Of a DNA stretch of 64,000 nt, positions 1 to 64,000 are shown piece by piece (position 1 is the first letter of the stretch; each line of letters opens with the position of its first letter). The notes under the pieces were generated by a model. It ran no database searches. It was not told where the DNA came from and saw only the letters and a list, made by a program, of their open reading frames with translations. Both the position numbers and the translations under genes were made by a program. The stretch spans positions 310,001 through 374,000 of the forward strand of contig JAHBXD010000002.1 in NCBI GenBank assembly GCA_019636695.1. Reading direction: 5' to 3'. This DNA is from Phycisphaeraceae bacterium (GTDB lineage: Bacteria > Planctomycetota > Phycisphaerae > Phycisphaerales > UBA1924).

Positions 1-79
1 CCAGCTGGTAGGTGATGCTGTGCTGAGCGCCAGCCAAGGCAGCCAGACCAGCAACTGCAACGATCGCAAACTTCTTCAT
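1..79 (-). CDS. Secreted protein, N-terminal fragment (runs off the window)
   Basis: Only the first 26 codons are inside the window. They read as a short signal peptide: M-K-K, then a stretch of Ala, Val, Gly and Leu, then an Ala-Gly-Ala cleavage-type site followed by Gln-His. The ATG at 77-79 (reverse complement) is preceded by an AGGAG ribosome binding site about 7 bases upstream, which supports this start. The mature part is outside the window, so no function can be given. Confidence 0.6.
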   Translation of the reverse strand, partial: MKKFAIVAVAGLAALAGAQHSITYQL

Positions 80-452
80 CTGTCGTCTCCTCGCAAGGAT
101 TCTGTTTTGAGGGGCGAGAGAAGCCCCATACAACCACACAACACGTGAGAACGAACAACTCGTTCCTGACCCGTAAAGAAAGATGAACCCAGATCGCGCA
201 ATTGCAAACCGGATAGAAGGACAAATCCGCATTTTTTCACATCGGGGCAGACCTCGCCGCCTGCAACGTGCCATCCCAAGGGAATTACCCGGTTGACGAC
301 GGCTCGCACCTGCGGAAATGACCGCAGAAACGGCTGCCCAAGTTCACCGGTGGCACCCCAAAACAAGGGTAAACCCTGGCTTGCGAGGCCATGGGCCTAA
401 GCGCGACCCGGAGGTATACGCCTCGACAGGCTCTGCCCATTTCGGGAAACGC
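80..452. other. Intergenic stretch between the partial secreted gene and terC
   Basis: No convincing gene is seen here. An open frame on the minus strand overlaps this stretch and the signal-peptide gene, but it has no recognisable family and no good ribosome binding site. Two small inverted repeats are present: GGGGC/GCCCC at 112-128, and GAACGA/TCGTTC at 149-165. Both lie in what should be the leader of the partial gene. No confident promoter or terminator was found. Confidence 0.4.
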
Positions 453-1658
453 TTACTCGCCGGAAGCAGGTTTGATTTTCGGCTTGACGAGCGCCGAGGC
501 GACGATCGCGCCACCAAGTAGCCCCACCACCACGATCAGGCTGATCGAGGTGTCGATCTTGATCCCCCGCACCGGATCGACCGACTGCCCCAGCCACCCC
601 GCCACATCGTCGATGTAGGGCGGGAAGGCCAATAACAACAACTTCACCCCGACGTAGGCCAGGATCAGAATCAGGGCGGGCTTGAGGAACCGGAATCGCG
701 CGATTGCCGCGGCCAGGCAGAAGTACAGCGAACGTAAACCCAGAATGGCAAAGATGTTACTTGTAAAGACGATAAACGGATCCGGGGTGATTGCAAAGAT
801 CGCCGGAATCGAATCGACCGCGAAAATCAGATCGGTGATCTCGACCATGATCAGCGCCAGGAAGAGCGGTGTAATCGCTTTCCGGCCTAGTGAGCCGGGT
901 TCCGGGGGCAGCGTCACCAGGTGCCCGTGCTCGTCGGTCGTGTACGACGGGGGGGTAGTCCGCCGCGTGAAAAACTTCTGCCCATCGTAAAACGTGACAA
1001 CGGGGTAGAGCCTGCGAACGAGCCTCACGACCCGGTTGTTTCCCGGATCGGGTTCGCTGTGAAAAAACGCCATTTTGGCGCTGGTCAGGAGCAGGAAGAC
1101 CCCGAATACGATCAGGATCCAGGTATAGCTCATGACGAGCTTGGCCCCCAGCCCGATCAGCACCCCGCGCATGATCAGTGCCCCAAGAATCCCCCAGAAA
1201 AGCACCCGGTGCTGATATCGAGCGGGCACGGCGAAATACGAGAACACCAGTGCGATGACGAAAATGTTGTCCATCGCCAGCGACTTCTCGACGACATAGC
1301 CCGCGAGGTATTGCTTGGCCGCCTCAAGCCCAGTCACCGTACCGATGATGATGGTCTTGGCCGTCGGGTCGCTCGCCGCGGCCCGGTTGTACATGGCAGT
1401 CTCGAGCCCGAGGCCGAGCCAGTGCCGCTCATAGGCGAAATAGATAAACACGGCAAAGGCAAGGCCTAGGGAGATCCAGAACGCCGACCAGAGGGCGGCC
1501 TCTTTCATGGAAATCGCGTGTGCATGGCGGTGGAAGACGCCGAGATCAAGCGCGAGAAAAATCCCGACAAGCAGGATGAACCCGGCGTACGCAAGCGTTC
1601 GCGCCGAGGGATCGTGCCAGAACCCTTCCGCCAAGACCAGTGCCAAAGTACTGAACAC
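453..1658 (-). CDS. TerC/Alx-family integral membrane protein
   Basis: A polytopic membrane protein of the TerC family, whose members are linked to tellurite resistance and to manganese or other metal export. Two family signatures are visible. One is a membrane segment with SLAMDNIFV near the middle. The other, nearer the C-terminus, is EITDLIFAVDSIPAIFAIT; its acidic residues are the conserved ones of this family. At least seven hydrophobic segments can be seen. The start is uncertain. The frame stays open to an ATG at 1868, but that 70-residue extension is rich in Pro, Gly, Cys and His and is not membrane-like. I prefer the GTG at 1656-1658, which follows GGAG and opens directly before the first helix (401 residues). 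It lies downstream of rpoC on the same strand, beyond a strong hairpin, so it is probably transcribed separately. Confidence 0.85.
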   Translation of the reverse strand: MFSTLALVLAEGFWHDPSARTLAYAGFILLVGIFLALDLGVFHRHAHAISMKEAALWSAFWISLGLAFAVFIYFAYERHWLGLGLETAMYNRAAASDPTAKTIIIGTVTGLEAAKQYLAGYVVEKSLAMDNIFVIALVFSYFAVPARYQHRVLFWGILGALIMRGVLIGLGAKLVMSYTWILIVFGVFLLLTSAKMAFFHSEPDPGNNRVVRLVRRLYPVVTFYDGQKFFTRRTTPPSYTTDEHGHLVTLPPEPGSLGRKAITPLFLALIMVEITDLIFAVDSIPAIFAITPDPFIVFTSNIFAILGLRSLYFCLAAAIARFRFLKPALILILAYVGVKLLLLAFPPYIDDVAGWLGQSVDPVRGIKIDTSISLIVVVGLLGGAIVASALVKPKIKPASGE

Positions 1659-1927
1659 AGGAAGCTCCGGGAGCGCTTCGGGCGCGCAATGGCCACACGA
1701 CGGGTGCGTGTGGTCTTGCGCTGGCGCCCATGCGCCCGGAGTGGCCGGGATGAGGGGAAGCCCCCACCCGTGCTGACGGCCGACCCCACTCCTCAGTATG
1801 TTGCGGACCTCGCCGCAACCTCCGGGAGAGGCTACTCCCCAGCACGACTGAAAGTCGTTCAGATACAAGTATAGCGTGCCCGTTTGAGGAGCGGATGATG
1901 CCGCACCGGGGCCGTGCGCGCATGAAA

Positions 1928-1952
1928 ACGGCCCGCCGCGAGGGCGGGCCGT
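1928..1952 (-). terminator. Intrinsic terminator of the rpoC operon
   Basis: A perfect 10-bp GC-rich stem (ACGGCCCGCC at 1928-1937 and its complement at 1943-1952) with a 5-base loop. On the minus strand the hairpin is followed by TTTTC and lies 44 bases after the rpoC stop. It separates rpoC from the terC-family gene. Confidence 0.8.
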
Positions 1953-1996
1953 GAGGGTGTCAAGGGCAGGCGTGGGCGGGTACCGCCCCCGGGCAC

Positions 1997-6529
<4,533 letters not shown>

Positions 6530-6572
6530 GGAATGCACCTCAGTATGCCGCAGGATTACGACGACTCTTAAG

Positions 6573-6854
6573 CTAAGCCACATCTTCCCAGCGATGGAAG
6601 GGGATGATGCGGGGCACCAGAATCACTCGCAACCCGTGTTCTTTGATCAAATTCTCTTCCACATCGGACAATCCGTCGTAAATCATGCTCATGTGTTCGG
6701 CATCCCTATGGACGGATACCGGCACGTACCAGACTTCATCAGAACCCACCACGCGAGAAGTCATGTCGTCGCCAAGAACGCGTACCCGGCGGGTGTAACG
6801 ACCTTCCCGCAATTGCCGCTGGATGAGATCCGCGATGTAAATGCTGTCCGCCAT
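6573..6854 (-). CDS. Uncharacterised 93-residue partner of the HEPN protein
   Basis: A small protein I do not recognise. It is mixed acidic and basic, has no membrane segment and no Cys, and has alternating hydrophobic strands in the centre (VWYVPVSV) and near the end ([11 protein letters not shown]). I chose the ATG at 6852-6854 because it has GGAGG about 7 bases upstream. A GTG further upstream would overlap the stop of the HEPN gene. The two genes are 23 bases apart on one strand and are probably co-translated. Known HEPN partners are usually MNT nucleotidyltransferases, which carry a GSxARG-type motif; none is present here. An antitoxin or binding partner of the HEPN protein is a guess from context. 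Base composition is lower in GC than the flanking rpo genes, which suggests acquisition. Confidence 0.6.
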
Positions 6855-6877
6855 TGGAACCGCCTCCCGCACGGAAG

Positions 6878-7267
6878 TCACTCAACACCGTCGAGCATCC
6901 TCTGAACACTCCTAGCCATCTTCAAAGCGAGAACTGCGTCATCAATCTCGAAAGAGGACTCCGGGTCGTAATCCGCACCGATTCGAAAACTCAACAGTCT
7001 TCGCATGTTCCTGGCCATCTTCATTCGATCTTCATCGCTGAATTTTCTCCGATTCAGGTTGTGGCGGACAAGTTCGATCAATTGTTCATGCCCCGGATTC
7101 GGTCGGCCTCCGATGCTGACATCAATGCCAGCCCGCTGTAACGCTTCAGTTGCTGCCGCGTACGTCGCGTAATACGCACGACTTAGGCAACCTCGCACGT
7201 ATCTGCCATCTTTGCAGTGCTGTGCTGCACCAAATTGCTCATCCCTCACGGCGTTCCACGAACCCAT
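6878..7267 (-). CDS. HEPN-domain protein inserted between rpoB and rpoC
   Basis: A 129-residue all-helical protein resembling the short HEPN domain family (the PF05168 type found in HEPN/MNT modules). What I see: a first helix leading to SRAYYATYAAATEAL at residues 29-43, matching the family's typical xAYYAxxxAA helix; a loop with R55-PNPG-H60; and R95 followed by ADY at 98-100, as in family members that read RxxADY. The R-x4-H spacing resembles the HEPN RNase motif but is not at the usual place, so nuclease activity is unproven. The ATG at 7265-7267 follows GGAG; a GTG nine bases upstream is possible. The gene sits 40 bases after the rpoB stop. Two 60-base lines inside this pair of genes count 45% and 47% GC, against over 60% around them. 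Confidence 0.7.
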   Translation of the reverse strand: MGSWNAVRDEQFGAAQHCKDGRYVRGCLSRAYYATYAAATEALQRAGIDVSIGGRPNPGHEQLIELVRHNLNRRKFSDEDRMKMARNMRRLLSFRIGADYDPESSFEIDDAVLALKMARSVQRMLDGVE

Positions 7268-7307
7268 CTTCGTCACTCCGTGTCGGTGTTTACGCGTTCA
7301 ACTCGTG

Positions 7308-10300
7308 TCACAACAAACTCCCGCTTTCCTGCTTGCGCTTCTCCAGCGTGATGTTCATCCCCAGGCCCTTGAGTTCGTTGCAGAGCACGTCAAAGGCCAC
7401 CGGCATCCCCGCCTCAAGCTTGTTCGTGCCTTTCACCATGCTCTCGTAGATCTTCGTGCGGCCTTCGACATCGTCGCTCTTGACCGTCAGCAGTTCCTGG
7501 AGGATGTACGCCGCCCCGTACGCCTCCAACGCCCAGACTTCCATCTCACCGAAGCGCTGGCCGCCGGTACGCGCCTTGCCGCCCAGCGGCTGCTGCGTGA
7601 TGAGGCTGTAAGGCCCCGTCGCGCGAGCGTGGATCTTGTCATCCACCAGGTGGTGCAGTTTGAGCATGTACATGAAGCCCACCGAGGTCTTCTGATGGAA
7701 CGGCTCGCCCGTGCGCCCGTCATGCAGTTGAATCTTTCCGCCCATGGGCATCACCGCCAGCAGCTCTCGCGGATGCGGATGTTCGCCCGACTTCTCATAG
7801 TGCGACCACCGCTCGCGAACGTGCGTGTTCGCCGCCTCGATCGCTTCGTGCACTTCCTTCTCGTTGGCGCCGTCGAAAACCGGCGTCACCGCCTGGAATC
7901 CGAGCACCTGCGCCGCCCAGCCCAGGTGCAGCTCAAGAATCTGGCCGACGTTCATGCGGCTGGGCACGCCCAGCGGGTTGAGCAGCACATCCACCGGTGT
8001 GCCGTCTTCCATGAAAGGCATGTCTTCCTCGGGCACAATGCGCGCGATCACACCCTTGTTTCCGTGCCGGCCGGCCATCTTGTCGCCCACAGAGAGGTGC
8101 CGCTTCGTCGCCAGATAGACCTTGACCATCTCCAGCACGCCCGTCGGCAGCTCATCGCCGCGCTTCATGTGGTTGACCTTACGGGTCTTCTCTTTCTCCA
8201 CGGCCTCCAGTCGCGGCCAGAACTGCCGATAAATCTTCTCCGCATCGGTCCGCGATTCCTTGCTGCCCTTGATCCACTTGATGTCGAACGTCTTGATCTG
8301 TTCAAGAATAACTTCCGGAATATCGCTCGCGCCCACCTTCTGGCGGGTCATCGGGTCAACCATCTCCGACCCGGTCACCTCCGCGATCTTGCCGGTCATT
8401 TCCTTGAACAGCTTGATGGCCTTCTCGTCCATCTCCTTCTGGTAGATCTCAATCTGCTTGTCAAGCTGCTTCTTCTGCGCTTCAGTCAGGTGGCCGCGGC
8501 GGCTGAACTTCCGTGCCCCGATCACGATGCCCTCGGCCCCCGCGGGAACCTCGAGCGAATCGTTCTTCACATCCTCGCCCGCCCGGCCGAAAATCGCATG
8601 CAGCAGTTTCTCTTCGGGCGTCAGTTCGGTCTTGCTCTTCGGGCTTACTTTCCCCACGAGAATGTCGCCCGGGCCGACACGCGTCCCCAGGCGAATAATC
8701 CCGTTCTCATCGAGATTGCGCAGCATCTTCTCACTGACATTCGGAATGTCCCGCGTGAACTCCTCCCGGCCGAGCTTGGTCTCGCGAATCTCGACGTCAT
8801 ACGCATCAATGTGAATCGACGTAAAGACGTCGTCTTTCACCACGCGCTCGTTGATCACGATCGCGTCTTCAAAGTTGTATCCGTCAAACGTGTTGAACGC
8901 CACGAGCACGTTCCGGCCGATCGCCAGTTCGCCGCTGCGCGTGCTCGCTCCGTCGGCGATCACCTGCCCCTTGGTCACCTGCTGGCCGGGGCGCACCACC
9001 GGGCGCTGGTTCAGGCACGTCCGCTCGTTCAACCCGACAAACTTCCGCAGCACATACTCGTCGGCATTATCGATGATGATCCGCTCGGCATCGGCATAGG
9101 TCACGGTGCCGGCGTTCTTCGCCTTCACCACCATGCCCGAGTTATACCCCACCGGGCCTTCCATCCCCGTTGCCACGCACGGCGGCTCAACGCGGATCAG
9201 CGGCACCGCCTGCCGCTGCATGTTGCTGCCCATCAGCGCGCGGTTCGCGTCGTCGTGCTCCAGGAACGGAATCAACGCCGCCGAAACACCCACAATCTGC
9301 TTCGGGCTGACATCGATGTACTCGACCTGCTTCGAGTCCACTTCCGTCAGTTCACCCTGCACCCGCGCCAGAATCATCCCCGATCGCAGCTTGCCCGTCG
9401 CCGGCTCGATCGTGTCCGCCGGCGCCAGCACCGATCGCATCTCCTCGTCCGCGCGAAGATACGTAATCTCCTCGGTCACCTTCCCGCCCTTGGCGATGCG
9501 ATACGGCGTCCGCAGGAATCCGTACTCATCCACCATCGAGAAAATGCCCATGCGGCTGATCAGGCCGATGTTCGTTCCCTCGGGCGTCTCAATCGGGCAG
9601 ATGCGGCCGTAGTGCGAAATGTGCACGTCGCGCACCTCGAACCCCGCCCGCTTGCGGTTCAACCCGCCCGGACCCAGCGCCGAAAGACACCGCTCATGCA
9701 CCAGGCTTGAAAGCGGATTGGTCTGGTCCACAACCTGGCTCAGTTCGCTCCGCCCGAAGAAGAAATCGATCGCGCTGCTGATGCTCTTGCTGTTCACCAG
9801 ATCGGCGATCTTGGTGATCTCATCAGGCTCCTTCACGCTCATGCGCTCCTGCACCGTGCGCTTCAGCTTCAGGAACCCCTTGCGCAGTTCGTCTACCGCC
9901 AGTTCATCCAGCGTGCGCAGACGACGATTCCCCAGGTGGTCGATGTCGTCCACCTGCGCAACCGGCCGCCCCGTCTCCGGATCAACCCGGTTCGATCGCA
10001 GGTCAAGCAGATACTTCACCACCTCCAGGAAATCCGTCGGCGTGATGAACATCAGGTCTTCAGGTGTGTCCGTGTTGAACTTCCGATTGATGCGGAAGCG
10101 ACCCACCCGGCCCAGACGATACCGGTTCTCGTCAAAGAACTTCTCACGGAACAACTGCTCGGCCTTGTCGATCTGCGGCGGGTTGCCCGGGCGCAATTTC
10201 GAATAGACCTTCAGCAGCGCCCACTCATACGCCGCGTCCGCTTCAAACTGCTCGTGCTTATCCTCGGCGATCGTGTTCAGAATGAGCGTGTCCTGCGGGT

Positions 10301-11243
10301 TCTGCACAACCCGCACTTTCTTCAGGCTCGACGCCGCGATCTTCGCTGCGCCTTCCTCGCCGATCTGACGCCCGACGTGCACCAACTCCTCACCCGTCTC
10401 GGTGTCGATGATCGCCGCCGCCGCGTAATGCTCCGGCCGGATCTTCTCCGCCGGAATCTCGTTCACCTCGTAGAAAATCGAGAGCAGATAGTCCGTCTCC
10501 GCCACGGGAATGGCGTTGGTGATCGCCGCTTCAAGCACCTGTTCGGTCGGCGCTTCGCCCGCGGGGGTGTGCTCCTGGATATACGCATCCTTCTGCTGGA
10601 GAAACAGCAGGCAGCGCAGGAACGTCGTCGCCGCGAGCTTGGACGACTGGTCGATCCGCATCGCCAGCGCGTCCTTCTTGTTCACCTCCAGCTCGATCCA
10701 GCTCCCGCGCTCCGGGATGATCCGGGCCGCGTGCAGCGGACGGTCCGCTTCGCTCGAGACGATCGAGAAATCCACGCCCGGCGAGCGGTGCAACTGGCTC
10801 ACAATCACCCGCTCGGCGCCGTTCACGATGAACTCGCCCCCGCCCATCATCACCGGGAACTCGCCGAGATAGACCTCCTCCTCCGGAAGATCCCCGTGCG
10901 TCTCACGGCGCAGACGCAGGCACACCTTGAAAGGACGCGCGTACGTCAGCCGTAGCTCACGGCACTCGTCCGAGGTGTACCGCGGCTCCTCCAGCAGGTA
11001 ATACTGGTACTCCAGCCGCATCTTCCCGTCGTAACTCTCGATCGGGAAGACCTCGCGCAGCAGAGCCTCCAGCCCCAGGTTCAGGTCGCGATCGTGCGGA
11101 CCGCGCGAAAGCTGGAGAAATCGCTCGTACGATGCCGACTGCACAATCGTCAGATCCCCGACCGCCACCGCGTCCCCACGCTTGGTGAAGTCACGGATCG
11201 TGCTCTTCCGAGCGGTGAAGTGGCGCACCTTCGTCGCAGGCAT
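7308..11243 (-). CDS. rpoB: DNA-directed RNA polymerase subunit beta
   Basis: The second-largest RNA polymerase subunit, 1311 residues from the ATG at 11241-11243, which has GAGGAA just upstream (a GTG four codons earlier is possible). Diagnostic stretches include [19 protein letters not shown] and [19 protein letters not shown] in the rifampicin/fork region, [12 protein letters not shown] in the C-terminal active-site region, and [20 protein letters not shown] near the end. In the rifampicin-binding cluster the sequence departs from the E. coli consensus at several positions: Val-Val replaces Phe-Met before Asp516, and Cys replaces Arg529 (codon at 9687-9689). It is transcribed from rplK and is separated from rplL by 263 bases holding a strong hairpin. 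Confidence 0.98.
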
Positions 11244-11460
11244 CAGCTTCCTCACTCACAAAATGTCAATGGACAACCGCGCCGACGCTGAGCGCGTCGG
11301 TCAACGTGGCCCGAACTCGGACTGCAGTTGCAGCGATGGCCCTGTTCCACGGGTTTCAAGGCGAATCCGTCAGTGTACACACCAGAATGGCCCGCGTCCA
11401 CACCCGCCCCGGGCGCGGCGAAAAAGGGCGCGCCTCCTGACGCACCCCTGACAAACGAAC

Positions 11461-11498
11461 CCGCTCGCCGGGCCGGGCTTCACCCGGCCCGGGAGCGG
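11461..11498 (-). terminator. Strong hairpin between rplL and rpoB (attenuator candidate)
   Basis: A perfect 10-bp stem (11468-11477 with 11483-11492, loop CTTCA) is extended by a further 6 bp (11461-11466 with 11493-11498) across one bulged base. It begins 8 bases after the rplL stop. On the minus strand it is not followed by a T-run, so partial termination or an mRNA-processing role is more likely than full termination. In E. coli an attenuator between rplL and rpoB lowers the level of rpoBC transcript relative to the ribosomal genes; a similar role here is inference. Confidence 0.55.
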
Positions 11499-11506
11499 TT
11501 ACTCGC

Positions 11507-11911
11507 TTACTTGATCTCAACCTCGGCGCCGGCGGCCTTCAACTGGTCAGCCAGCTTGTCGGCCTCTTCCTTGCCCAGGCCCTGCTTCACAGGCTTGGGA
11601 GCGCCGTCAACCAGATCCTTGGCTTCCTTCAGGCCCAGGCCAGTCGCCTCGCGGACGACCTTGATCACGTTGATCTTGTTCCCGCCCGGAGCCTTCAGCA
11701 CCACATCGAACTCGGTCTGCTCGACCGCCGCCGGGGCGCCGCCGCCGCCGCCACCTGCCGCAGCCATCACCACCGCGCCGCCAGCCGCGGCCTCGATGCC
11801 GTACTTCTCCTTCATGTAGTCCGCGAGATCCACGGCCTCCTTCAAGGTCAGGCCCGCGAGCTTGTCGCCCAGGTCGGTCACTTTCGCATCGAAAGTCTTC
11901 GTTTCGGACAT
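11507..11911 (-). CDS. rplL: 50S ribosomal protein L7/L12
   Basis: The acidic stalk protein that recruits translational GTPases to the ribosome, 134 residues. An N-terminal dimerisation helix region (about 1-45) is followed by the expected Ala/Gly-rich flexible hinge (about 46-62, including six Gly in a row). The C-terminal domain starts with TEFDVVL and contains the conserved [20 protein letters not shown] helix. It lies 208 bases downstream of rplJ, a wider gap than usual, with a small hairpin in the leader. Confidence 0.97.
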
Positions 11912-11934
11912 GCTTCACCGCTTTCTCTAACTTG

Positions 11935-11953
11935 CCCAAGGGTTTCCCTTGGG
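11935..11953 (-). other. Hairpin in the rplJ-rplL spacer
   Basis: A perfect 8-bp inverted repeat, CCCAAGGG with CCCTTGGG, and a TTT loop, 24 bases upstream of the rplL start codon. The rest of the 208-base spacer (11912-12119) holds no gene. The hairpin could influence rplL translation or mRNA processing. There is no T-run, so it is not a standard terminator. Confidence 0.4.
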
Positions 11954-12119
11954 TCGCCCGAACAAGGCCGCTGCCTTCTCCCGGCTCCAATCCTGCAAGA
12001 GGGGCCGAACCACTCAGCGCTTTAACCCCGGGCCGATCGCCCTCCGGGGCCAGTTGCAGGTCAATGGTCTCTTCACGGCGCTTCGACGCCGAGATGCTTC
12101 CAACTTCGAAACGCGCCGA

Positions 12120-12665
12120 TCAGGAAACGGGCGCGATCGCCTCGCCCTTCTCCAACTTGTCTTTGATCGTCGCCACGATCCCGCCGATCTTGGCGCCAGG
12201 CCCCTTGACCGCCGCCACCAACTTCTGCGCCGGGCCGATCACCAAAGCCACGGCCTTGGCAATCGCCTCTTCGCGCGTCGGGAACTTACTCAACTGCTCA
12301 ACACCCGCCGCCCCGCGGAAGACCTGCCCATCGAGCACCGCCGCCTTCAGCTCGATCTCTTGGTTGGTCTTCATCAGCTCGACGATTTCGCGCGCCACCT
12401 CGACGACCGAGTTGCCGCCGAAGGCCAGGGCGCTCTGGCCCTTGATGCCGTCGAACATGACGCCGAGCGCCGAACCTTCAAACGTCTTGCGCGCAAGCGA
12501 GTTCCGCACGACGACAACCCGGATGCCCTTCTTTGCAAGGTCCGAGCGAAGCTTCGTCGTGGCGATGCCCTTCACGCCGCGGAGCGAGAGCATCACCGCG
12601 TTCTCCTGGCCGTCCAGGCGATCGCGGTAGTCCCGCATCACGATTCCTTTGACTGACTTCGACAT
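12120..12665 (-). CDS. rplJ: 50S ribosomal protein L10
   Basis: The stalk base protein that anchors the L7/L12 dimers to 23S rRNA, 181 residues. The N-terminal RNA-binding domain shows LRGVKGIATTKLRSDLAKKG and RVVVVRNSLARKTFEG, the usual L10 pattern. The C-terminal helix that holds L7/L12 is represented by the IVATIKDKLEKGE region. The ATG lies 18 bases after the rplA stop, so the two are cotranscribed. L10/L12 autoregulation is well known in other bacteria, but I see no L10 leader structure in the 18-base gap. Confidence 0.96.
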   Translation of the reverse strand: MSKSVKGIVMRDYRDRLDGQENAVMLSLRGVKGIATTKLRSDLAKKGIRVVVVRNSLARKTFEGSALGVMFDGIKGQSALAFGGNSVVEVAREIVELMKTNQEIELKAAVLDGQVFRGAAGVEQLSKFPTREEAIAKAVALVIGPAQKLVAAVKGPGAKIGGIVATIKDKLEKGEAIAPVS

Positions 12666-12683
12666 GAATCAGACTCCCGCGGC

Positions 12684-13385
12684 TCAGACCGCCGTCGCGG
12701 CCGCCTCAACGTGCTTGATCTGGATACCAGGCGTCATGGTCCCGCTGATGGTGATCCGCTTGATGTACGTGCCCTTCGCGGCGGCGGGTTTGGCCCGCTC
12801 GATCGCGTGAATGAAGTATTCCGCGTTCTCGACTAGGTCCGACTCCGGGAAACTCAGTTTCCCGACCACGGCGTGAACGTTCCCGCCCGCGTCGGTGCGA
12901 TATTCGACCTTGCCCGCCGAATACTCCTTCACCGCCGTCACGAGATCCTTGGTCACCGTGCCCGCCTTCGGCGAAGGCATCAGGCCCTTGGGGCCGAGCA
13001 CGCGGCCGAGCTTGCTGATCACCCGCATCATCTCGGGCGAAGCAACCGCGACGTCAAAATCCATCCAGCCCTTCTCGATCTCGGCGACAAGATCCTCGCC
13101 GCCGGCCTTCACCGCGCCGGCATCCAGGCACGCCTTGGTCTGGTCGCCCGGGCAGAAAACCACCACGCGCTTCGTCTTGCCGATGCCCTTCGGAAGGCTC
13201 ACCGATCCGCGAAGCATCTGGTCCGCCTGCTTCGGGTCCACGCCCAGATGCATGCAGATATCCACCGACTGATCGAACTTCGCCGGCTTGAACTGCTTCA
13301 GGGCCGCCACGGCCTCGGACAACGGCAAAGCGGCAGAGGGAACCAACTTGGAATTCTCACGACGACGACGTGTGTTCTTGGGCAT
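12684..13385 (-). CDS. rplA: 50S ribosomal protein L1
   Basis: The L1 stalk protein, which binds 23S rRNA and in many bacteria represses its own operon, 233 residues. Recognisable stretches are the N-terminal SEAVAALKQF region, DQMLRGSVSLPKGIGKTKRV, the GPKGLMPSPKAGTVT loop that is highly conserved in L1, and a C-terminal KRITISGTMTPGIQI. It starts 2 bases before rplK ends on the same strand order (rplK stop at 13388), so translation is probably coupled. Confidence 0.97.
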   Translation of the reverse strand: MPKNTRRRRENSKLVPSAALPLSEAVAALKQFKPAKFDQSVDICMHLGVDPKQADQMLRGSVSLPKGIGKTKRVVVFCPGDQTKACLDAGAVKAGGEDLVAEIEKGWMDFDVAVASPEMMRVISKLGRVLGPKGLMPSPKAGTVTKDLVTAVKEYSAGKVEYRTDAGGNVHAVVGKLSFPESDLVENAEYFIHAIERAKPAAAKGTYIKRITISGTMTPGIQIKHVEAAATAV

Positions 13386-13387
13386 GT

Positions 13388-13816
13388 TCAGTTCTCCACC
13401 GTCACGCCCATCGAACGGGCCGTGCCCTCGATGATCCGCATGGCCGCTTCCATCGAACCGCTGGTCAAGTCCGCCGCCTTTTCCTTGGCGATCGCCTCGA
13501 CCTGCGCTCGCGTCAACTTGCCGACCTTGTTCTTGTTCGGCTCGCCCGATCCCTTCTCAAGTTTCAACGCGTCCTTGATCAGCACCGCGGCCGGCGAACT
13601 CTTCACTTCAAACGTGAAAGAACGATCGCTGAACGCCGTGACAATGCACGCCACAACTCGGCCGTCAAGCTTGGCCGTCGCCGCGTTGAATTGTTGAATG
13701 AACTGCCCGGGGTTCACACCCTTCGAGCCGAGCACCGGACCCAGCGGCGGCGCAGGCGTAGCCTTGCCCCCCGGGGCCATGATCTTGAATACGTGCGTTA
13801 CTTCTTTCTTGGCCAT
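13388..13816 (-). CDS. rplK: 50S ribosomal protein L11
   Basis: The GTPase-centre protein, 142 residues from the ATG at 13814-13816, which has GGAGG upstream and begins M-A-K-K-E-V. The frame stays open 27 codons further upstream but that part is not L11-like. Conserved stretches are PGGKATPAPPLGPVLGSKGV, the Pro-rich linker region, and the C-terminal GSMEAAMRIIEGTARSMGV. It is the first gene of the operon. The usual upstream neighbours secE and nusG are not present; a TPR protein gene lies upstream instead. Confidence 0.97.
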   Translation of the reverse strand: MAKKEVTHVFKIMAPGGKATPAPPLGPVLGSKGVNPGQFIQQFNAATAKLDGRVVACIVTAFSDRSFTFEVKSSPAAVLIKDALKLEKGSGEPNKNKVGKLTRAQVEAIAKEKAADLTSGSMEAAMRIIEGTARSMGVTVEN

Positions 13817-13947
13817 CGGTCCTCCACCTCCCACCGGCCGTGAAGCCTTGCCCCCAAGCCCGTCGCGGCCAAGGCGACGGGCCGGCTCGGTGGTCAAACG
13901 GTTTGCAGTTCAGTTGTCGCCCGCCGCAACCGTTTGGCGGGGAGAGA

Positions 13948-13977
13948 AGCATAGGCCCATCCGTCGGTTGCAGACAA
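13948..13977 (-). promoter_or_regulatory. Putative sigma70-type promoter of the rplK operon
   Basis: On the minus strand TTGTCT (13972-13977) and TATGCT (13948-13953) are separated by 18 bases, and the -10 box is 131 bases upstream of the rplK start. Each hexamer matches four of six consensus positions. It lies in the only spacer upstream of the operon. No transcript data are available. Confidence 0.4.
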
Positions 13978-14059
13978 GCCCGACAAAGGCAACACCTCGG
14001 AACGGTTCGAACCCGAACCGGAACACGCGCCGGGGTTTTCTCTAGGCCGCCACGCCCTG

Positions 14060-15034
14060 TTATCGGCCGAATGCCCGGCGGCGCAACGCATCGCCGAGTG
14101 GCTGAGCAATGAAGTCGTCAAGCCCGCGCTCGACCCCCTTCTGCATGTTGAGCAGGGCGATCCGGTCTCGCCCCTGGGCCTGCATGACCACCGTCAACGC
14201 CAGCCACGGCGAAGCGCTCTCCCCGGCATTGGCATAGGCCGAAACCCGCCGCACCAGCGCTGCCAGGCGATCACCCCCCCGCCGCCCAAGCACTGAAGTA
14301 TCAAAGGATTCATCTGCAAGCGTCGGGTTCATGGTGTACGCCTCGCGGATGACCGCAATGCCGTCGGCAAGTCGCCCGGCCTCTAACAACGCCAAACCCA
14401 ACTCGCGCAAAGCCCGCGAATCCTGGTGGTTTTCACGTAGATGATCGCGATAGAACGTGATGGCACGCTCTGTCTCCCCCGCGGCCAAGTGCGACCGAGC
14501 CTCTTCAAGCGGCGTGGGGGGAACAGGCGGAGGTGCCGGAGGCGCAGGCGTCGGTGCCGCCATCACCATGGGTTGAACCCCCCACTGCGGCGCATAGGTC
14601 ACCGGCGTCGCGTAGTACGGCGCATTCAGGCCTGCGTAGGAGTAGCCGTCGTACCAGCCCCGAACCGGCCAGCCTGATCGATACGTCCGATAAGGCCAAT
14701 AGATGGCTGTCGGAGTCTCGGGACATGGCTTCGAGATCACTTGGTCACCAAGGTGAACCCCCACGCTCCACTTGTCGCCCTGGTATTGACCCCGAATCGA
14801 CAACCCCGAGCCGGTCGTGATCACCGGCACTGGCCGGATGACCCGCGGCACACAGTGCCGCGGCGGCCGCACCACCGGCTGCGTGACAACCGGAGAAGTC
14901 GTATAGCGGATCGGGGCGTTCCAACTCTGGGGGGAATTCCCGAATTTCGGGCCACCGACCACAACGCCCGGCCCGGCGCAGGCAGGGAAGCTCATGAGCG
15001 CGAGGACTGCACAACTACGCAGGCAAGAAGTCAT
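14060..15034 (-). CDS. Secreted TPR-type protein with Pro-rich linker
   Basis: A 324-residue protein I cannot name. The ATG at 15032-15034 opens a signal peptide (MTSCLRSCAVLALMSFPACA). Residues up to about 165 are rich in Tyr, Pro, Gly and Trp with no known domain. A Pro/Ala linker follows (TPAPPAPPPVPPTP). The C-terminal half is helical and TPR-like: EEARSHLAAGETERAITFY and SRALRELGLALLEAGR look like successive helix pairs. Planctomycetes have many such envelope proteins. The Cys in FPACAGP could act as a lipobox, so lipid anchoring is possible. It lies upstream of the ribosomal operon, on the same strand but beyond a promoter candidate. Confidence 0.7.
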   Translation of the reverse strand: MTSCLRSCAVLALMSFPACAGPGVVVGGPKFGNSPQSWNAPIRYTTSPVVTQPVVRPPRHCVPRVIRPVPVITTGSGLSIRGQYQGDKWSVGVHLGDQVISKPCPETPTAIYWPYRTYRSGWPVRGWYDGYSYAGLNAPYYATPVTYAPQWGVQPMVMAAPTPAPPAPPPVPPTPLEEARSHLAAGETERAITFYRDHLRENHQDSRALRELGLALLEAGRLADGIAVIREAYTMNPTLADESFDTSVLGRRGGDRLAALVRRVSAYANAGESASPWLALTVVMQAQGRDRIALLNMQKGVERGLDDFIAQPLGDALRRRAFGR

Positions 15035-15311
15035 GGAAGTACCCTTTGCATTTGGGCGCCGACGATCGAGCATACCCAACGCGCGGTGCGCGCATCCCCT
15101 CCCTGCTCTTTCAGACGCCCGAGCCGCTCGATTTGTTCCTGCGGGATGAACTCGACGCGGCAGACCTGCCTCCTCGCGTGCATTTCAGGGAAACCCCCAG
15201 GTGCAGGGCAGCCTCATGCCGCAGCAAGAGGCCACTGGGTCATTTTACCTATGTATGCCCGAGGAGCGACGCAGACCCGAAGTCGGTGTTATTTCGCTAG
15301 GATGGCCCTCA

Positions 15312-15950
15312 ATGGATGTGCCGGCTCCTGTTTCGTGCCGCTCGAGGGTCGCATGGCGACGGGCCTTGGGCTGTCTGGTTCTGATCGCGCTCGCGGGCAC
15401 TTGGTTGCCGGGTTGCAGCACCGTGGCCCGGCCGTATCGCCTGGCGAGCATCACCACCAGTGATGAACTTCGCCCCTCGCTGGTCTCGCGTTTTTACTCG
15501 GTCTCGGATGCGAACACTTTTGATCTCTACCTGACCGACCTGCCGCCCGCCGCGCTGCGCCCTGGGGCATCACTGGCCGGCGTTTCGGGACACCTGGTGC
15601 GAATTCACGTTTTCGTGGTTCCGCGTGCCGGGCGCACGCCGATCGACACCGACGCGTTCAACGCGGCGGTAACGCATGTCATCGTCAGTTCGGGCCAGAT
15701 CGGGGTGTATGCGGGAGGCGGGTTTGTCATCCCCGAGAATTCGATCGGCGCTTCGGAACTTCGGGCGCGGCTTGCGGGGGGGACAGTGCGGTTCGAGGCC
15801 GGAACGAGCGGGTTTACCGACCGTCTCGGCGCCTCGACCGTTTCGGGGATGCTTCGGACAACGCGCAATCCATCCATGGCCGAGACGGCCAAGGCGCGTC
15901 TGGACGAGTTGGCGCGTCAGGCGAGGGGAAGTGGCGCGATCGGCAATTGA
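15312..15950 (+). CDS. Lipoprotein of unknown function
   Basis: A 212-residue protein with an N-terminal basic stretch, a hydrophobic core (CLVLIALAG) and a lipobox LPGC at about residues 33-36, indicating export and lipid attachment. The remainder is rich in Val, Ser and Ala with beta-type patterns (LVRIHVFVVP, VTHVIVSSGQIGVYAGGG). I do not recognise a family. I chose the ATG at 15312-15314 because it directly precedes the basic part of the signal sequence; the frame is open further upstream. The upstream 278 bases (15035-15311) hold no gene and should contain the divergent promoters for this gene and the TPR protein. The gene converges on infA, 8 bases apart. Confidence 0.65.
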   Translation: MDVPAPVSCRSRVAWRRALGCLVLIALAGTWLPGCSTVARPYRLASITTSDELRPSLVSRFYSVSDANTFDLYLTDLPPAALRPGASLAGVSGHLVRIHVFVVPRAGRTPIDTDAFNAAVTHVIVSSGQIGVYAGGGFVIPENSIGASELRARLAGGTVRFEAGTSGFTDRLGASTVSGMLRTTRNPSMAETAKARLDELARQARGSGAIGN

Positions 15951-15958
15951 TCAGCCAA

Positions 15959-16186
15959 TCAGCGGCCGCGGAAGGTGATGCGCCCCTTGGTCAGGTCGTA
16001 GGGGCTCATTTCGACGGTGACGGTGTCGCCGGGGAGAATACGGATGAAGTGCTTGCGCATTTTTCCGGAGACGTAGGCGAGGATCTCGGTTTTCTGCTCG
16101 TTGGGCAGGCGAACCTTGAACATGGCGTTGGGCAGGGCCTCAACGACCACGGCTTCCATGGTGAATTTATCGTCCTGTCTGGCCAT
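15959..16186 (-). CDS. infA: Translation initiation factor IF-1
   Basis: A 75-residue single OB-fold protein that binds the ribosomal A site during initiation. The usual IF-1 pattern is complete: [17 protein letters not shown], then [20 protein letters not shown], then [13 protein letters not shown], followed by GR. Length is normal for the family. It stands alone, not next to rpmJ or rpsM as in many bacteria. Confidence 0.97.
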
Positions 16187-16280
16187 GCGCTCCCTTTGAT
16201 CGGCCCGGATTGAACCAGACCGATCGTTGCCCGGACAGATGGTCGGGTCAAACGGGAAAGAGCAGATTCGGACTACGAGG

Positions 16281-16952
16281 TTAGGAATCGGAGATGCTGA
16301 TCAAGCGGCTCCACTGTTCTTCGGTGAAACCGTGGAGGCCGCGTTCGACGACGAACCGGACAACCTCGGCCCGGTTGGAAAGGCGCAGTTTGGCGTGGAT
16401 GGACTCGATCTGGCGTTCGACGGTGCTGACCGAACGCCCTTGACGTTCGGCGATCTCTCTGGCGGAGAGGCCGTGCGCCAGCGGGTGGAGCACTTGCAGC
16501 TCGCGGCGGCTCAGCGTCTGAAGGTCGGCGAGTTCGCCCGCGCTCGCGATGGGGATGTCGTTAAAGCGTGCATCGGTGTCGCCGCTGAACCAGGGCGACA
16601 TGGTGATGAAGATGCCGGGCGTGCCGAAGGATGCAGGATCGAGCGGCCAGACGCGGGTGAGATAGCGTTTGCCCTTCCAGAGTTGCACATAATCGACGAC
16701 ACGGTCGCCTCGCAGGGCAGGCTCAAACAGACGCGCGCGTTCCTCGGCCTGGGCCTTCGGATGAATATCGGTCAGCAGTGAACCACGGAGTTGATCGCGT
16801 GATGAACCGTGCGCCCGAGCATATTCATCGTTGCACCAGACGAGCCTGAGCCGGTCGTCCCGCACGACCGCGCAGACGCCGGGCGTGACGATGCGCTCGA
16901 TCACCGCAGGCGAGATGGAAACCGGGCGTATGCCGCCCTCGTCGTCTGTCAT
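16281..16952 (-). CDS. PAS-LuxR family transcriptional regulator, copy 1
   Basis: A 223-residue regulator. The N-terminal part (about 15-130) looks like a PAS sensor: [20 protein letters not shown] is the typical opening strand-helix pattern, and the PAS core continues to [12 protein letters not shown]. The C-terminal part (about 150-215) is a LuxR/GerE helix-turn-helix: [19 protein letters not shown], then [16 protein letters not shown], then [13 protein letters not shown]. There is no receiver domain with a phosphorylatable Asp, so it probably senses a ligand or redox state through the PAS domain. It is the third in transcription order of three tandem paralogues. Confidence 0.85.
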
Positions 16953-17011
16953 TCGGTTGCCCCCTGACGCGATCGCGTGTCAGCGTAGGGTACAGAGCGC
17001 AGGACAGACGG

Positions 17012-17049
17012 AAAAAATCAAAAATGCGCCGACCGAACATGTTTCGATC
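17012..17049 (-). terminator. Possible terminator after PAS-LuxR copy 2
   Basis: On the minus strand a 7-bp stem (17043-17049 with 17031-17037, one T-G pair) is followed after 6 bases by two T-runs, TTTTT and TTTTTT, at 17012-17024. It lies 55 bases after the stop of the gene ending at 17104. Confidence 0.4.
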
Positions 17050-17103
17050 AAGGCTGATATACGGAGATGCACCCAGAACCGCGTGCCGCCGAAGACGTGC
17101 CGC

Positions 17104-17775
17104 TTATTTTCGTGTCGATTCAATCATGAGCGTCCACTCTTCGGGCGTAAACCCCAGAAGCCCGCGCTCGACGACAAATCGGACAAGTTCAGCCCGATTC
17201 GAAAACCCGAGTTTGGCGTGAATCGACTCGATGTGCCGCTCAATCGTGCTGGGCGCCCGAAAGAGTTTTGCCGCGATTTCCTTGGCCGAAAGCCCCGTCG
17301 CAAGGTGGTAGAGCACTTCGAGTTCGCGATCGCTGAGCACCTCGAGATCGTGGTAATCGGCCTGACCGGCAACCGGAAACAGATCGCCCTCTTCCATCGC
17401 CGGGGCTTCGAGCGCAGGGGTGATGAGAATGAACACCCCTCTGCATCCGAATGAATCAGGATCAAGCGGCCACGCGCGTGTGAACCGGCGCTGCCCGCGC
17501 AATAACTGGTAATACGCGACGGTCGATTCACCCCGTATCGCCGGCCCGAGCCGTTCGATGCGATCCTGCACGAACGCGGCCGGGAAATGCGGCGTGAGGT
17601 CGGTGCCGAGGGCCTGCTCAAGCGTCTGGCCGAGGAAGCGTAAAAACTCTTCGTTCGCCCAGAGCAGGCGGAGGTTCTCGTCGCGCGCCATGGCAAAGAC
17701 ATCCTGGATGCCATCGAACGGTGCGAACAACTCCGGTGACATGACGGGAACACGCATGGACGCATGAGAACACAT
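17104..17775 (-). CDS. PAS-LuxR family transcriptional regulator, copy 2
   Basis: A paralogue of its two neighbours, 223 residues from the ATG at 17773-17775, which has an AAAGG-type site upstream; the frame is open back into the next gene but that part is unrelated. PAS domain about residues 20-130 (DVFAMARDENLRLLWANEEFL), ending in GCRGVFILITP. LuxR helix-turn-helix about 150-215 ([40 protein letters not shown]). It has a shorter match to the other copies in the centre: RGQRRFTRAWPLDPDSFG replaces [18 protein letters not shown]. It is 55 bases downstream of copy 3, and an ATCGTG/CACGAT inverted repeat (17794-17812) lies in that gap. Confidence 0.85.
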   Translation of the reverse strand: MCSHASMRVPVMSPELFAPFDGIQDVFAMARDENLRLLWANEEFLRFLGQTLEQALGTDLTPHFPAAFVQDRIERLGPAIRGESTVAYYQLLRGQRRFTRAWPLDPDSFGCRGVFILITPALEAPAMEEGDLFPVAGQADYHDLEVLSDRELEVLYHLATGLSAKEIAAKLFRAPSTIERHIESIHAKLGFSNRAELVRFVVERGLLGFTPEEWTLMIESTRK

Positions 17776-17830
17776 GACGTTGCCTTTCCCTGCATCGTGA
17801 GAGAACCACGATTTACACGGCGACCGACCC

Positions 17831-18514
17831 TCAGCCTTGATGCTCCTGGATGAACCGCTGCCATTGCGCTTCGGAAAATGCCAGCAACCCGCGCTCGACA
17901 AAGAACCGCACAACCTCGGCACGGTTGCTGAACCCGAGTTTGGCATGAATCGACTCGATGTGCCGCTCGATCGTGCTGACGGATCGGAAGAACCTGGAGG
18001 CGATATCCTTCGCCGACATGCCGAGCGCGAGTTGATAAAGCACTTCCAACTCGCGCCGACTGAGCACGGTCAGTTCCGCAAGTTCGGGCGACGCCACGAT
18101 CGGCAGGTCTTCGTACGGGGTGTTCTCGACTTCCGCCTGCCAAGGGGCAAGCACAACAAAGATGCCCGGGACACCGAACGACGCCGGATCGAGCGGCCAC
18201 ACCCGCGTCAGATATCGCTTGCCCTTCCACAATTGAAAGTACGCGACGACACGTTCGCCCCGGATCGCCGGCTCCATCATCCGGATCCGTTCCTCAGCCA
18301 AAGGTGCGGGGAGGATGTCATGAAGGGTCGTCCCGAGCATCTCCGCCGGCGTTTTGCCGTTCTGCCGGGCGAACTCGTCGTTCGTCCAGAGGACACGCAT
18401 GTCAAGATCCCGAGCGATCGCCGCCATACCTGGCTGCTCAAGCACCCGAAATGCTTCGAGTGACATGCTTCGTGGCGTGGTATCGGCGGCGTTCGTGGGA
18501 ATCTCCTTTCCCAT
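17831..18514 (-). CDS. PAS-LuxR family transcriptional regulator, copy 3
   Basis: A 227-residue member of the tandem triplet and the first in transcription order. The PAS part covers about residues 20-135 (MAAIARDLDMRVLWTNDEFA, and [18 protein letters not shown], shared with copy 1). The LuxR helix-turn-helix covers about 155-220, with LSRRELEVLYQLALGMSAKD and [20 protein letters not shown]. The ATG at 18512-18514 has only a weak ribosome binding site; an ATG 16 codons later is an alternative. The spacer upstream is AT-rich for this genome, with a TAAAAT -10-like box and an 8-bp inverted repeat. Confidence 0.85.
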   Translation of the reverse strand: MGKEIPTNAADTTPRSMSLEAFRVLEQPGMAAIARDLDMRVLWTNDEFARQNGKTPAEMLGTTLHDILPAPLAEERIRMMEPAIRGERVVAYFQLWKGKRYLTRVWPLDPASFGVPGIFVVLAPWQAEVENTPYEDLPIVASPELAELTVLSRRELEVLYQLALGMSAKDIASRFFRSVSTIERHIESIHAKLGFSNRAEVVRFFVERGLLAFSEAQWQRFIQEHQG

Positions 18515-18571
18515 GAGAACCCAGCAGTGAGCATTTTACCCCACTCGCGGACGCGCCGTTATCGCATATTA

Positions 18572-18593
18572 GGATATTTAGAGGGAAATATCC
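18572..18593. promoter_or_regulatory. Perfect inverted repeat upstream of the PAS-LuxR triplet (operator candidate)
   Basis: GGATATTT and AAATATCC form a perfect 8-bp dyad with a 6-base centre, 58 bases upstream of the first PAS-LuxR start and 26 bases after the mcsB stop. The AT-rich composition, dyad symmetry and position fit a binding site for a dimeric helix-turn-helix protein, possibly autoregulation. It has no T-run and is too AT-rich for a strong terminator. Confidence 0.4.
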
Positions 18594-18618
18594 CCATCTT
18601 CCTGACAGTCACGCTGGA

Positions 18619-19752
18619 TCAGGTAACCGAGGCAAGCTCCCGCCGCAGGAGGTCAGCGCGCCCGGCGCGGCGTTCGGCCTGGTTCATCTCGCGCCCGGCG
18701 AGCCGCTGCAAGTGGGCGGGCTGGATGACCAGCATGAGGTGCGTGACATGCTGATGGTCGATGCCGGGCATCAGGCCGAGGACCGCCCCAAGCCGTACGC
18801 GGCTGAGGCATTCCATGGCTTCTTCGGAGGACATCAGCCGTGCGTGGCGCAGAACACCGAGTGCTCGATAGGCCTGATCGGCGACGAGATCGCCCCGCCG
18901 CTCGACGAGCTGCCTTCGGGCGAGGCGTTCGTATTCGACGACGCGGGGGATGATTTCGTGCTCCATATCGTGAAGCAGGAAATGCTCGGCCTTGCCCAGG
19001 GTTGTCTGGTTGGAGAGCTGATAGAAATCGCCGACGGCCTCGGACCCTTCGCCGTAAAACCCGCGGATGGCCAGGGCCATATCGCCGGCGGCGCGCTTGA
19101 CCTTGTCAATTTCGTTGGCCATTTTGAGGGCGGGCAGGTGGAGCATGACGCTGAAGCGCGCCCCCGTGCCGACATTTGTCGGACATGCGGTGAGATAGCC
19201 GAAGCGAGGGCTGAAGGCATAATCGAGGCGGCGCTCGATCTTGTCATCGACTTCGTCGGCTTCGCGGAGCGCATCGGCAAGATCGAACCCGGTGCGCATG
19301 ACCTGGATGCGCAGATGGTCTTCCTCGTTCACCATGATGCTGAGCTGTTCGTGGGGCATGGCGACGGCCACGCCGCGAGGTTCTTCGGGTCCGCCGCTGG
19401 CGACCCCGAGCTTGCCCTTGGCGTGCTGCTTGCTGATGAGGTGCCGCTCGACGAGGAGCGATCGATCGATCGGCGCGGCATGGTGCAGGTCGATCCAGAG
19501 CATGCGCTCGGCAAGGCCGGCGTTGAGAATTCGATCGCGGCAGAGATCGAGCACGCAGACTCTGTCTGATCGGCTGGCGCGGTTGGGGAAGGGGAACCCG
19601 GCGAGGTTGCGCGCGAGCCTGACGCGCGAACTGAGCACCACATCGCTGAGGCGTCCTTCGCCGCGGAGCCACTCGACCCGCGAGCGATGCAGATCGATCT
19701 GTCGGACCTGACCCTGCCCATCGGGGCCGCGGCCGGGGGCGTCTGTGCTCAT
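18619..19752 (-). CDS. mcsB: Protein arginine kinase McsB
   Basis: A 377-residue enzyme related to phosphagen (creatine/arginine) kinases that phosphorylates arginine residues of proteins and marks them for Clp proteolysis in Firmicutes. Visible family signatures: SSRVRLARNLAGFPFP at about residues 41-56 (nucleotide-binding Arg residues), NEEDHLRI at about 140-147 (catalytic glutamates), and LTACPTNVGTGAR at about 186-198 (the active-site Cys loop of the superfamily). It is slightly longer than the Bacillus protein. It overlaps mcsA by 4 bases (ATGA), so the pair is translationally coupled. No clpC gene is in the window; clpB is 28 kb away. Confidence 0.93.
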   Translation of the reverse strand: MSTDAPGRGPDGQGQVRQIDLHRSRVEWLRGEGRLSDVVLSSRVRLARNLAGFPFPNRASRSDRVCVLDLCRDRILNAGLAERMLWIDLHHAAPIDRSLLVERHLISKQHAKGKLGVASGGPEEPRGVAVAMPHEQLSIMVNEEDHLRIQVMRTGFDLADALREADEVDDKIERRLDYAFSPRFGYLTACPTNVGTGARFSVMLHLPALKMANEIDKVKRAAGDMALAIRGFYGEGSEAVGDFYQLSNQTTLGKAEHFLLHDMEHEIIPRVVEYERLARRQLVERRGDLVADQAYRALGVLRHARLMSSEEAMECLSRVRLGAVLGLMPGIDHQHVTHLMLVIQPAHLQRLAGREMNQAERRAGRADLLRRELASVT

Positions 19753-20330
19753 GCCGGGTTCTCCTCGGCCTCGGCTTCGCCGAGTGAGCGCATTTCATCA
19801 CGGATGCGTGCGGCCCGTTCGTACTGCTCGGCACGGATCGCCTCTTCAAGCTGGCGGCGGAGCATCGACACGCGTTCTGCTCGCTCGCGGGCGCTGCCGA
19901 GGATCGCCTCGACCGTGCGCCTGCCGCCGCCCTCGCGCGAGGCTTCGAGCGCGCGGCGGGGGATTTTGCCGACGTGGTGGGTCGCCCCTTCGTGGGCGCG
20001 CTCGATGATGGGACCGAGTTGCGACTCCATCTGCACATAGCACTCGGGGCACCCCAGGAGTGCGTGTTGTTTGAAGTCGGCGAAGGTCATGCCACAGGCT
20101 TCGCACTTGAGCGGCCGAGCCTGCTCAGCCGCACCCTTGCGCGCCCCGGGCACAACGAGGCCCTGCATGGCCTGGATGTTGCTGAGAATCTGGTTGACCG
20201 CGTTGGTAGGCGCGGGATCGATGTTGTGCTTCTTGGAGCACTCTTTGCAGAGGTGACGCTCGATCTTCTTGCCGCCCTGGATGGTGACCTCGTGGGTGAT
20301 GGCCGGGTTGTTGCAATGATCGCACTTCAT
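19749..20330 (-). CDS. mcsA: McsA-like zinc-binding activator of McsB
   Basis: A 193-residue protein with the McsA layout. The N-terminus has a first metal site, MKCDHCNNPA then HLCKECSKKH (CxxC...CxxC, residues 3-30). A second follows at CEACGMTFADF and GCPECYVQ (about 75-100). The C-terminal part is a UvrB/UvrC (UVR) motif: LRRQLEEAIRAEQYERAARI, then RDEMRSL. In Firmicutes McsA binds and stimulates McsB and helps deliver clients to ClpC. The gene overlaps mcsB by 4 bases. A 219-base spacer separates it from the divergent peptidase gene and should contain both promoters. Confidence 0.9.
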   Translation of the reverse strand: MKCDHCNNPAITHEVTIQGGKKIERHLCKECSKKHNIDPAPTNAVNQILSNIQAMQGLVVPGARKGAAEQARPLKCEACGMTFADFKQHALLGCPECYVQMESQLGPIIERAHEGATHHVGKIPRRALEASREGGGRRTVEAILGSARERAERVSMLRRQLEEAIRAEQYERAARIRDEMRSLGEAEAEENPA

Positions 20331-20549
20331 GGCTCTTACCCAGTCGCCCTCGTGGAACCGGGGATTCTAGGAGGGTGCCGAGCCGACCTGACAGGCTCAA
20401 ACGACCCTTGCGACCGGAAGAGCCATGATGTGCCCGACTCGATCCTCAACAGGAACTCAGGCCGGGCCGGAGACTTCCGGTCCTTCACGCCGTCCGGTCC
20501 TCAGGTACGATCGTCTCCCCCGGGAGCCGCCCCGGGATGGAGCATCCGG

Positions 20550-22697
20550 ATGCCGCTGACCTCTTGCAGACGTCTTCTTTCCTCAGCACTCGTGGGTATC
20601 TCGGTGGTGCTTGCGGCGTGCGCACATCGACCCGCGAGCGGGCCAGGGCCGAGTGAAGCGCCGCTCGGCGAGCCGGCGCTTCAGGCAGCGCGGCCCGCCG
20701 CGACACCCGGAGCGATGTTTGCGCCTCTGCCTTGGCGCCCCCCGACGGATGCACGGCTCGCCAGCGGCGTACCTGGGCATGCCTATTGGCAAAACACGGC
20801 TGATTATGTCATTGCCGTCGAACTGGACGCGGAGCACCGGCGATTGAGCGGTCGGCAGGTGGTGACCTATACCAACCATTCGCCCGATCGACTCGATTAC
20901 ATCTGGGTGCACCTTGAGCAGAATCTATTCCACCCGATGAGCAAGGGCGCGCGGCTGACACGCCCCGGCGGGCGTTTCGGCAATCGGGACGATCATGAAG
21001 GGGGCCTGATTCTCGGCCCGGTGGTCGAACTGCGCACGGGCGAGCGGCCGAGCGAATCGAGACCTGCGCCGAACGACAACCGCACGCTCGTGCAGCCCGA
21101 GACCGTTTCATGGCAGGATCTCGTCGGGCCGAATGCCGGGCCGATCGAGCCGGCGATCCTTGACATGAACGTGTTCGACACCGTGGGGCGGATTGATCTT
21201 GCCGAGCCGCTGCAACCCGGGGGCATCATTCGCCTGGCCTTTGAGTTCACTTTCGAGATTCCGGCGTACGGCTCAGACCGCCTGGGCATCGAGCGCGTGG
21301 AGCAAGGCACGATTTTCCAGATCGCGCAATGGTTCCCCGCGATCTGTAAATATGACGATGTTCACGGATGGAATCATCTTCCTTATCTCGGCCAAGGAGA
21401 ATTCTTTACCGATTTCGGGACATACGAAGTGTTCATCACCGTGCCGCGGAACCACCTCGTCGCCGCGACGGGGGTGCTTCAGAATGAAGCGCAGGTGCTG
21501 ACACCCGCGCAGACCGCCCGGCTTGAACAGGCAAGGCGGACTTCGCGCACGGTGCTCGTTCGCAGCGCCGATGAAGTCGGTGACCCCCAAAGCCGCCCGG
21601 CAGGCGCCGGACCGCTGACCTGGCATTTCAAAGCGCACGATGTGCGCACGTTTGCATGGGCGAGCAGCGAGGCCTTCATCTGGGATGCCGCGACAGTGCA
21701 CGATTCGAGCGTGCGAACGCTGGTGCATTCGTTCTATCCGGCTGAGGCGCTGCCCCTGTGGGGACAGAGCACCGACATGCTGCGGTTTGCGATCGAGGGA
21801 TACAACGCACGCTGGTTTGAGTATCCGTATCCGACCGCGATCAACGTCAACGGCATCGTGGGAGGCATGGAATATCCCATGATCGTCTTCTGCCGCGAGC
21901 GGCGGAACGAGCGCGGGCTGTACGGCGTCACCACGCACGAGATCGGGCACAATTGGTTCCCGATGATCGTGAATACCGACGAGAAGCGGTATGCATGGAT
22001 GGACGAGGGCTTGACCACGTTCATCAACTACTACTCGACGCTCGAACGCTATCCCGATGACGAACCGCGCCGGGGCAATGCGCGCCCCTTCGTTCCCTCG
22101 ATGCTGCGCGATGATCAACAACCGCTGATGACGCCCTCTGACCAGGTGCGGCCCGGGGCACTCGGCATGCTGATGTATGCCAAGACAGCCGTCGGCCTCG
22201 TGATGCTCCGCGAGTACATCCTCGGGCCGGAACGCTTCGATTTCGCCTTCAGGCGCTATATCCGCGAGTGGGCCTTCAAAAGCCCGCAGCCTGAAGACTT
22301 CTTTCGGTGCATGCAGGATGCTTCGGGCGAAGACCTGACATGGTTCTGGCGCGGGTGGTTCTATGAAACAGGGCTGCTCGACCAGGCCGTAACCGCAGTC
22401 GAGCCGGAGCGTGATCGTGCCGGCAACCCGACCGGCGACATGCTGGTCACCTTCGAGAACCTCCGCGAACTGGTGATGCCCCTCGAGTATGACGTTTTCT
22501 TCGCCGACGGCTCAGTCCGCCGGCACATGCTGCCGGTTGAGGCATGGTACACGACCAACCGCTGGGTGACACGCGTGCGCACCGACGGCCGCACGATCGT
22601 TCGCATCATCGTCGACCCGCGCGAACTGCTGCCCGACATCAACCCCGACAACAACGTGTGGGAGCAGCCGGTCGTGATTGTCCCTCCTGCGCCATGA
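20550..22697 (+). CDS. M1-family zinc metallopeptidase, lipoprotein
   Basis: A 715-residue exported peptidase. The N-terminus has a hydrophobic core and a lipobox LAAC (residues 21-24), so it should be lipid-anchored outside the cytoplasm. The zinc site is complete: H463-E-I-G-H467 followed by E486 in DEGLTTF, giving HExxH-x18-E of the M1 (aminopeptidase N) family. The exopeptidase motif is present in the form GGMEYP about 25 residues before it. A beta-rich N-terminal domain precedes the catalytic part, as in the family. It is divergent from mcsA. Likely role: trimming peptides in the periplasm or at the cell surface. I chose the ATG directly before the signal sequence. Confidence 0.88.
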   Translation: MPLTSCRRLLSSALVGISVVLAACAHRPASGPGPSEAPLGEPALQAARPAATPGAMFAPLPWRPPTDARLASGVPGHAYWQNTADYVIAVELDAEHRRLSGRQVVTYTNHSPDRLDYIWVHLEQNLFHPMSKGARLTRPGGRFGNRDDHEGGLILGPVVELRTGERPSESRPAPNDNRTLVQPETVSWQDLVGPNAGPIEPAILDMNVFDTVGRIDLAEPLQPGGIIRLAFEFTFEIPAYGSDRLGIERVEQGTIFQIAQWFPAICKYDDVHGWNHLPYLGQGEFFTDFGTYEVFITVPRNHLVAATGVLQNEAQVLTPAQTARLEQARRTSRTVLVRSADEVGDPQSRPAGAGPLTWHFKAHDVRTFAWASSEAFIWDAATVHDSSVRTLVHSFYPAEALPLWGQSTDMLRFAIEGYNARWFEYPYPTAINVNGIVGGMEYPMIVFCRERRNERGLYGVTTHEIGHNWFPMIVNTDEKRYAWMDEGLTTFINYYSTLERYPDDEPRRGNARPFVPSMLRDDQQPLMTPSDQVRPGALGMLMYAKTAVGLVMLREYILGPERFDFAFRRYIREWAFKSPQPEDFFRCMQDASGEDLTWFWRGWFYETGLLDQAVTAVEPERDRAGNPTGDMLVTFENLRELVMPLEYDVFFADGSVRRHMLPVEAWYTTNRWVTRVRTDGRTIVRIIVDPRELLPDINPDNNVWEQPVVIVPPAP

Positions 22698-22912
22698 GCA
22701 ACCGGCGACTACCGCAATGGGCTACACGAGCTATCTGCACGCCGATCGGCACCGTAGGCACACTGGTCACCCGCCTTGGCACTTGCTCTTGTTTCTGCTC
22801 GCATGACGTTCCGGTCTTCCCACGGCATCGTCAGCCTACATAACGCTGTTCAAAGAACCGCTATCCTCTTAGAGATCGGGCAGTCACCCCGCTTTCGCCC
22901 AATCAGGAGCCG

Positions 22913-23536
22913 ATGATGCGTTGCACATTCCTTCTTCTCTTCACCCTGACCCTCTCCGCCTGCTGCGCCTGCCCTCGCACCACAACCGCCGCGCAGACGC
23001 CCGCAGGCCCGGTCATCCGCCTTGTCACCTCCATGGGCGACATCGACCTTGAACTCGACGTGGCCCATGCGCCCATCTCAGTCGCCAACTTCCTTACCTA
23101 CGTCGAATCAGGACGCTACGACGGCGTCATCTTCCATCGCGTCATCCCCGGCTTTGTCATTCAGTCCGGCGGGCACAACCCCGACTTGGCCAACCGCGCC
23201 ATTCTCGAAGGAAACGGCACGGATATCGATCCGAAAATCACAAACGAATGGACCAACGGCCTTAAGAACATCCGCGGCTCGGTCGGCATGGCCCGCGACA
23301 CCGACCCCGACAGCGCCACACGCCAGTTCTACATCAACCTCGCCGACAACACCCGGCTCGACACGCCAAGAGAAGTCAGCGGCGGCGCCGGCTACGCCGT
23401 CTTCGGAAGGGTCAAAAGCGGCATGGAAGTCGTCGACGCCATCGCCGCGGCGCCCACGCACGCCGTGCCCGAACGCGACATGGCTGATGTGCCCATCGAG
23501 CCGATCATCCTGCAGCGTGCCGTGCGCCTTCGATGA
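22913..23536 (+). CDS. Secreted cyclophilin-type peptidyl-prolyl isomerase
   Basis: A 207-residue cyclophilin that catalyses cis-trans isomerisation at proline. It has an N-terminal hydrophobic signal (CTFLLLFTLTLSACCAC) that could also be a lipobox. The catalytic region is visible: YDGVIFHRVIPGFVIQSGG carries the active-site Phe-His-Arg, followed by NIRGSVGMARDTDPDSATRQ and QFYINL. A C-terminal YAVFGRV strand completes the fold. The ATG follows AGGAG. The 215-base spacer upstream holds no gene. Probably a periplasmic folding helper for exported proteins. Confidence 0.92.
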   Translation: MMRCTFLLLFTLTLSACCACPRTTTAAQTPAGPVIRLVTSMGDIDLELDVAHAPISVANFLTYVESGRYDGVIFHRVIPGFVIQSGGHNPDLANRAILEGNGTDIDPKITNEWTNGLKNIRGSVGMARDTDPDSATRQFYINLADNTRLDTPREVSGGAGYAVFGRVKSGMEVVDAIAAAPTHAVPERDMADVPIEPIILQRAVRLR

Positions 23537-23541
23537 TTTTG

Positions 23542-24897
23542 CTACCTTCCGATCAGGCCGAGTTGACGATACTTCTCAAGATACTTCTCAAAAAGTTTGA
23601 TCTGCCTGTTTGACAGATCAATGCGCCGCCCGTCCACAAACGCCATGCGCACATCGCTGGTGATCTCCAGCGGGTTGCCCGTAGTCACGATCAGCGTGGC
23701 GCTCTTGCCTTGTTCGAGCGATCCGAGCCGATCACCCACCCCCAGAATCTCTGCCGGGCTGAGCGTGATCGCTCGAATCGCCCGATCGACGCTGAGTCCG
23801 TACGCGACCGCTTTCGCGGCCTGATAAGGCAAGTTGCGCTCGTTGGCCGTCTCGTCACCGCTGGCCAGACACCAGCGAATTCCCGCGGCCTCCAGGCGCA
23901 GCGGCAGGGTGAACGCATCGTCGTGCGGGCTGTCGGCTCGGCGCGGGAACCCGAACGTGCCGGTCACGATCACCGGAATGTCGTTGGTTTTCAACAGTTC
24001 GGCGACCATCGGCGCATCACGCCCTCCGACAAGAATCGGCCTCAACCCGCGATCGAGCGCCCAGGCAATCCCTTGGGCGATCTGGTCGACATCCGAGGCG
24101 TACAGCAGAATCGGTCGTTGCGCCGGCTTGCCCGATGCATCGGGCAGAAACGGCCGCATCGCTTCAAAACGCTGATCAACCGGGCGTGCAGGATCGGCAG
24201 CACGCTGGCGGACATAATCCTGCGCTTGATCGAAATACGTATCGATCGTTCGCCGATCGGCGGCGATGTCCCTCAACTGGTCTTCTTCCGAGCGGTTCAT
24301 CCACCAATCCGTCACGGGCCGCACCCTGGGAAAGACCACGACAAGACCCGCGTTCTCGAGCACGGTCTTGTCTTCCCATGTCCAGCCGTCAACGCGCATG
24401 ACCGCCGCACGCCCGGCAACGCGGCCGCCCGTGGGCACGACGCCGACCGTCAGAATGCCGTTGCTCCGCGCCACCGGGAAATGGGCTGAGTCGGGGTTGA
24501 CCGCCACGGCCGCGCGAACCTCGGGCGTAAAGTCGCCCACTTCACGAACATCAATGGTGGCGCGTGTCGAGGCAACCTCGTTCAAACCCATGTCAGTGAT
24601 TGCGCCGAACAGCCCGGGATAGATGTGCAAACCCGTTGCGTCAATCCGTTCGACATCCTGGCCGAGTCGCGGCACACCCGGCCCCACCGCCGTGATGCGG
24701 CCGTTGTCGAACACCACGTGCCCGTTCGGTATGGAAGGCCCGCTCACCGGATGCACCGTTCCCCCGACGATCGCGATCGGGCGCGATTGCGCTGGGGCCT
24801 TGTGCGTGAAATCCTGCGCGCCGGCCGCCGAGGTGAAGCCGGCAAGGGCGAACACCGCCGCCCGCCGCAGAAATCGCAGACGTTGCATGCTCGTCAT
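23542..24897 (-). CDS. Amidohydrolase-fold protein lacking the HxH metal motif
   Basis: A 451-residue exported protein of the amidohydrolase/imidazolonepropionase superfamily. It begins with a Tat-like or Sec signal (RFLRRAAVFALAGF). The opening beta-sandwich (IAIVGGTVHPVSGPSIPNG, then VVFDNGRITAVGPG) and the closing one (LGSLEQGKSATLIVTTGNPL) are normal. Where an active enzyme has GxxDxHxH after YPGL, this one reads YPGLFGAITDMG, so the first two metal ligands are absent. It is therefore probably inactive or altered. The ATG at 24895-24897 has AGGAG upstream and starts 5 bases after the stop of the larger two-domain amidohydrolase gene, so the two are coupled and may form a complex. Confidence 0.8.
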   Translation of the reverse strand: MTSMQRLRFLRRAAVFALAGFTSAAGAQDFTHKAPAQSRPIAIVGGTVHPVSGPSIPNGHVVFDNGRITAVGPGVPRLGQDVERIDATGLHIYPGLFGAITDMGLNEVASTRATIDVREVGDFTPEVRAAVAVNPDSAHFPVARSNGILTVGVVPTGGRVAGRAAVMRVDGWTWEDKTVLENAGLVVVFPRVRPVTDWWMNRSEEDQLRDIAADRRTIDTYFDQAQDYVRQRAADPARPVDQRFEAMRPFLPDASGKPAQRPILLYASDVDQIAQGIAWALDRGLRPILVGGRDAPMVAELLKTNDIPVIVTGTFGFPRRADSPHDDAFTLPLRLEAAGIRWCLASGDETANERNLPYQAAKAVAYGLSVDRAIRAITLSPAEILGVGDRLGSLEQGKSATLIVTTGNPLEITSDVRMAFVDGRRIDLSNRQIKLFEKYLEKYRQLGLIGR

Positions 24898-24902
24898 CGG
24901 GG

Positions 24903-27900
24903 TTACTCCTGGTTGCTCAGCATGAAGGCGTCGTACAGGTGCGAACAGCCGCAGATACCGCACTGCCCGCGCATCAGGTCTTCGCCTCGTTCGAAGGAGT
25001 ACAAATACTCTTCGCGCACCTGGTCGAGCAGGCGACGCTCGGCGAACGAGCGGCGCGGCGGCGCGGGCGTGTCGTCCTCGGCGGGGGTGTCGGCGGCAGG
25101 CTCTTCCTTCTTCTCCTTCTTCTTGTGATGGCGAGCCAGCAGTTTCTGCGTGATGCGCAGGCGCTCAGCCGCGACCTCTTCGCGAAGCTTCGCATCGCGC
25201 TCAATCGAGTAATACTCGCGGCCGTCGATCCATGTCGCCTCGCACCGAGACAGCGTGGACAATGGGTCGCCCGACCAGATCACGAGGTCGGCGTCCTTCC
25301 CGGCTTCGAGTGAACCGACTCGCCGATCGATGCCGAGTTGAATTGCCGGGTTGATGGTGATCATCTTGATCGCGTCATCCGCCGACAACCCGCCGTATCG
25401 AACCGCCTTGGACGACTCGGTGTTCATCCGGCGTGCAAGATCATCAGAGTCGGAATTGAAACTCGCGTTCACGCCCGCCTGGGCCATCAGCGTGAAGGCG
25501 TAAGGAATGGCGTCGTACACCTCCCACTTGAACGCCCACCAGTCGCTGAAACCGCTCGCCCCCACCGCGGCTTCCTTGATCGCCTCGGCCACCTTATACC
25601 CCTCGAGCACGTGCTGGAAGGTGCCGATGCGGAAACCGAACTCGTGGGCCATGCGGCAGAGCATCAGGATTTCATCCTGCCGATAACTGTGACAGTGAAT
25701 CCAACGCTCTCCGCGAAGAATCTCGGCAAGGGCTTCCAGTTCGAGGTCCGGCCGCGGCTGCTCCCCCGCCCTGCGTGCGGCGTCATACGCCCGGGCCGCC
25801 AGGAAACGATCGCGGATGTAGGTTTCTACGCCCATGCGAGATTGCGGGTAACGCGTTCGGAAGCGGTCGCCCCAGTTGCTTTGCTTGACGTTTTCACCCA
25901 GCGCGAACTTGATCCCGGGCACGGCCCCCTGGAAATGCATGTCGTGCGGGTGGTGGGCGCCCCAACGAATCTTCTGCGTGAGGCTCTGCCCGCCGATCGG
26001 GTTCGCTGATCCGTGCAGCGTCTGCACCGTGGTGATGCCCCCGGCGAGTTGTCTGTAAAAGTTGATGTGACCCGGGTCGACCGCATCGGCAATGCGCACT
26101 TCTGCCGTGCACGCCTGCGTCCCCTCGTTCACGCCGAAGGCGAACGTCCCGGTATGACTGTGCGTGTCGATGATGCCCGGGGTGATATGGCGTCCCCCCA
26201 GATCAACCGTGCGATAGCGGTCATCCAGCCGAGGGAGCGAAGCCGAAGGCCCCGCATACACAATCTTGCCGTTACTGATCGCGACGGCCCCGTCTTGGAT
26301 GACGCCGCGCGGCCCGGCGGTCCAGAGCACGGCGTTGGTGAACACCACGCTCTCCTGCGAGGGGGTCTCAAGCAGCGCATACGGACCGAAGGGATAGCCG
26401 TAACTCTCGGGAACCTGAGGCTTCTCCTCAGGCTCTTCTGCCTTCTTGCGCTCCTCCGGCAACGGGGCAACCCGCCCCCCCGAGAAACTGAACCCGGGAT
26501 CGTTGCCGATCTGCACCCACCCGGTCATCACGCCGCCCTGCACCACCGCGCTGATGACAATCACCGAAGGCACGTCGTCATCGCTGAGTGTGAAACTCAG
26601 GCGTTCGCCCTCGATCTTCAGATTCTTGGCCTCAAGCTTGGGGGCTTCGCCCTCCGGGCCAGACTCAAACGTCGCCTTCTTCTCTCGAGGATTCAGCGTC
26701 AGGCGTGCCGGCTCGCGCCGCATCGGCGTCGCAAGTTCCCACACCCCGGCAAGATCGTCCCGCTCGGCCGCGTTGATCTCATGTCGGCGGCCGTCGGTCC
26801 ACACGTCAAGGATCTTCGACTTGGCCTCCAGCAGCGGGCCATCCATCACCACGAGGCTTGCCGCCTTGCCGCGTTCGATCGTCCCCAGAACATCAGACAC
26901 ACCGAGCATGTCCGCAGGATGCGCCGTCAGCATCGCCAGGGCTGCGTCGTGCGTAAGCCCGTGCTTTCCGGATTCGCGCAGATTCGAGAGAAAATCGTTG
27001 CGGTTGCGAACCTTGCTCGACGTCAACGCAACCTTCAGCCCCGCCTGATGCAACCGCCGCGGGTTCGTCGGCGCCTGCTCCCACGACATCAGCTCCTCAA
27101 GCTCGACCGCCTCGGCGCGGCCGATGCTCGAAACATCGGGCGCCTTGGGAAAACGCAACGGAACCACCAGCGGGTTCCCGTCGCGCGCGATCGCCGCGAG
27201 CCGCTTGTACTCCGTGCCGTTCCCCACGATCACCGCGCGACGACGAAACTCGCGGGCGATCGAACTGGCATGCAAGATCTTCAGTTCGTGGTTCGTATCG
27301 AACATCAAGACCGGCCCGCGTTCGCCCCCGATCAGGGCGAAGACCTCGGGCGTCGGCTCTTTGTGCCCGGGCGATGCCCACCAGTGGGCATCAGACAGCG
27401 TCTGACGAACCAGCGAAACCGCTCCCATGTGCGACCCGGGATACCCCCCATCCCATGATCCGGTCTGGAAACTCACCACCTGCATCGCCGAAGCGAGATA
27501 CACCGGCGGCCGGGCGTCGCTCCGGTCATCGCTGGGGTCATTCAGACTGACAACGGCGCTGCTGCCCTGAAAAACCCCGCCCCGCGGCACGAGATTCGCC
27601 GCGACAAACCCCACGCGCCGTAGCCCGGCTCGGGCATCGCGATTCAGCCCCGGCGCACGAACGGCGCTGCGCTGAGGCATCACCGCGCCGTTCCAATGCG
27701 TTCCAGGAGCATCGGCCGCGGGCGCGGGAACATCGATCTCGACAAAGGCATCGATAAACCCGGGATAGATGTGCCGACCGGTGTAGTCGATGACGCGGGC
27801 GCCCCCCGCAATACGGGCGGGGTCGCGTCCTGCTCCGTCCGTGACCGAAACAATACGGCCTTGGGCAATCTCTACCCAGGCGTCGGCTATGGAAACCCCC

Positions 27901-28073
27901 GGAGCCACATGCGCTGTCGCGCCGATCAGCACGAATCGATCGGGCGGCTGCTTCACCATGCCGTTGGGTGGAGGCGATAGCGCCGAATTGCTGGTGGGCT
28001 GGCCCGCGACGGCAACCGCGCCCACGAGAAGTCCGACGAAGGAGTACAAACCGAACAACAGACGTGAACTCAT
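24903..28073 (-). CDS. Exported double amidohydrolase (pseudo-domain plus active-type domain)
   Basis: A 1056-residue protein with a signal peptide (LYSFVGLLVGAVAVAG) and two amidohydrolase-fold halves. The first (about 45-440) keeps the fold markers (YPGFIDAFVEID and LGTIERGKAASLVVMDG) but has no HxH. A linker domain of beta type follows (about 445-560). The second half (about 570-970) has PGIIDTHSHTG with the HxH pair, a further His pair in WIHCHSYRQDE, and a NSDSDD motif with the catalytic Asp, so it should bind metal. The C-terminus carries a charged Lys/Glu stretch and ends in a Cys cluster CGICGCSH. The substrate is unknown. It is cotranscribed with the smaller amidohydrolase 5 bases downstream. 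Confidence 0.85.
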   Translation of the reverse strand: MSSRLLFGLYSFVGLLVGAVAVAGQPTSNSALSPPPNGMVKQPPDRFVLIGATAHVAPGVSIADAWVEIAQGRIVSVTDGAGRDPARIAGGARVIDYTGRHIYPGFIDAFVEIDVPAPAADAPGTHWNGAVMPQRSAVRAPGLNRDARAGLRRVGFVAANLVPRGGVFQGSSAVVSLNDPSDDRSDARPPVYLASAMQVVSFQTGSWDGGYPGSHMGAVSLVRQTLSDAHWWASPGHKEPTPEVFALIGGERGPVLMFDTNHELKILHASSIAREFRRRAVIVGNGTEYKRLAAIARDGNPLVVPLRFPKAPDVSSIGRAEAVELEELMSWEQAPTNPRRLHQAGLKVALTSSKVRNRNDFLSNLRESGKHGLTHDAALAMLTAHPADMLGVSDVLGTIERGKAASLVVMDGPLLEAKSKILDVWTDGRRHEINAAERDDLAGVWELATPMRREPARLTLNPREKKATFESGPEGEAPKLEAKNLKIEGERLSFTLSDDDVPSVIVISAVVQGGVMTGWVQIGNDPGFSFSGGRVAPLPEERKKAEEPEEKPQVPESYGYPFGPYALLETPSQESVVFTNAVLWTAGPRGVIQDGAVAISNGKIVYAGPSASLPRLDDRYRTVDLGGRHITPGIIDTHSHTGTFAFGVNEGTQACTAEVRIADAVDPGHINFYRQLAGGITTVQTLHGSANPIGGQSLTQKIRWGAHHPHDMHFQGAVPGIKFALGENVKQSNWGDRFRTRYPQSRMGVETYIRDRFLAARAYDAARRAGEQPRPDLELEALAEILRGERWIHCHSYRQDEILMLCRMAHEFGFRIGTFQHVLEGYKVAEAIKEAAVGASGFSDWWAFKWEVYDAIPYAFTLMAQAGVNASFNSDSDDLARRMNTESSKAVRYGGLSADDAIKMITINPAIQLGIDRRVGSLEAGKDADLVIWSGDPLSTLSRCEATWIDGREYYSIERDAKLREEVAAERLRITQKLLARHHKKKEKKEEPAADTPAEDDTPAPPRRSFAERRLLDQVREEYLYSFERGEDLMRGQCGICGCSHLYDAFMLSNQE

Positions 28074-28182
28074 GGCGACAGCCTACCCAAGATTTCGAGA
28101 AATGAAAGCCCAGGCCCGCACACCGCACCGGCTCGACTAAGGATCGCCGGTCGCCTGCCAAGTGCACGCGGGTCGGGCACAG

Positions 28183-28218
28183 ACAAAAGGCGGGCACGCT
28201 TCAGAGTCGAAGCGTGCC
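28183..28218 (-). terminator. Terminator after the first GC-ending dockerin gene
   Basis: A perfect 10-bp stem (28193-28202 with 28209-28218, loop AGAGTC) is followed on the minus strand, after CGCC, by TTTTG. It lies 64 bases after the stop at 28283, at the left end of the eight-gene cluster. Confidence 0.7.
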
Positions 28219-28282
28219 GCGCCTGGTATCCGAGGTCTTTACCGATCGACAGGGATTTCCCCGCTCGACCGGGTTGAAGGCA

Positions 28283-29935
28283 TTACGGGCAGCCGAGGGA
28301 GAAGATATCGAGGAAGAAGAAGAAGTCTGCGGCGTCGATCACGCCGTCCGGAACGCCGTAGTCCGGGTCGTTCGGGTCGGACGAGCCGGTGAGATCGGCG
28401 ACGGCAAGATTGCCGCCCACGAACTGATCGAGGTAGTAGAAGAAGTCGCTGGAATCGACGACGCCGTCCGGCACGCCGTAGGCGGGGTCATTCTGATCGG
28501 CCGAGCCGGAGAGGTCGGCCGGGCAGCCGGGGGCCGAGGCGGTCGAGATGCGCAGGAATGCCTGCGGGGTGCCGAAGGCGGGGTCAGAGTTGAGGTCGGT
28601 CCCGCCGACGGCCGCATCGCGAATGTTGATGAAGATGAGAATGTCGCCGTTGTTGTCGATATTGATATCGTTGGGTTCGAAGGCCGACAGGGTGTTGTTG
28701 CCGCGGCCGACGAAGACATTGTCATCAAACACGCCGTTGCCGTCGAGGTCGATGGGGTCACCCTCACGGAGCACAATGCGTTCGCCGTTGAGCACCAGCA
28801 GATCATCATTGGAAACGTCCGTGGCGTCAGGATCGACGATGCGACCCGAAAGCACCCAGTCACCATTGGTGTTGGCCGCGAACGAATAGAACGACGAACC
28901 CCACACAAGCGACGAGCCGGGATAAATCGGGTCGCCGGTCTTGGCGACGACTTCGCCGTTGATGGCGGCCCAGACGCCCCCGGACCAACTGCCGCGGGCA
29001 TACCAGTCGCCGTTGGAGAGAATGCCGCTGGCGAACACCGCAACCATGTTGATGCCCGATGAGCCGATGGGCATGCCTTCCTGAATCGCAACCTGACCGT
29101 TGTAGACGAGCACATCGTCTGTAGCGGTCGAGCCGGTGTTGACACGCCCGGTGGCGATCCAGTTCGCACCGTCGGGGCTTGTATAGAAGGTGTTGGCCGA
29201 GATCGTCGTCCACAACAGCGATGACATGCCGTCAAGGCTGAGCACCGAGGTGACGTTGGTCTGGTGGAACGCATCCTGGTTGTACATGATCGCCGGACGC
29301 CGGCTCGAGTGAATGTTGAGAATGGTCGAGTCCTGGCTTCCGATGTCACCGTTGTTGAGGATGTGAATCGACCCGACGGAGTTGCCGAAGATCTCATCGC
29401 CCGAGGGGCTCGGAGCCTGATCGATAAGGCCGCTGATCAGGTCGCCCATCTGGAACGCGATGCTCGTGTTCCCGGAAACGAAATCACGGACGAGCACTTT
29501 CTGGAATACCGAGTTCACGCCGCCCATCGCCCGCGCGGAGAACGCGAAGTCGTTGTTGTCATTGAAACGACCGAGGCCCGAGCCGAAGAAGTCGTAGACC
29601 TCTCCGGTCGCGCCGCCGTGCACGGGCTGGCTCTTCTGGGCATACATGGTTCCGGAGTTACCGGACCCGTACACAAGAATTGTCTCCAAGGGGGTGCCGA
29701 GCTGGGTGCGCCCCTTGATGACCCACTGCGTGCCGTCCGGGCTGACGGCGATGTCTTCCAACGCACGCCAGTTGGTGGACACAGGGTCGCCGTTCAGATC
29801 CACCGTGCCCGGAATGACCGACGTGGGATGCCCTGGGATCTTGGTGTAAATCACCGTGATCGTGTCCGCCGCGGCGCCTGCTGAAAGGGCAAGGGCTGCA
29901 GCAAGGGACGTTACCTTTCCGTATCGCCAATTCAT
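28283..29935 (-). CDS. Secreted beta-rich protein with C-terminal GC-ending dockerin-like module (cluster gene A)
   Basis: A 550-residue exported protein. The ATG at 29933-29935 follows GGAGGA and opens a signal peptide ending SAGAAADT. The body (about 25-470) is a set of loosely repeated beta segments (SGLIDQAPSPSGDEIFGNSV, ILNNGDIGSQD, DILIFINIRDAAVG) of the kind seen in planctomycete choice-of-anchor or propeller proteins; I cannot name the fold. The last 80 residues hold two copies of the shared module: CPADLSGSADQ...YGVPDG...SSDFFYYLDQF, then ADLTGSSDP...YGVPDG...AADFFFFLDIF, ending SLGCP. Members of this family in Phycisphaerae are, from memory, called GC-type dockerin-anchored proteins. 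A promoter candidate and hairpin lie in the leader. Confidence 0.8.
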   Translation of the reverse strand: MNWRYGKVTSLAAALALSAGAAADTITVIYTKIPGHPTSVIPGTVDLNGDPVSTNWRALEDIAVSPDGTQWVIKGRTQLGTPLETILVYGSGNSGTMYAQKSQPVHGGATGEVYDFFGSGLGRFNDNNDFAFSARAMGGVNSVFQKVLVRDFVSGNTSIAFQMGDLISGLIDQAPSPSGDEIFGNSVGSIHILNNGDIGSQDSTILNIHSSRRPAIMYNQDAFHQTNVTSVLSLDGMSSLLWTTISANTFYTSPDGANWIATGRVNTGSTATDDVLVYNGQVAIQEGMPIGSSGINMVAVFASGILSNGDWYARGSWSGGVWAAINGEVVAKTGDPIYPGSSLVWGSSFYSFAANTNGDWVLSGRIVDPDATDVSNDDLLVLNGERIVLREGDPIDLDGNGVFDDNVFVGRGNNTLSAFEPNDINIDNNGDILIFINIRDAAVGGTDLNSDPAFGTPQAFLRISTASAPGCPADLSGSADQNDPAYGVPDGVVDSSDFFYYLDQFVGGNLAVADLTGSSDPNDPDYGVPDGVIDAADFFFFLDIFSLGCP

Positions 29936-29980
29936 CTTCCATCCTCCGACGTGTGGGGGTTTAGGCAATTTCGCCAGACG

Positions 29981-30020
29981 AAAATGCCCTTGCTCCCCGA
30001 AATCACAGGGAGCAAAGGCA
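29981..30020 (-). other. Leader hairpin upstream of cluster gene A
   Basis: On the minus strand an imperfect stem (30008-30020 with 29985-29997, one mismatch, 10-base loop) is followed by TTTTCG. It is 45 bases upstream of the gene A start codon and 101 bases after the gene B stop. It could terminate gene B transcription or act as an attenuator for gene A. Confidence 0.5.
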
Positions 30021-30049
30021 CTGTACCGAAGGAGGTGGGGTCGATTCAA
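30020..30049 (-). promoter_or_regulatory. Promoter candidate for cluster gene A
   Basis: TTGAAT (30044-30049) and TACAGT (30020-30025) are 18 bases apart on the minus strand, each with four of six consensus matches. If used, transcription would start inside the hairpin just downstream, so the hairpin would sit at the 5' end of the mRNA. Weak evidence. Confidence 0.25.
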
Positions 30050-30120
30050 GATTTCCCGCGCGGAATCCGCGTATGTACGCGATTTTGCGCGCAAATCGGT
30101 ACATATCCCTGCCAGTGTTC

Positions 30121-31272
30121 TTACGGGCAACCTTCCACAAAGCGATCAAGGAAGTAGAAGAAGTCTGCGGCGTCGACCGTGCCGTCCGGCACGCCGTAAT
30201 CCGGATCGAACGGGTCGGACGAGCCTGTCAGGTCGGCCGCGCAGAAGGGAGGAAGGAACGAGAGGCAGAGGTCGTCAATCGCGACCGTGGCCGTGCCCGA
30301 AGCGGTGCGGATACGCATCGACGCGATGGGGCGCGGCGAGCGAAGGGTCGGCGTGAACTGAACGCCCGTTGCGCTGGCAATAACATTCCCTGCGGCGTCG
30401 AGAATCTCAAAGATGTGTGGCGTACTTAACCCGGTCAGGCCCACATCGGCCGTGACGGCGTAGACGGGCCTCAGGAATGTGGCGTTGATCTGGCCGCCAG
30501 CTGCGCCCTGCGAAGCGAGAAGATTGGGCGGTGAACTCAACCCACCTGGAGCGAACGTGGAATTGTTGAGGATCTCATTGCGATTATCGATCGATGGATT
30601 GGGCATGAAGACGATGCCCTGGGTCTGGAAGTCGGTCGTCAACTGCGCTGTCTGCTCTACGAACAACGCAGGCGCGGAAATCAGCACGTCATCGGCCGTG
30701 CCGATGATGCGGTCAGCACCCGGCGTGCGGTCAAAATCGATGCATACACCCGACAGGGTTCCCTGCAGTTCGTACATATTCAAGACAGTGCTCGGATTGC
30801 CGTTGAATCGGTAACCCACATGGGTCGCAAGACCGGATGGATTCACCCCCCCTGTCGCGCCCGACCACAAAAAGTATCCACCACCACCCGGGCCGTTGAA
30901 GTCCGCACGAATCCAATAGACCTGACCGGCTTGAAGATTGACCCGGGCATCGGGGACAAGAGTGGTCCACCCGGTTTCGACGATCGGGGGAAGGCGCAGG
31001 CCGGCAAGGCGCGTCGTCGGCGCCGGGTCGCCCGACCAGATGCTGAATTCCGGAACTGTGGTATTGCCCAGAACTCGCTCCGTCCGAATCAAAACGGCAT
31101 CGACCGCGAACGAAGCGCCGGAAGGAAGACGAAAGCCCGCATCCTTGATGCCGATATTCGTGCCTGACGATGCCGTAGCGTTCATGTTGCTGATGATCGG
31201 ATCGGCCGCGGCCCCTGAAACCCCAATCGCCGCAACCACGGCGGACGCCACGAGACGAGCGCATAGACGCAT
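30121..31272 (-). CDS. Secreted lectin-like protein with single GC-ending dockerin-like module (cluster gene B)
   Basis: A 383-residue exported protein from the ATG at 31270-31272, which follows GGGAGG. The signal peptide is LVASAVVAAIGVSGAAAD. The N-terminal half (about 25-190) is a beta-sandwich-like segment of the choice-of-anchor type (EFSIWSGDP, VYWIRADFNGPGGGGYFLWS). The C-terminal half has a second beta domain (IFEILDAAGNVIASATGV, then ATVAIDDLCLSF) resembling a carbohydrate- or lipid-binding jelly roll. It ends in only one copy of the shared module (CAADLTGSSDP...YGVPDG...AADFFYFLDRF), then VEGCP. It is the only cluster member with a single copy. No enzyme motif is seen. Confidence 0.8.
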   Translation of the reverse strand: MRLCARLVASAVVAAIGVSGAAADPIISNMNATASSGTNIGIKDAGFRLPSGASFAVDAVLIRTERVLGNTTVPEFSIWSGDPAPTTRLAGLRLPPIVETGWTTLVPDARVNLQAGQVYWIRADFNGPGGGGYFLWSGATGGVNPSGLATHVGYRFNGNPSTVLNMYELQGTLSGVCIDFDRTPGADRIIGTADDVLISAPALFVEQTAQLTTDFQTQGIVFMPNPSIDNRNEILNNSTFAPGGLSSPPNLLASQGAAGGQINATFLRPVYAVTADVGLTGLSTPHIFEILDAAGNVIASATGVQFTPTLRSPRPIASMRIRTASGTATVAIDDLCLSFLPPFCAADLTGSSDPFDPDYGVPDGTVDAADFFYFLDRFVEGCP

Positions 31273-31644
31273 ATTGCTCCCTCCCAAACTCAACAAACCC
31301 ACGTCGGAAAGGACCGCGCACGCCCGCTGTCCTTCTGAGCGATGAGTATACCGGACTTCTTGGTTTCCCCTATGCCGATTTGGTGTTTTTGTTCGGCAAA
31401 GACCCGAGTAGGCATGTGGCAACCCACACCCTACACCGAGCGTACCTGCACCGTACAGTGCATGGCCATGCCGCTGTCACGGCCGCTTGGGCAAACCGGG
31501 TCGTTGATAGGTGATGAGGGCGCCCAAGTGCGCCCGGAGTACACGCGTTCGGTCCTACTCCGTCTCTTCGTCTCTTCGTCTCTTCTCTCCGTCTCTCCGT
31601 CTCTCCGCCTCTGCACCACTCCGTCTCTTCTCCCTCCCCCACGC
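31273..31644. other. Spacer between cluster genes C and B
   Basis: This 372-base stretch has no gene. It holds the leader of gene B, with a -10-like TATACT on the minus strand near 31347, a TGCAC/GTGCA inverted repeat near 31449, and at its right end an 8-base tandem repeat array listed separately. Confidence 0.5.
31561..31629. repeat. Short tandem repeat of CGTCTCTT/CGTCTCTC units
   Basis: Three perfect head-to-tail copies of CGTCTCTT (31561-31584), then CTCTC, then two copies of CGTCTCTC (31590-31605) and a degenerate one. A further CGTCTCTT lies at 31622-31629. The array starts 16 bases past the stop of gene C. On the minus strand it is a purine-only tract (GAGACGGA type). Possible roles are slippage-prone sequence or mRNA-end structure; none is shown. 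Confidence 0.8.
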
Positions 31645-33492
31645 TCAATTGCACCCGGAGACGAAGAGATCGAGGTAATAGAAGAAGTCGGCAGCGTCGA
31701 GCACACCATCGGGCTGCCCGTACGCCGAATCGGCCGGATCGGCCGAGCCGGTCATGTCGGCGACGGCAAGATTGCCCGCGGCGAACTGATCCAGGAAGTA
31801 AAAGAAATCGGACGTGTCGAGCAAGCCATCCGGTACGCCATACGCCGGGTTGAGCGGATCGGCCGAGCCGGAAAGATCGGCCTTGCATTCGCATTCATCG
31901 GGAATGCCGTTGCCGTTCAGGTCAAAACTGTCGCCGCGCGCGATATCGATCTCGTCGCAAATGCCGTTGTTGTTGCAATCGACGGTGATTTCGGGCAGCA
32001 GCGTGACAAAGCCCGAAAGCGTTCCGCCGCAATCGGTGTCGATGCGGACCTGGTAGACGCCCGCATGATGCGGCTCGAAGGGGTCGAACGTGAGCGTCGG
32101 CGTGTTGGCGCCTTGAACGAGCATGCCGTTCTGCCGCCAACTGAACCGCATGTTCTCGCCGAGCGCAACTACCGAAAGCGACGCCGGCCCGCCGTAACAG
32201 GCCGTGGTGTTCTGCGGCGGGGTCACAATGACCGGGCTGTCGTCGTACGCGAGGCTGCACGCGGAGATGGTTCGGAGCACGAAGTTGATCTGATGATTGA
32301 CACGGGGGTGATTACGCAGGTTGATGTTGGTCATGCCACCGGGGCAGGTGTGGCAATACGACATGATCGTGCCTTCCCAGGCGTCCGAGCAGTCGCCGTT
32401 GCCGCAACCGTCGATCACGGGGTCGTAACTGCCGATATCGTGGGTATGGCCGGAGCCGAGGTTGTGCCCGAGTTCGTGTGCCGTCACCATGATGTCCCAG
32501 TTCTGGCCGTGATGATCGACGAGGGGATACGGGAAGAACCCGGCAAGGTTGGCCGAAAGCCCGTAGGCGTTGCCGTTGCAGACGGCGCTGAGATAGGCCA
32601 CGCCCCCGCCGAGGTTCCGTCCGGACAGAAAATGCGCCACATCACGCTCGACATCCGTGCGATTCTGCGCCCACCAAGAGCGGAACTGGTTCAACTGGGC
32701 CGAAGTGCTGTTCTGGTTCCACGGATCGTTCGTCGTCCAGAGACTCAAGTAACTGATCCGGAATCGGAGATTGACATCACGGGTGTAAATCTCGGTCAAT
32801 GCGGCGGTGAGCAGTTGAATATATGCCGTCGCATTGGCGGTGCTGCCGCCGAAACGATTGACGAGCAACTCGCGATCGGTTTCGTACGCGATGTCGATGA
32901 TCCGGCACGGATACGCCGGGTTCTCAGTCTCAGGAATGCCCCCGGGCGGCGTGAGACGCTGCTGCTCGATGTTCTCCGCGATCTCTTCCATCGTGCAGGT
33001 AAAGCCCGTACGCAACTCCGCCGGAAGCGCATGCAGCGGGGCGATCACCGGTGTCAGATCCTCCCCGGCCGGACCCGTGCTCAGCACCCACATCTGCCCC
33101 TCAAACTCGATGAGGCCCGCCACAAGGTCTTCCGTCAGCGTAAGCGTCACCAGCGAATCATCGTGCCCGAGCACCCGGCCGACAAAGACCGGATCGAGCG
33201 GCACACCAAGGTCAACCACACCCTGCGCCGTGGTCGCCACCACCTGCGCATGCGGCGCAAACACGTCGGCCCGGCGCAGGACGAGCGTGACCGAGGTGTC
33301 GCGGTCGAGCGGGAAACCCTGCACGATCGCGACATGCCGGGCATTGAGTTCTGCGGCACGAAGACGGTCTACAGACAGCATCGTCCAGCCATCATCGGGC
33401 TGGTGGGCCGCCACGAGCACGGGCGAGACAACGACATCGGCAAACATCGGGGCAACGCATGCCGCGGCGGCGACCAGACCAGTACGCATCAT
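31645..33492 (-). CDS. Secreted metalloprotease with GC-ending dockerin-like module (cluster gene C)
   Basis: A 615-residue exported zinc protease. After a signal peptide (to about residue 19) comes a propeptide-like region, then a catalytic domain with HELGHNLGSGH at residues 339-349 (HExxHxxGxxH) and a Met-turn TIMSYC at 375-380, together the metzincin (reprolysin/M12B-like) signature. A Cys-rich stretch follows the active site. A beta domain resembling Ig/PKD (TPPQNTTACYGGPASLSVVA, about 430-500) comes next. Then an EF-hand-like CNNNGICDEIDIARGD...DLNGNGIPDECE segment precedes the shared module in two copies (GSADPLNP...YGVPDG and GSADPADS...YGQPDG), ending VSGCN. The likely role is extracellular protein digestion. 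It is cluster gene C of eight. Confidence 0.88.
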   Translation of the reverse strand: MMRTGLVAAAACVAPMFADVVVSPVLVAAHQPDDGWTMLSVDRLRAAELNARHVAIVQGFPLDRDTSVTLVLRRADVFAPHAQVVATTAQGVVDLGVPLDPVFVGRVLGHDDSLVTLTLTEDLVAGLIEFEGQMWVLSTGPAGEDLTPVIAPLHALPAELRTGFTCTMEEIAENIEQQRLTPPGGIPETENPAYPCRIIDIAYETDRELLVNRFGGSTANATAYIQLLTAALTEIYTRDVNLRFRISYLSLWTTNDPWNQNSTSAQLNQFRSWWAQNRTDVERDVAHFLSGRNLGGGVAYLSAVCNGNAYGLSANLAGFFPYPLVDHHGQNWDIMVTAHELGHNLGSGHTHDIGSYDPVIDGCGNGDCSDAWEGTIMSYCHTCPGGMTNINLRNHPRVNHQINFVLRTISACSLAYDDSPVIVTPPQNTTACYGGPASLSVVALGENMRFSWRQNGMLVQGANTPTLTFDPFEPHHAGVYQVRIDTDCGGTLSGFVTLLPEITVDCNNNGICDEIDIARGDSFDLNGNGIPDECECKADLSGSADPLNPAYGVPDGLLDTSDFFYFLDQFAAGNLAVADMTGSADPADSAYGQPDGVLDAADFFYYLDLFVSGCN

Positions 33493-33678
33493 TAATGAAC
33501 CCCCCTACACGGAGCCTGCCTGAGAGCAAGGCTCCACTCCGGGAAAGTACCCAGAACATGGCCTACCTCGCTTCCAGGATGCTGACATGTTCGCACCACG
33601 TCGGGATCGGTTCAGGCCTCCTCGCGATTGAGCGCTCGCAAGTGGCTTTTGAGCTTGAGCATGCTGGCCAAACCGATG

Positions 33679-33716
33679 AAAAAAGCACCGGCCCAGGGTT
33701 TGCCCCAGGCCGGTGC
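33679..33716 (-). terminator. Terminator after cluster gene D
   Basis: A perfect 9-bp stem (GCACCGGCC at 33685-33693 with its complement at 33708-33716) with a partly pairable loop, followed on the minus strand by six T (33679-33684). It lies 41 bases after the stop of the trypsin-like protease gene. This is a textbook intrinsic terminator. Confidence 0.85.
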
Positions 33717-33757
33717 GAGTGCCGTGTACCGGGTAGGCAACCCGGCGGAAAACACGA

Positions 33758-36214
33758 TCAGAGGCCGGCGCAACCGGCAACGAAGACATCGAGGAAGAAG
33801 AAGAAGTCGGAAGCGTCGACGACACCATCAGGCACGCCGTAGTTCGGCGACGAGGGGTCGCTGGAGCCGGTGAGGTCGGCGACGGCGACATTGCCGATCA
33901 CGAACTGGTCGAGGTAGTAGAAGAAGTCGGCCGAATCGATGCGACCGTCGGGCACGCCGTAGAGCGGCGAGCCGGGGTCGCTCGAGCCGCTGATGTCAGC
34001 CGGGCAACGCAGCACGGTGATTGTGTTGGTATCGCTGACCCACGACACGGGCGAGCTGTCGCTGGGAACGATGCGCGTCCCGATGTAGTACGTGCCGGGA
34101 TTCATCGTCGGCGGCAACTGGACGATGGAATTGACGGTGCGGCTGGCGCCCGGGGCGAGCGAGGCGTAGTTGCGCGTCTCAAGCAGCAGGTCGATGGTCG
34201 AGATGATGTTGTTGGTGCTGGCGCGGAACTCAAGCAGATAAGTCGAACTCGTCGTACCGCCGTCGTTGCGCGTGGTGTGCACGACCGGGAACATCGAAGC
34301 CCCGCGGTAGAAGACGTTGTTGGGCGGATTGGGGGCATCGCACGAAACGGCCGTCAGGCTGGCGGGTGTCGCCTGCGTGGTGAACTGCCAGGTCGGGCCG
34401 GTCACGTTGCCCGCGCTGTTGCGAGCCACGACGCGCCAGAAATAGGTCGTGTTGAAGGCGAGGTTCGGCAGGTTCCACGAGCTGTTGGCGGTGTTGCCGA
34501 CAAAGGGCGGCGGATTGGTCGTGCCGAAATACACATCGTAAGTGGTGGCCCGGGCGCTGTCATTCCAGCCGAGATTCGAAGTGATCGGATTGTTGGTCGA
34601 GAAGTGCGCCGGCTCGGGGCCGCTCGGGGTATCGGGCAGGCCGAGCGTGATCGTCACCTGCTGGGCATCCCACGTATCGGTGTCGTTGTTGCCGACGTTG
34701 ACATCGCCCGGAGCATCCACCTCAACGCCCATCCAGTAGGTGCCCGGAGGCGTGTTGATCGGAATCACCGTGCCGGGCACGAGGAACGTGCGATTTTCCA
34801 TCGCGGCGAAGTCGATGTTGTAGTTCCATGTGGCAAGCAGCGTATCCGCCGCGGAAATATTGTTGTTGGTCGAGAGATACACCCGCGCGGTGTAGGTCTG
34901 CTGAGGCGGGTTGTTGTTTGACGTATTGGCGGCGATGAACCGAGCCTGGCCGAAGTTTGTACCCGCCTGGATGGTCGTCGAGCCGTCAAGGCGGAACTGC
35001 AGCGCCTCGATGTCAAGCCCGCTGCCGCGCACGTTCGCGATCGACGAAACAATACCGCCCGATCCATTGACGAAATTGTCCCACAGCTTGGCGTAACGAC
35101 CGATCGTCGAACGGTTCGAGTTCGAGCAGACCGCATGCACGAATCGATTTGATCCATCGATGTAGTACATCCCCGAGCCGCTCATACCCCCCCAGACGGC
35201 CGTCAGACACCCCGTGGTGGTGTCAAGCTGAAGCTGGTTACCCGGGCACGAATCGACCGACCCGAACCAGTAATACATGTCTCGCCCGGTGTGCAGCCCG
35301 CCGCCGCAGGATTCCGCCGGATAACTGGTGTTGTGATAGGTGCGTCCCTGGATGGTCGCGCAGGTCTGCCCCCAGGCCCAACCGAACGTGCCCGTCAAGG
35401 CGCCGACCGAGCGGTCATAGCAGAGCGCCAGGCCCACGTCGAAATCGAAGTTGCCGTCATTGACCCAACTGTTCGCGCCCACGCTCGAGACAAACCCGGT
35501 CGCACGCGTATAGCCGTAGTGCTCAATCACGCTGTCGGCATTCGGCGGCGTGAAAACGCCCGGGCCGCTGGTGCCGTCCCACGCGGGATAAACCCAAATC
35601 TCCGAAGCCCACGCGAAAATATTCGTCCCCGTCGCCGTGCGCGCATAAACGCAGTGGCCCGCGGTCAGCACCACGCCCGCGTCGATCATCGTGCCCGAGC
35701 ATGAAAAGAAGCGGTTGTTGCCGCCCTGATCGACAAACCGCATGATGAGCTTGCAATTGGCCCGCCAGGGGAAGTTCGCTCGCCCGGGATTGGTCTGCAG
35801 CGACATCGTCCCGAAGCCCTCGGGCGTCATCAGGTCAGCCCAGGTGTCCCAGCCCTCTACACCAGGAAAAGTCTGCCCACCCTCGCCCGAACCCATGCCG
35901 CCGAATGCATCCAGCGGGAAGTAAATCGTCTCGCCCGTGACGGCGTCGTGAAGCGCCAACGCATCGGGCTGACCGTCATTATCCGTGTCGATCGGCTCCG
36001 GCATCGGCATCGGAGGAATCTGATCAAACGGCGGGTGGTTCGGTGGAGCAATGTCAAGGTCGTTCCCGGGACCGACCACGACCACATCGCTCAGCAGCGT
36101 TGGGTGAACCACCCCCCCGTACGTCATCGGAGGATTCACCTGGCCCGTGGCGTACCCCGCCGCGGAGACCATCACCATCGCCGCACATAGACGGCCCATT
36201 CCATTCGGCAACAT
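33758..36214 (-). CDS. Secreted trypsin-like serine protease with CARDB/FN3 domains and GC-ending dockerin-like module (cluster gene D)
   Basis: An 818-residue exported protein; the ATG at 36212-36214 follows AGGAAA. The signal peptide is MVMVSAAGYATGQ. The catalytic domain (about 140-395) has the trypsin triad: H187 in LTAGHC, D259 in FDVGLAL, S345 in GGMSGSG. Two CARDB-like beta domains (about 400-530 and 640-740) flank an FN3-like domain (about 545-635, WNDSARATTYDVYF to TWQFTT). The C-terminal module is present twice (GSSDPGSP...YGVPDG...DFFYYLD and GSSDPSSP...YGVPDG...DFFFFLD), ending VAGCAGL. That is two residues longer after the Cys than in any other cluster member. A terminator follows at 33679-33716. 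Confidence 0.88.
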   Translation of the reverse strand: MLPNGMGRLCAAMVMVSAAGYATGQVNPPMTYGGVVHPTLLSDVVVVGPGNDLDIAPPNHPPFDQIPPMPMPEPIDTDNDGQPDALALHDAVTGETIYFPLDAFGGMGSGEGGQTFPGVEGWDTWADLMTPEGFGTMSLQTNPGRANFPWRANCKLIMRFVDQGGNNRFFSCSGTMIDAGVVLTAGHCVYARTATGTNIFAWASEIWVYPAWDGTSGPGVFTPPNADSVIEHYGYTRATGFVSSVGANSWVNDGNFDFDVGLALCYDRSVGALTGTFGWAWGQTCATIQGRTYHNTSYPAESCGGGLHTGRDMYYWFGSVDSCPGNQLQLDTTTGCLTAVWGGMSGSGMYYIDGSNRFVHAVCSNSNRSTIGRYAKLWDNFVNGSGGIVSSIANVRGSGLDIEALQFRLDGSTTIQAGTNFGQARFIAANTSNNNPPQQTYTARVYLSTNNNISAADTLLATWNYNIDFAAMENRTFLVPGTVIPINTPPGTYWMGVEVDAPGDVNVGNNDTDTWDAQQVTITLGLPDTPSGPEPAHFSTNNPITSNLGWNDSARATTYDVYFGTTNPPPFVGNTANSSWNLPNLAFNTTYFWRVVARNSAGNVTGPTWQFTTQATPASLTAVSCDAPNPPNNVFYRGASMFPVVHTTRNDGGTTSSTYLLEFRASTNNIISTIDLLLETRNYASLAPGASRTVNSIVQLPPTMNPGTYYIGTRIVPSDSSPVSWVSDTNTITVLRCPADISGSSDPGSPLYGVPDGRIDSADFFYYLDQFVIGNVAVADLTGSSDPSSPNYGVPDGVVDASDFFFFLDVFVAGCAGL

Positions 36215-36636
36215 GTGTTTCCTTTCCTTCCTCTTTCCCACGCAAGCAGCCGACATCCGGCCGCTTTGTGATCAACCGCTACACGTGAATCTGCCGCGGC
36301 ACCCGCACCCCGCGCAACAACACCCCGGCGCTTCCCGAGCCAAGGGCAACCCCTAAGGCTGAGCCAGGCAACGTCGAGGCGAACCTCAAGCCGCGTGATA
36401 CTTCACTCTGCGTCAAGAGCAGACCCCATGCGTAACTCAGGATAGACATGGGGCAAAACCATCCGCGCGCAAGAGTCCGGAAAAAATGCGCGCCGAATCA
36501 CAATTTCATCCAATCGCCCTATCGAAACTGCGACATCGGCGCCGAAGTCCCGCAAGAGCAGGATTTTGTACGCAGACGATCCAAGACATCGGCATCCACG
36601 ATAGCCCGATCTGACCCCTTCCCACGCTCGCGCTGC
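36215..36636. other. Spacer between cluster genes E and D
   Basis: This 422-base stretch has no credible gene. It contains a 7-bp inverted repeat, CCCCATG/CATGGGG (36424-36453, 16-base loop), without a T-run, and a second GCGCGC pair flanking an A-run near 36465-36514. The promoter of gene D should lie here, but I cannot identify it with confidence. I see no known riboswitch. Confidence 0.45.
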
Positions 36637-39432
36637 CTACGGACAGCCACTTACAAACAAATCGAGAAAGAAAAAGAAGTCAGAGGCATCCACAACCCCA
36701 TCCGGCATGCCGTATCGAGGGCTGTTCACCTGGGTCGAGCCGGTCAGGTCCGCCGCGGCGAAGCCTCCGACAAACAGATCAAGGAAATAGAAGAAATCGT
36801 CGGCATCAACCCGTCCATCGGGCATGCCATAGCGATGGTCGAAAGGGTCGGACGAGCCTGAAAAATCGGCCGGGCAGCGCTGGCACTCATCGGGGATGCC
36901 GTCGTTGTTGTCATCTGCGGACAACCCGAGCGCAACATCACAATTATCCGGGAAGAAATTGGCGTTGCAGTCGGTGGTCGCGGGAATGAAATCGAACCCA
37001 CCCGGATTGTCCAGCGCCGAATCCTGCCCCTGAATCAGCGAGCGCATGTAGTTGCCGTTGCGCCAGTCGAACACCATGATGCGTGAAGCCGTCAGGTGCA
37101 ACCGATCCGGATCGGGCGACTCATGCGGATGTGCATGCGCATCCGAAACATAAATATTGTGATCGTGACCCACGCGAAGCGTCCACGGCTCCTCCAACGT
37201 GAGCACGTTGCCCGAGCCGTTGCGGTTCCACACACGAACGAAATCGCCCGTAACCCCGTGATACTCCAGAATCTTCCCCGTCGCCGAACTGGTCACAAGC
37301 AGATTGCCGTCACGCTTGAGCACCATGCCGCGAGGGTCGAGCAGGCCCCCGCTCCCCGGCGCGACCAGCGTGCGGAGCACGCCGCCCCCGATCGGATCAA
37401 TTTCGAGGACTCGATCATCATGGCTTGAAACCAGCAGCGTTCCCGCCGGGGTGGAAAGCATCGCAAACGGCTGAGAAAGAATGCCCGAAGCCGAAGCGAC
37501 CACTTCTCGCACAAATGCGCCGGTTTCGAGATCATACTCCAGCACCGCATGGCTCGCGCGGCTGACGACATACAGACTTCCGGAATCCACCACCATCGCC
37601 GCGGGGTGCGCAAGGCCCCCCTGCCCTGCCGCCACAAGATCACGGATGTACGCCCCCGTGACATCAAACTCAACAATGCGATGGTCGGCAGCGCTGCTGA
37701 CCAGCACGCGCCGATCGGGGGTGATGACCAGATCGTTCCCGACGTCGTAATGACCCGCGGCGGAAGCGGCGATGCGCACGCCGGTCAGGCCGTGAAACTC
37801 GCCGAGATCCCGATCATGCCCCAGGGTGGCCGTGAGCACAAACCGTGACCGATCGAGCGCAACAAGATCAATGATGCCGTCTCCGTCGCAATCCTGGCAC
37901 GAATCCAGCAGGTTGTCTCGATTGATATCAAGGCTCATGTCCAGACGAATCTGCACGGTGTCGGCGACGCCGTCGCCGTCGCAATCCAGTTGGCACAGAT
38001 CGAGCACGCCGTCGCGATCAAGATCGAGCGACGCTTGCGCGGCGATCTGCATGGCATCGGGCACGCCGTTGCCGTCGCAATCGGCCTGGCACTCATCAGG
38101 AACACCGTTGCCGTCAAGATCAAGGCTGTGGCCGTTCAGAATATCGATGCTGTCGGGCACGCCGTTGCCGTTGCAGTCTTCACATTCGTCGGGCACGCCG
38201 TTGCCGTCAACATCAAGGCTGAAGCCGTTCAAGATATCAACGCTGTCGGCCACGCCGTTGCCGTTGCAATCAATGATGACGCACGAAGGCTGCGTGCGGA
38301 TATACGTGATGATCCGGCCTCCGGTGACGGTATCGAATCGCGGGTCAAGATTCGCCTCACCGCCCATGCGCGTCTGCCCGCAGTACGACATGATGGTGCC
38401 GCGCGTGGCCTCGCCGACAGCCTGCTGGCAGGTGTCCAGCCCGTAATCGTGGTTGTGCAGCGTCCCGAAATTGTGACCCAGTTCGTGGGCCGTGACGATC
38501 AGATCTCGATTGAAGACGCTCGGGAAAGCCGGGTTCTCAAACGATCCCTGGGCATACCCGACCACGGAATATGCGCTGCCGCCGCAGAGCGCACTCACAT
38601 ACGCCACCCCGCCGTATGGAAACGTGCGCTGCCCGCTGAAAAATTGCGCGCAGTCACGCTGCACAAACCGCATGTTGTTGTTCCAATACGCCCTGAACGT
38701 GGTGAGCGGGTCGTTCATCGTGAACAGGTCGTCGGGGGTGTCCCACAGCCGCACATACGTCAACAGCAGCATCACCGCGACATCTCGATCAAATATCGCC
38801 GAGTTGGCGCCGTAGAGCGCGACGATATAGTCCATCGCCCTGTCCGCGTCATCGAACAACTCGTAATACTCATAATCGGTCTCGATCGCAACATCGACAA
38901 CGCGACGATGCCGCCGAGGTTCGATCGACTCCGTCGGCGCTGCACGATCAATCACCCACTCGTCGGAATCTTCCACCGGACAACTCAGCGGTGCGCCACC
39001 CAGGGCTATCGGCGACATCGCACGCGTGGCCGCCGAAGCCGCGCCGTCCTGCTCACGCCAACCGATCACGAGCCGCTCAGGCCCGAGCATCACCCACCCG
39101 TCGAGCGCGCCGGGACGAACCGCAACAAAAACATGCGATTCAGGAACGCCGACCGCTTCACCCCTGTAAAGCCGCACACGCGAACGGTCGTACCGCAGTT
39201 CGCGATCTCCCCGCTCGATATCGCCGACAACCAGCCTTGCCTCGGGCGCAAGCACCTCATAACGCGTCAGCGAGAGCACAAGCTCGCTTCGACCGTGCGC
39301 AAGCGTCACCAGGTGCGGCCCGGCTCCGCTCGCTTGCATAAGCCTCTCGTGGGTCATCTCCGGCGGCCGGGCCTCGCCCCTCGACACCCCGAACACCCCG
39401 CACGCAATCAGCACCGCTACGAGCATGCGCAT
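36637..39432 (-). CDS. Secreted metalloprotease with calcium-type repeats, NHL-like propeller and GC-ending dockerin-like module (cluster gene E)
   Basis: A 931-residue exported protein. I chose the ATG at 39430-39432 because GGAGG lies 8 bases upstream. The metzincin catalytic site is TAHELGHNFGTLH with the zinc ligands at residues 316, 320 and 326, and a TIMSYC Met-turn follows. Next come five EF-hand-like units of the type DCNGNGVPDSIDILNG...DGNGVPDECE (about 390-530). A beta-propeller segment with NHL-like repeats follows (VITPDRRVLVSSAADHRIVE, MVVDSGSLYVVSRASHAVLE, LKRDGNLLVTSSATGKILEY). The shared module is present twice, ending VSGCP. In the second copy the SSDP part is changed to STQVNSP. 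The second metzincin of the cluster. Confidence 0.88.
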   Translation of the reverse strand: MRMLVAVLIACGVFGVSRGEARPPEMTHERLMQASGAGPHLVTLAHGRSELVLSLTRYEVLAPEARLVVGDIERGDRELRYDRSRVRLYRGEAVGVPESHVFVAVRPGALDGWVMLGPERLVIGWREQDGAASAATRAMSPIALGGAPLSCPVEDSDEWVIDRAAPTESIEPRRHRRVVDVAIETDYEYYELFDDADRAMDYIVALYGANSAIFDRDVAVMLLLTYVRLWDTPDDLFTMNDPLTTFRAYWNNNMRFVQRDCAQFFSGQRTFPYGGVAYVSALCGGSAYSVVGYAQGSFENPAFPSVFNRDLIVTAHELGHNFGTLHNHDYGLDTCQQAVGEATRGTIMSYCGQTRMGGEANLDPRFDTVTGGRIITYIRTQPSCVIIDCNGNGVADSVDILNGFSLDVDGNGVPDECEDCNGNGVPDSIDILNGHSLDLDGNGVPDECQADCDGNGVPDAMQIAAQASLDLDRDGVLDLCQLDCDGDGVADTVQIRLDMSLDINRDNLLDSCQDCDGDGIIDLVALDRSRFVLTATLGHDRDLGEFHGLTGVRIAASAAGHYDVGNDLVITPDRRVLVSSAADHRIVEFDVTGAYIRDLVAAGQGGLAHPAAMVVDSGSLYVVSRASHAVLEYDLETGAFVREVVASASGILSQPFAMLSTPAGTLLVSSHDDRVLEIDPIGGGVLRTLVAPGSGGLLDPRGMVLKRDGNLLVTSSATGKILEYHGVTGDFVRVWNRNGSGNVLTLEEPWTLRVGHDHNIYVSDAHAHPHESPDPDRLHLTASRIMVFDWRNGNYMRSLIQGQDSALDNPGGFDFIPATTDCNANFFPDNCDVALGLSADDNNDGIPDECQRCPADFSGSSDPFDHRYGMPDGRVDADDFFYFLDLFVGGFAAADLTGSTQVNSPRYGMPDGVVDASDFFFFLDLFVSGCP

Positions 39433-39612
39433 GCCCAACCCTCCGGCGGGAACACTCGCAGCCTCGCGCCGCGATCACCCCGGAAGGCAGCATACCACCC
39501 GCGAACACATACCCATAGCGCTATCTGGAACCTTCGAAGAAAGAGACCACCCGCACCCCGACTTGAGGCACGCTCGATCTGCTCCAACGCGCTGACAACC
39601 GCGATCCGCCTC

Positions 39613-40992
39613 TCAACCGCAGCCGAGCACAAAGACATCAAGGAAGTAGAAAAAGTCCGATGCATCAAGCAGACCATCCGGCACACCGTAATCCGGACTC
39701 GTCGGATCACTCGAACCGCTCATGTCAGCGACGAGGAAGTTCCCTTCGGTGAACTGATCGAGGAAGTAAAAGAAGTCTGAAGCATCCACCTGCCCGTCGG
39801 GCACACCATAATCCGGATGCATCGGATCGCTCGAGCCGCTCAGGTCGGCCCGGCAGACCGGCGTCGTCTCGCAGATGTCCGCCGTCCCGTTGCCGTTGTG
39901 GTCTGTGCAGTCAGTGCCTCCACCGGCAAATGTCCCCTGGAATGCCGAGCAAATCGCCTCGGTCACACCCGATACGCACCCGCCCGTCGACGTGCAGCAC
40001 GCACCGATCGGCGCTGGGCATTGCACCGATCCGCACGAAACGCCGTCTCCCTGATACACCCCGTTGATCGCCGCGCAATCGGCCACCAGCATCGGCTCGC
40101 ACGAACCGTCAGGCTTGCAGCAAGCGCCCACCCCCGGCTGACAGTTCACCCGAGTCCAGTTCGCCTTCATCACGATATCGCCCGAGGGGCGGCAGAGAAA
40201 ATTGAGCTGCTGAAACGTCGCCCACCCTCCGTTGGGCGGACACCCGAGAAATCCGCAATTCAGCCCGAACAGCCAGTTCCCCGCCGGCGCGGCCAGCCCC
40301 GAACGATCCGTCACCGGAAAGGCGTTGAAAGTCTGCGGCGGCGCCTGCACGCATGGGTCCTGCGTCTGAAGGTTGTGCTCGTCGATGCGCAGCGCGATCG
40401 TGAAGCGACTCGTGCCGCTGTCGTTGAACAGGAAAATCTGTTCAGGATCACCCGGATCAACCACCAGGCGCACATTCAACCCTGCCGTGCCCGGGCCGAT
40501 CCGCGCATGCGGCAGAATCAGATCATCCGATGAAAACTCGTACATCAGAATGCCGGTATTCGGTGGACCATCCCACACCAGCACCGACCACGCCGTCACC
40601 GTCTGCACGCTGGCGTTCAATGTCGCAAGAATGAAATCAATCTGATCAATGCGAATCGGGAAATCGCTCGGGGCAAGCACATAGGTCGCCGCGAACATTT
40701 CACCCTCGCCGAACCCTGCCTGAAGGGTGTATGACCCTCCGGTAAAACTGGCGTCGGTGTGCGAGGCTTCAAACGTGCACCCCGACTCAGGCATAGCAGG
40801 CCCGCCCCCCGGAAGCACCCGCCCGCCGGTGGTCACGCGCAGCACATCAAGCGAATCGAGCACGATCGGCCGCTCATGCACCGCGCGCGAATCCGGCGGC
40901 GGCACATCGACCGACGCAACCTGGCCAAGCACACCAACGGCCCCGGCGCTGAGCAGAGCAGCCGCGGCGGAAACCCGTGCATGATGAATCAT
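39613..40992 (-). CDS. Secreted Cys-rich GACC-repeat protein with GC-ending dockerin-like module (cluster gene F)
   Basis: A 459-residue exported protein; the ATG at 40990-40992 follows GGAGGG. The signal peptide is SAAAALLSAGAVGVLGQ. Residues about 70-280 form a beta-rich domain (FILATLNASVQTVTAWSVLV, FTIALRIDEHNLQ) of unknown function. Two Cys-rich repeats follow: GACCKPDGSCEPMLVADC with an NGVYQGDGVSC tail, and GACCTSTGGCVSGVTEAIC with FQGTFAGGGTDC. An EF-hand-like DHNGNGTADICE and the shared double module (GSSDPMHP...YGVPDG and GSSDPTSP...YGVPDG) end the protein at VLGCG. No enzymatic motif is seen. Confidence 0.8.
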   Translation of the reverse strand: MIHHARVSAAAALLSAGAVGVLGQVASVDVPPPDSRAVHERPIVLDSLDVLRVTTGGRVLPGGGPAMPESGCTFEASHTDASFTGGSYTLQAGFGEGEMFAATYVLAPSDFPIRIDQIDFILATLNASVQTVTAWSVLVWDGPPNTGILMYEFSSDDLILPHARIGPGTAGLNVRLVVDPGDPEQIFLFNDSGTSRFTIALRIDEHNLQTQDPCVQAPPQTFNAFPVTDRSGLAAPAGNWLFGLNCGFLGCPPNGGWATFQQLNFLCRPSGDIVMKANWTRVNCQPGVGACCKPDGSCEPMLVADCAAINGVYQGDGVSCGSVQCPAPIGACCTSTGGCVSGVTEAICSAFQGTFAGGGTDCTDHNGNGTADICETTPVCRADLSGSSDPMHPDYGVPDGQVDASDFFYFLDQFTEGNFLVADMSGSSDPTSPDYGVPDGLLDASDFFYFLDVFVLGCG

Positions 40993-41130
40993 GGCTATCC
41001 CTCCTGGAGCCAAAGGCATGTGCGCAAGCATACTGAAAGCGGTTTCGATTGAAACCTCTCTCTCGCAAAAACCCGGTGCTGACCACCTCAAAGACCGAGA
41101 CCCGGCGTCCCCCGTCCCATAAAGCAAGGA

Positions 41131-41152
41131 AAAAGCCCGCGGCCCGCGGGCG
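41131..41152 (-). terminator. Terminator after cluster gene G
   Basis: On the minus strand a 7-bp all-GC stem (41146-41152 with 41136-41142, loop GGC) is followed by five T (41131-41135), 62 bases after the stop of the large adhesin gene. Confidence 0.75.
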
Positions 41153-41213
41153 CCCTTGGCTCCTCCCGCAGGCCGCTAGATGCCTCCCCATACGCTCCCG
41201 AACGCGGTTCGGT

Positions 41214-44200
41214 TCAGCCGCACACCCCCGTAAAGATGTCGAGGAAGAAGAAGAAGTCGGATGCGTCAACAACCCCGTCTTTGACGCCGTACGCCGGGTC
41301 CATCGGGTCGCTCGATCCGCTCAGATCGGCGCGGGGGTCTTGAGAAACAAACAGGTCGAGGTAATAGAAGAAGTCCGCGGCATCGAGCACACCATCGGGC
41401 ACGCCGTAGTTCGGATCGCTCGGATCGCTCGACCCCGACAGGTCGGCCTTGCACCGAACCTGAAGCTCGACCTTGTTCGGGAAGTACACGAGCTTCCACT
41501 CGACGCCGCCCAGGTCAGGCGCCACCAGGTTATCAAACAGGCCGTGCACAGCCGACCCCTGCAGAATCACGAAACGCTGGTTGAGCACCGGCGTAAACCC
41601 GGTCAGGTGCGTCACCTGCACCGTGCCGTCAAGGTTCCATGTCGCGTTGCCCGTCAGGCGGTCAAACACGCTCGCCGTCGAGACTTCCCAGTCATACATC
41701 GAACTATTCGCGAGGTTGATCGTGCCGTTCAACACGTCGATCGTGCCCGCCGAGAGACCCGGCGCAAGCGTCCCTTGGAAGTGGAAACTGCCCCTCGTCT
41801 GCCCGATGCCGGTCAACGTCTGGCCCGGCCCGAGAGTACCCGTGACGGCATTGGCCTCAAGAATGCTCCGGTTGGCCACACCCGAAAGACGCACCTCGCC
41901 CGTACCGCCGATGGTGCCCGCCGCGTCAAACTGCAACCTGGTTTCTGAACCTACGTTAGTCGGGTTGACGTCAATGATCCCGTTGTTGGTGATGCTTCCC
42001 TGCAGCCGAAGATTCGACCCGAAGGCGACCCGATGCTCTCCGGAAAGCGTCGTGCCGGAAAGAAAGTTGAATCCGGTATACCCGACAACCGAACCGCCGA
42101 CGCCTTGCACGGCGCCGCCGGTAATTGTGCTGTTGGTCAAGGTCACCGTGCCGCCGTCGTTGCGGATCACCCCGCCGCCGCTTTGCGTCACGGTGATGCC
42201 GCTCACCTGTACCCCGCCGCCGCCGATCGCCTCGATGATGCCGGTGTTCGTCTTGGCGTTGGTCAACAGTTCCAACGTCTGGCCCGAGACATTGCCGCGC
42301 ATCGTCGAGTTGTTCGTCATGGCGGCCCGCACCTGGCCGAAGCCCGTGACAAGGTGGGGTGAAGCATGCGTCACCGCCACGCCGACGTTCGAATCCAGTA
42401 TCGCGCGGTTGGCTATGCCGGCCAGGCGAACTTCGCCTGCGCCGCTCAGTGACCCCGACTCATCAAACCGCAAGCGCGTCTCCACGCCGGCACCGGTCGG
42501 ATTGATCGTGATCAACCCCGTATTGACCAACCCCGAGCCGACCACAAGAAGATTCGCCCCCCCGGGCACCTGCCCCGCCCCGGAGGTCGAGACATCGCGG
42601 AACGTCGTGTTGCCGCTGGCTTGCCAGAATCGCCCCGCAAGCGCCCGCACCACGCCGCCATGCACCTCCGCGCTCTCAAAGCCCACGAAGCCGTCGGTCG
42701 CCTCGATCACGCCGCCTGCGCCCTGAGTAATCGTGATCCCTGACACCACGAGCGACCCATTGCCCTCGGCGTGCATCAGGGCGTTGTTGGTCTTGTTGTT
42801 GACGTGGAGGCGGAGCACTCGACCATCAACATCCGCCGCAATCGTGCCGTTGTTCACCATCGCGGCATGCACTTGCCCGAAGCCGTGTACCCGGTGGCTT
42901 GCGCCCTGGGTGAGCACACCCGGAGCCAGGGTGTCCAGGATCGCGCGATTATCACTCGCCGCAAGGCGTATCTCGCCATTGCCCGAGATTGTCGAAGCAT
43001 CTTCTACGCGCAGTCGCGTCTCGATGGCGATGTTGGTCGGGTTGAGCGTGATCATCCCGGTGTTGGTTAGCCCGCCGGTCACACGCATGTTCGCCCCGGC
43101 ACTGACGTCAAGCAAGGCATCGGTCGTCACGCCGTTCATGGGAACGCTGCTTTGCACCAGCACCAGCCCCGAACCGCTCGAACTCACCTGGCCCCCCGAC
43201 ACCGACGACCCTACCTGGAAACGCACCGTACCGTCGTCCGCACGAATCACGCCCGAGGGCGACTGCGTAACCCCTGAACCGAAATCCAGGAAGGCTCCCC
43301 CCGCTGCTTCCATCACCGAGTTGTTGACCTTCGGATGGGTATCGAGCCGAAGCACCTGCCCCGCGATATCCGAACGAACCAGCCCGTTGTTCACAAGGCC
43401 CGCGCGAACTTGCCCGATCCCCCGAATCGCGTGCTGTGACCCCTGGGTCACGATCGCCGTGTCATTAACCGCGTCGAGAATCGAACGGTTCGTCGACCCG
43501 GCCAGCATCACTTCGCCGGTGCCGTCGAGCGCGCCAGCCTGATCGAAACGCAGGCGCGTCTCCAAGGCGGCATTCGTCGGGTTCACCGTCAACGTGCCGT
43601 TGTTCGTCAATCCCGTCCCCTGCACCAGAAGATTCGAACCCCCGTTGATCCGAACCAGCCCCTCCGTCGTGACGCTCGTGAAGGTCGAATTCCCGCCCAC
43701 GTTCACCGTAGATGGCGATACCCCCTCCACCGTACCGCCGACGATGCCGCTCGTACCGGAGGTAGACACGGTCCCCCCGTTGGCCTGAATAAGCCCGCCG
43801 GCGCCTTGCGTGACCGTGATATTGCTGATGTCAAGCTGCCCGCCGCCGCTCGCCCTGAAAAGGGCGTTGTTCGTCATCGGCGATGTCAGCAGCGAGAGCG
43901 TGTTGCTGTTGACGTTGGCATCCACGGTCCCGTTGTTGATGATCGCCGCGGAAATCAGGCCGAAACCCTCGAACCTGTGATTCGCCCCGTTGGTCACCGT
44001 GGCGCCGGCCCCGCTCGAGACGATCGCCCGATTGCTGCTTCCGCCCAGCCGCGTAATACCGTTCCCCGTGATGTTCGTGCTCGCCGCATAGTGCAATGTC
44101 GTTTGCAATGCCCCGTTCGTGGGGTTGATCACCAGCAGCCCGCGGTTGTTATACGTCGGGCCGTTGATCGTGAATATCCGGCCTGCGGGCAGGTCAAGCC

Positions 44201-44450
44201 TCACATTCCCGATGGTCTGCTGAAGCGAACCGATCCCGAAAGACCCGTCGATCGTCACGGTGTACGTCCCGTTCACATTGAACCGGGCGTTCTCGCTCGC
44301 CGTGTCCGGCACATTCATCGGATCCCAGTTCGCGGCGTTACTCCAATTGCCGTTCACCGCCGCGACCCAGTCGATCGTCTGCGCCTTCGCAACCTGTGCC
44401 AACCCGAACGCAGCCCCAGCCGCCAACACCAGCTTGCTGACCTGACACAT
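41214..44450 (-). CDS. Large repeat adhesin with GC-ending dockerin-like module (cluster gene G)
   Basis: A 1078-residue exported protein; the ATG at 44448-44450 follows GGAGGAG. The signal peptide ends GLAQVAKAQ. The N-terminal part has an NGNWSNAANWDPMNVPDTAS motif typical of autotransporter-like/PEP-CTERM passenger proteins. It is followed by five repeats of about 150-170 residues, each with INPTN...ETRLRFD, GxGEVxLAGxxNRxILD, a HxVxGFGQVRA element and a GGGxLxISxITVTQ element. This suggests a long right-handed beta-helix. A closing domain (TPVLNQRFVILQGSAVHGLF, then PDLGGVEWKLVY) precedes the shared double module, ending TGVCG. A clear paralogue of the neighbouring gene H. Confidence 0.85.
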   Translation of the reverse strand: MCQVSKLVLAAGAAFGLAQVAKAQTIDWVAAVNGNWSNAANWDPMNVPDTASENARFNVNGTYTVTIDGSFGIGSLQQTIGNVRLDLPAGRIFTINGPTYNNRGLLVINPTNGALQTTLHYAASTNITGNGITRLGGSSNRAIVSSGAGATVTNGANHRFEGFGLISAAIINNGTVDANVNSNTLSLLTSPMTNNALFRASGGGQLDISNITVTQGAGGLIQANGGTVSTSGTSGIVGGTVEGVSPSTVNVGGNSTFTSVTTEGLVRINGGSNLLVQGTGLTNNGTLTVNPTNAALETRLRFDQAGALDGTGEVMLAGSTNRSILDAVNDTAIVTQGSQHAIRGIGQVRAGLVNNGLVRSDIAGQVLRLDTHPKVNNSVMEAAGGAFLDFGSGVTQSPSGVIRADDGTVRFQVGSSVSGGQVSSSGSGLVLVQSSVPMNGVTTDALLDVSAGANMRVTGGLTNTGMITLNPTNIAIETRLRVEDASTISGNGEIRLAASDNRAILDTLAPGVLTQGASHRVHGFGQVHAAMVNNGTIAADVDGRVLRLHVNNKTNNALMHAEGNGSLVVSGITITQGAGGVIEATDGFVGFESAEVHGGVVRALAGRFWQASGNTTFRDVSTSGAGQVPGGANLLVVGSGLVNTGLITINPTGAGVETRLRFDESGSLSGAGEVRLAGIANRAILDSNVGVAVTHASPHLVTGFGQVRAAMTNNSTMRGNVSGQTLELLTNAKTNTGIIEAIGGGGVQVSGITVTQSGGGVIRNDGGTVTLTNSTITGGAVQGVGGSVVGYTGFNFLSGTTLSGEHRVAFGSNLRLQGSITNNGIIDVNPTNVGSETRLQFDAAGTIGGTGEVRLSGVANRSILEANAVTGTLGPGQTLTGIGQTRGSFHFQGTLAPGLSAGTIDVLNGTINLANSSMYDWEVSTASVFDRLTGNATWNLDGTVQVTHLTGFTPVLNQRFVILQGSAVHGLFDNLVAPDLGGVEWKLVYFPNKVELQVRCKADLSGSSDPSDPNYGVPDGVLDAADFFYYLDLFVSQDPRADLSGSSDPMDPAYGVKDGVVDASDFFFFLDIFTGVCG

Positions 44451-44678
44451 ATCGAGACTCCTCCAAGACAAGAGTGGCATGCACCCAAAACGAGCCGTAG
44501 TCCCGCCCGGCAGAGCCGTGCGGTCCTGCAGGAAGCCGCGCACCTGCATGCGCGCAACCCTCAGTCACAGAACGCTTTGGGTCACTCGCTCGATCCTAAC
44601 ACCGGATCGAGCGCCCGCCAGATGTCTAACCCTCGACATACGCCGTTCGGCGTACGCCGAAGCCCCTCACTGAGGGAG

Positions 44679-47654
44679 TTATCCGCAGTTCCCGGTAAAT
44701 AAATCCAGGAAGAAGAAAAAGTCGCTCGCGTCGATCACCCCGTCCTTGATGCCGTAGTCCGGGTGCGTCGGGTCCGATGTCCCCGTCAGGTCGGCCCGAG
44801 GATCCTGCGCGACGAAAATGTCCAGGTAATAGAAAAAGTCGGTCGCATCGATCACCAGGTCCGGCACTCCGTAGTTCGGGTCGTTCGGATCCGTCGACCC
44901 GGAAAAGTCGGCCTTGCAGACCACCTTCAACTCCACCGTCGTCGGTTTATACACCGGACGCCACGTCAGGCCGCCGAGATCCGGCCCGGTCACGTCTCTG
45001 AACACTCCGCCGAACGAAGACCCTTGCATGATGATGAACGTGTTGCCCAGCACCGGCGTAAACCCGCCCAGCGGCTGCACGTCAATCACCCCGTCGAGCA
45101 GATACTGCGCGTTCCCCAGCACACGATCGAACGACGATGTACTCGCGATCTCCACCTCCAGCACGCTCGCTTCGGCCATCGCATATTGCCCCGCGATGGT
45201 GATCGAGCCGACCGAAAGCCCCGGCGCAAGCACCCCGGCATTCGTCACCTCGCCCTCGACCCGCCCGATGCCGCTGAGCCGCTGCCCCGCCCCCAGCACC
45301 ACCGGCGACCCGTCGGGCGCGTTCAACTGCGAATCGCCCAGGTTCCCCCGCAGCCTCACCTCCCCATTCCCAGTCATCGAAACCGGCCCCGAAGCCGTCA
45401 CGAGCGCATCGAACGAACTTGCCGTCGGGTTGATGAGGATCAGGCCGTCATTGACGATCTCGCCCGACACCAGCACCGTCGCCGAAGGCCGCACGTAAAA
45501 CGTCCCCAGCACCCGCACATCCGAAACCGAGGATGCCCCGCTCGAGGCTTCAAGTGAACCGTCGCCCGTGCCGTCCAGAATACCCCCCGACACCGACGAA
45601 CCGCCGATGAGACCCAGCGTTCCGCTGCTGGCATGAAGCACGCCGGTCGCTGCTTGCGTCACCATGCCGGCGATCTGCAGCGCGCCCCCCGCGAAATCGC
45701 CGTCCACGCGCCCTTCATTATGCACCGTAGCCAGAATCCGCCCTCGACCTGCGATCGTGTGATCCGCCCCGTTGGTCAGCACCGCCCCGGGCTGGCTGCT
45801 CAAAGTCGCATCCAGCGCAGCGCCGTTCAACGCCAACCGTCCGCTCCCGCTGATTGTGGCCGACGCAACGACATCAAGAATCGCATCAATCGAACTCGCC
45901 GAAGTGTTCACACGAATCACGCCTTCATTGGTCACGCCCCCCGATTCGATCTGCAGAGTCGCCCCAGGCGCCACATCAAACAATCCGAGATTGGTAATCC
46001 CGCTGATCGTCGAACTCCCGCTTCGCGCCTGCACCAAGCCCGCGCCGATGGTGTCGGTCACCCCGCCCACCAGCGTCCCGCCCACCAGCCCCAAAATCGC
46101 CTCGTTTCCCATGCAGACCCCGCCGACGCTCTGCGTCACCACGCCGGAAATCTCCAGCGGCGACGCCAGGTTGTCCCCCGAGATCAACCCGTGATTCACG
46201 ATCGTCGCCGACACCCTCCCGCGGCCTGCGATCGTGTGCTCCGCCCCGTTGGTCAGCACCGCATCGTCGATGCTCCCCAGTTGGGCATCAAGCGATGACG
46301 CATGCAGCCGGAGGACGCCCTCGCCATCCACCACGCTCGATTCGGCAATCTGCATCACCGCGTCAATCGTCGAAGCCGTCGGGTTGATGATGATCTCGCC
46401 GTCATTGGTGATCCCCGGCGCAAGCACATGCAGCACGGCGCCCGGCCGCACCTCGCCGATCCCCGCGTTGCGAAGATCGCGAATCGATGAAGTGCCCGAT
46501 CGTCCCTGCCAGCGCCCGTTTCCCGCCGAATCCAGGGTTCCCCCTTCGATCAATCCGCCCTGGATCAACCCCAGAATCCCCTCATCGCCCGAGCAGACCC
46601 CCGTGGCCGACTGCGTGATCGCCCCGCTGACCTCGAGCACCCCTCCGGCCACATCGGCCACGATCATCCCGTGATTCATCACGGTCGCGAGCACGCGGCC
46701 ACGCCCGGAAATGGTGTGCGTCGCGGCGTTGGTCAGCACCGCTTCCGGCTGGCTCGTCAACTGGGCATCGAGCGCTGCCCCGTTCAACCGAACCTGCCCC
46801 GCCCCCGACAAGGTCGCCGAGGCCGCAACATCGAACAGCGCATCGATCGTACTTGCCGTGGTGTTCACCACCAGAACGCCGTCGTTCACCATGCCGCCCG
46901 ATTCCAGCCGCAACGTCGTGCCCGGCGTCACGAACCCATCGCCCTCGTTCGTTACGCCGTCGAGCGTGCTCACCCCGCCGACGGTTCGCCAGAGGCCCCC
47001 GTTGAGCGTGCGTAGCGCGCCGCCGTTGATCCGCCCGCCGCTGGGCAGGCCGATGCTGCCGCCGTCGGCGATGCAGGCGCCCGCGCCCGTCTGCGTCAGC
47101 GTGGCCGCGATCTCCAGCGCGCTCGACGCCGAATCGCCGATGATGCTGCTCTCGTTGACCATCAGCCCCGTAATCCTGCCGCGACCGCGGATCACATGCG
47201 GATACTGCTGCGTCAGCGTCGCTCCCATGGTCGCTTCAAGGCGCGAGTCAAGCGAGGACCCGTTCAACACGATCGACCCCGAACCGCTCAGCACTGTGTC
47301 CGCCGACACTGCGAGAATGCTGTCAATCGTGCTCGCGGTCGGGTTTACCCGAATCAATCCGTCGTTGACGAACAACCCGCTCAAGAACGTCAGCGTCGCC
47401 CCCGCGTTGAGCGTCAGCGTCGCATCGGGATTGAACAACTCCAACCCCCCCACACCCACGACGCCGCTCACCGTAATGACATACGTGCCCGGAAGCACCA
47501 CTCGCGCAAACTCCGAGGCCGTGTTGGGCACATCCGCCGGATCCCAATTCAATGCGACCGTCCACGCCCCCCCGCTTGCGTTGTTCCAAAACGTCTGCCC
47601 CTGCGCCAACCCCGCTCCGGCCAGCAGCATGCACGTCATCGCCCGCATGTTCAT
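44679..47654 (-). CDS. Large repeat adhesin with GC-ending dockerin-like module (cluster gene H)
   Basis: A 991-residue exported paralogue of gene G; the ATG at 47652-47654 follows AAGGAG. The signal peptide is TCMLLAGAGLAQGQT. The N-terminal motif is ALNWDPADVPNTASEFARV. Five beta-helix repeats carry NPTASTIDSIL-type and GRGRVxATVxNHG-type elements, with about 30% of their residues Gly, Ala or Val. The closing domain (TPVLGNTFIIMQGSSFGGVF, then PDLGGLTWRPVY) is the same as in G. The double module (GSTDPNDP...YGVPDL and GTSDPTHP...YGIKDG) ends TGNCG. In the first copy the usual DG is DL. It is the first gene of the cluster in transcription order, divergent from clpB. Confidence 0.85.
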   Translation of the reverse strand: MNMRAMTCMLLAGAGLAQGQTFWNNASGGAWTVALNWDPADVPNTASEFARVVLPGTYVITVSGVVGVGGLELFNPDATLTLNAGATLTFLSGLFVNDGLIRVNPTASTIDSILAVSADTVLSGSGSIVLNGSSLDSRLEATMGATLTQQYPHVIRGRGRITGLMVNESSIIGDSASSALEIAATLTQTGAGACIADGGSIGLPSGGRINGGALRTLNGGLWRTVGGVSTLDGVTNEGDGFVTPGTTLRLESGGMVNDGVLVVNTTASTIDALFDVAASATLSGAGQVRLNGAALDAQLTSQPEAVLTNAATHTISGRGRVLATVMNHGMIVADVAGGVLEVSGAITQSATGVCSGDEGILGLIQGGLIEGGTLDSAGNGRWQGRSGTSSIRDLRNAGIGEVRPGAVLHVLAPGITNDGEIIINPTASTIDAVMQIAESSVVDGEGVLRLHASSLDAQLGSIDDAVLTNGAEHTIAGRGRVSATIVNHGLISGDNLASPLEISGVVTQSVGGVCMGNEAILGLVGGTLVGGVTDTIGAGLVQARSGSSTISGITNLGLFDVAPGATLQIESGGVTNEGVIRVNTSASSIDAILDVVASATISGSGRLALNGAALDATLSSQPGAVLTNGADHTIAGRGRILATVHNEGRVDGDFAGGALQIAGMVTQAATGVLHASSGTLGLIGGSSVSGGILDGTGDGSLEASSGASSVSDVRVLGTFYVRPSATVLVSGEIVNDGLILINPTASSFDALVTASGPVSMTGNGEVRLRGNLGDSQLNAPDGSPVVLGAGQRLSGIGRVEGEVTNAGVLAPGLSVGSITIAGQYAMAEASVLEVEIASTSSFDRVLGNAQYLLDGVIDVQPLGGFTPVLGNTFIIMQGSSFGGVFRDVTGPDLGGLTWRPVYKPTTVELKVVCKADFSGSTDPNDPNYGVPDLVIDATDFFYYLDIFVAQDPRADLTGTSDPTHPDYGIKDGVIDASDFFFFLDLFTGNCG

Positions 47655-47984
47655 CGCACGTCTCCTTCGTCGTCCCGAACACGCCCGAAACCCATTCCAG
47701 CGCGCCAAAGAGCCATCATCCGACCGCCGCACACGAAAACCAAGAAAACATCTCAAAAAACCACGACAGCCCCCAGATGTGCAGGGCGCCCGCGATCACC
47801 GACCAAGCCAGTCCGCCCAAATTCACAAATCCCCCCCACCTTCCTGCCACTTCGGCAGGCACACCCCCCGCCCGTCACGCTCCACTCCCTGTCACGCCCA
47901 TATCCGCTCCGCATCCGACAGGCGCGCCGATTGCTCCCGATCAGGCACGCGGCACGCTCGACCGACCGCCGCACGGAGTCCACC
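47655..47984. promoter_or_regulatory. Divergent promoter region between cluster gene H and clpB
   Basis: This 330-base stretch has no gene of its own. The open frames crossing it have no family resemblance and no proper ribosome binding sites. It must contain promoters for both divergent genes. I could not identify a CIRCE/HrcA-type inverted repeat or a clear sigma32-type promoter. Confidence 0.4.
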
Positions 47985-50729
47985 ATGCGTCCAGATCGTT
48001 TCACCTCGACCGCCCAGGAAGTTCTCGGCACCGCCCAGACCGATGCCGCGGGCCGTTCGAACCCGGAGATCCTCGGGCTGCATGTTCTGCACGCGCTCCT
48101 TGAGGATGACAACAGCCCTGCCGCGGCTCTGCTCGCGGCGGCCGGCGCCGATGCCTCTCGAGTTCGCTCGATCGCGGCGGCGGAACTCGACCGGCTTCCC
48201 AGGGTCGAAGGGTCGCAACTCTCGGGCGGGCGCGAGTTTATTGATGTGCTCGGCAAGGCCGATGCCGAGGCGAAGAAACTGGGCGACAGTTACGTTTCGA
48301 GCGAGCACCTGCTGCTGGCCCTGACCATCTCGCAGGGCAAGGCCAAAGACGTGCTCGAGGTCGTCGGCATCAACACCCGTCGCGTGCATGAAGCCATCAA
48401 AAAGGTCCGTGCCTCCAGCGGCGTCTCGACTATCAAAGACCAATCGGGCGAGAGCACCTTCGACGCGCTGAAGAAATACGCCATCGACCTGACCGCCCGC
48501 GCCGAAGAAGGCAAACTCGACCCCGTCATCGGTCGCGACGAGGAAATCCGTCGGTGCATGCAGGTGCTCAGCCGTCGTACCAAGAACAACCCGGTGCTCA
48601 TCGGTGAGCCGGGCGTCGGCAAGACCGCCATCGCCGAAGGGCTTGCCCTGCGCATCGTTCAGGGAGACTGCCCCGACTCGATGCGCAACAAGCGCATCAT
48701 GGCGCTCGATGTCGGCCAACTGCTCGCCGGGGCGAAGTTTCGCGGCGAGTTTGAAGACCGCCTCAAGGCCGTGCTGCGCGAAGTCCAGGCCGCGGGGGGC
48801 GAGATCATCCTGTTCATCGACGAACTGCACACCATCGTCGGCGCCGGCTCGGCCGAAGGCGCGATCTCGGCGGGCAACCTGCTCAAGCCCGCCCTCGCCC
48901 GGGGCGAACTCCGCTGCATCGGCGCAACCACGCTCGATGAATACCGGAAACACATCGAGAAAGACCCCGCCTTCGAACGCCGCTTCCAGCCGATCTATGT
49001 CGGCGAACCTTCGCTCGAGGAAACCGTCGCCATCCTGCGCGGCCTCAAGCCCCGGTACGAAGCGCACCACGGCGTCACGATCCGCGATTCGGCCATTCTC
49101 GCCGCGGCGAACCTCTCCCACCGCTACATCGCCGATCGCTTCCTGCCAGACAAAGCCATCGACCTGATCGACGAGGCCGCAAGCCGACTCACCATGGAAA
49201 TCCAGAGCGTTCCCGAGGAAATCGACAAACTCGTTCGTCGCCAGACGCAACTCGAACTCGTGCAGAACCAGCTTCGGAGCGACCCCGGTGGCGAAAACGC
49301 CAAGCAGCTCGCCGAAATCAAGGAAGAACTCGCCCGCATCAGCGCGGAACTCAACGAACTTCGTGCCCAGTGGGATCTTGAAAAGGCCGGCCTCGGCGAT
49401 GTCGGCAAACTCAAACGCGAATATGACGAGCGGCAGAGCGCCCTCGAACGCCGCATCGCCCAGTTCCGCCAGCGCCAGAGCGCCGGCGAACGCGTGCCCG
49501 AGGCCGATTACCACGCCGCCGCGGAAGAACACAAGGCACTGGCCGAGATGAAGGCACGCATCGACACGCTTGAAGCCGCGGGCAAGTCGGCCCCGACGCG
49601 CCCGCGCCTGCTCAAGCGCGAGGTCGATGCTGAGGAAATTGCCGAGATCGTCGCCCGGTGGACCGGCATTCCCGTCGATCGCCTCATTGAGAGCGAGCGC
49701 GACAAACTCACCCGCATGGAAGATCAACTCCGCACGCGCGTCGTCGGGCAGGATGAAGCCCTTGCGGCCGTCTCCAACGCCGTCCGGCGCTCTCGCGCGG
49801 GCCTGGGCGACCCCAACCGCCCCATCGGTTCGTTCCTGTTCCTCGGGCCGACGGGCGTAGGCAAAACCGAAACTTGCAAGGCGCTCGCCGAGTTCCTTTT
49901 CGACACCGATCAGGCCATGATTCGTATCGACATGAGCGAATACATGGAGAAGCACGCCGTGAGCCGCCTGATCGGCGCGCCCCCCGGCTATGTCGGGTAT
50001 GAGGAAGGCGGCTCGCTGACCGAGGCCGTCCGCCGCCGACCATACGCCGTGATCCTCTTTGACGAAGTGGAGAAAGCCCACCCCGACGTTTTCAACGTTC
50101 TGCTCCAGCTTCTTGACGACGGCCGCCTGACCGACGGCCAGGGTCGCACCGTCGATTTCCGCAACACGATCGTCGTGATGACCAGCAACCTCGGCTCGCA
50201 GAAGATCCACGAAATGTCTGAGAAAGGGGCCGAAGACTGGGAAATCGAGGCCGCCGTCCGTGACCTTATCCGGCGCGGTCCCGGCGCGGATATCGCCGGC
50301 AAGGGGCTGACGCCCGACCTTGAGCGAGGCGAACTGCATGCGCACCTCAACATGGGCGTGCGCGAACAGTTCTTCCGCCCTGAACTGCTCAACCGCATCG
50401 ATGAAATCGTGGTCTTCCACCAACTCAAGCGCGACCACGTCGGCCGGATCGTCGAAATCCAGCTCAAGCGTCTCCGCGAGCGCCTTGCCGAGCGCGATAT
50501 CACGCTCGACCTTTCCGAGCAGGCGCTTGCCCAGATCGCCGCGGAAGGTTGGGACCCGGCGTACGGTGCGCGTCCGCTTAAGCGCACCATTCAGCAGCGC
50601 CTCGAAAATCCCCTGGCGCAGCACCTGCTCCGGGGCGAGTTCTCGGGGGGCGACACCATCCGGTGCGACTACCAGGGCGGGGCGTTCAGGTTCGAGAAAA
50701 TCGAACACACCGAACCGGTTCGAGCCTGA
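47985..50729 (+). CDS. clpB: ATP-dependent protein disaggregase ClpB
   Basis: A 914-residue AAA+ chaperone that extracts proteins from aggregates together with DnaK. The ATG at 47985-47987 is the family start; the frame is open far upstream but without resemblance. Domains: N-domain (1-150), first AAA+ with Walker [10 protein letters not shown] at about 207-215 and Walker [11 protein letters not shown], the ClpB-specific middle coiled coil (about 400-535, Glu/Arg/Leu-rich heptads, [16 protein letters not shown] onwards), second AAA+ with [10 protein letters not shown] at about 620-630, and the C-terminal domain. The coiled coil distinguishes it from ClpC. Single downstream terminator at 50758-50786. 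Confidence 0.95.
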
Positions 50730-50757
50730 GTGCGGCAAGACCGACAGCCCGTGCAAA

Positions 50758-50786
50758 CGAGGCGGCAGGCACGGCCTGCCGCCTCG
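50758..50786 (+). terminator. Terminator hairpin after clpB
   Basis: A perfect 13-bp stem (50758-50770 with 50774-50786) with a 3-base loop ACG, followed by TGCTTTC. It lies 28 bases after the clpB stop. Confidence 0.7.
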
Positions 50787-50864
50787 TGCTTTCGGCAACC
50801 GGGCGACGTGTATGGCGCCGTGGAGGCACATCCGATCTCGGGCCTTGTGCGAACCCCCTCTACG

Positions 50865-51518
50865 ATGATCTCCATGCCTTCCCGACGCTTTGTCCTCGGC
50901 ATCTCCGGCGCTTCGGGCGCGGCGTATGCGCTGCGGCTGCTCGAACTGCTTCTTGTGCAGGGGCACGAGGTGCACCTTGTGGTAAGCGAATACGGCAAAC
51001 GCCTGCTCGCCGATGAGGCGGGGGTCCGGCGCATCACGCTTGATGACCTTCTGCCGCACTTGGGATCGGATCGCACCTGCGGGGGCGCCGTGGGCCGGCT
51101 TGTCGTTCACCCTCATAAGGATGTGGGCGCGGTGATTGCCAGCGGCAGTTTTCTGCACGACGGCATGGTCGTGCTGCCATGTTCGAGCACCAGCCTCGGG
51201 GCGATTGCGACCTGTTCGGGAAGCAACCTGTTGACGCGTGCGGCGATGGTGACGCTGAAAGAGCGCCGACCGCTGGTCATCTGCCATCGCGAGACGCCGC
51301 TGAACCTGATCGACATCGAGAACATGCGGACGCTGACGCTTGCGGGCGCGATCATCTGCCCGACCAACCCCGGGTTTTACCTGATGCCACGATCGGTCCA
51401 GGACTTGGTGGATTTCATGGTGGGCAAAGTGCTGGACCTGCTGCGCGTTCCTCATGCGTTGAAAACCCGATGGGAGGACGCGCCGGAAGCCAAGGCGGCG
51501 GAGCCAGGCCTTGAGTGA
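50865..51518 (+). CDS. ubiX: UbiX-type flavin prenyltransferase
   Basis: A 217-residue enzyme that prenylates FMN to make the cofactor of UbiD decarboxylases. The N-terminal flavin-binding loop is VLGISGASGAAYALRLLEL. The C-terminal half has the diagnostic PCSSTSLGAIATCSGSNLLT, LVICHRETPLNLIDIENM and PGFYLMPRSVQDLVDFMVGK. I chose the ATG at 50865-50867; an ATG three codons later is possible. No ubiD gene is in the window. The frame extends upstream through a long stretch with no family resemblance. Confidence 0.93.
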   Translation: MISMPSRRFVLGISGASGAAYALRLLELLLVQGHEVHLVVSEYGKRLLADEAGVRRITLDDLLPHLGSDRTCGGAVGRLVVHPHKDVGAVIASGSFLHDGMVVLPCSSTSLGAIATCSGSNLLTRAAMVTLKERRPLVICHRETPLNLIDIENMRTLTLAGAIICPTNPGFYLMPRSVQDLVDFMVGKVLDLLRVPHALKTRWEDAPEAKAAEPGLE

Positions 51519-51799
51519 CACCCTGCTGGTCGGCCTCGGGGGGTGCTCGGGGTCGTCCCGGGTGACGATGGGGCCAATCACGTATATGCAAGGCACGCTA
51601 TAATAACACATACCAATCAGAATACTGGTTTTTCGCGTGTTTTGTCAATACTATGTTTGGTATATTTCCAAACAATACCCATATCTAGAAAAACCCCTAG
51701 GGGTGGGTGTTCGCATTGGTCTTGGCGTGGGGGGGGGACTGGTGAGCCCAGTGCTTGTGGGTGCCGCCGGATGCCGGCTGGTTCCTATCCTCTTTGTTC
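51519..51799. other. AT-rich island between ubiX and hisS
   Basis: This 281-base spacer contains a core (about 51585-51695) that is markedly AT-rich: the line 51601-51660 counts 20 of 60 G+C. It includes a TATAAT box at about 51599, a TTTGG/CCAAA inverted repeat around TATATTT, and a CCCCTAGGGG palindrome at 51694-51703. It should contain the hisS promoter, but no -35 element is convincing. No tRNA, T-box or known riboswitch is recognised. Confidence 0.5.
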
Positions 51800-53308
51800 A
51801 TGGCCGCTATCCAACCCCCCAACGGCACGCGAGACTTTTATCCGGAAGAGGCCTTGCGACGGCGCTATATCACGGAGGCGTGGCGGGCGACGAGCCTGCG
51901 TCACGGGTTCGAGGAGATCGACGGGCCGACCTTTGAGCATCTTGATCTGTACACGGTAAAGAGCGGCGAGGGGATCGTCAGCGAGTTATTCAGTTTTGAG
52001 CGGTTCGGGGGTGAGAAGAAGTTTGCGCTGCGCCCGGAGTTCACGCCGACTCTGGCGAGGATGTACGCGGCGAAGGCGGCGAGCCTGCCGAAGCCGACGA
52101 AGTGGTTCATGGCGGGGCCGTTTTTCCGGGCCGAACGCCCGCAGCGTGGGCGGTTGCGTGAGTTTTTGCAGTGGAACTGCGATATTTTGGGGCTGGATGT
52201 GGAGTGGGGGGCAACGGGTACGCCGGCCGCAAATACTCCCACTGCTCCGATCGCAAGCTCCACAGATACGAGCCGGTCTGAACCTTGGGAGATCTTGAAA
52301 TCCAAAGCGCGAGCAGATGCTGAAGTGATAGCGTGCTGCATCGAACTCTTAAAGAAAATGGGATTGGACAGTTCCCGGGTTCGCATTAAGTTGAATCACC
52401 GGTGGTTGACGGAGAGCCTGCTGCTTTATGCTGGTGTAGGCGAACGCAAGCTCGGCGAGTGGTTTACCCTTATCGATCGGATACCGAAGTTATCAGAGCC
52501 CGATTACCTAGAGCTTGCGCTGCGTATCGGCTCAAATGAACCCACGGCTAGGATTGTGAGACAGGCGATCAAAGACTCGCAGCGGAATCCATCTGGATTC
52601 AACGAAGTTGACCCAGATTTACTACACACATGGCTGTTTGCTGAATCCCTTGCGCGCAGCGAGATACGAACCAGAAACATTTCTGAGAACCGGTGGAACG
52701 AGGCATCTCGCTACGTCAACCGACTCAGGCAGGAATTGCTTCATAGTGGTGTCCATGATTGGGTTGACTTAGACTCCAGTATCGTCCGCGGACTCGCGTA
52801 CTACACTGGGATGGTCTTTGAAGTCATCGTCGATGGCGAGCGGGCTGTCGCCGGCGGGGGCCGATACGACAACCTGATCGAACTTTTCGGCGGGCCGTCC
52901 ACGCCTGCCGTGGGTTTCGGGATGGGCGATGTCGTGCTTTCGCTGGTGTTGAAAGATAAGGGCCTGTTGCCCGAGGGGAAGGAACTTGCCGACCTTCTCG
53001 ATTCGCCGCGATGCCGTGCCTCGGTGCGACCCGATGTTTTTGTGATTTCAAACGGCCAGCCCGAGTGCGATGCGCTGGTTCCCACGCTGCTGTCGCAGGC
53101 CCGCGCGCGGGGCCTGCACGCCCGCCGGTCATACAAGACCACGAAGAAGATTGCTAAACTGCTCGCGGATGCCGCCGCACAGCACGCTCGCCATGCGATC
53201 ATCATCGAGACACCCGAGAGCTGCACGCTGAAGAACCTTGATACGCAGACGCAGGAGTCGCTTTCGTTCGCCGCGGCGCTTGATCGGCTTGCGCCATCAT
53301 CGCGATGA
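51800..53308 (+). CDS. hisS: Histidyl-tRNA synthetase
   Basis: A class II aminoacyl-tRNA synthetase that charges tRNA-His, 502 residues from the ATG at 51800-51802 (PPNGTRDFYPEE start). Motif 1/2 region: FALRPEFTPTLARMYA and FRAERPQRGRLREFLQ. His-specific loop: GLAYYTGMVFEV. Motif 3: GGGRYDNLIELFGGP. A C-terminal anticodon-binding domain follows (DVFVISNGQPECDALVPTLL). Oddity: an extra 35-residue or so Thr/Ser/Ala-rich insert follows motif 2 (GATGTPAANTPTAPIASSTD). The central third of the gene (about 52230-52820) is much lower in GC and in codon style than its two ends. Confidence 0.93.
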   Translation: MAAIQPPNGTRDFYPEEALRRRYITEAWRATSLRHGFEEIDGPTFEHLDLYTVKSGEGIVSELFSFERFGGEKKFALRPEFTPTLARMYAAKAASLPKPTKWFMAGPFFRAERPQRGRLREFLQWNCDILGLDVEWGATGTPAANTPTAPIASSTDTSRSEPWEILKSKARADAEVIACCIELLKKMGLDSSRVRIKLNHRWLTESLLLYAGVGERKLGEWFTLIDRIPKLSEPDYLELALRIGSNEPTARIVRQAIKDSQRNPSGFNEVDPDLLHTWLFAESLARSEIRTRNISENRWNEASRYVNRLRQELLHSGVHDWVDLDSSIVRGLAYYTGMVFEVIVDGERAVAGGGRYDNLIELFGGPSTPAVGFGMGDVVLSLVLKDKGLLPEGKELADLLDSPRCRASVRPDVFVISNGQPECDALVPTLLSQARARGLHARRSYKTTKKIAKLLADAAAQHARHAIIIETPESCTLKNLDTQTQESLSFAAALDRLAPSSR

Positions 53309-53625
53309 GGCCGCGATGTGTGCAACCCCCCCACACAACCGGCGTGCGTATCCGCCGAGGTGGTGGATATGGCGGCATGATTGCCAGGTCATCCCATGCG
53401 TGGCAAGGCTCACTCGCCGCCGGCCCTCAATGCGGGCAAGGGCGTTGAGGGGGGCGATTTCTCCAGCCCTTGCCCCGTTTTGCCCGATGCGACGATGTCA
53501 TTCGGCGTAGGCCGGGGTTGCCGCACGCGCCCGGCGGAGGGCGCTGGCGCATCGGGCTGCGTCGATTTGTGCACGGGCGGGTGGCCTTGTTGGTTTTGCG
53601 ATGATGGTGAAGACCGAGTGACCGC
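53309..53625. other. Spacer between hisS and the Maf-fusion operon
   Basis: This 317-base stretch has no convincing gene. It holds the putative hisS terminator (listed separately). The promoter of the downstream operon should be in the last 150 bases, but no clear -10/-35 pair was found. Confidence 0.4.
53434..53481 (+). terminator. Possible terminator after hisS
   Basis: A perfect 10-bp inverted repeat, GGGCAAGGGC (53434-53443) with GCCCTTGCCC (53466-53475), followed by CGTTTTG. The 22-base loop is large, so its strength is uncertain. Confidence 0.4.
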
Positions 53626-56600
53626 ATGATGACTGAAACCCTGGAACGTAATCTTGCCGCGTTGGCTCTAAGAAACCCCGGGTTGGCCGGTCTGATTCGG
53701 GCATCGCGGGCGCGTGCGGACGTGACGTTCTGCCCGACGGATGACGGGGTGGCTTCGGGGATGTTCGGCGATGGTCGCGCGCTTGCGAGCCGTCGTCGCC
53801 CGCTGCAGGAGGGGCGGCGTTGGGCCGAGCCGGTTGATCTGCTGGGGGCAGGCGTTTTCGTGGTGCAGGGGTTCGGCCTTGGGCATCATGTGCGGGCGCT
53901 GGCCGAGCGTGTCGGGCGTCACGGATTGATCGTTGTGCTCGAGCCTGATGTCGGGCTGCTTCGCGCGGTGTTTGAGCGCATCGAGTGCCCGTTCCTTGCG
54001 ACATCCGCGGTGCTTGTGGTGCATGATCCGGAGGACATCACGGCCCTGAATCGGGGGATCGTGGGTCTTGAGGCGTTTGTGGCTCTCGGTGTTGCACTGC
54101 TGGATCACCCGCCGAGCGTGCCTCGGCTGGGGGATGCCCCCGTGCGATTCAGCCAGACGGTTGCGCGGCTGGTGCGCGCAACACGGACGCAACTTGCGAC
54201 GACGCTCGTGCAGTGCGAAGTAACGCTGCGCAATGAACTGATGAACGCCGATCGGTATGTGACAAGCGAGGGCATCGCGGGGCTGGCGGGTAAAGGCGGC
54301 GGTAGACCCGCGATCGTGGTGTCGGCGGGGCCGAGCCTCGGACGAAACCTGCACCTGCTCGCACAACCGGGTGTGCGCGAGCGGTTTGTCATCATCGCGG
54401 TGCAGACGGTGCTCAAGACGCTGCTGGAGCGTGGAATCCGGCCGCATTATGTGACCGCGCTGGATTATCACGAAATCAGCAGACGGTTTTATGAGGGGCT
54501 GACGGCGCGTGATGTCGAGGGCATTGAACTTGTTGTCGAGCCGAAAGCCAACGCCGCGATCCTGGAAGCGTTTCCGGGGGTGATTCGGTGTGCGGCGGAT
54601 GAGAGGCTGGACCGGGTGCTGGGTGAGCAACTCGCCGAAGCAAAGGGCGCAATAGAACCCGGAGCGACGGTCGCGCACCTAGCGTATGCCTTCGCGCGAC
54701 ATCTCAAGTGCGACCCGGTGATCCTGATCGGGCAGGACCTGGGATTCACCGACGGGCAGTATTATGCCGCGGGCGCGGCGATTCACCATATCTGGGGGGC
54801 TGAGCTGAACCCCTTTCGCACGCTGGAAATGTTTGAGTGGGAGCGCATCGCGCGAGGGCGGCACCTGCTCAGCCGGGTCGAAGACCAGCGCGGCGGGACG
54901 ATGTATACCGACGAGCAGATGGGGTCGTACCTCGTGCAGTTCGAGCGGATGTTCGCGGCGGACGCCGAGCGCGGGCTGACGACGATCGACGCAACCGAAG
55001 GGGGCACAAAGAAACGGTGGACGCAGGTGTTGCCGCTGGCTGAAGCGCTGGAACGGTTCGGCCGCGCGACATCGACCACACACGGGGCTACGGTTGCAAG
55101 CGCTGGGGACGAACTTGACCTGCCGCAGAGCATGCCGCTCTCGCCCGCCGAAGAGCGGCGGCGTCTGCGCGTGCTGGAAGAGCGCCTTCGGCTCGTTCGT
55201 AAGCAGGCGGGGCGCATCGGGGCGATCTGCCGCGAGACGCGCGCGGCCCTTGAGGCGACAGCGCGGGAGGAGGATGACGCGGCGGCGAGGGGATCGCTTG
55301 TGCGGATCGATGCGCTTCGGCGAGAGGTCGAATCGCTGGAACCGGGGTATGGGCTTGTGCAGTTTATTTCGCAGACGGCGGCATTGCACCGGCTGCGTGC
55401 CGACCGTGCGCTCGCTTTGGCGCAAACTATGGATGAGGCCGAGCGGCGGCGGCGGCGAATCGAGCGTGACACGACGAACGTGACGTGGCTCGGTGAAGCC
55501 GCGGAGCGGGTTTCCTCGCTTTTGGAAGCCGCGATCAAGTCGCTCTCGGGTGGGCCGAAACTGACGCGTGACCCTGCGGAGTCGCAGGAAACCGCGGTGC
55601 GCGTGCGTGCGCGACCGCGTGTGTGGGCCGTCGTGCCGTTTGATCCTTCGGCTGACGACCCCGCGTTCGGGGTGCTGGTCGCGGGTCGTTCGGCGCTGAG
55701 GTTGACGCTCGACCGGCTGGCCCGATGCACGCAGATCGAAGGCACGGTGGTGCTGACGCGCGACCCGGAGCGGGTGCGTGCCGCGTTGCCGGGAAGAGAA
55801 TCGCAACGCCTGCAGATCGTTCAGAATGACGCGGCGATGCATGCGGACCGTGCGGCGGCGGTGCGCGCTGCGCGGGCATTCGCCGGTGACTGCTGGCGCG
55901 GCGGGCTTGGCGGTCTGACGGTATATGACGAGATTTTTCACGCGGGTGAACTTGCGCCGGTGATGTCGGACCTGGGGATGGATGCCGCGCTTCTGGTGGG
56001 GGCGGCATGGTGCCTGGTCGATCCGGCGCTGCTTGACGAGATTGTGTGCCGTTACGCGAGCGATCCTGAGCATCATCCGCTGGTGTTTACGCAGGCGGCG
56101 CCGGGGCTTGGGGGGGCGCTGGTGTCCTCGGCCTTGGTGGACGATCTGGCCAGACAGCAGCAGCAGGCGGGGCCGCTGGCGACCATCGGCGGGATGCTGG
56201 GGTACTTTCCGTCGCTTGCGAGGCCTGATCCGATTACCAAGTCGGGATGCGTGATGGTTTCGCCGAGCATGCGCGATCTGCAGGCGCGCTGCATTGCGGA
56301 CAACCGGGCGAGCCGAAAAGCATTTGCCGAAGTGCTGGGGGCGCCAGGGTTCGATGCGGGCAACGCCGACAGCCTGGCTTGTGCACAGGCCATCGCCGAG
56401 CGCCTCCATGCCTTGGCTGCGCCTTCGAGCGTGACGATCGAACTCTGCACAGGACGCCGCACGAGCGGACAGCGCGCCCATTGGCTGTATGGTCACGGGG
56501 AAGCGCCCGAGCGCGCCCCGATGAGCCGGGTGATGGCCGAGCGGGTGTTTGCCGAACTGGCCGAGTGGGCACCGGGGGCAGCGATTTCGTTCGGTGGAGC

Positions 56601-57201
56601 GGGCGATCCGCTGCATCATGCCGAGTGGGCGCACCTGGTCGGGCTTGCCCGGTCTTGCGGGCTGGGACCGGTGCATGTGCGTACGGACCTTGTCGGCGAG
56701 GCTGATGATGTCGCGGCGCTGCTCGAAACGGGAGTCGAGATCATCAGCATTGATCTGTTGGCGCACAGTCGGGCGGTCTATGCGCGCGTGGCCGGGCTTG
56801 ACCTCTTCGGACGTGCGCGCGAGAACACCGAGCAACTTGTTCAGGGTGCACGGCGGCGGTGGTCGGCCGCGGGCGGATTCGGGATTCCGTGGGTTGTGCC
56901 CCGCCTGACACGATGCGAAGCCGTGGCGGAAGAGATCGAACCGTTTTATGACTATTGGCTCGGGATGTGCGGCGCAGCGGTCATCGATGCGCTTCCTCGC
57001 GCGGTGCGCGGCGAGCGTTTTGCGCCATTGCCGCTGCCCGCAGCGGCGCAGCGGCGTGTGCACGGGCGGGCACTTCTGGTGCGGTGCGACGGGTCGATCG
57101 TGGTCGGGGAGCGCGTCGCCGGGCATGTCGATCGCGGCGGACTGGCGGACGCGATGAAGCGTGTACGTCGCAGTGTGCGGGGAATTTCGGAGGCGGCATG
57201 A
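53626..57201 (+). CDS. Maf-type glycosyltransferase fused to a pseudo-nucleotidyltransferase/pseudo-radical-SAM region
   Basis: A 1191-residue multidomain protein. The N-terminal third matches the DUF115/MAF (motility accessory factor) family, which transfers nonulosonic acids to flagellin: RPAIVVSAGPSLGRNLHLL at about 222-240, then YVTALDYHEISRRFYEG and VILIGQDLGFTDGQYY (about 365-380). A helical coiled linker (about 500-640, Glu/Arg-rich) follows. From about 665 a nucleotide-transferase-like segment begins (VWAVVPFDPSADDPAFGV, RSALRLTLDRLARC). From about 935 a radical-SAM-like barrel appears (VTIELCTGRR, ISFGGAGDPLHHAEW), but only one Cys remains where CxxxCxxC is expected. The layout recalls spiro-SPASM proteins (from memory). 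Its ATGA overlap with neuA and neighbours neuB/neuC point to nonulosonate transfer. Confidence 0.78.
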   Translation: MMTETLERNLAALALRNPGLAGLIRASRARADVTFCPTDDGVASGMFGDGRALASRRRPLQEGRRWAEPVDLLGAGVFVVQGFGLGHHVRALAERVGRHGLIVVLEPDVGLLRAVFERIECPFLATSAVLVVHDPEDITALNRGIVGLEAFVALGVALLDHPPSVPRLGDAPVRFSQTVARLVRATRTQLATTLVQCEVTLRNELMNADRYVTSEGIAGLAGKGGGRPAIVVSAGPSLGRNLHLLAQPGVRERFVIIAVQTVLKTLLERGIRPHYVTALDYHEISRRFYEGLTARDVEGIELVVEPKANAAILEAFPGVIRCAADERLDRVLGEQLAEAKGAIEPGATVAHLAYAFARHLKCDPVILIGQDLGFTDGQYYAAGAAIHHIWGAELNPFRTLEMFEWERIARGRHLLSRVEDQRGGTMYTDEQMGSYLVQFERMFAADAERGLTTIDATEGGTKKRWTQVLPLAEALERFGRATSTTHGATVASAGDELDLPQSMPLSPAEERRRLRVLEERLRLVRKQAGRIGAICRETRAALEATAREEDDAAARGSLVRIDALRREVESLEPGYGLVQFISQTAALHRLRADRALALAQTMDEAERRRRRIERDTTNVTWLGEAAERVSSLLEAAIKSLSGGPKLTRDPAESQETAVRVRARPRVWAVVPFDPSADDPAFGVLVAGRSALRLTLDRLARCTQIEGTVVLTRDPERVRAALPGRESQRLQIVQNDAAMHADRAAAVRAARAFAGDCWRGGLGGLTVYDEIFHAGELAPVMSDLGMDAALLVGAAWCLVDPALLDEIVCRYASDPEHHPLVFTQAAPGLGGALVSSALVDDLARQQQQAGPLATIGGMLGYFPSLARPDPITKSGCVMVSPSMRDLQARCIADNRASRKAFAEVLGAPGFDAGNADSLACAQAIAERLHALAAPSSVTIELCTGRRTSGQRAHWLYGHGEAPERAPMSRVMAERVFAELAEWAPGAAISFGGAGDPLHHAEWAHLVGLARSCGLGPVHVRTDLVGEADDVAALLETGVEIISIDLLAHSRAVYARVAGLDLFGRARENTEQLVQGARRRWSAAGGFGIPWVVPRLTRCEAVAEEIEPFYDYWLGMCGAAVIDALPRAVRGERFAPLPLPAAAQRRVHGRALLVRCDGSIVVGERVAGHVDRGGLADAMKRVRRSVRGISEAA

Positions 57202-57947
57202 GCGCTCGACCATTGCAGGCGGGCGAAGCGTGCGCGATCATTCTGGCGCGCGCCGGGAGCAAGGGCGTTCCGGGGAAGAACGTCGCGCACGTCGGGGGGC
57301 GACCGTGCATCGCGTGGACGATCGAAGCCGCGCAACGGGCAACGCGGGTGGGGTGCGTGGTGGTCTCGACCGATGATCCGCGGGCGCATGCGACGGCGAA
57401 CGAGATGGGCGCTCGGGTGGTGGGCCGACCGGCCGCGCTCGCCACCGACACAGCGCGCATCGACGACGCCGCGCGGCACGCAGCCGATCACGCGCGGTGT
57501 TTTTCACCTGAATCTGAGCGGGACTCTTTTGTGATTCTGTATGCCAACGTGCCTGTGCGCCCGGCGGGGCTGATCGACCGTGCCGTTGCGCTCCTTCATG
57601 AAACCGGCGCGGATAGCGTGCAGAGTTACGCCCGGGTGGGCAAGCATCACCCGTGGTGGATGGTGCGAATGGGCGAGCACGGCACGGTTGCCCCGTGGGA
57701 GGGGGATACCTTGAACCATGGTGTGTATCGGCGGCAGGACCTGCCCGCCGCGTACATTCCTGATGGCGGTGTGATCGCGCTGACGCGCGAGGCGCTCTTC
57801 GGGCGTTGCGCGGGCGTTCGGCCGGGGCCGCATGCCTTCTTCGGTCGTGACCGGCGGGGAATCGAGACCGAGGAAGGCGAGGTTGTGGACATTGACTCGC
57901 CGATCGACCTGGTGGTTGCCGACGTGCTGTTGCGGAGAAAGGCCTGA
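57198..57947 (+). CDS. neuA: Acylneuraminate cytidylyltransferase (NeuA-like)
   Basis: A 249-residue enzyme predicted to activate a nonulosonic acid (sialic, legionaminic or pseudaminic type) with CTP. The nucleotide-binding loop is IILARAGSKGVPGKNVAHVG, followed by SVVSTDD-type residues (VVVSTDDPRAHATANEMGA). The substrate region reads VILYANVPVRPAGLIDRAV and the C-terminal metal-binding part ends GEVVDIDSPIDLVVADVLL. The ATG overlaps the preceding stop (ATGA) and has GGAGG upstream. The exact sugar cannot be read from sequence. Confidence 0.88.
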   Translation: MSARPLQAGEACAIILARAGSKGVPGKNVAHVGGRPCIAWTIEAAQRATRVGCVVVSTDDPRAHATANEMGARVVGRPAALATDTARIDDAARHAADHARCFSPESERDSFVILYANVPVRPAGLIDRAVALLHETGADSVQSYARVGKHHPWWMVRMGEHGTVAPWEGDTLNHGVYRRQDLPAAYIPDGGVIALTREALFGRCAGVRPGPHAFFGRDRRGIETEEGEVVDIDSPIDLVVADVLLRRKA

Positions 57948-57950
57948 GTC

Positions 57951-59009
57951 GTGCGGATCGGCGAACGCAGCATCGGGGAAGGCGAGGCGGTGTACATCAT
58001 CGCCGAACTCGGCGTCAACCATGACGGTTCGAGCACCCGTGCGATGGAGATGGTTGAGGCCGCGGCGGGCGCGGGCGCCGATGCGGTCAAACTCCAGTAT
58101 TTCGAAGCCGACCTTCTGATGAGCCGCGCAGCGCGGCTTGCGACCTATCAGCAGCACGCCGGAGAGGCTGATCCGCATGAGATGCTTCGTCGTCTGCAAC
58201 TGCCGATTGATGCTTTAGCGCGAATTGCCGAGCGTGCGCACGCGATCGGCCTGCATGCCATCGTCACCGTTTTCAGCGTGGATCTGGTCGAGGCTGCATC
58301 GAATGTACCGTGGGATGCGTTTAAGACGGCATCGCCTGATGTGGTGCATCGACCGCTGCTCGAAGCCTTGCTCGCGACGGATCGGCCGTTGATTGTCAGC
58401 ACCGGCGCAGCGACGCTTGACGAGGTTTGCCGAGCGCATGGCTGGCTGCGATCGGGAACGGCTTCGTACATGTTTCTTCAATGCGTGAGCTGCTACCCCA
58501 CGCCGCCGGAGCACGCCGCCCTCGGCGGCATCGAGGCGCTGCGGCGCGCGCTCGACATGCCGATCGGATACAGCGACCATACGAGCGAAGTGCAGACGGG
58601 TGCGCTTGCGGTCGCGTGCGGCGCGGTGATGCTCGAAAAGCACCTGACGCTCGACCGTGCTGCGCGCGGGCCGGACCATGCCGCATCGCTCGACCCCGAG
58701 GGGTTCGCCACATATGTTCGCCTGGCAAAGCGTGCCCGGGTCAAGACACTCGACCCCGCCGACCCGCAGATCGGCCCCATCGAGAAACGCGTGCTGCCGA
58801 TCGAACTCGACGTACGTTCGGCCTCGCGACAATCGATCACCACCACGCAGGCGCTACCCGCCGGGCACACGCTGACGACGGACGACGTGACCTTCAAACG
58901 GCCTGGCGCCGGCGCAGCCCCGTGGCGGTTGCCGGAGGTCATCGGGCGTAGACTCGTGCGCGCAGTAGAAGCCGATGTGCCCCTTGAGATGGAGATGCTC
59001 GAACCATGA
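57951..59009 (+). CDS. neuB: N-acetylneuraminate/legionaminate synthase (NeuB-like)
   Basis: A 352-residue synthase that condenses an N-acetyl-hexosamine derivative with phosphoenolpyruvate to give a nine-carbon nonulosonic acid. The TIM barrel shows YIIAELGVNHDGS, GADAVKLQYFEAD, and the SDHTSEVQTGALAVACGAVM and EKHLTLDRAARGPDHAASLD regions with metal- and substrate-binding His residues. A C-terminal SAF/antifreeze-like domain follows (ITTTQALPAGHTLTTDDV, to VIGRRLVRAVEADVPL). The start is GTG, 3 bases after neuA. The stop overlaps the neuC start. Confidence 0.92.
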   Translation: MRIGERSIGEGEAVYIIAELGVNHDGSSTRAMEMVEAAAGAGADAVKLQYFEADLLMSRAARLATYQQHAGEADPHEMLRRLQLPIDALARIAERAHAIGLHAIVTVFSVDLVEAASNVPWDAFKTASPDVVHRPLLEALLATDRPLIVSTGAATLDEVCRAHGWLRSGTASYMFLQCVSCYPTPPEHAALGGIEALRRALDMPIGYSDHTSEVQTGALAVACGAVMLEKHLTLDRAARGPDHAASLDPEGFATYVRLAKRARVKTLDPADPQIGPIEKRVLPIELDVRSASRQSITTTQALPAGHTLTTDDVTFKRPGAGAAPWRLPEVIGRRLVRAVEADVPLEMEMLEP

Positions 59010-60190
59010 TCGGCGACGGTTGGGACGGTGAACCCAGCGTACGGCCCGCGCACGAACCCGACGAGGCGCCCCGTCTTCGGCGCGTAGCGGTCGTCACCGG
59101 CTCCCGCGCAGATTTCGGCCTGCTCCGGCCCGTGATGAAAGCCGTCGAGGCGCACCCGGAACTCGAACTTCTCACGATCGCCGCGGGAGCCCACCTCATT
59201 CAACCCGCTTTGACGTTTCGTGATGTCAAGGCCGAATTCACCGTCACCGACTCAATCCCCATGCAGGTGGCCGGCCGCAGCGGGCGCGCCGACGACGTGC
59301 AGGCGGTCGGCGTTGGCATCGCGCGCTTCGGCCGTTCGTTCACCGCGCTTCAGCCAGACTGGGTCGTCGTGCTCGGCGATCGCATCGAAGCCCTGGCCGC
59401 CGCCGTTGCGGCGTCGATCGGCGGATGGGCGCTTGCCCACATTCACGGAGGCGATCGCGCTGAGGGTGTCAGTGACGAATCGATTCGCCATGCCGTCAGC
59501 AAACTTGCCCACCTGCACTTGGCCGCGACCGATGTCAGCGCCGATCGGCTTCGGCGCATGGGCGAACGCCCTGACCACGTCCACACCGTCGGCTCGCCCG
59601 CGATCGACGACCTCGCGTCGATCAGCCCCCTGTCCGACACCGACTACGCTGAACTCGGTGAGCCTGAGGTCGTTGTGCTGATGCACCCGATCGGTCGGCA
59701 TGCCGAGGAAGAGGAACTGGCTGCGAGCAACGCGCTGGGCGCCCTGTCCGGTCGTCGCGTGCTTGCCCTCTTGCCCAACCACGATCCGGGGCGTGCGGGC
59801 ATCGTGCGCGCCATTCGACACGCTGACCTGCCGTGGCGTGAGCACCTGCCCCGACCGATCTTTGTCGGACTGCTCAAGCGCCTTTCCGCCGGGCAAGGCC
59901 TTCTCGTGGGCAACAGTTCCGCCGGGTTGATCGAGGCTGCGGCACTGCGACTCCCTGTCGTGGATATCGGTGACCGACAGGCTGGGCGCGAACGTCCCGG
60001 CAACGTCATTCATGCCGAGGGCGAGTCGGTCGAGGCGGTGCGGGCGGCAGTCGCTGCATGCCAGTCCATCCAACGCGGTGCGATTACGCACCCATACGGC
60101 GATGGCCGGGCCGGTGAGCGCATCGCACGATTGCTCGCCGCGACCGACCCCCGCGACAACCGATTGCTGCGTAAGCGCAATGCCTATTGA
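59006..60190 (+). CDS. neuC: UDP-N-acetylglucosamine 2-epimerase, hydrolysing (NeuC-like)
   Basis: A 394-residue enzyme predicted to convert UDP-GlcNAc (or a diacetamido derivative) to the free 2-epimer used by NeuB. The GT-B-like fold begins VAVVTGSRADFGLLRPVMKA. Family markers are VVLGDRIEALAAAVAA, AHIHGGDRAEGVSDESIRHA (catalytic region), LMHPIG and GNSSAGLIEAAALRLPVVDI with RERPGNVIHAE. It overlaps neuB by 4 bases. The product could be ManNAc or a legionaminic precursor. No O-acetyltransferase or glycosyltransferase other than the Maf protein is in this operon. Confidence 0.92.
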   Translation: MIGDGWDGEPSVRPAHEPDEAPRLRRVAVVTGSRADFGLLRPVMKAVEAHPELELLTIAAGAHLIQPALTFRDVKAEFTVTDSIPMQVAGRSGRADDVQAVGVGIARFGRSFTALQPDWVVVLGDRIEALAAAVAASIGGWALAHIHGGDRAEGVSDESIRHAVSKLAHLHLAATDVSADRLRRMGERPDHVHTVGSPAIDDLASISPLSDTDYAELGEPEVVVLMHPIGRHAEEEELAASNALGALSGRRVLALLPNHDPGRAGIVRAIRHADLPWREHLPRPIFVGLLKRLSAGQGLLVGNSSAGLIEAAALRLPVVDIGDRQAGRERPGNVIHAEGESVEAVRAAVAACQSIQRGAITHPYGDGRAGERIARLLAATDPRDNRLLRKRNAY

Positions 60191-60386
60191 CCTGGGGTTT
60201 ATCTCGACTTGGACATCGCCTCCTTGCCAGGGTTTTCCCGGGTTCCTGGGCGACTTCAGTTGCGCATAAGCGGTTATTTCGCGATTTATTGGTCGTGTCA
60301 GCGTTTGGGGTTAGGTTCTGTTTGAACCGCGGGCAGCCGCGGCGGCCGTTGATTGCACACCCGATTTGAAGCAGGGGGTCATTGAG

Positions 60387-61115
60387 ATGCACCGTGGAGT
60401 TCTTTCCGTCGTTGTGTGCGGCCTTGCCGCGAGCGCCGCGTTTGCGCACCCTGGCCGCCGATTTGAGATTCAGGTGGTGGACAATCAGCTCCGCGCCCAG
60501 GGATATATCAGTACGGGCATTGACGACGGGGGCGGCGTAGTACGGCCGTATTACAACACCATCCACGGCCATTGGATGAATGTTCCTGTGGGCAATACGG
60601 CCGTGGCCGATCTTCCCGGTTTTGACCTGATCGACACCAGCGTGCTCGGGGGTGAAGATGTCATGCTCCGGCTGCTGGGCGCTCGAAAGTGGATGAACCC
60701 GCCGATGCACCCTCATCACGGGCACATGCCGATGCTCGAACCGCTCGGCCCGGATGAGATCATCTCGGCGACGTTCAACCAGATCAGCGTGAACACCAAT
60801 ACCCTCGGCGTACTTCCGCTGATTTACGAGGCGCCTTTCAGCGGCGCGATGGATCTCGACCCGCTGTATGCCATTGGGCAGCATCCTTCGAACGTGCTCT
60901 TCGTCATCGAATTCGAGCTTTCTACCACCGCCCCGGGCGTAGCGCCGAGCGACACGATCTATGTGATTCTTTCGCCTGACGGCCCTGACATGCAGACTCG
61001 CCTGCACCACGCCGCACTCTATCTGGAGCAGCACCTCGGCACGCCCGTGCCCGCTCCCGGCACGGCCGGTGTGCTCGCCCTAGCCGGGTTGATCGCCGCA
61101 CGTCGCCGCCGATAA
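60387..61115 (+). CDS. Secreted protein with PEP-CTERM-like C-terminal sorting signal
   Basis: A 242-residue exported protein. The ATG at 60387-60389 follows a G-rich site; a signal peptide ends ASAAFAHP. The middle has His/Met-rich stretches (HPHHGHMPMLEP) that might bind metal. The C-terminus reads VPAPGTAGVLALAGLIAARR followed by two more Arg: a Pro-containing spacer, a transmembrane helix and a basic tail, as in PEP-CTERM-like sorting signals of Phycisphaerae. Function is unknown. This is a second C-terminal sorting type in the window besides the GC-ending dockerin. Confidence 0.78.
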   Translation: MHRGVLSVVVCGLAASAAFAHPGRRFEIQVVDNQLRAQGYISTGIDDGGGVVRPYYNTIHGHWMNVPVGNTAVADLPGFDLIDTSVLGGEDVMLRLLGARKWMNPPMHPHHGHMPMLEPLGPDEIISATFNQISVNTNTLGVLPLIYEAPFSGAMDLDPLYAIGQHPSNVLFVIEFELSTTAPGVAPSDTIYVILSPDGPDMQTRLHHAALYLEQHLGTPVPAPGTAGVLALAGLIAARRRR

Positions 61116-61174
61116 GAACGGGTTGGTCACCCTGAGCGCGAGTCGGTATGCTGGCCCCCCGGAAGGAGGCCGGC

Positions 61175-62014
61175 ATGAGTCGCGTGGACATTCCTCTGCC
61201 TCAACGACCAGCGCTGGGCGAGACCCGCCGCCGAGATCGGTGGTGGGTGCAACCGCTGCTGGTCTTTCTGGGGCTGGGGTCTTTCATTGTGTACGCCACG
61301 TGGGCGGCCTTTCAGGGCAAGCATTATTTCGTGACGACGGGCGGAGCCGATTACCTCTCACCTTTTTACTCTCCGGTGCTGTTCGATGCCCCGGGCATGA
61401 CCTCGGGGCACTCGTGGTTCGGCTCGGCCCCGCAATGGTGGCCCGGGTGGTTGCCCGCGTTCTCACCGGCGTTTCTGATTTTGTGGGCGCCCGGGGGTTT
61501 CCGCTTTACGTGCTACTACTACCGGGGGGCCTACTACAAGGCATTCTGGGCCGACCCGCCTTCGTGTGCCGTGGGTGAACCGGGTTTCCGGGGAAAGAAA
61601 TATCGCGGCGAACGCAAACTCCCGCTGATTCTTCAGAACGTCCATCGATATTTTCTCTATCTGGCGATTCCTTTTCTGTTCATTCTGTCGTATGACGCGT
61701 GGCGCGCGATGTGGTTCGCCACGGAGTCGGGCGGGCGCGAGTTCGGCATCGGCGTGGGCACGCTGATTCTCATCGGCAACCCGATCCTGCTCGGGGGATA
61801 CACGCTCGGCTGCCATTCGCTGCGCCACCTGATCGGCGGCGGGATTGACCGCCTTGCGGGGCGGCCGGTGCGCAGCAAGGCTTATTCGTGCGTGTCGTGC
61901 CTCAATCGGGGTCATGCACGCTGGGCCTGGGCGAGCCTTTTCTGGGTTGCGCTGGCGGATGTCTATGTTCGCCTGACGTCAATGGGCGTCATTCATGACA
62001 TGAGGATACTGTGA
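61175..62014 (+). CDS. sdhC: Succinate dehydrogenase/fumarate reductase membrane subunit (cytochrome b type)
   Basis: A 279-residue membrane protein that should anchor the SdhA-SdhB complex and carry electrons to quinone. About five hydrophobic helices are visible (LLVFLGLGSFIVYATWAAF, LYLAIPFLFILSYDAWRAMW, GTLILIGNPILLGGYTLGC). The RFTCYYYRGAYYKAFWADPP and LILQNVHRYFLYLAI stretches resemble actinobacterial-type SdhC proteins. His residues in QNVHRYF and TLGCHSLRHL could be haem ligands. The ATG at 61175-61177 follows GGAGG. The stop overlaps the sdhA start by one base. Confidence 0.8.
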   Translation: MSRVDIPLPQRPALGETRRRDRWWVQPLLVFLGLGSFIVYATWAAFQGKHYFVTTGGADYLSPFYSPVLFDAPGMTSGHSWFGSAPQWWPGWLPAFSPAFLILWAPGGFRFTCYYYRGAYYKAFWADPPSCAVGEPGFRGKKYRGERKLPLILQNVHRYFLYLAIPFLFILSYDAWRAMWFATESGGREFGIGVGTLILIGNPILLGGYTLGCHSLRHLIGGGIDRLAGRPVRSKAYSCVSCLNRGHARWAWASLFWVALADVYVRLTSMGVIHDMRIL

Positions 62015-63828
62015 TGTCCGAGCAGGCGACGCGGACCGAGCACGACGTTCTGGTGATCGGCGCAGGCGGCGCGGGCCTGCGTGCGGCGATCGAAGCCTCG
62101 GCCCGCGGCGCGCGGGTGGGGCTTGTCTGCAAATCGCTCCTCGGTAAGGCGCACACCGTCATGGCCGAGGGTGGCATGGCCGCCGCGATGGCCAACGTCG
62201 ACGACCGCGACAATTGGCGCGTGCACTTCACCGACACGATGCGCGGCGGGCAATATCTCAACAACCCGCGCATGGCAGAGCTGCACGCAAAGGAAGCGCC
62301 CGATCGCGTGCGCGAGCTTGAAGCCTGGGGCGCGGTGTTTGATCGCACACGCGACGGTCGCATTTTGCAGCGGAATTTCGGCGGGCATCGCTATCCGCGG
62401 CTGGCCCACGTGGGCGACCGCACGGGCCTGGAGATGATCCGCACGCTTCAGGACCACGGCATTCACCAAGGTATTGATATCTTTATGGAATGCACAGTCA
62501 CCACGCTCTTGAAGCAGGGTGATCGGGTGGTCGGTGCTTTCGGATATGACCGGGAGCGCGGCCGGTTCCGTGTCTTCGGCGCAGGCGCCGTGGTGCTGGC
62601 GACGGGCGGCATCGGCCGTGCCTACAAGATCACTTCAAACAGTTGGGAATATACCGGCGACGGCCACAGCCTGGCCTATCACGCCGGCGCCGACCTCATC
62701 GACATGGAGTTCGTGCAGTTCCACCCCACGGGCATGGTCTGGCCGCCGAGCGTGCGCGGCATTCTTGTCACCGAGGGTGTGCGGGGCGAAGGCGGCGTAC
62801 TGCGCAACAGCCAGGGACGTCGGTTCATGTTTGATGACATCCCTCCGCTTTACGCCAACCAGACTGCCAAAGACGAAGAAGAAGGCTGGCGATATGTCAC
62901 CGGCGACAAAAACGCCAACCGCCCGCCCGAACTGCTGACCCGAGACCACGTCGCCCGGTGCATCGTGCGAGAAGTGCGCGAAGGCCGCGGCAGCCCTCAC
63001 GGCGGGGTCTTTCTCGATATTGCGTGGATCAAGCAGCGCATTCCCAACGCCGCCGAACATATTCGCAAGAAACTTCCGAGCATGTATCACCAGTTCAAGG
63101 AACTTGCCGGCGTCGACATCACCCAGGAACCGATGGAAGTCGGCCCGACCACGCATTATGTGATGGGCGGGGTGCGCGTCGACGGCGATACGCAAATGTC
63201 CACTGTTCCCGGGCTGTTCGCCGCGGGGGAAGTCGCCGCGGGCCTGCACGGCGCCAACCGCCTGGGTGGGAACTCCCTCTCCGACCTTGTCGTTTTCGGC
63301 AAACGGGCAGGCGAGCACGCCGCGGCCTGGGCGAAATCGCACGGCACCATCGCGATTCCTGACGACCAGGTTCAGGAAGCGATCCGCTCGACCCTGGCCC
63401 CGATCGATGAGGGCGGCGGCGAGAACCCATACCTCGTGCAGCAGGATTTGCAGGAACTGATGCAGGAGAAAGTCGGCATCGTGCGCAACGCCGCAGAGAT
63501 GTCGGCCGCCCTCGATGGACTTGCCGCCCTCAAGGCCCGTGCGGCAAAGGCCCAGGCCACGATCAATCGCGAGTACAACCCTTCGTGGCACACCGCGCTT
63601 GACCTGCGCAACCTTCTGACGGTCTCAGAGGCGGTTGCGCTCTCGGCGCTTGATCGGCGAGAAAGCCGCGGCGCGCATTTCCGCGAAGATTATCCCGATA
63701 AAGACGTCGCCCACGGCGGACATAACTCCGTCATCCGGAAAGCCCCGGACGGCTCGATGCAACTGCATAGAGAGCCATGCCCGCCGATGACGGACGAGCA
63801 GAAGGCCCTCGTGAAGGAGATGGGATAA
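62014..63828 (+). CDS. sdhA: Succinate dehydrogenase/fumarate reductase flavoprotein subunit
   Basis: A 604-residue FAD protein that oxidises succinate to fumarate. N-terminal dinucleotide-binding motif: VLVIGAGGAGLRAAIEASAR. His47 in GKAHTVMAEGG is at the usual covalent-flavin position. Substrate-site stretches are EFVQFHPTGM, VGPTTHYVMGGVRVDGDT, and GLFAAGEVAAGLHGANRLG followed by GNSLSD. The ATG at 62014-62016 overlaps the sdhC stop; the stop TAA overlaps the sdhB start (TAATG), giving a tightly coupled three-gene operon. Confidence 0.95.
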   Translation: MSEQATRTEHDVLVIGAGGAGLRAAIEASARGARVGLVCKSLLGKAHTVMAEGGMAAAMANVDDRDNWRVHFTDTMRGGQYLNNPRMAELHAKEAPDRVRELEAWGAVFDRTRDGRILQRNFGGHRYPRLAHVGDRTGLEMIRTLQDHGIHQGIDIFMECTVTTLLKQGDRVVGAFGYDRERGRFRVFGAGAVVLATGGIGRAYKITSNSWEYTGDGHSLAYHAGADLIDMEFVQFHPTGMVWPPSVRGILVTEGVRGEGGVLRNSQGRRFMFDDIPPLYANQTAKDEEEGWRYVTGDKNANRPPELLTRDHVARCIVREVREGRGSPHGGVFLDIAWIKQRIPNAAEHIRKKLPSMYHQFKELAGVDITQEPMEVGPTTHYVMGGVRVDGDTQMSTVPGLFAAGEVAAGLHGANRLGGNSLSDLVVFGKRAGEHAAAWAKSHGTIAIPDDQVQEAIRSTLAPIDEGGGENPYLVQQDLQELMQEKVGIVRNAAEMSAALDGLAALKARAAKAQATINREYNPSWHTALDLRNLLTVSEAVALSALDRRESRGAHFREDYPDKDVAHGGHNSVIRKAPDGSMQLHREPCPPMTDEQKALVKEMG

Positions 63829-64000
63829 TGGCCGAGTCACGGCGCGTGACGTTCCGCATCTCTCGTGGCGACGGCGCCCGAACCGAACTCGTGGATTACA
63901 CCACCGAGGTGACTCCCGGGATGGTCGTGCTCGACGCGGTGCACCAGATTCAGGCCGAATCGGCCCCTGATCTTGCCTGCCGCTGGAACTGCAAGGCGGG
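63828..64000 (+). CDS. sdhB: Succinate dehydrogenase iron-sulphur subunit, N-terminal part (runs off the window)
   Basis: The first 57 codons are present. The sequence begins M-A-E-S-R-R-V-T-F-R-I, continues TPGMVVLDAVHQIQAES and reaches CRWNCKAG. These cysteines are the first ligands of the 2Fe-2S cluster of fumarate reductase/succinate dehydrogenase iron-sulphur subunits. It overlaps sdhA by one base (TAATG). Confidence 0.85.
   Translation, partial: MAESRRVTFRISRGDGARTELVDYTTEVTPGMVVLDAVHQIQAESAPDLACRWNCKA

Follow-up and report, generated by a model that had tools for sequence, protein, structure and literature searches.

Many exported proteins of the PEP-CTERM/exosortase system share a common C-terminal module, a short transmembrane signal removed by cleavage. 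Dockerins are another kind of module, and annotated genomes commonly contain them without any cohesin. The dockerins with a solved structure have head and tail joined through a Tyr/Trp-Pro clasp (PMC4728124, PMC5934362), and in the dockerin of C. thermocellum the Ser-Thr pair S11-T12 contacts the cohesin (PMC4728124). The ScaA and CttA dockerins of Ruminococcus flavefaciens have a 12-13-residue insert in one calcium loop, the second (PMC5934362). For planctomycetes (Nemodlikiaceae) it has been proposed that peptidases of the M12B and M14 families assemble into cohesin/dockerin complexes, under the name "planctosome" (PMC6461901).

The tails analyzed here come from a window of 64,000 nucleotides (the whole stretch of DNA that was analysed) of a Phycisphaeraceae bacterium. 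The closest description is NCBIfam NF041540 (GC-type dockerin domain-anchored protein), the model matched by the eight tails of the window as well as by all 70 carriers read in the genome. This family is so far a name only, the phrase "GC-type dockerin" was absent from the literature searched, and the genus of the window has its long-loop form. With the cellulosomal type I dockerins (PF00404) the GC tails share the two calcium loop-helix repeats and probably the clasped ends, and the short-loop relatives also share the fold. They differ by a Cys pair in place of the aromatic-proline clasp, a shorter overall length, a non-cellulosomal cargo and no recognisable cohesin, and the long-loop tail of the window scores below PF00404. 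Compared with ScaA and CttA, which have known cohesin partners (PMC5934362), most tails here carry the insert in both loops. The planctosome, proposed for related planctomycetes, likewise has M12B and M14 peptidases that bear dockerins, but it requires cohesins and none were found here. PEP-CTERM proteins also share body families with the GC carriers, but the GC module is predicted to be a folded domain.

A cluster of eight carriers

Eight consecutive genes on the minus strand (28283-47756) code for proteins with a plausible signal peptide that match NF041540 at their C-terminus, seven of them with 75-88 bits and the one at 30121 with 40 bits (the curated cut-off is 29 bits). The eight stop ends given in the earlier note (28283, 30121, 31645, 33758, 36637, 39613, 41214 and 44679) were exact, and both the common C-terminal module and its annotation as a GC-type dockerin held in all of them. 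In seven tails the unit C-x-AD-[LFI]-[ST]-G-(12 residues)-DG-x-x-D-x-x-DFFYFLD-x-F occurs twice in tandem, with a Cys 1-3 residues before the end. The tail at 30121 has a single repeat, yet with Cys on both sides. The earlier note did not mention this repeat structure. The module had also been characterized as ending in Gly-Cys. A Cys near the end is present in all eight, but the literal Gly-Cys ending only in six. One residue follows the terminal Cys in seven tails and three in 33758.

The first carrier (28283..30130, tail at 28286-28525 with two repeats, ending in GCP) is an exported protein of unrecognised fold whose true start is probably near 29935. It is followed by a choice-of-anchor R body (30121..31422) with the single-repeat, Cys-bracketed tail (30124-30243, also ending in GCP). 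The third (31645..33492, tail 31648-31887) and fifth (36637..39438, tail 36640-36876) are M12B (reprolysin-like) metzincins with the motifs HELGHNLGSGH and HELGHNFGTLH respectively, the latter with a propeller-like C-terminal part. Between them lies a trypsin-like body (33758..36256, tail 33761-34006, ending in GCAGL) whose Pfam match remains just below the cut-off (20.2 vs 20.6 bits). The sixth is again an exported protein of unrecognised fold (39613..41127, tail 39616-39855). The last two are repeat proteins, probably beta-solenoids, with tails ending in G-V-C-G (41214..44549, tail 41217-41453) and G-N-C-G (44679..47756, tail 44682-44918). The bodies had been considered unrelated, but they amount to six families and not eight, because the two M12B proteins (31% identity, 2e-38) and the two repeat proteins (31% identity, 8e-103) are pairs of paralogues.

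Hairpins followed by a T-run are found on the same strand after 41214 (41135..41151), after 33758 (33685..33716, a strong one with 14 pairs and T6) and after 28283 at the cluster end (28193..28218). They suggest at least three transcription units rather than one operon, with matches of this kind being overall about as frequent in shuffled sequence. Elsewhere in the window (53626-60190) there are genes resembling those of nonulosonic-acid synthesis and flagellin glycosylation, coding for a PseD-like protein, NeuB and NeuC.

A dockerin-type domain with enlarged loops

Four short-loop relatives matching NF041540 all passed the Pfam Dockerin_1 profile (PF00404) with 23.3-37.3 bits (cut-off 22.9), and the long-loop tail of the window gave no match above this cut-off. 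When the long and short profiles were aligned (98.9% probability, 2.8e-17) the only gaps were exactly one of 12 residues per calcium loop. The form found in the genus of the window reads as a dockerin-type domain in which each calcium loop is longer by 12 residues. Each of the two Asp-rich loops (a single one in 30121) is followed by a helix, and the predicted calcium-ligand positions 1, 5 and 12 of the loop are nearly invariant. In some tails, both in this genome and in the MAG OFTM8, the insert is missing from one or both loops. The DFF-x-(Y/F)-LD helix is still there in these tails, which makes the insert optional but not the helix. The genome of OFTM8 (L187) contains long-loop and short-loop tails with the same helix signature, a natural experiment on the insert.

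The structure predicted for the tail of 33758 (pLDDT 96.2) has helices at 25-36, 40-43 and 65-80, the first and last being those that follow the loops. Neither Foldseek nor VIA-align matched this long-loop model to a dockerin in the PDB. With a short-loop tail as a control (pLDDT 96.1) all 14 VIA-align matches listed were dockerins (Z 2.4-5.5, over residues 1-53), so that the missing match is attributed to the loop inserts and says nothing for or against a new fold. At the sequence level, a PDB search with the profile of the long form returned nothing beyond chance hits to synaptotagmins, and single-sequence searches with the short-loop relatives gave mostly dockerins as best matches, with 2y3n_B on top. 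The profile comparison and the short-loop relatives together give good support for reading the window tail as a genuine dockerin-type domain.

A cysteine at each end of the tail

Two-repeat terminal arrays, taken from this genome and from others, numbered 310. Both Cys (the one that precedes the first loop by two residues and the one beside the C-terminus) were present in 297, neither in 7, only the last in 6 and only the first in none, counts that for the exceptions rest on a manual reading of array boundaries. Two of the six last-only tails (L200 and L208) are errors of the array start and do contain CPAD, leaving L055/L168, L047 and L365. The coupling is strong (Fisher 3e-11, uncorrected for kinship). 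Among 20 low-ranking tails of another genome (G189) at least five lacked both Cys, and one (L356) possibly retained only the Cys ahead of its first loop. Arrays of one, two or four repeats are bracketed by the pair, and in 15 carriers of this genome (excluding L056, without the pair) these are the sole two Cys of the mature protein. The parity of Cys numbers in mature carriers was even in 38 of 66, not clearly more than half, and it did not discriminate as a test for disulfides.

The matched loss and retention of both Cys favours a structural disulfide over a processing signal. Most likely, judging from this pattern in the sequences, the terminal Cys is half of a disulfide staple with the Cys before the first loop, and by analogy the simplest reading is that this clasp takes the place of the aromatic-proline clasp. 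The earlier note had placed a Cys near the end of the shared module, which held; the processing enzyme suggested as a possible partner would fit less well with such a matched pair. Two M12B tails of other genomes, L364 (G305) and L387 (G304), carry further Cys pairs within the dockerin domain, in addition to that at the ends. A carrier with a long proline-rich extension after the tail, in which the first Cys is absent, was found at L047:6646-7992.

Carriers in the genome and in the family

A profile search of the complete genome (3.11 Mb), as proposed in the earlier note, gave 74 matches, and 70 carrier proteins were read; by a simple rule, 66 of them have a clear signal peptide. Their bodies include M12B proteases, an M14 peptidase/zinc carboxypeptidase, subtilases, beta-propellers and choice-of-anchor bodies. 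Eight carriers in under 17 kb is not a chance arrangement, the maximum in 20,000 random placements being six per 17 kb. The idea that the putative route is concentrated at this cluster found no support, since the genome has about 70 carriers and a second, larger cluster holds 12 of them in 28 kb, in addition to three smaller clusters. A relative of another genus had 110 matches. In a sample of the class (n=298) all genomes of the window's family carry GC tails, and the per-genome counts there are lower bounds, as most family genomes reached the number of matches scored. A GC-type tail also appeared in a MAG labelled Proteobacteria RA.bin98 (L214), either by binning error or by transfer. Outside the window, at ~699,880-713,830 of contig G000:C1 (L392:3382-17326), one open frame of ~4,600 codons has about 20 repeats resembling secretin N-domains and ends in a secretin domain, making it a giant secretin far longer than the usual GspD.

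One tail type per genome

The tails are more similar within genera (identity 0.63-0.82) than between them (0.28-0.60). For 151 of 152 tails the nearest neighbour belonged to the same genus, and the remaining one was the only tail sampled from its genus; part of this sample consists of best-scoring matches, but the weaker matches in this genome and in a wider sample of G189 were mostly of the same type. The M12B proteins illustrate the pattern. Their body is conserved family-wide at ~40% identity, and their tails are closer to the other tails of the home genome (0.53-0.72) than to the M12B tails of other genera (0.38-0.44). In round figures, a tail is about 70% identical to the others of its genome and about 42% identical to tails on its own protease family from other genera. 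Since identical residues use the same codon almost as expected from random codon choice (0.535 observed vs 0.498 expected), this likeness is not due to recent copying. The information on the genus is maximal at loop positions 14, 10 and 11, and positions 10-11 appear to correspond by analogy to S11-T12 of C. thermocellum.

A genus-specific version of the tail suggests that each genome encodes its own putative receptor, and the earlier proposal that the eight proteins are cargo of one shared route gains from it, as the tail type is single in a genome whatever the body, and as the same body family elsewhere has PEP-CTERM. The single type could instead reflect slow gene conversion or an early expansion by tail grafting. 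A related possibility is that the tail has no partner, being a calcium-dependent cap for folding and stability or an aid for release across the outer membrane, its likeness resulting from descent and slow gene conversion. The frequent clustering of carrier genes, some of them paralogous, and the slight excess of codon identity would fit with this, but the genus-specific residues are located beside the calcium ligands and on helix 1, approximately at the positions where known dockerins contact cohesin (PMC4728124). The length of the loop also varies, and a mere cap need not differ so much among genera. We thus regard a tail without partner as unlikely.

Sorting signal, cohesin or another receptor

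In the window's family the choice-of-anchor R body comes with GC tails (L308, L310, L311, L314) and, in one genome, with a PEP-CTERM-like end (L325); in other families it comes with PEP-CTERM. Such exchange supports an anchoring or sorting role for the GC tail. The exosortase was considered as a mutually exclusive alternative and rejected, as it is present in 291 of the 298 genomes of the class including this one, which has one exosortase and, alongside the GC tails, at least four PEP-CTERM proteins. The exchange of tails and the position of the Cys, 1-3 residues from the end in nearly all carriers, might also be read as a sorting signal proper, of the PEP-CTERM, MYXO-CTERM or GlyGly-CTERM type, in which the terminal Cys would be cut, lipidated or joined by a sortase-like enzyme. 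Of the features of a processed signal (short motif, transmembrane helix, basic end) none was found in the eight tails, and the module is predicted to be folded. Furthermore, the last Cys was not seen to be lost alone in the 310 two-repeat tails; the Cys before the loop, needless for processing, goes with it. These observations make a processed signal very doubtful.

If the tail docks, a cohesin would be the obvious partner. An ordinary cohesin-dockerin assembly, with the tails binding the cohesin modules of a scaffoldin, would agree with the dockerin fold seen in the short form and with the planctosome proposal (PMC6461901), given that M12B and M14 carriers occur here as well. The Pfam cohesin profile found none in this genome, and in the class sample a single genome of the window's family had a match, below threshold, although all the family genomes there carry GC tails. 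A profile built from planctomycete cohesins also found none in this genome and had clear matches in only 2 of 61 family genomes. The planctosome is therefore not transferable in its cohesin form, because the cohesin was not found in this genome and is rare in the family, and we consider this assembly quite improbable. The cohesin-like receptor that had been suggested as a partner loses ground on the same results. From these searches, the putative receptor is not a recognisable cohesin.

A model for cohesin-independent docking

The reading that we find rather probable is an exchangeable, stapled dockerin tail, borne by cargo of the Sec pathway and recognised outside the cell by one non-cohesin receptor, or type of receptor, per genome with which it co-evolves. 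The cargo would be exported via Sec, driven by the signal peptide. The tail, two calcium loop-helix repeats that in the window's genus have 12 extra residues per loop, would fold with its ends locked, most likely by a disulfide that joins the Cys lying two residues ahead of the first loop to the one beside the C-terminus. Outside the cytoplasm the folded tail would dock on a receptor encoded by the genome, and this docking would retain or assemble some 70 different enzymes, adhesins and beta-proteins, presumably at the surface. Recognition may take place mainly through the helix face and the residues just ahead of it (loop positions 10, 11 and 13-15). Tail and receptor would change together, giving every genus its own tail type. 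The domain identity and the pattern of co-evolution are well supported; the domain assignment, copy number, coupling of the Cys, single tail type per genome, exchange of bodies with PEP-CTERM and absence of a recognisable cohesin are computed, and we infer the disulfide, the binding of calcium, the receptor and the location at the surface from sequence.

More tentatively, and with somewhat less than an even chance in our estimation, docking independent of cohesin, by one putative extracellular receptor per genome co-evolving with ~70-110 stapled tails, may be a main display route throughout this family of the Phycisphaerae. The question of what a dockerin without cohesin binds becomes testable here, with ~70 carriers in one genome and a tail type specific for the genus, and the model predicts that retention would be lost or gained when tails, or individual loop positions, are exchanged between genera. 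If true, the disulfide staple would be the structural reason for the "GC" ending, and the class would have a second general display route beside PEP-CTERM.
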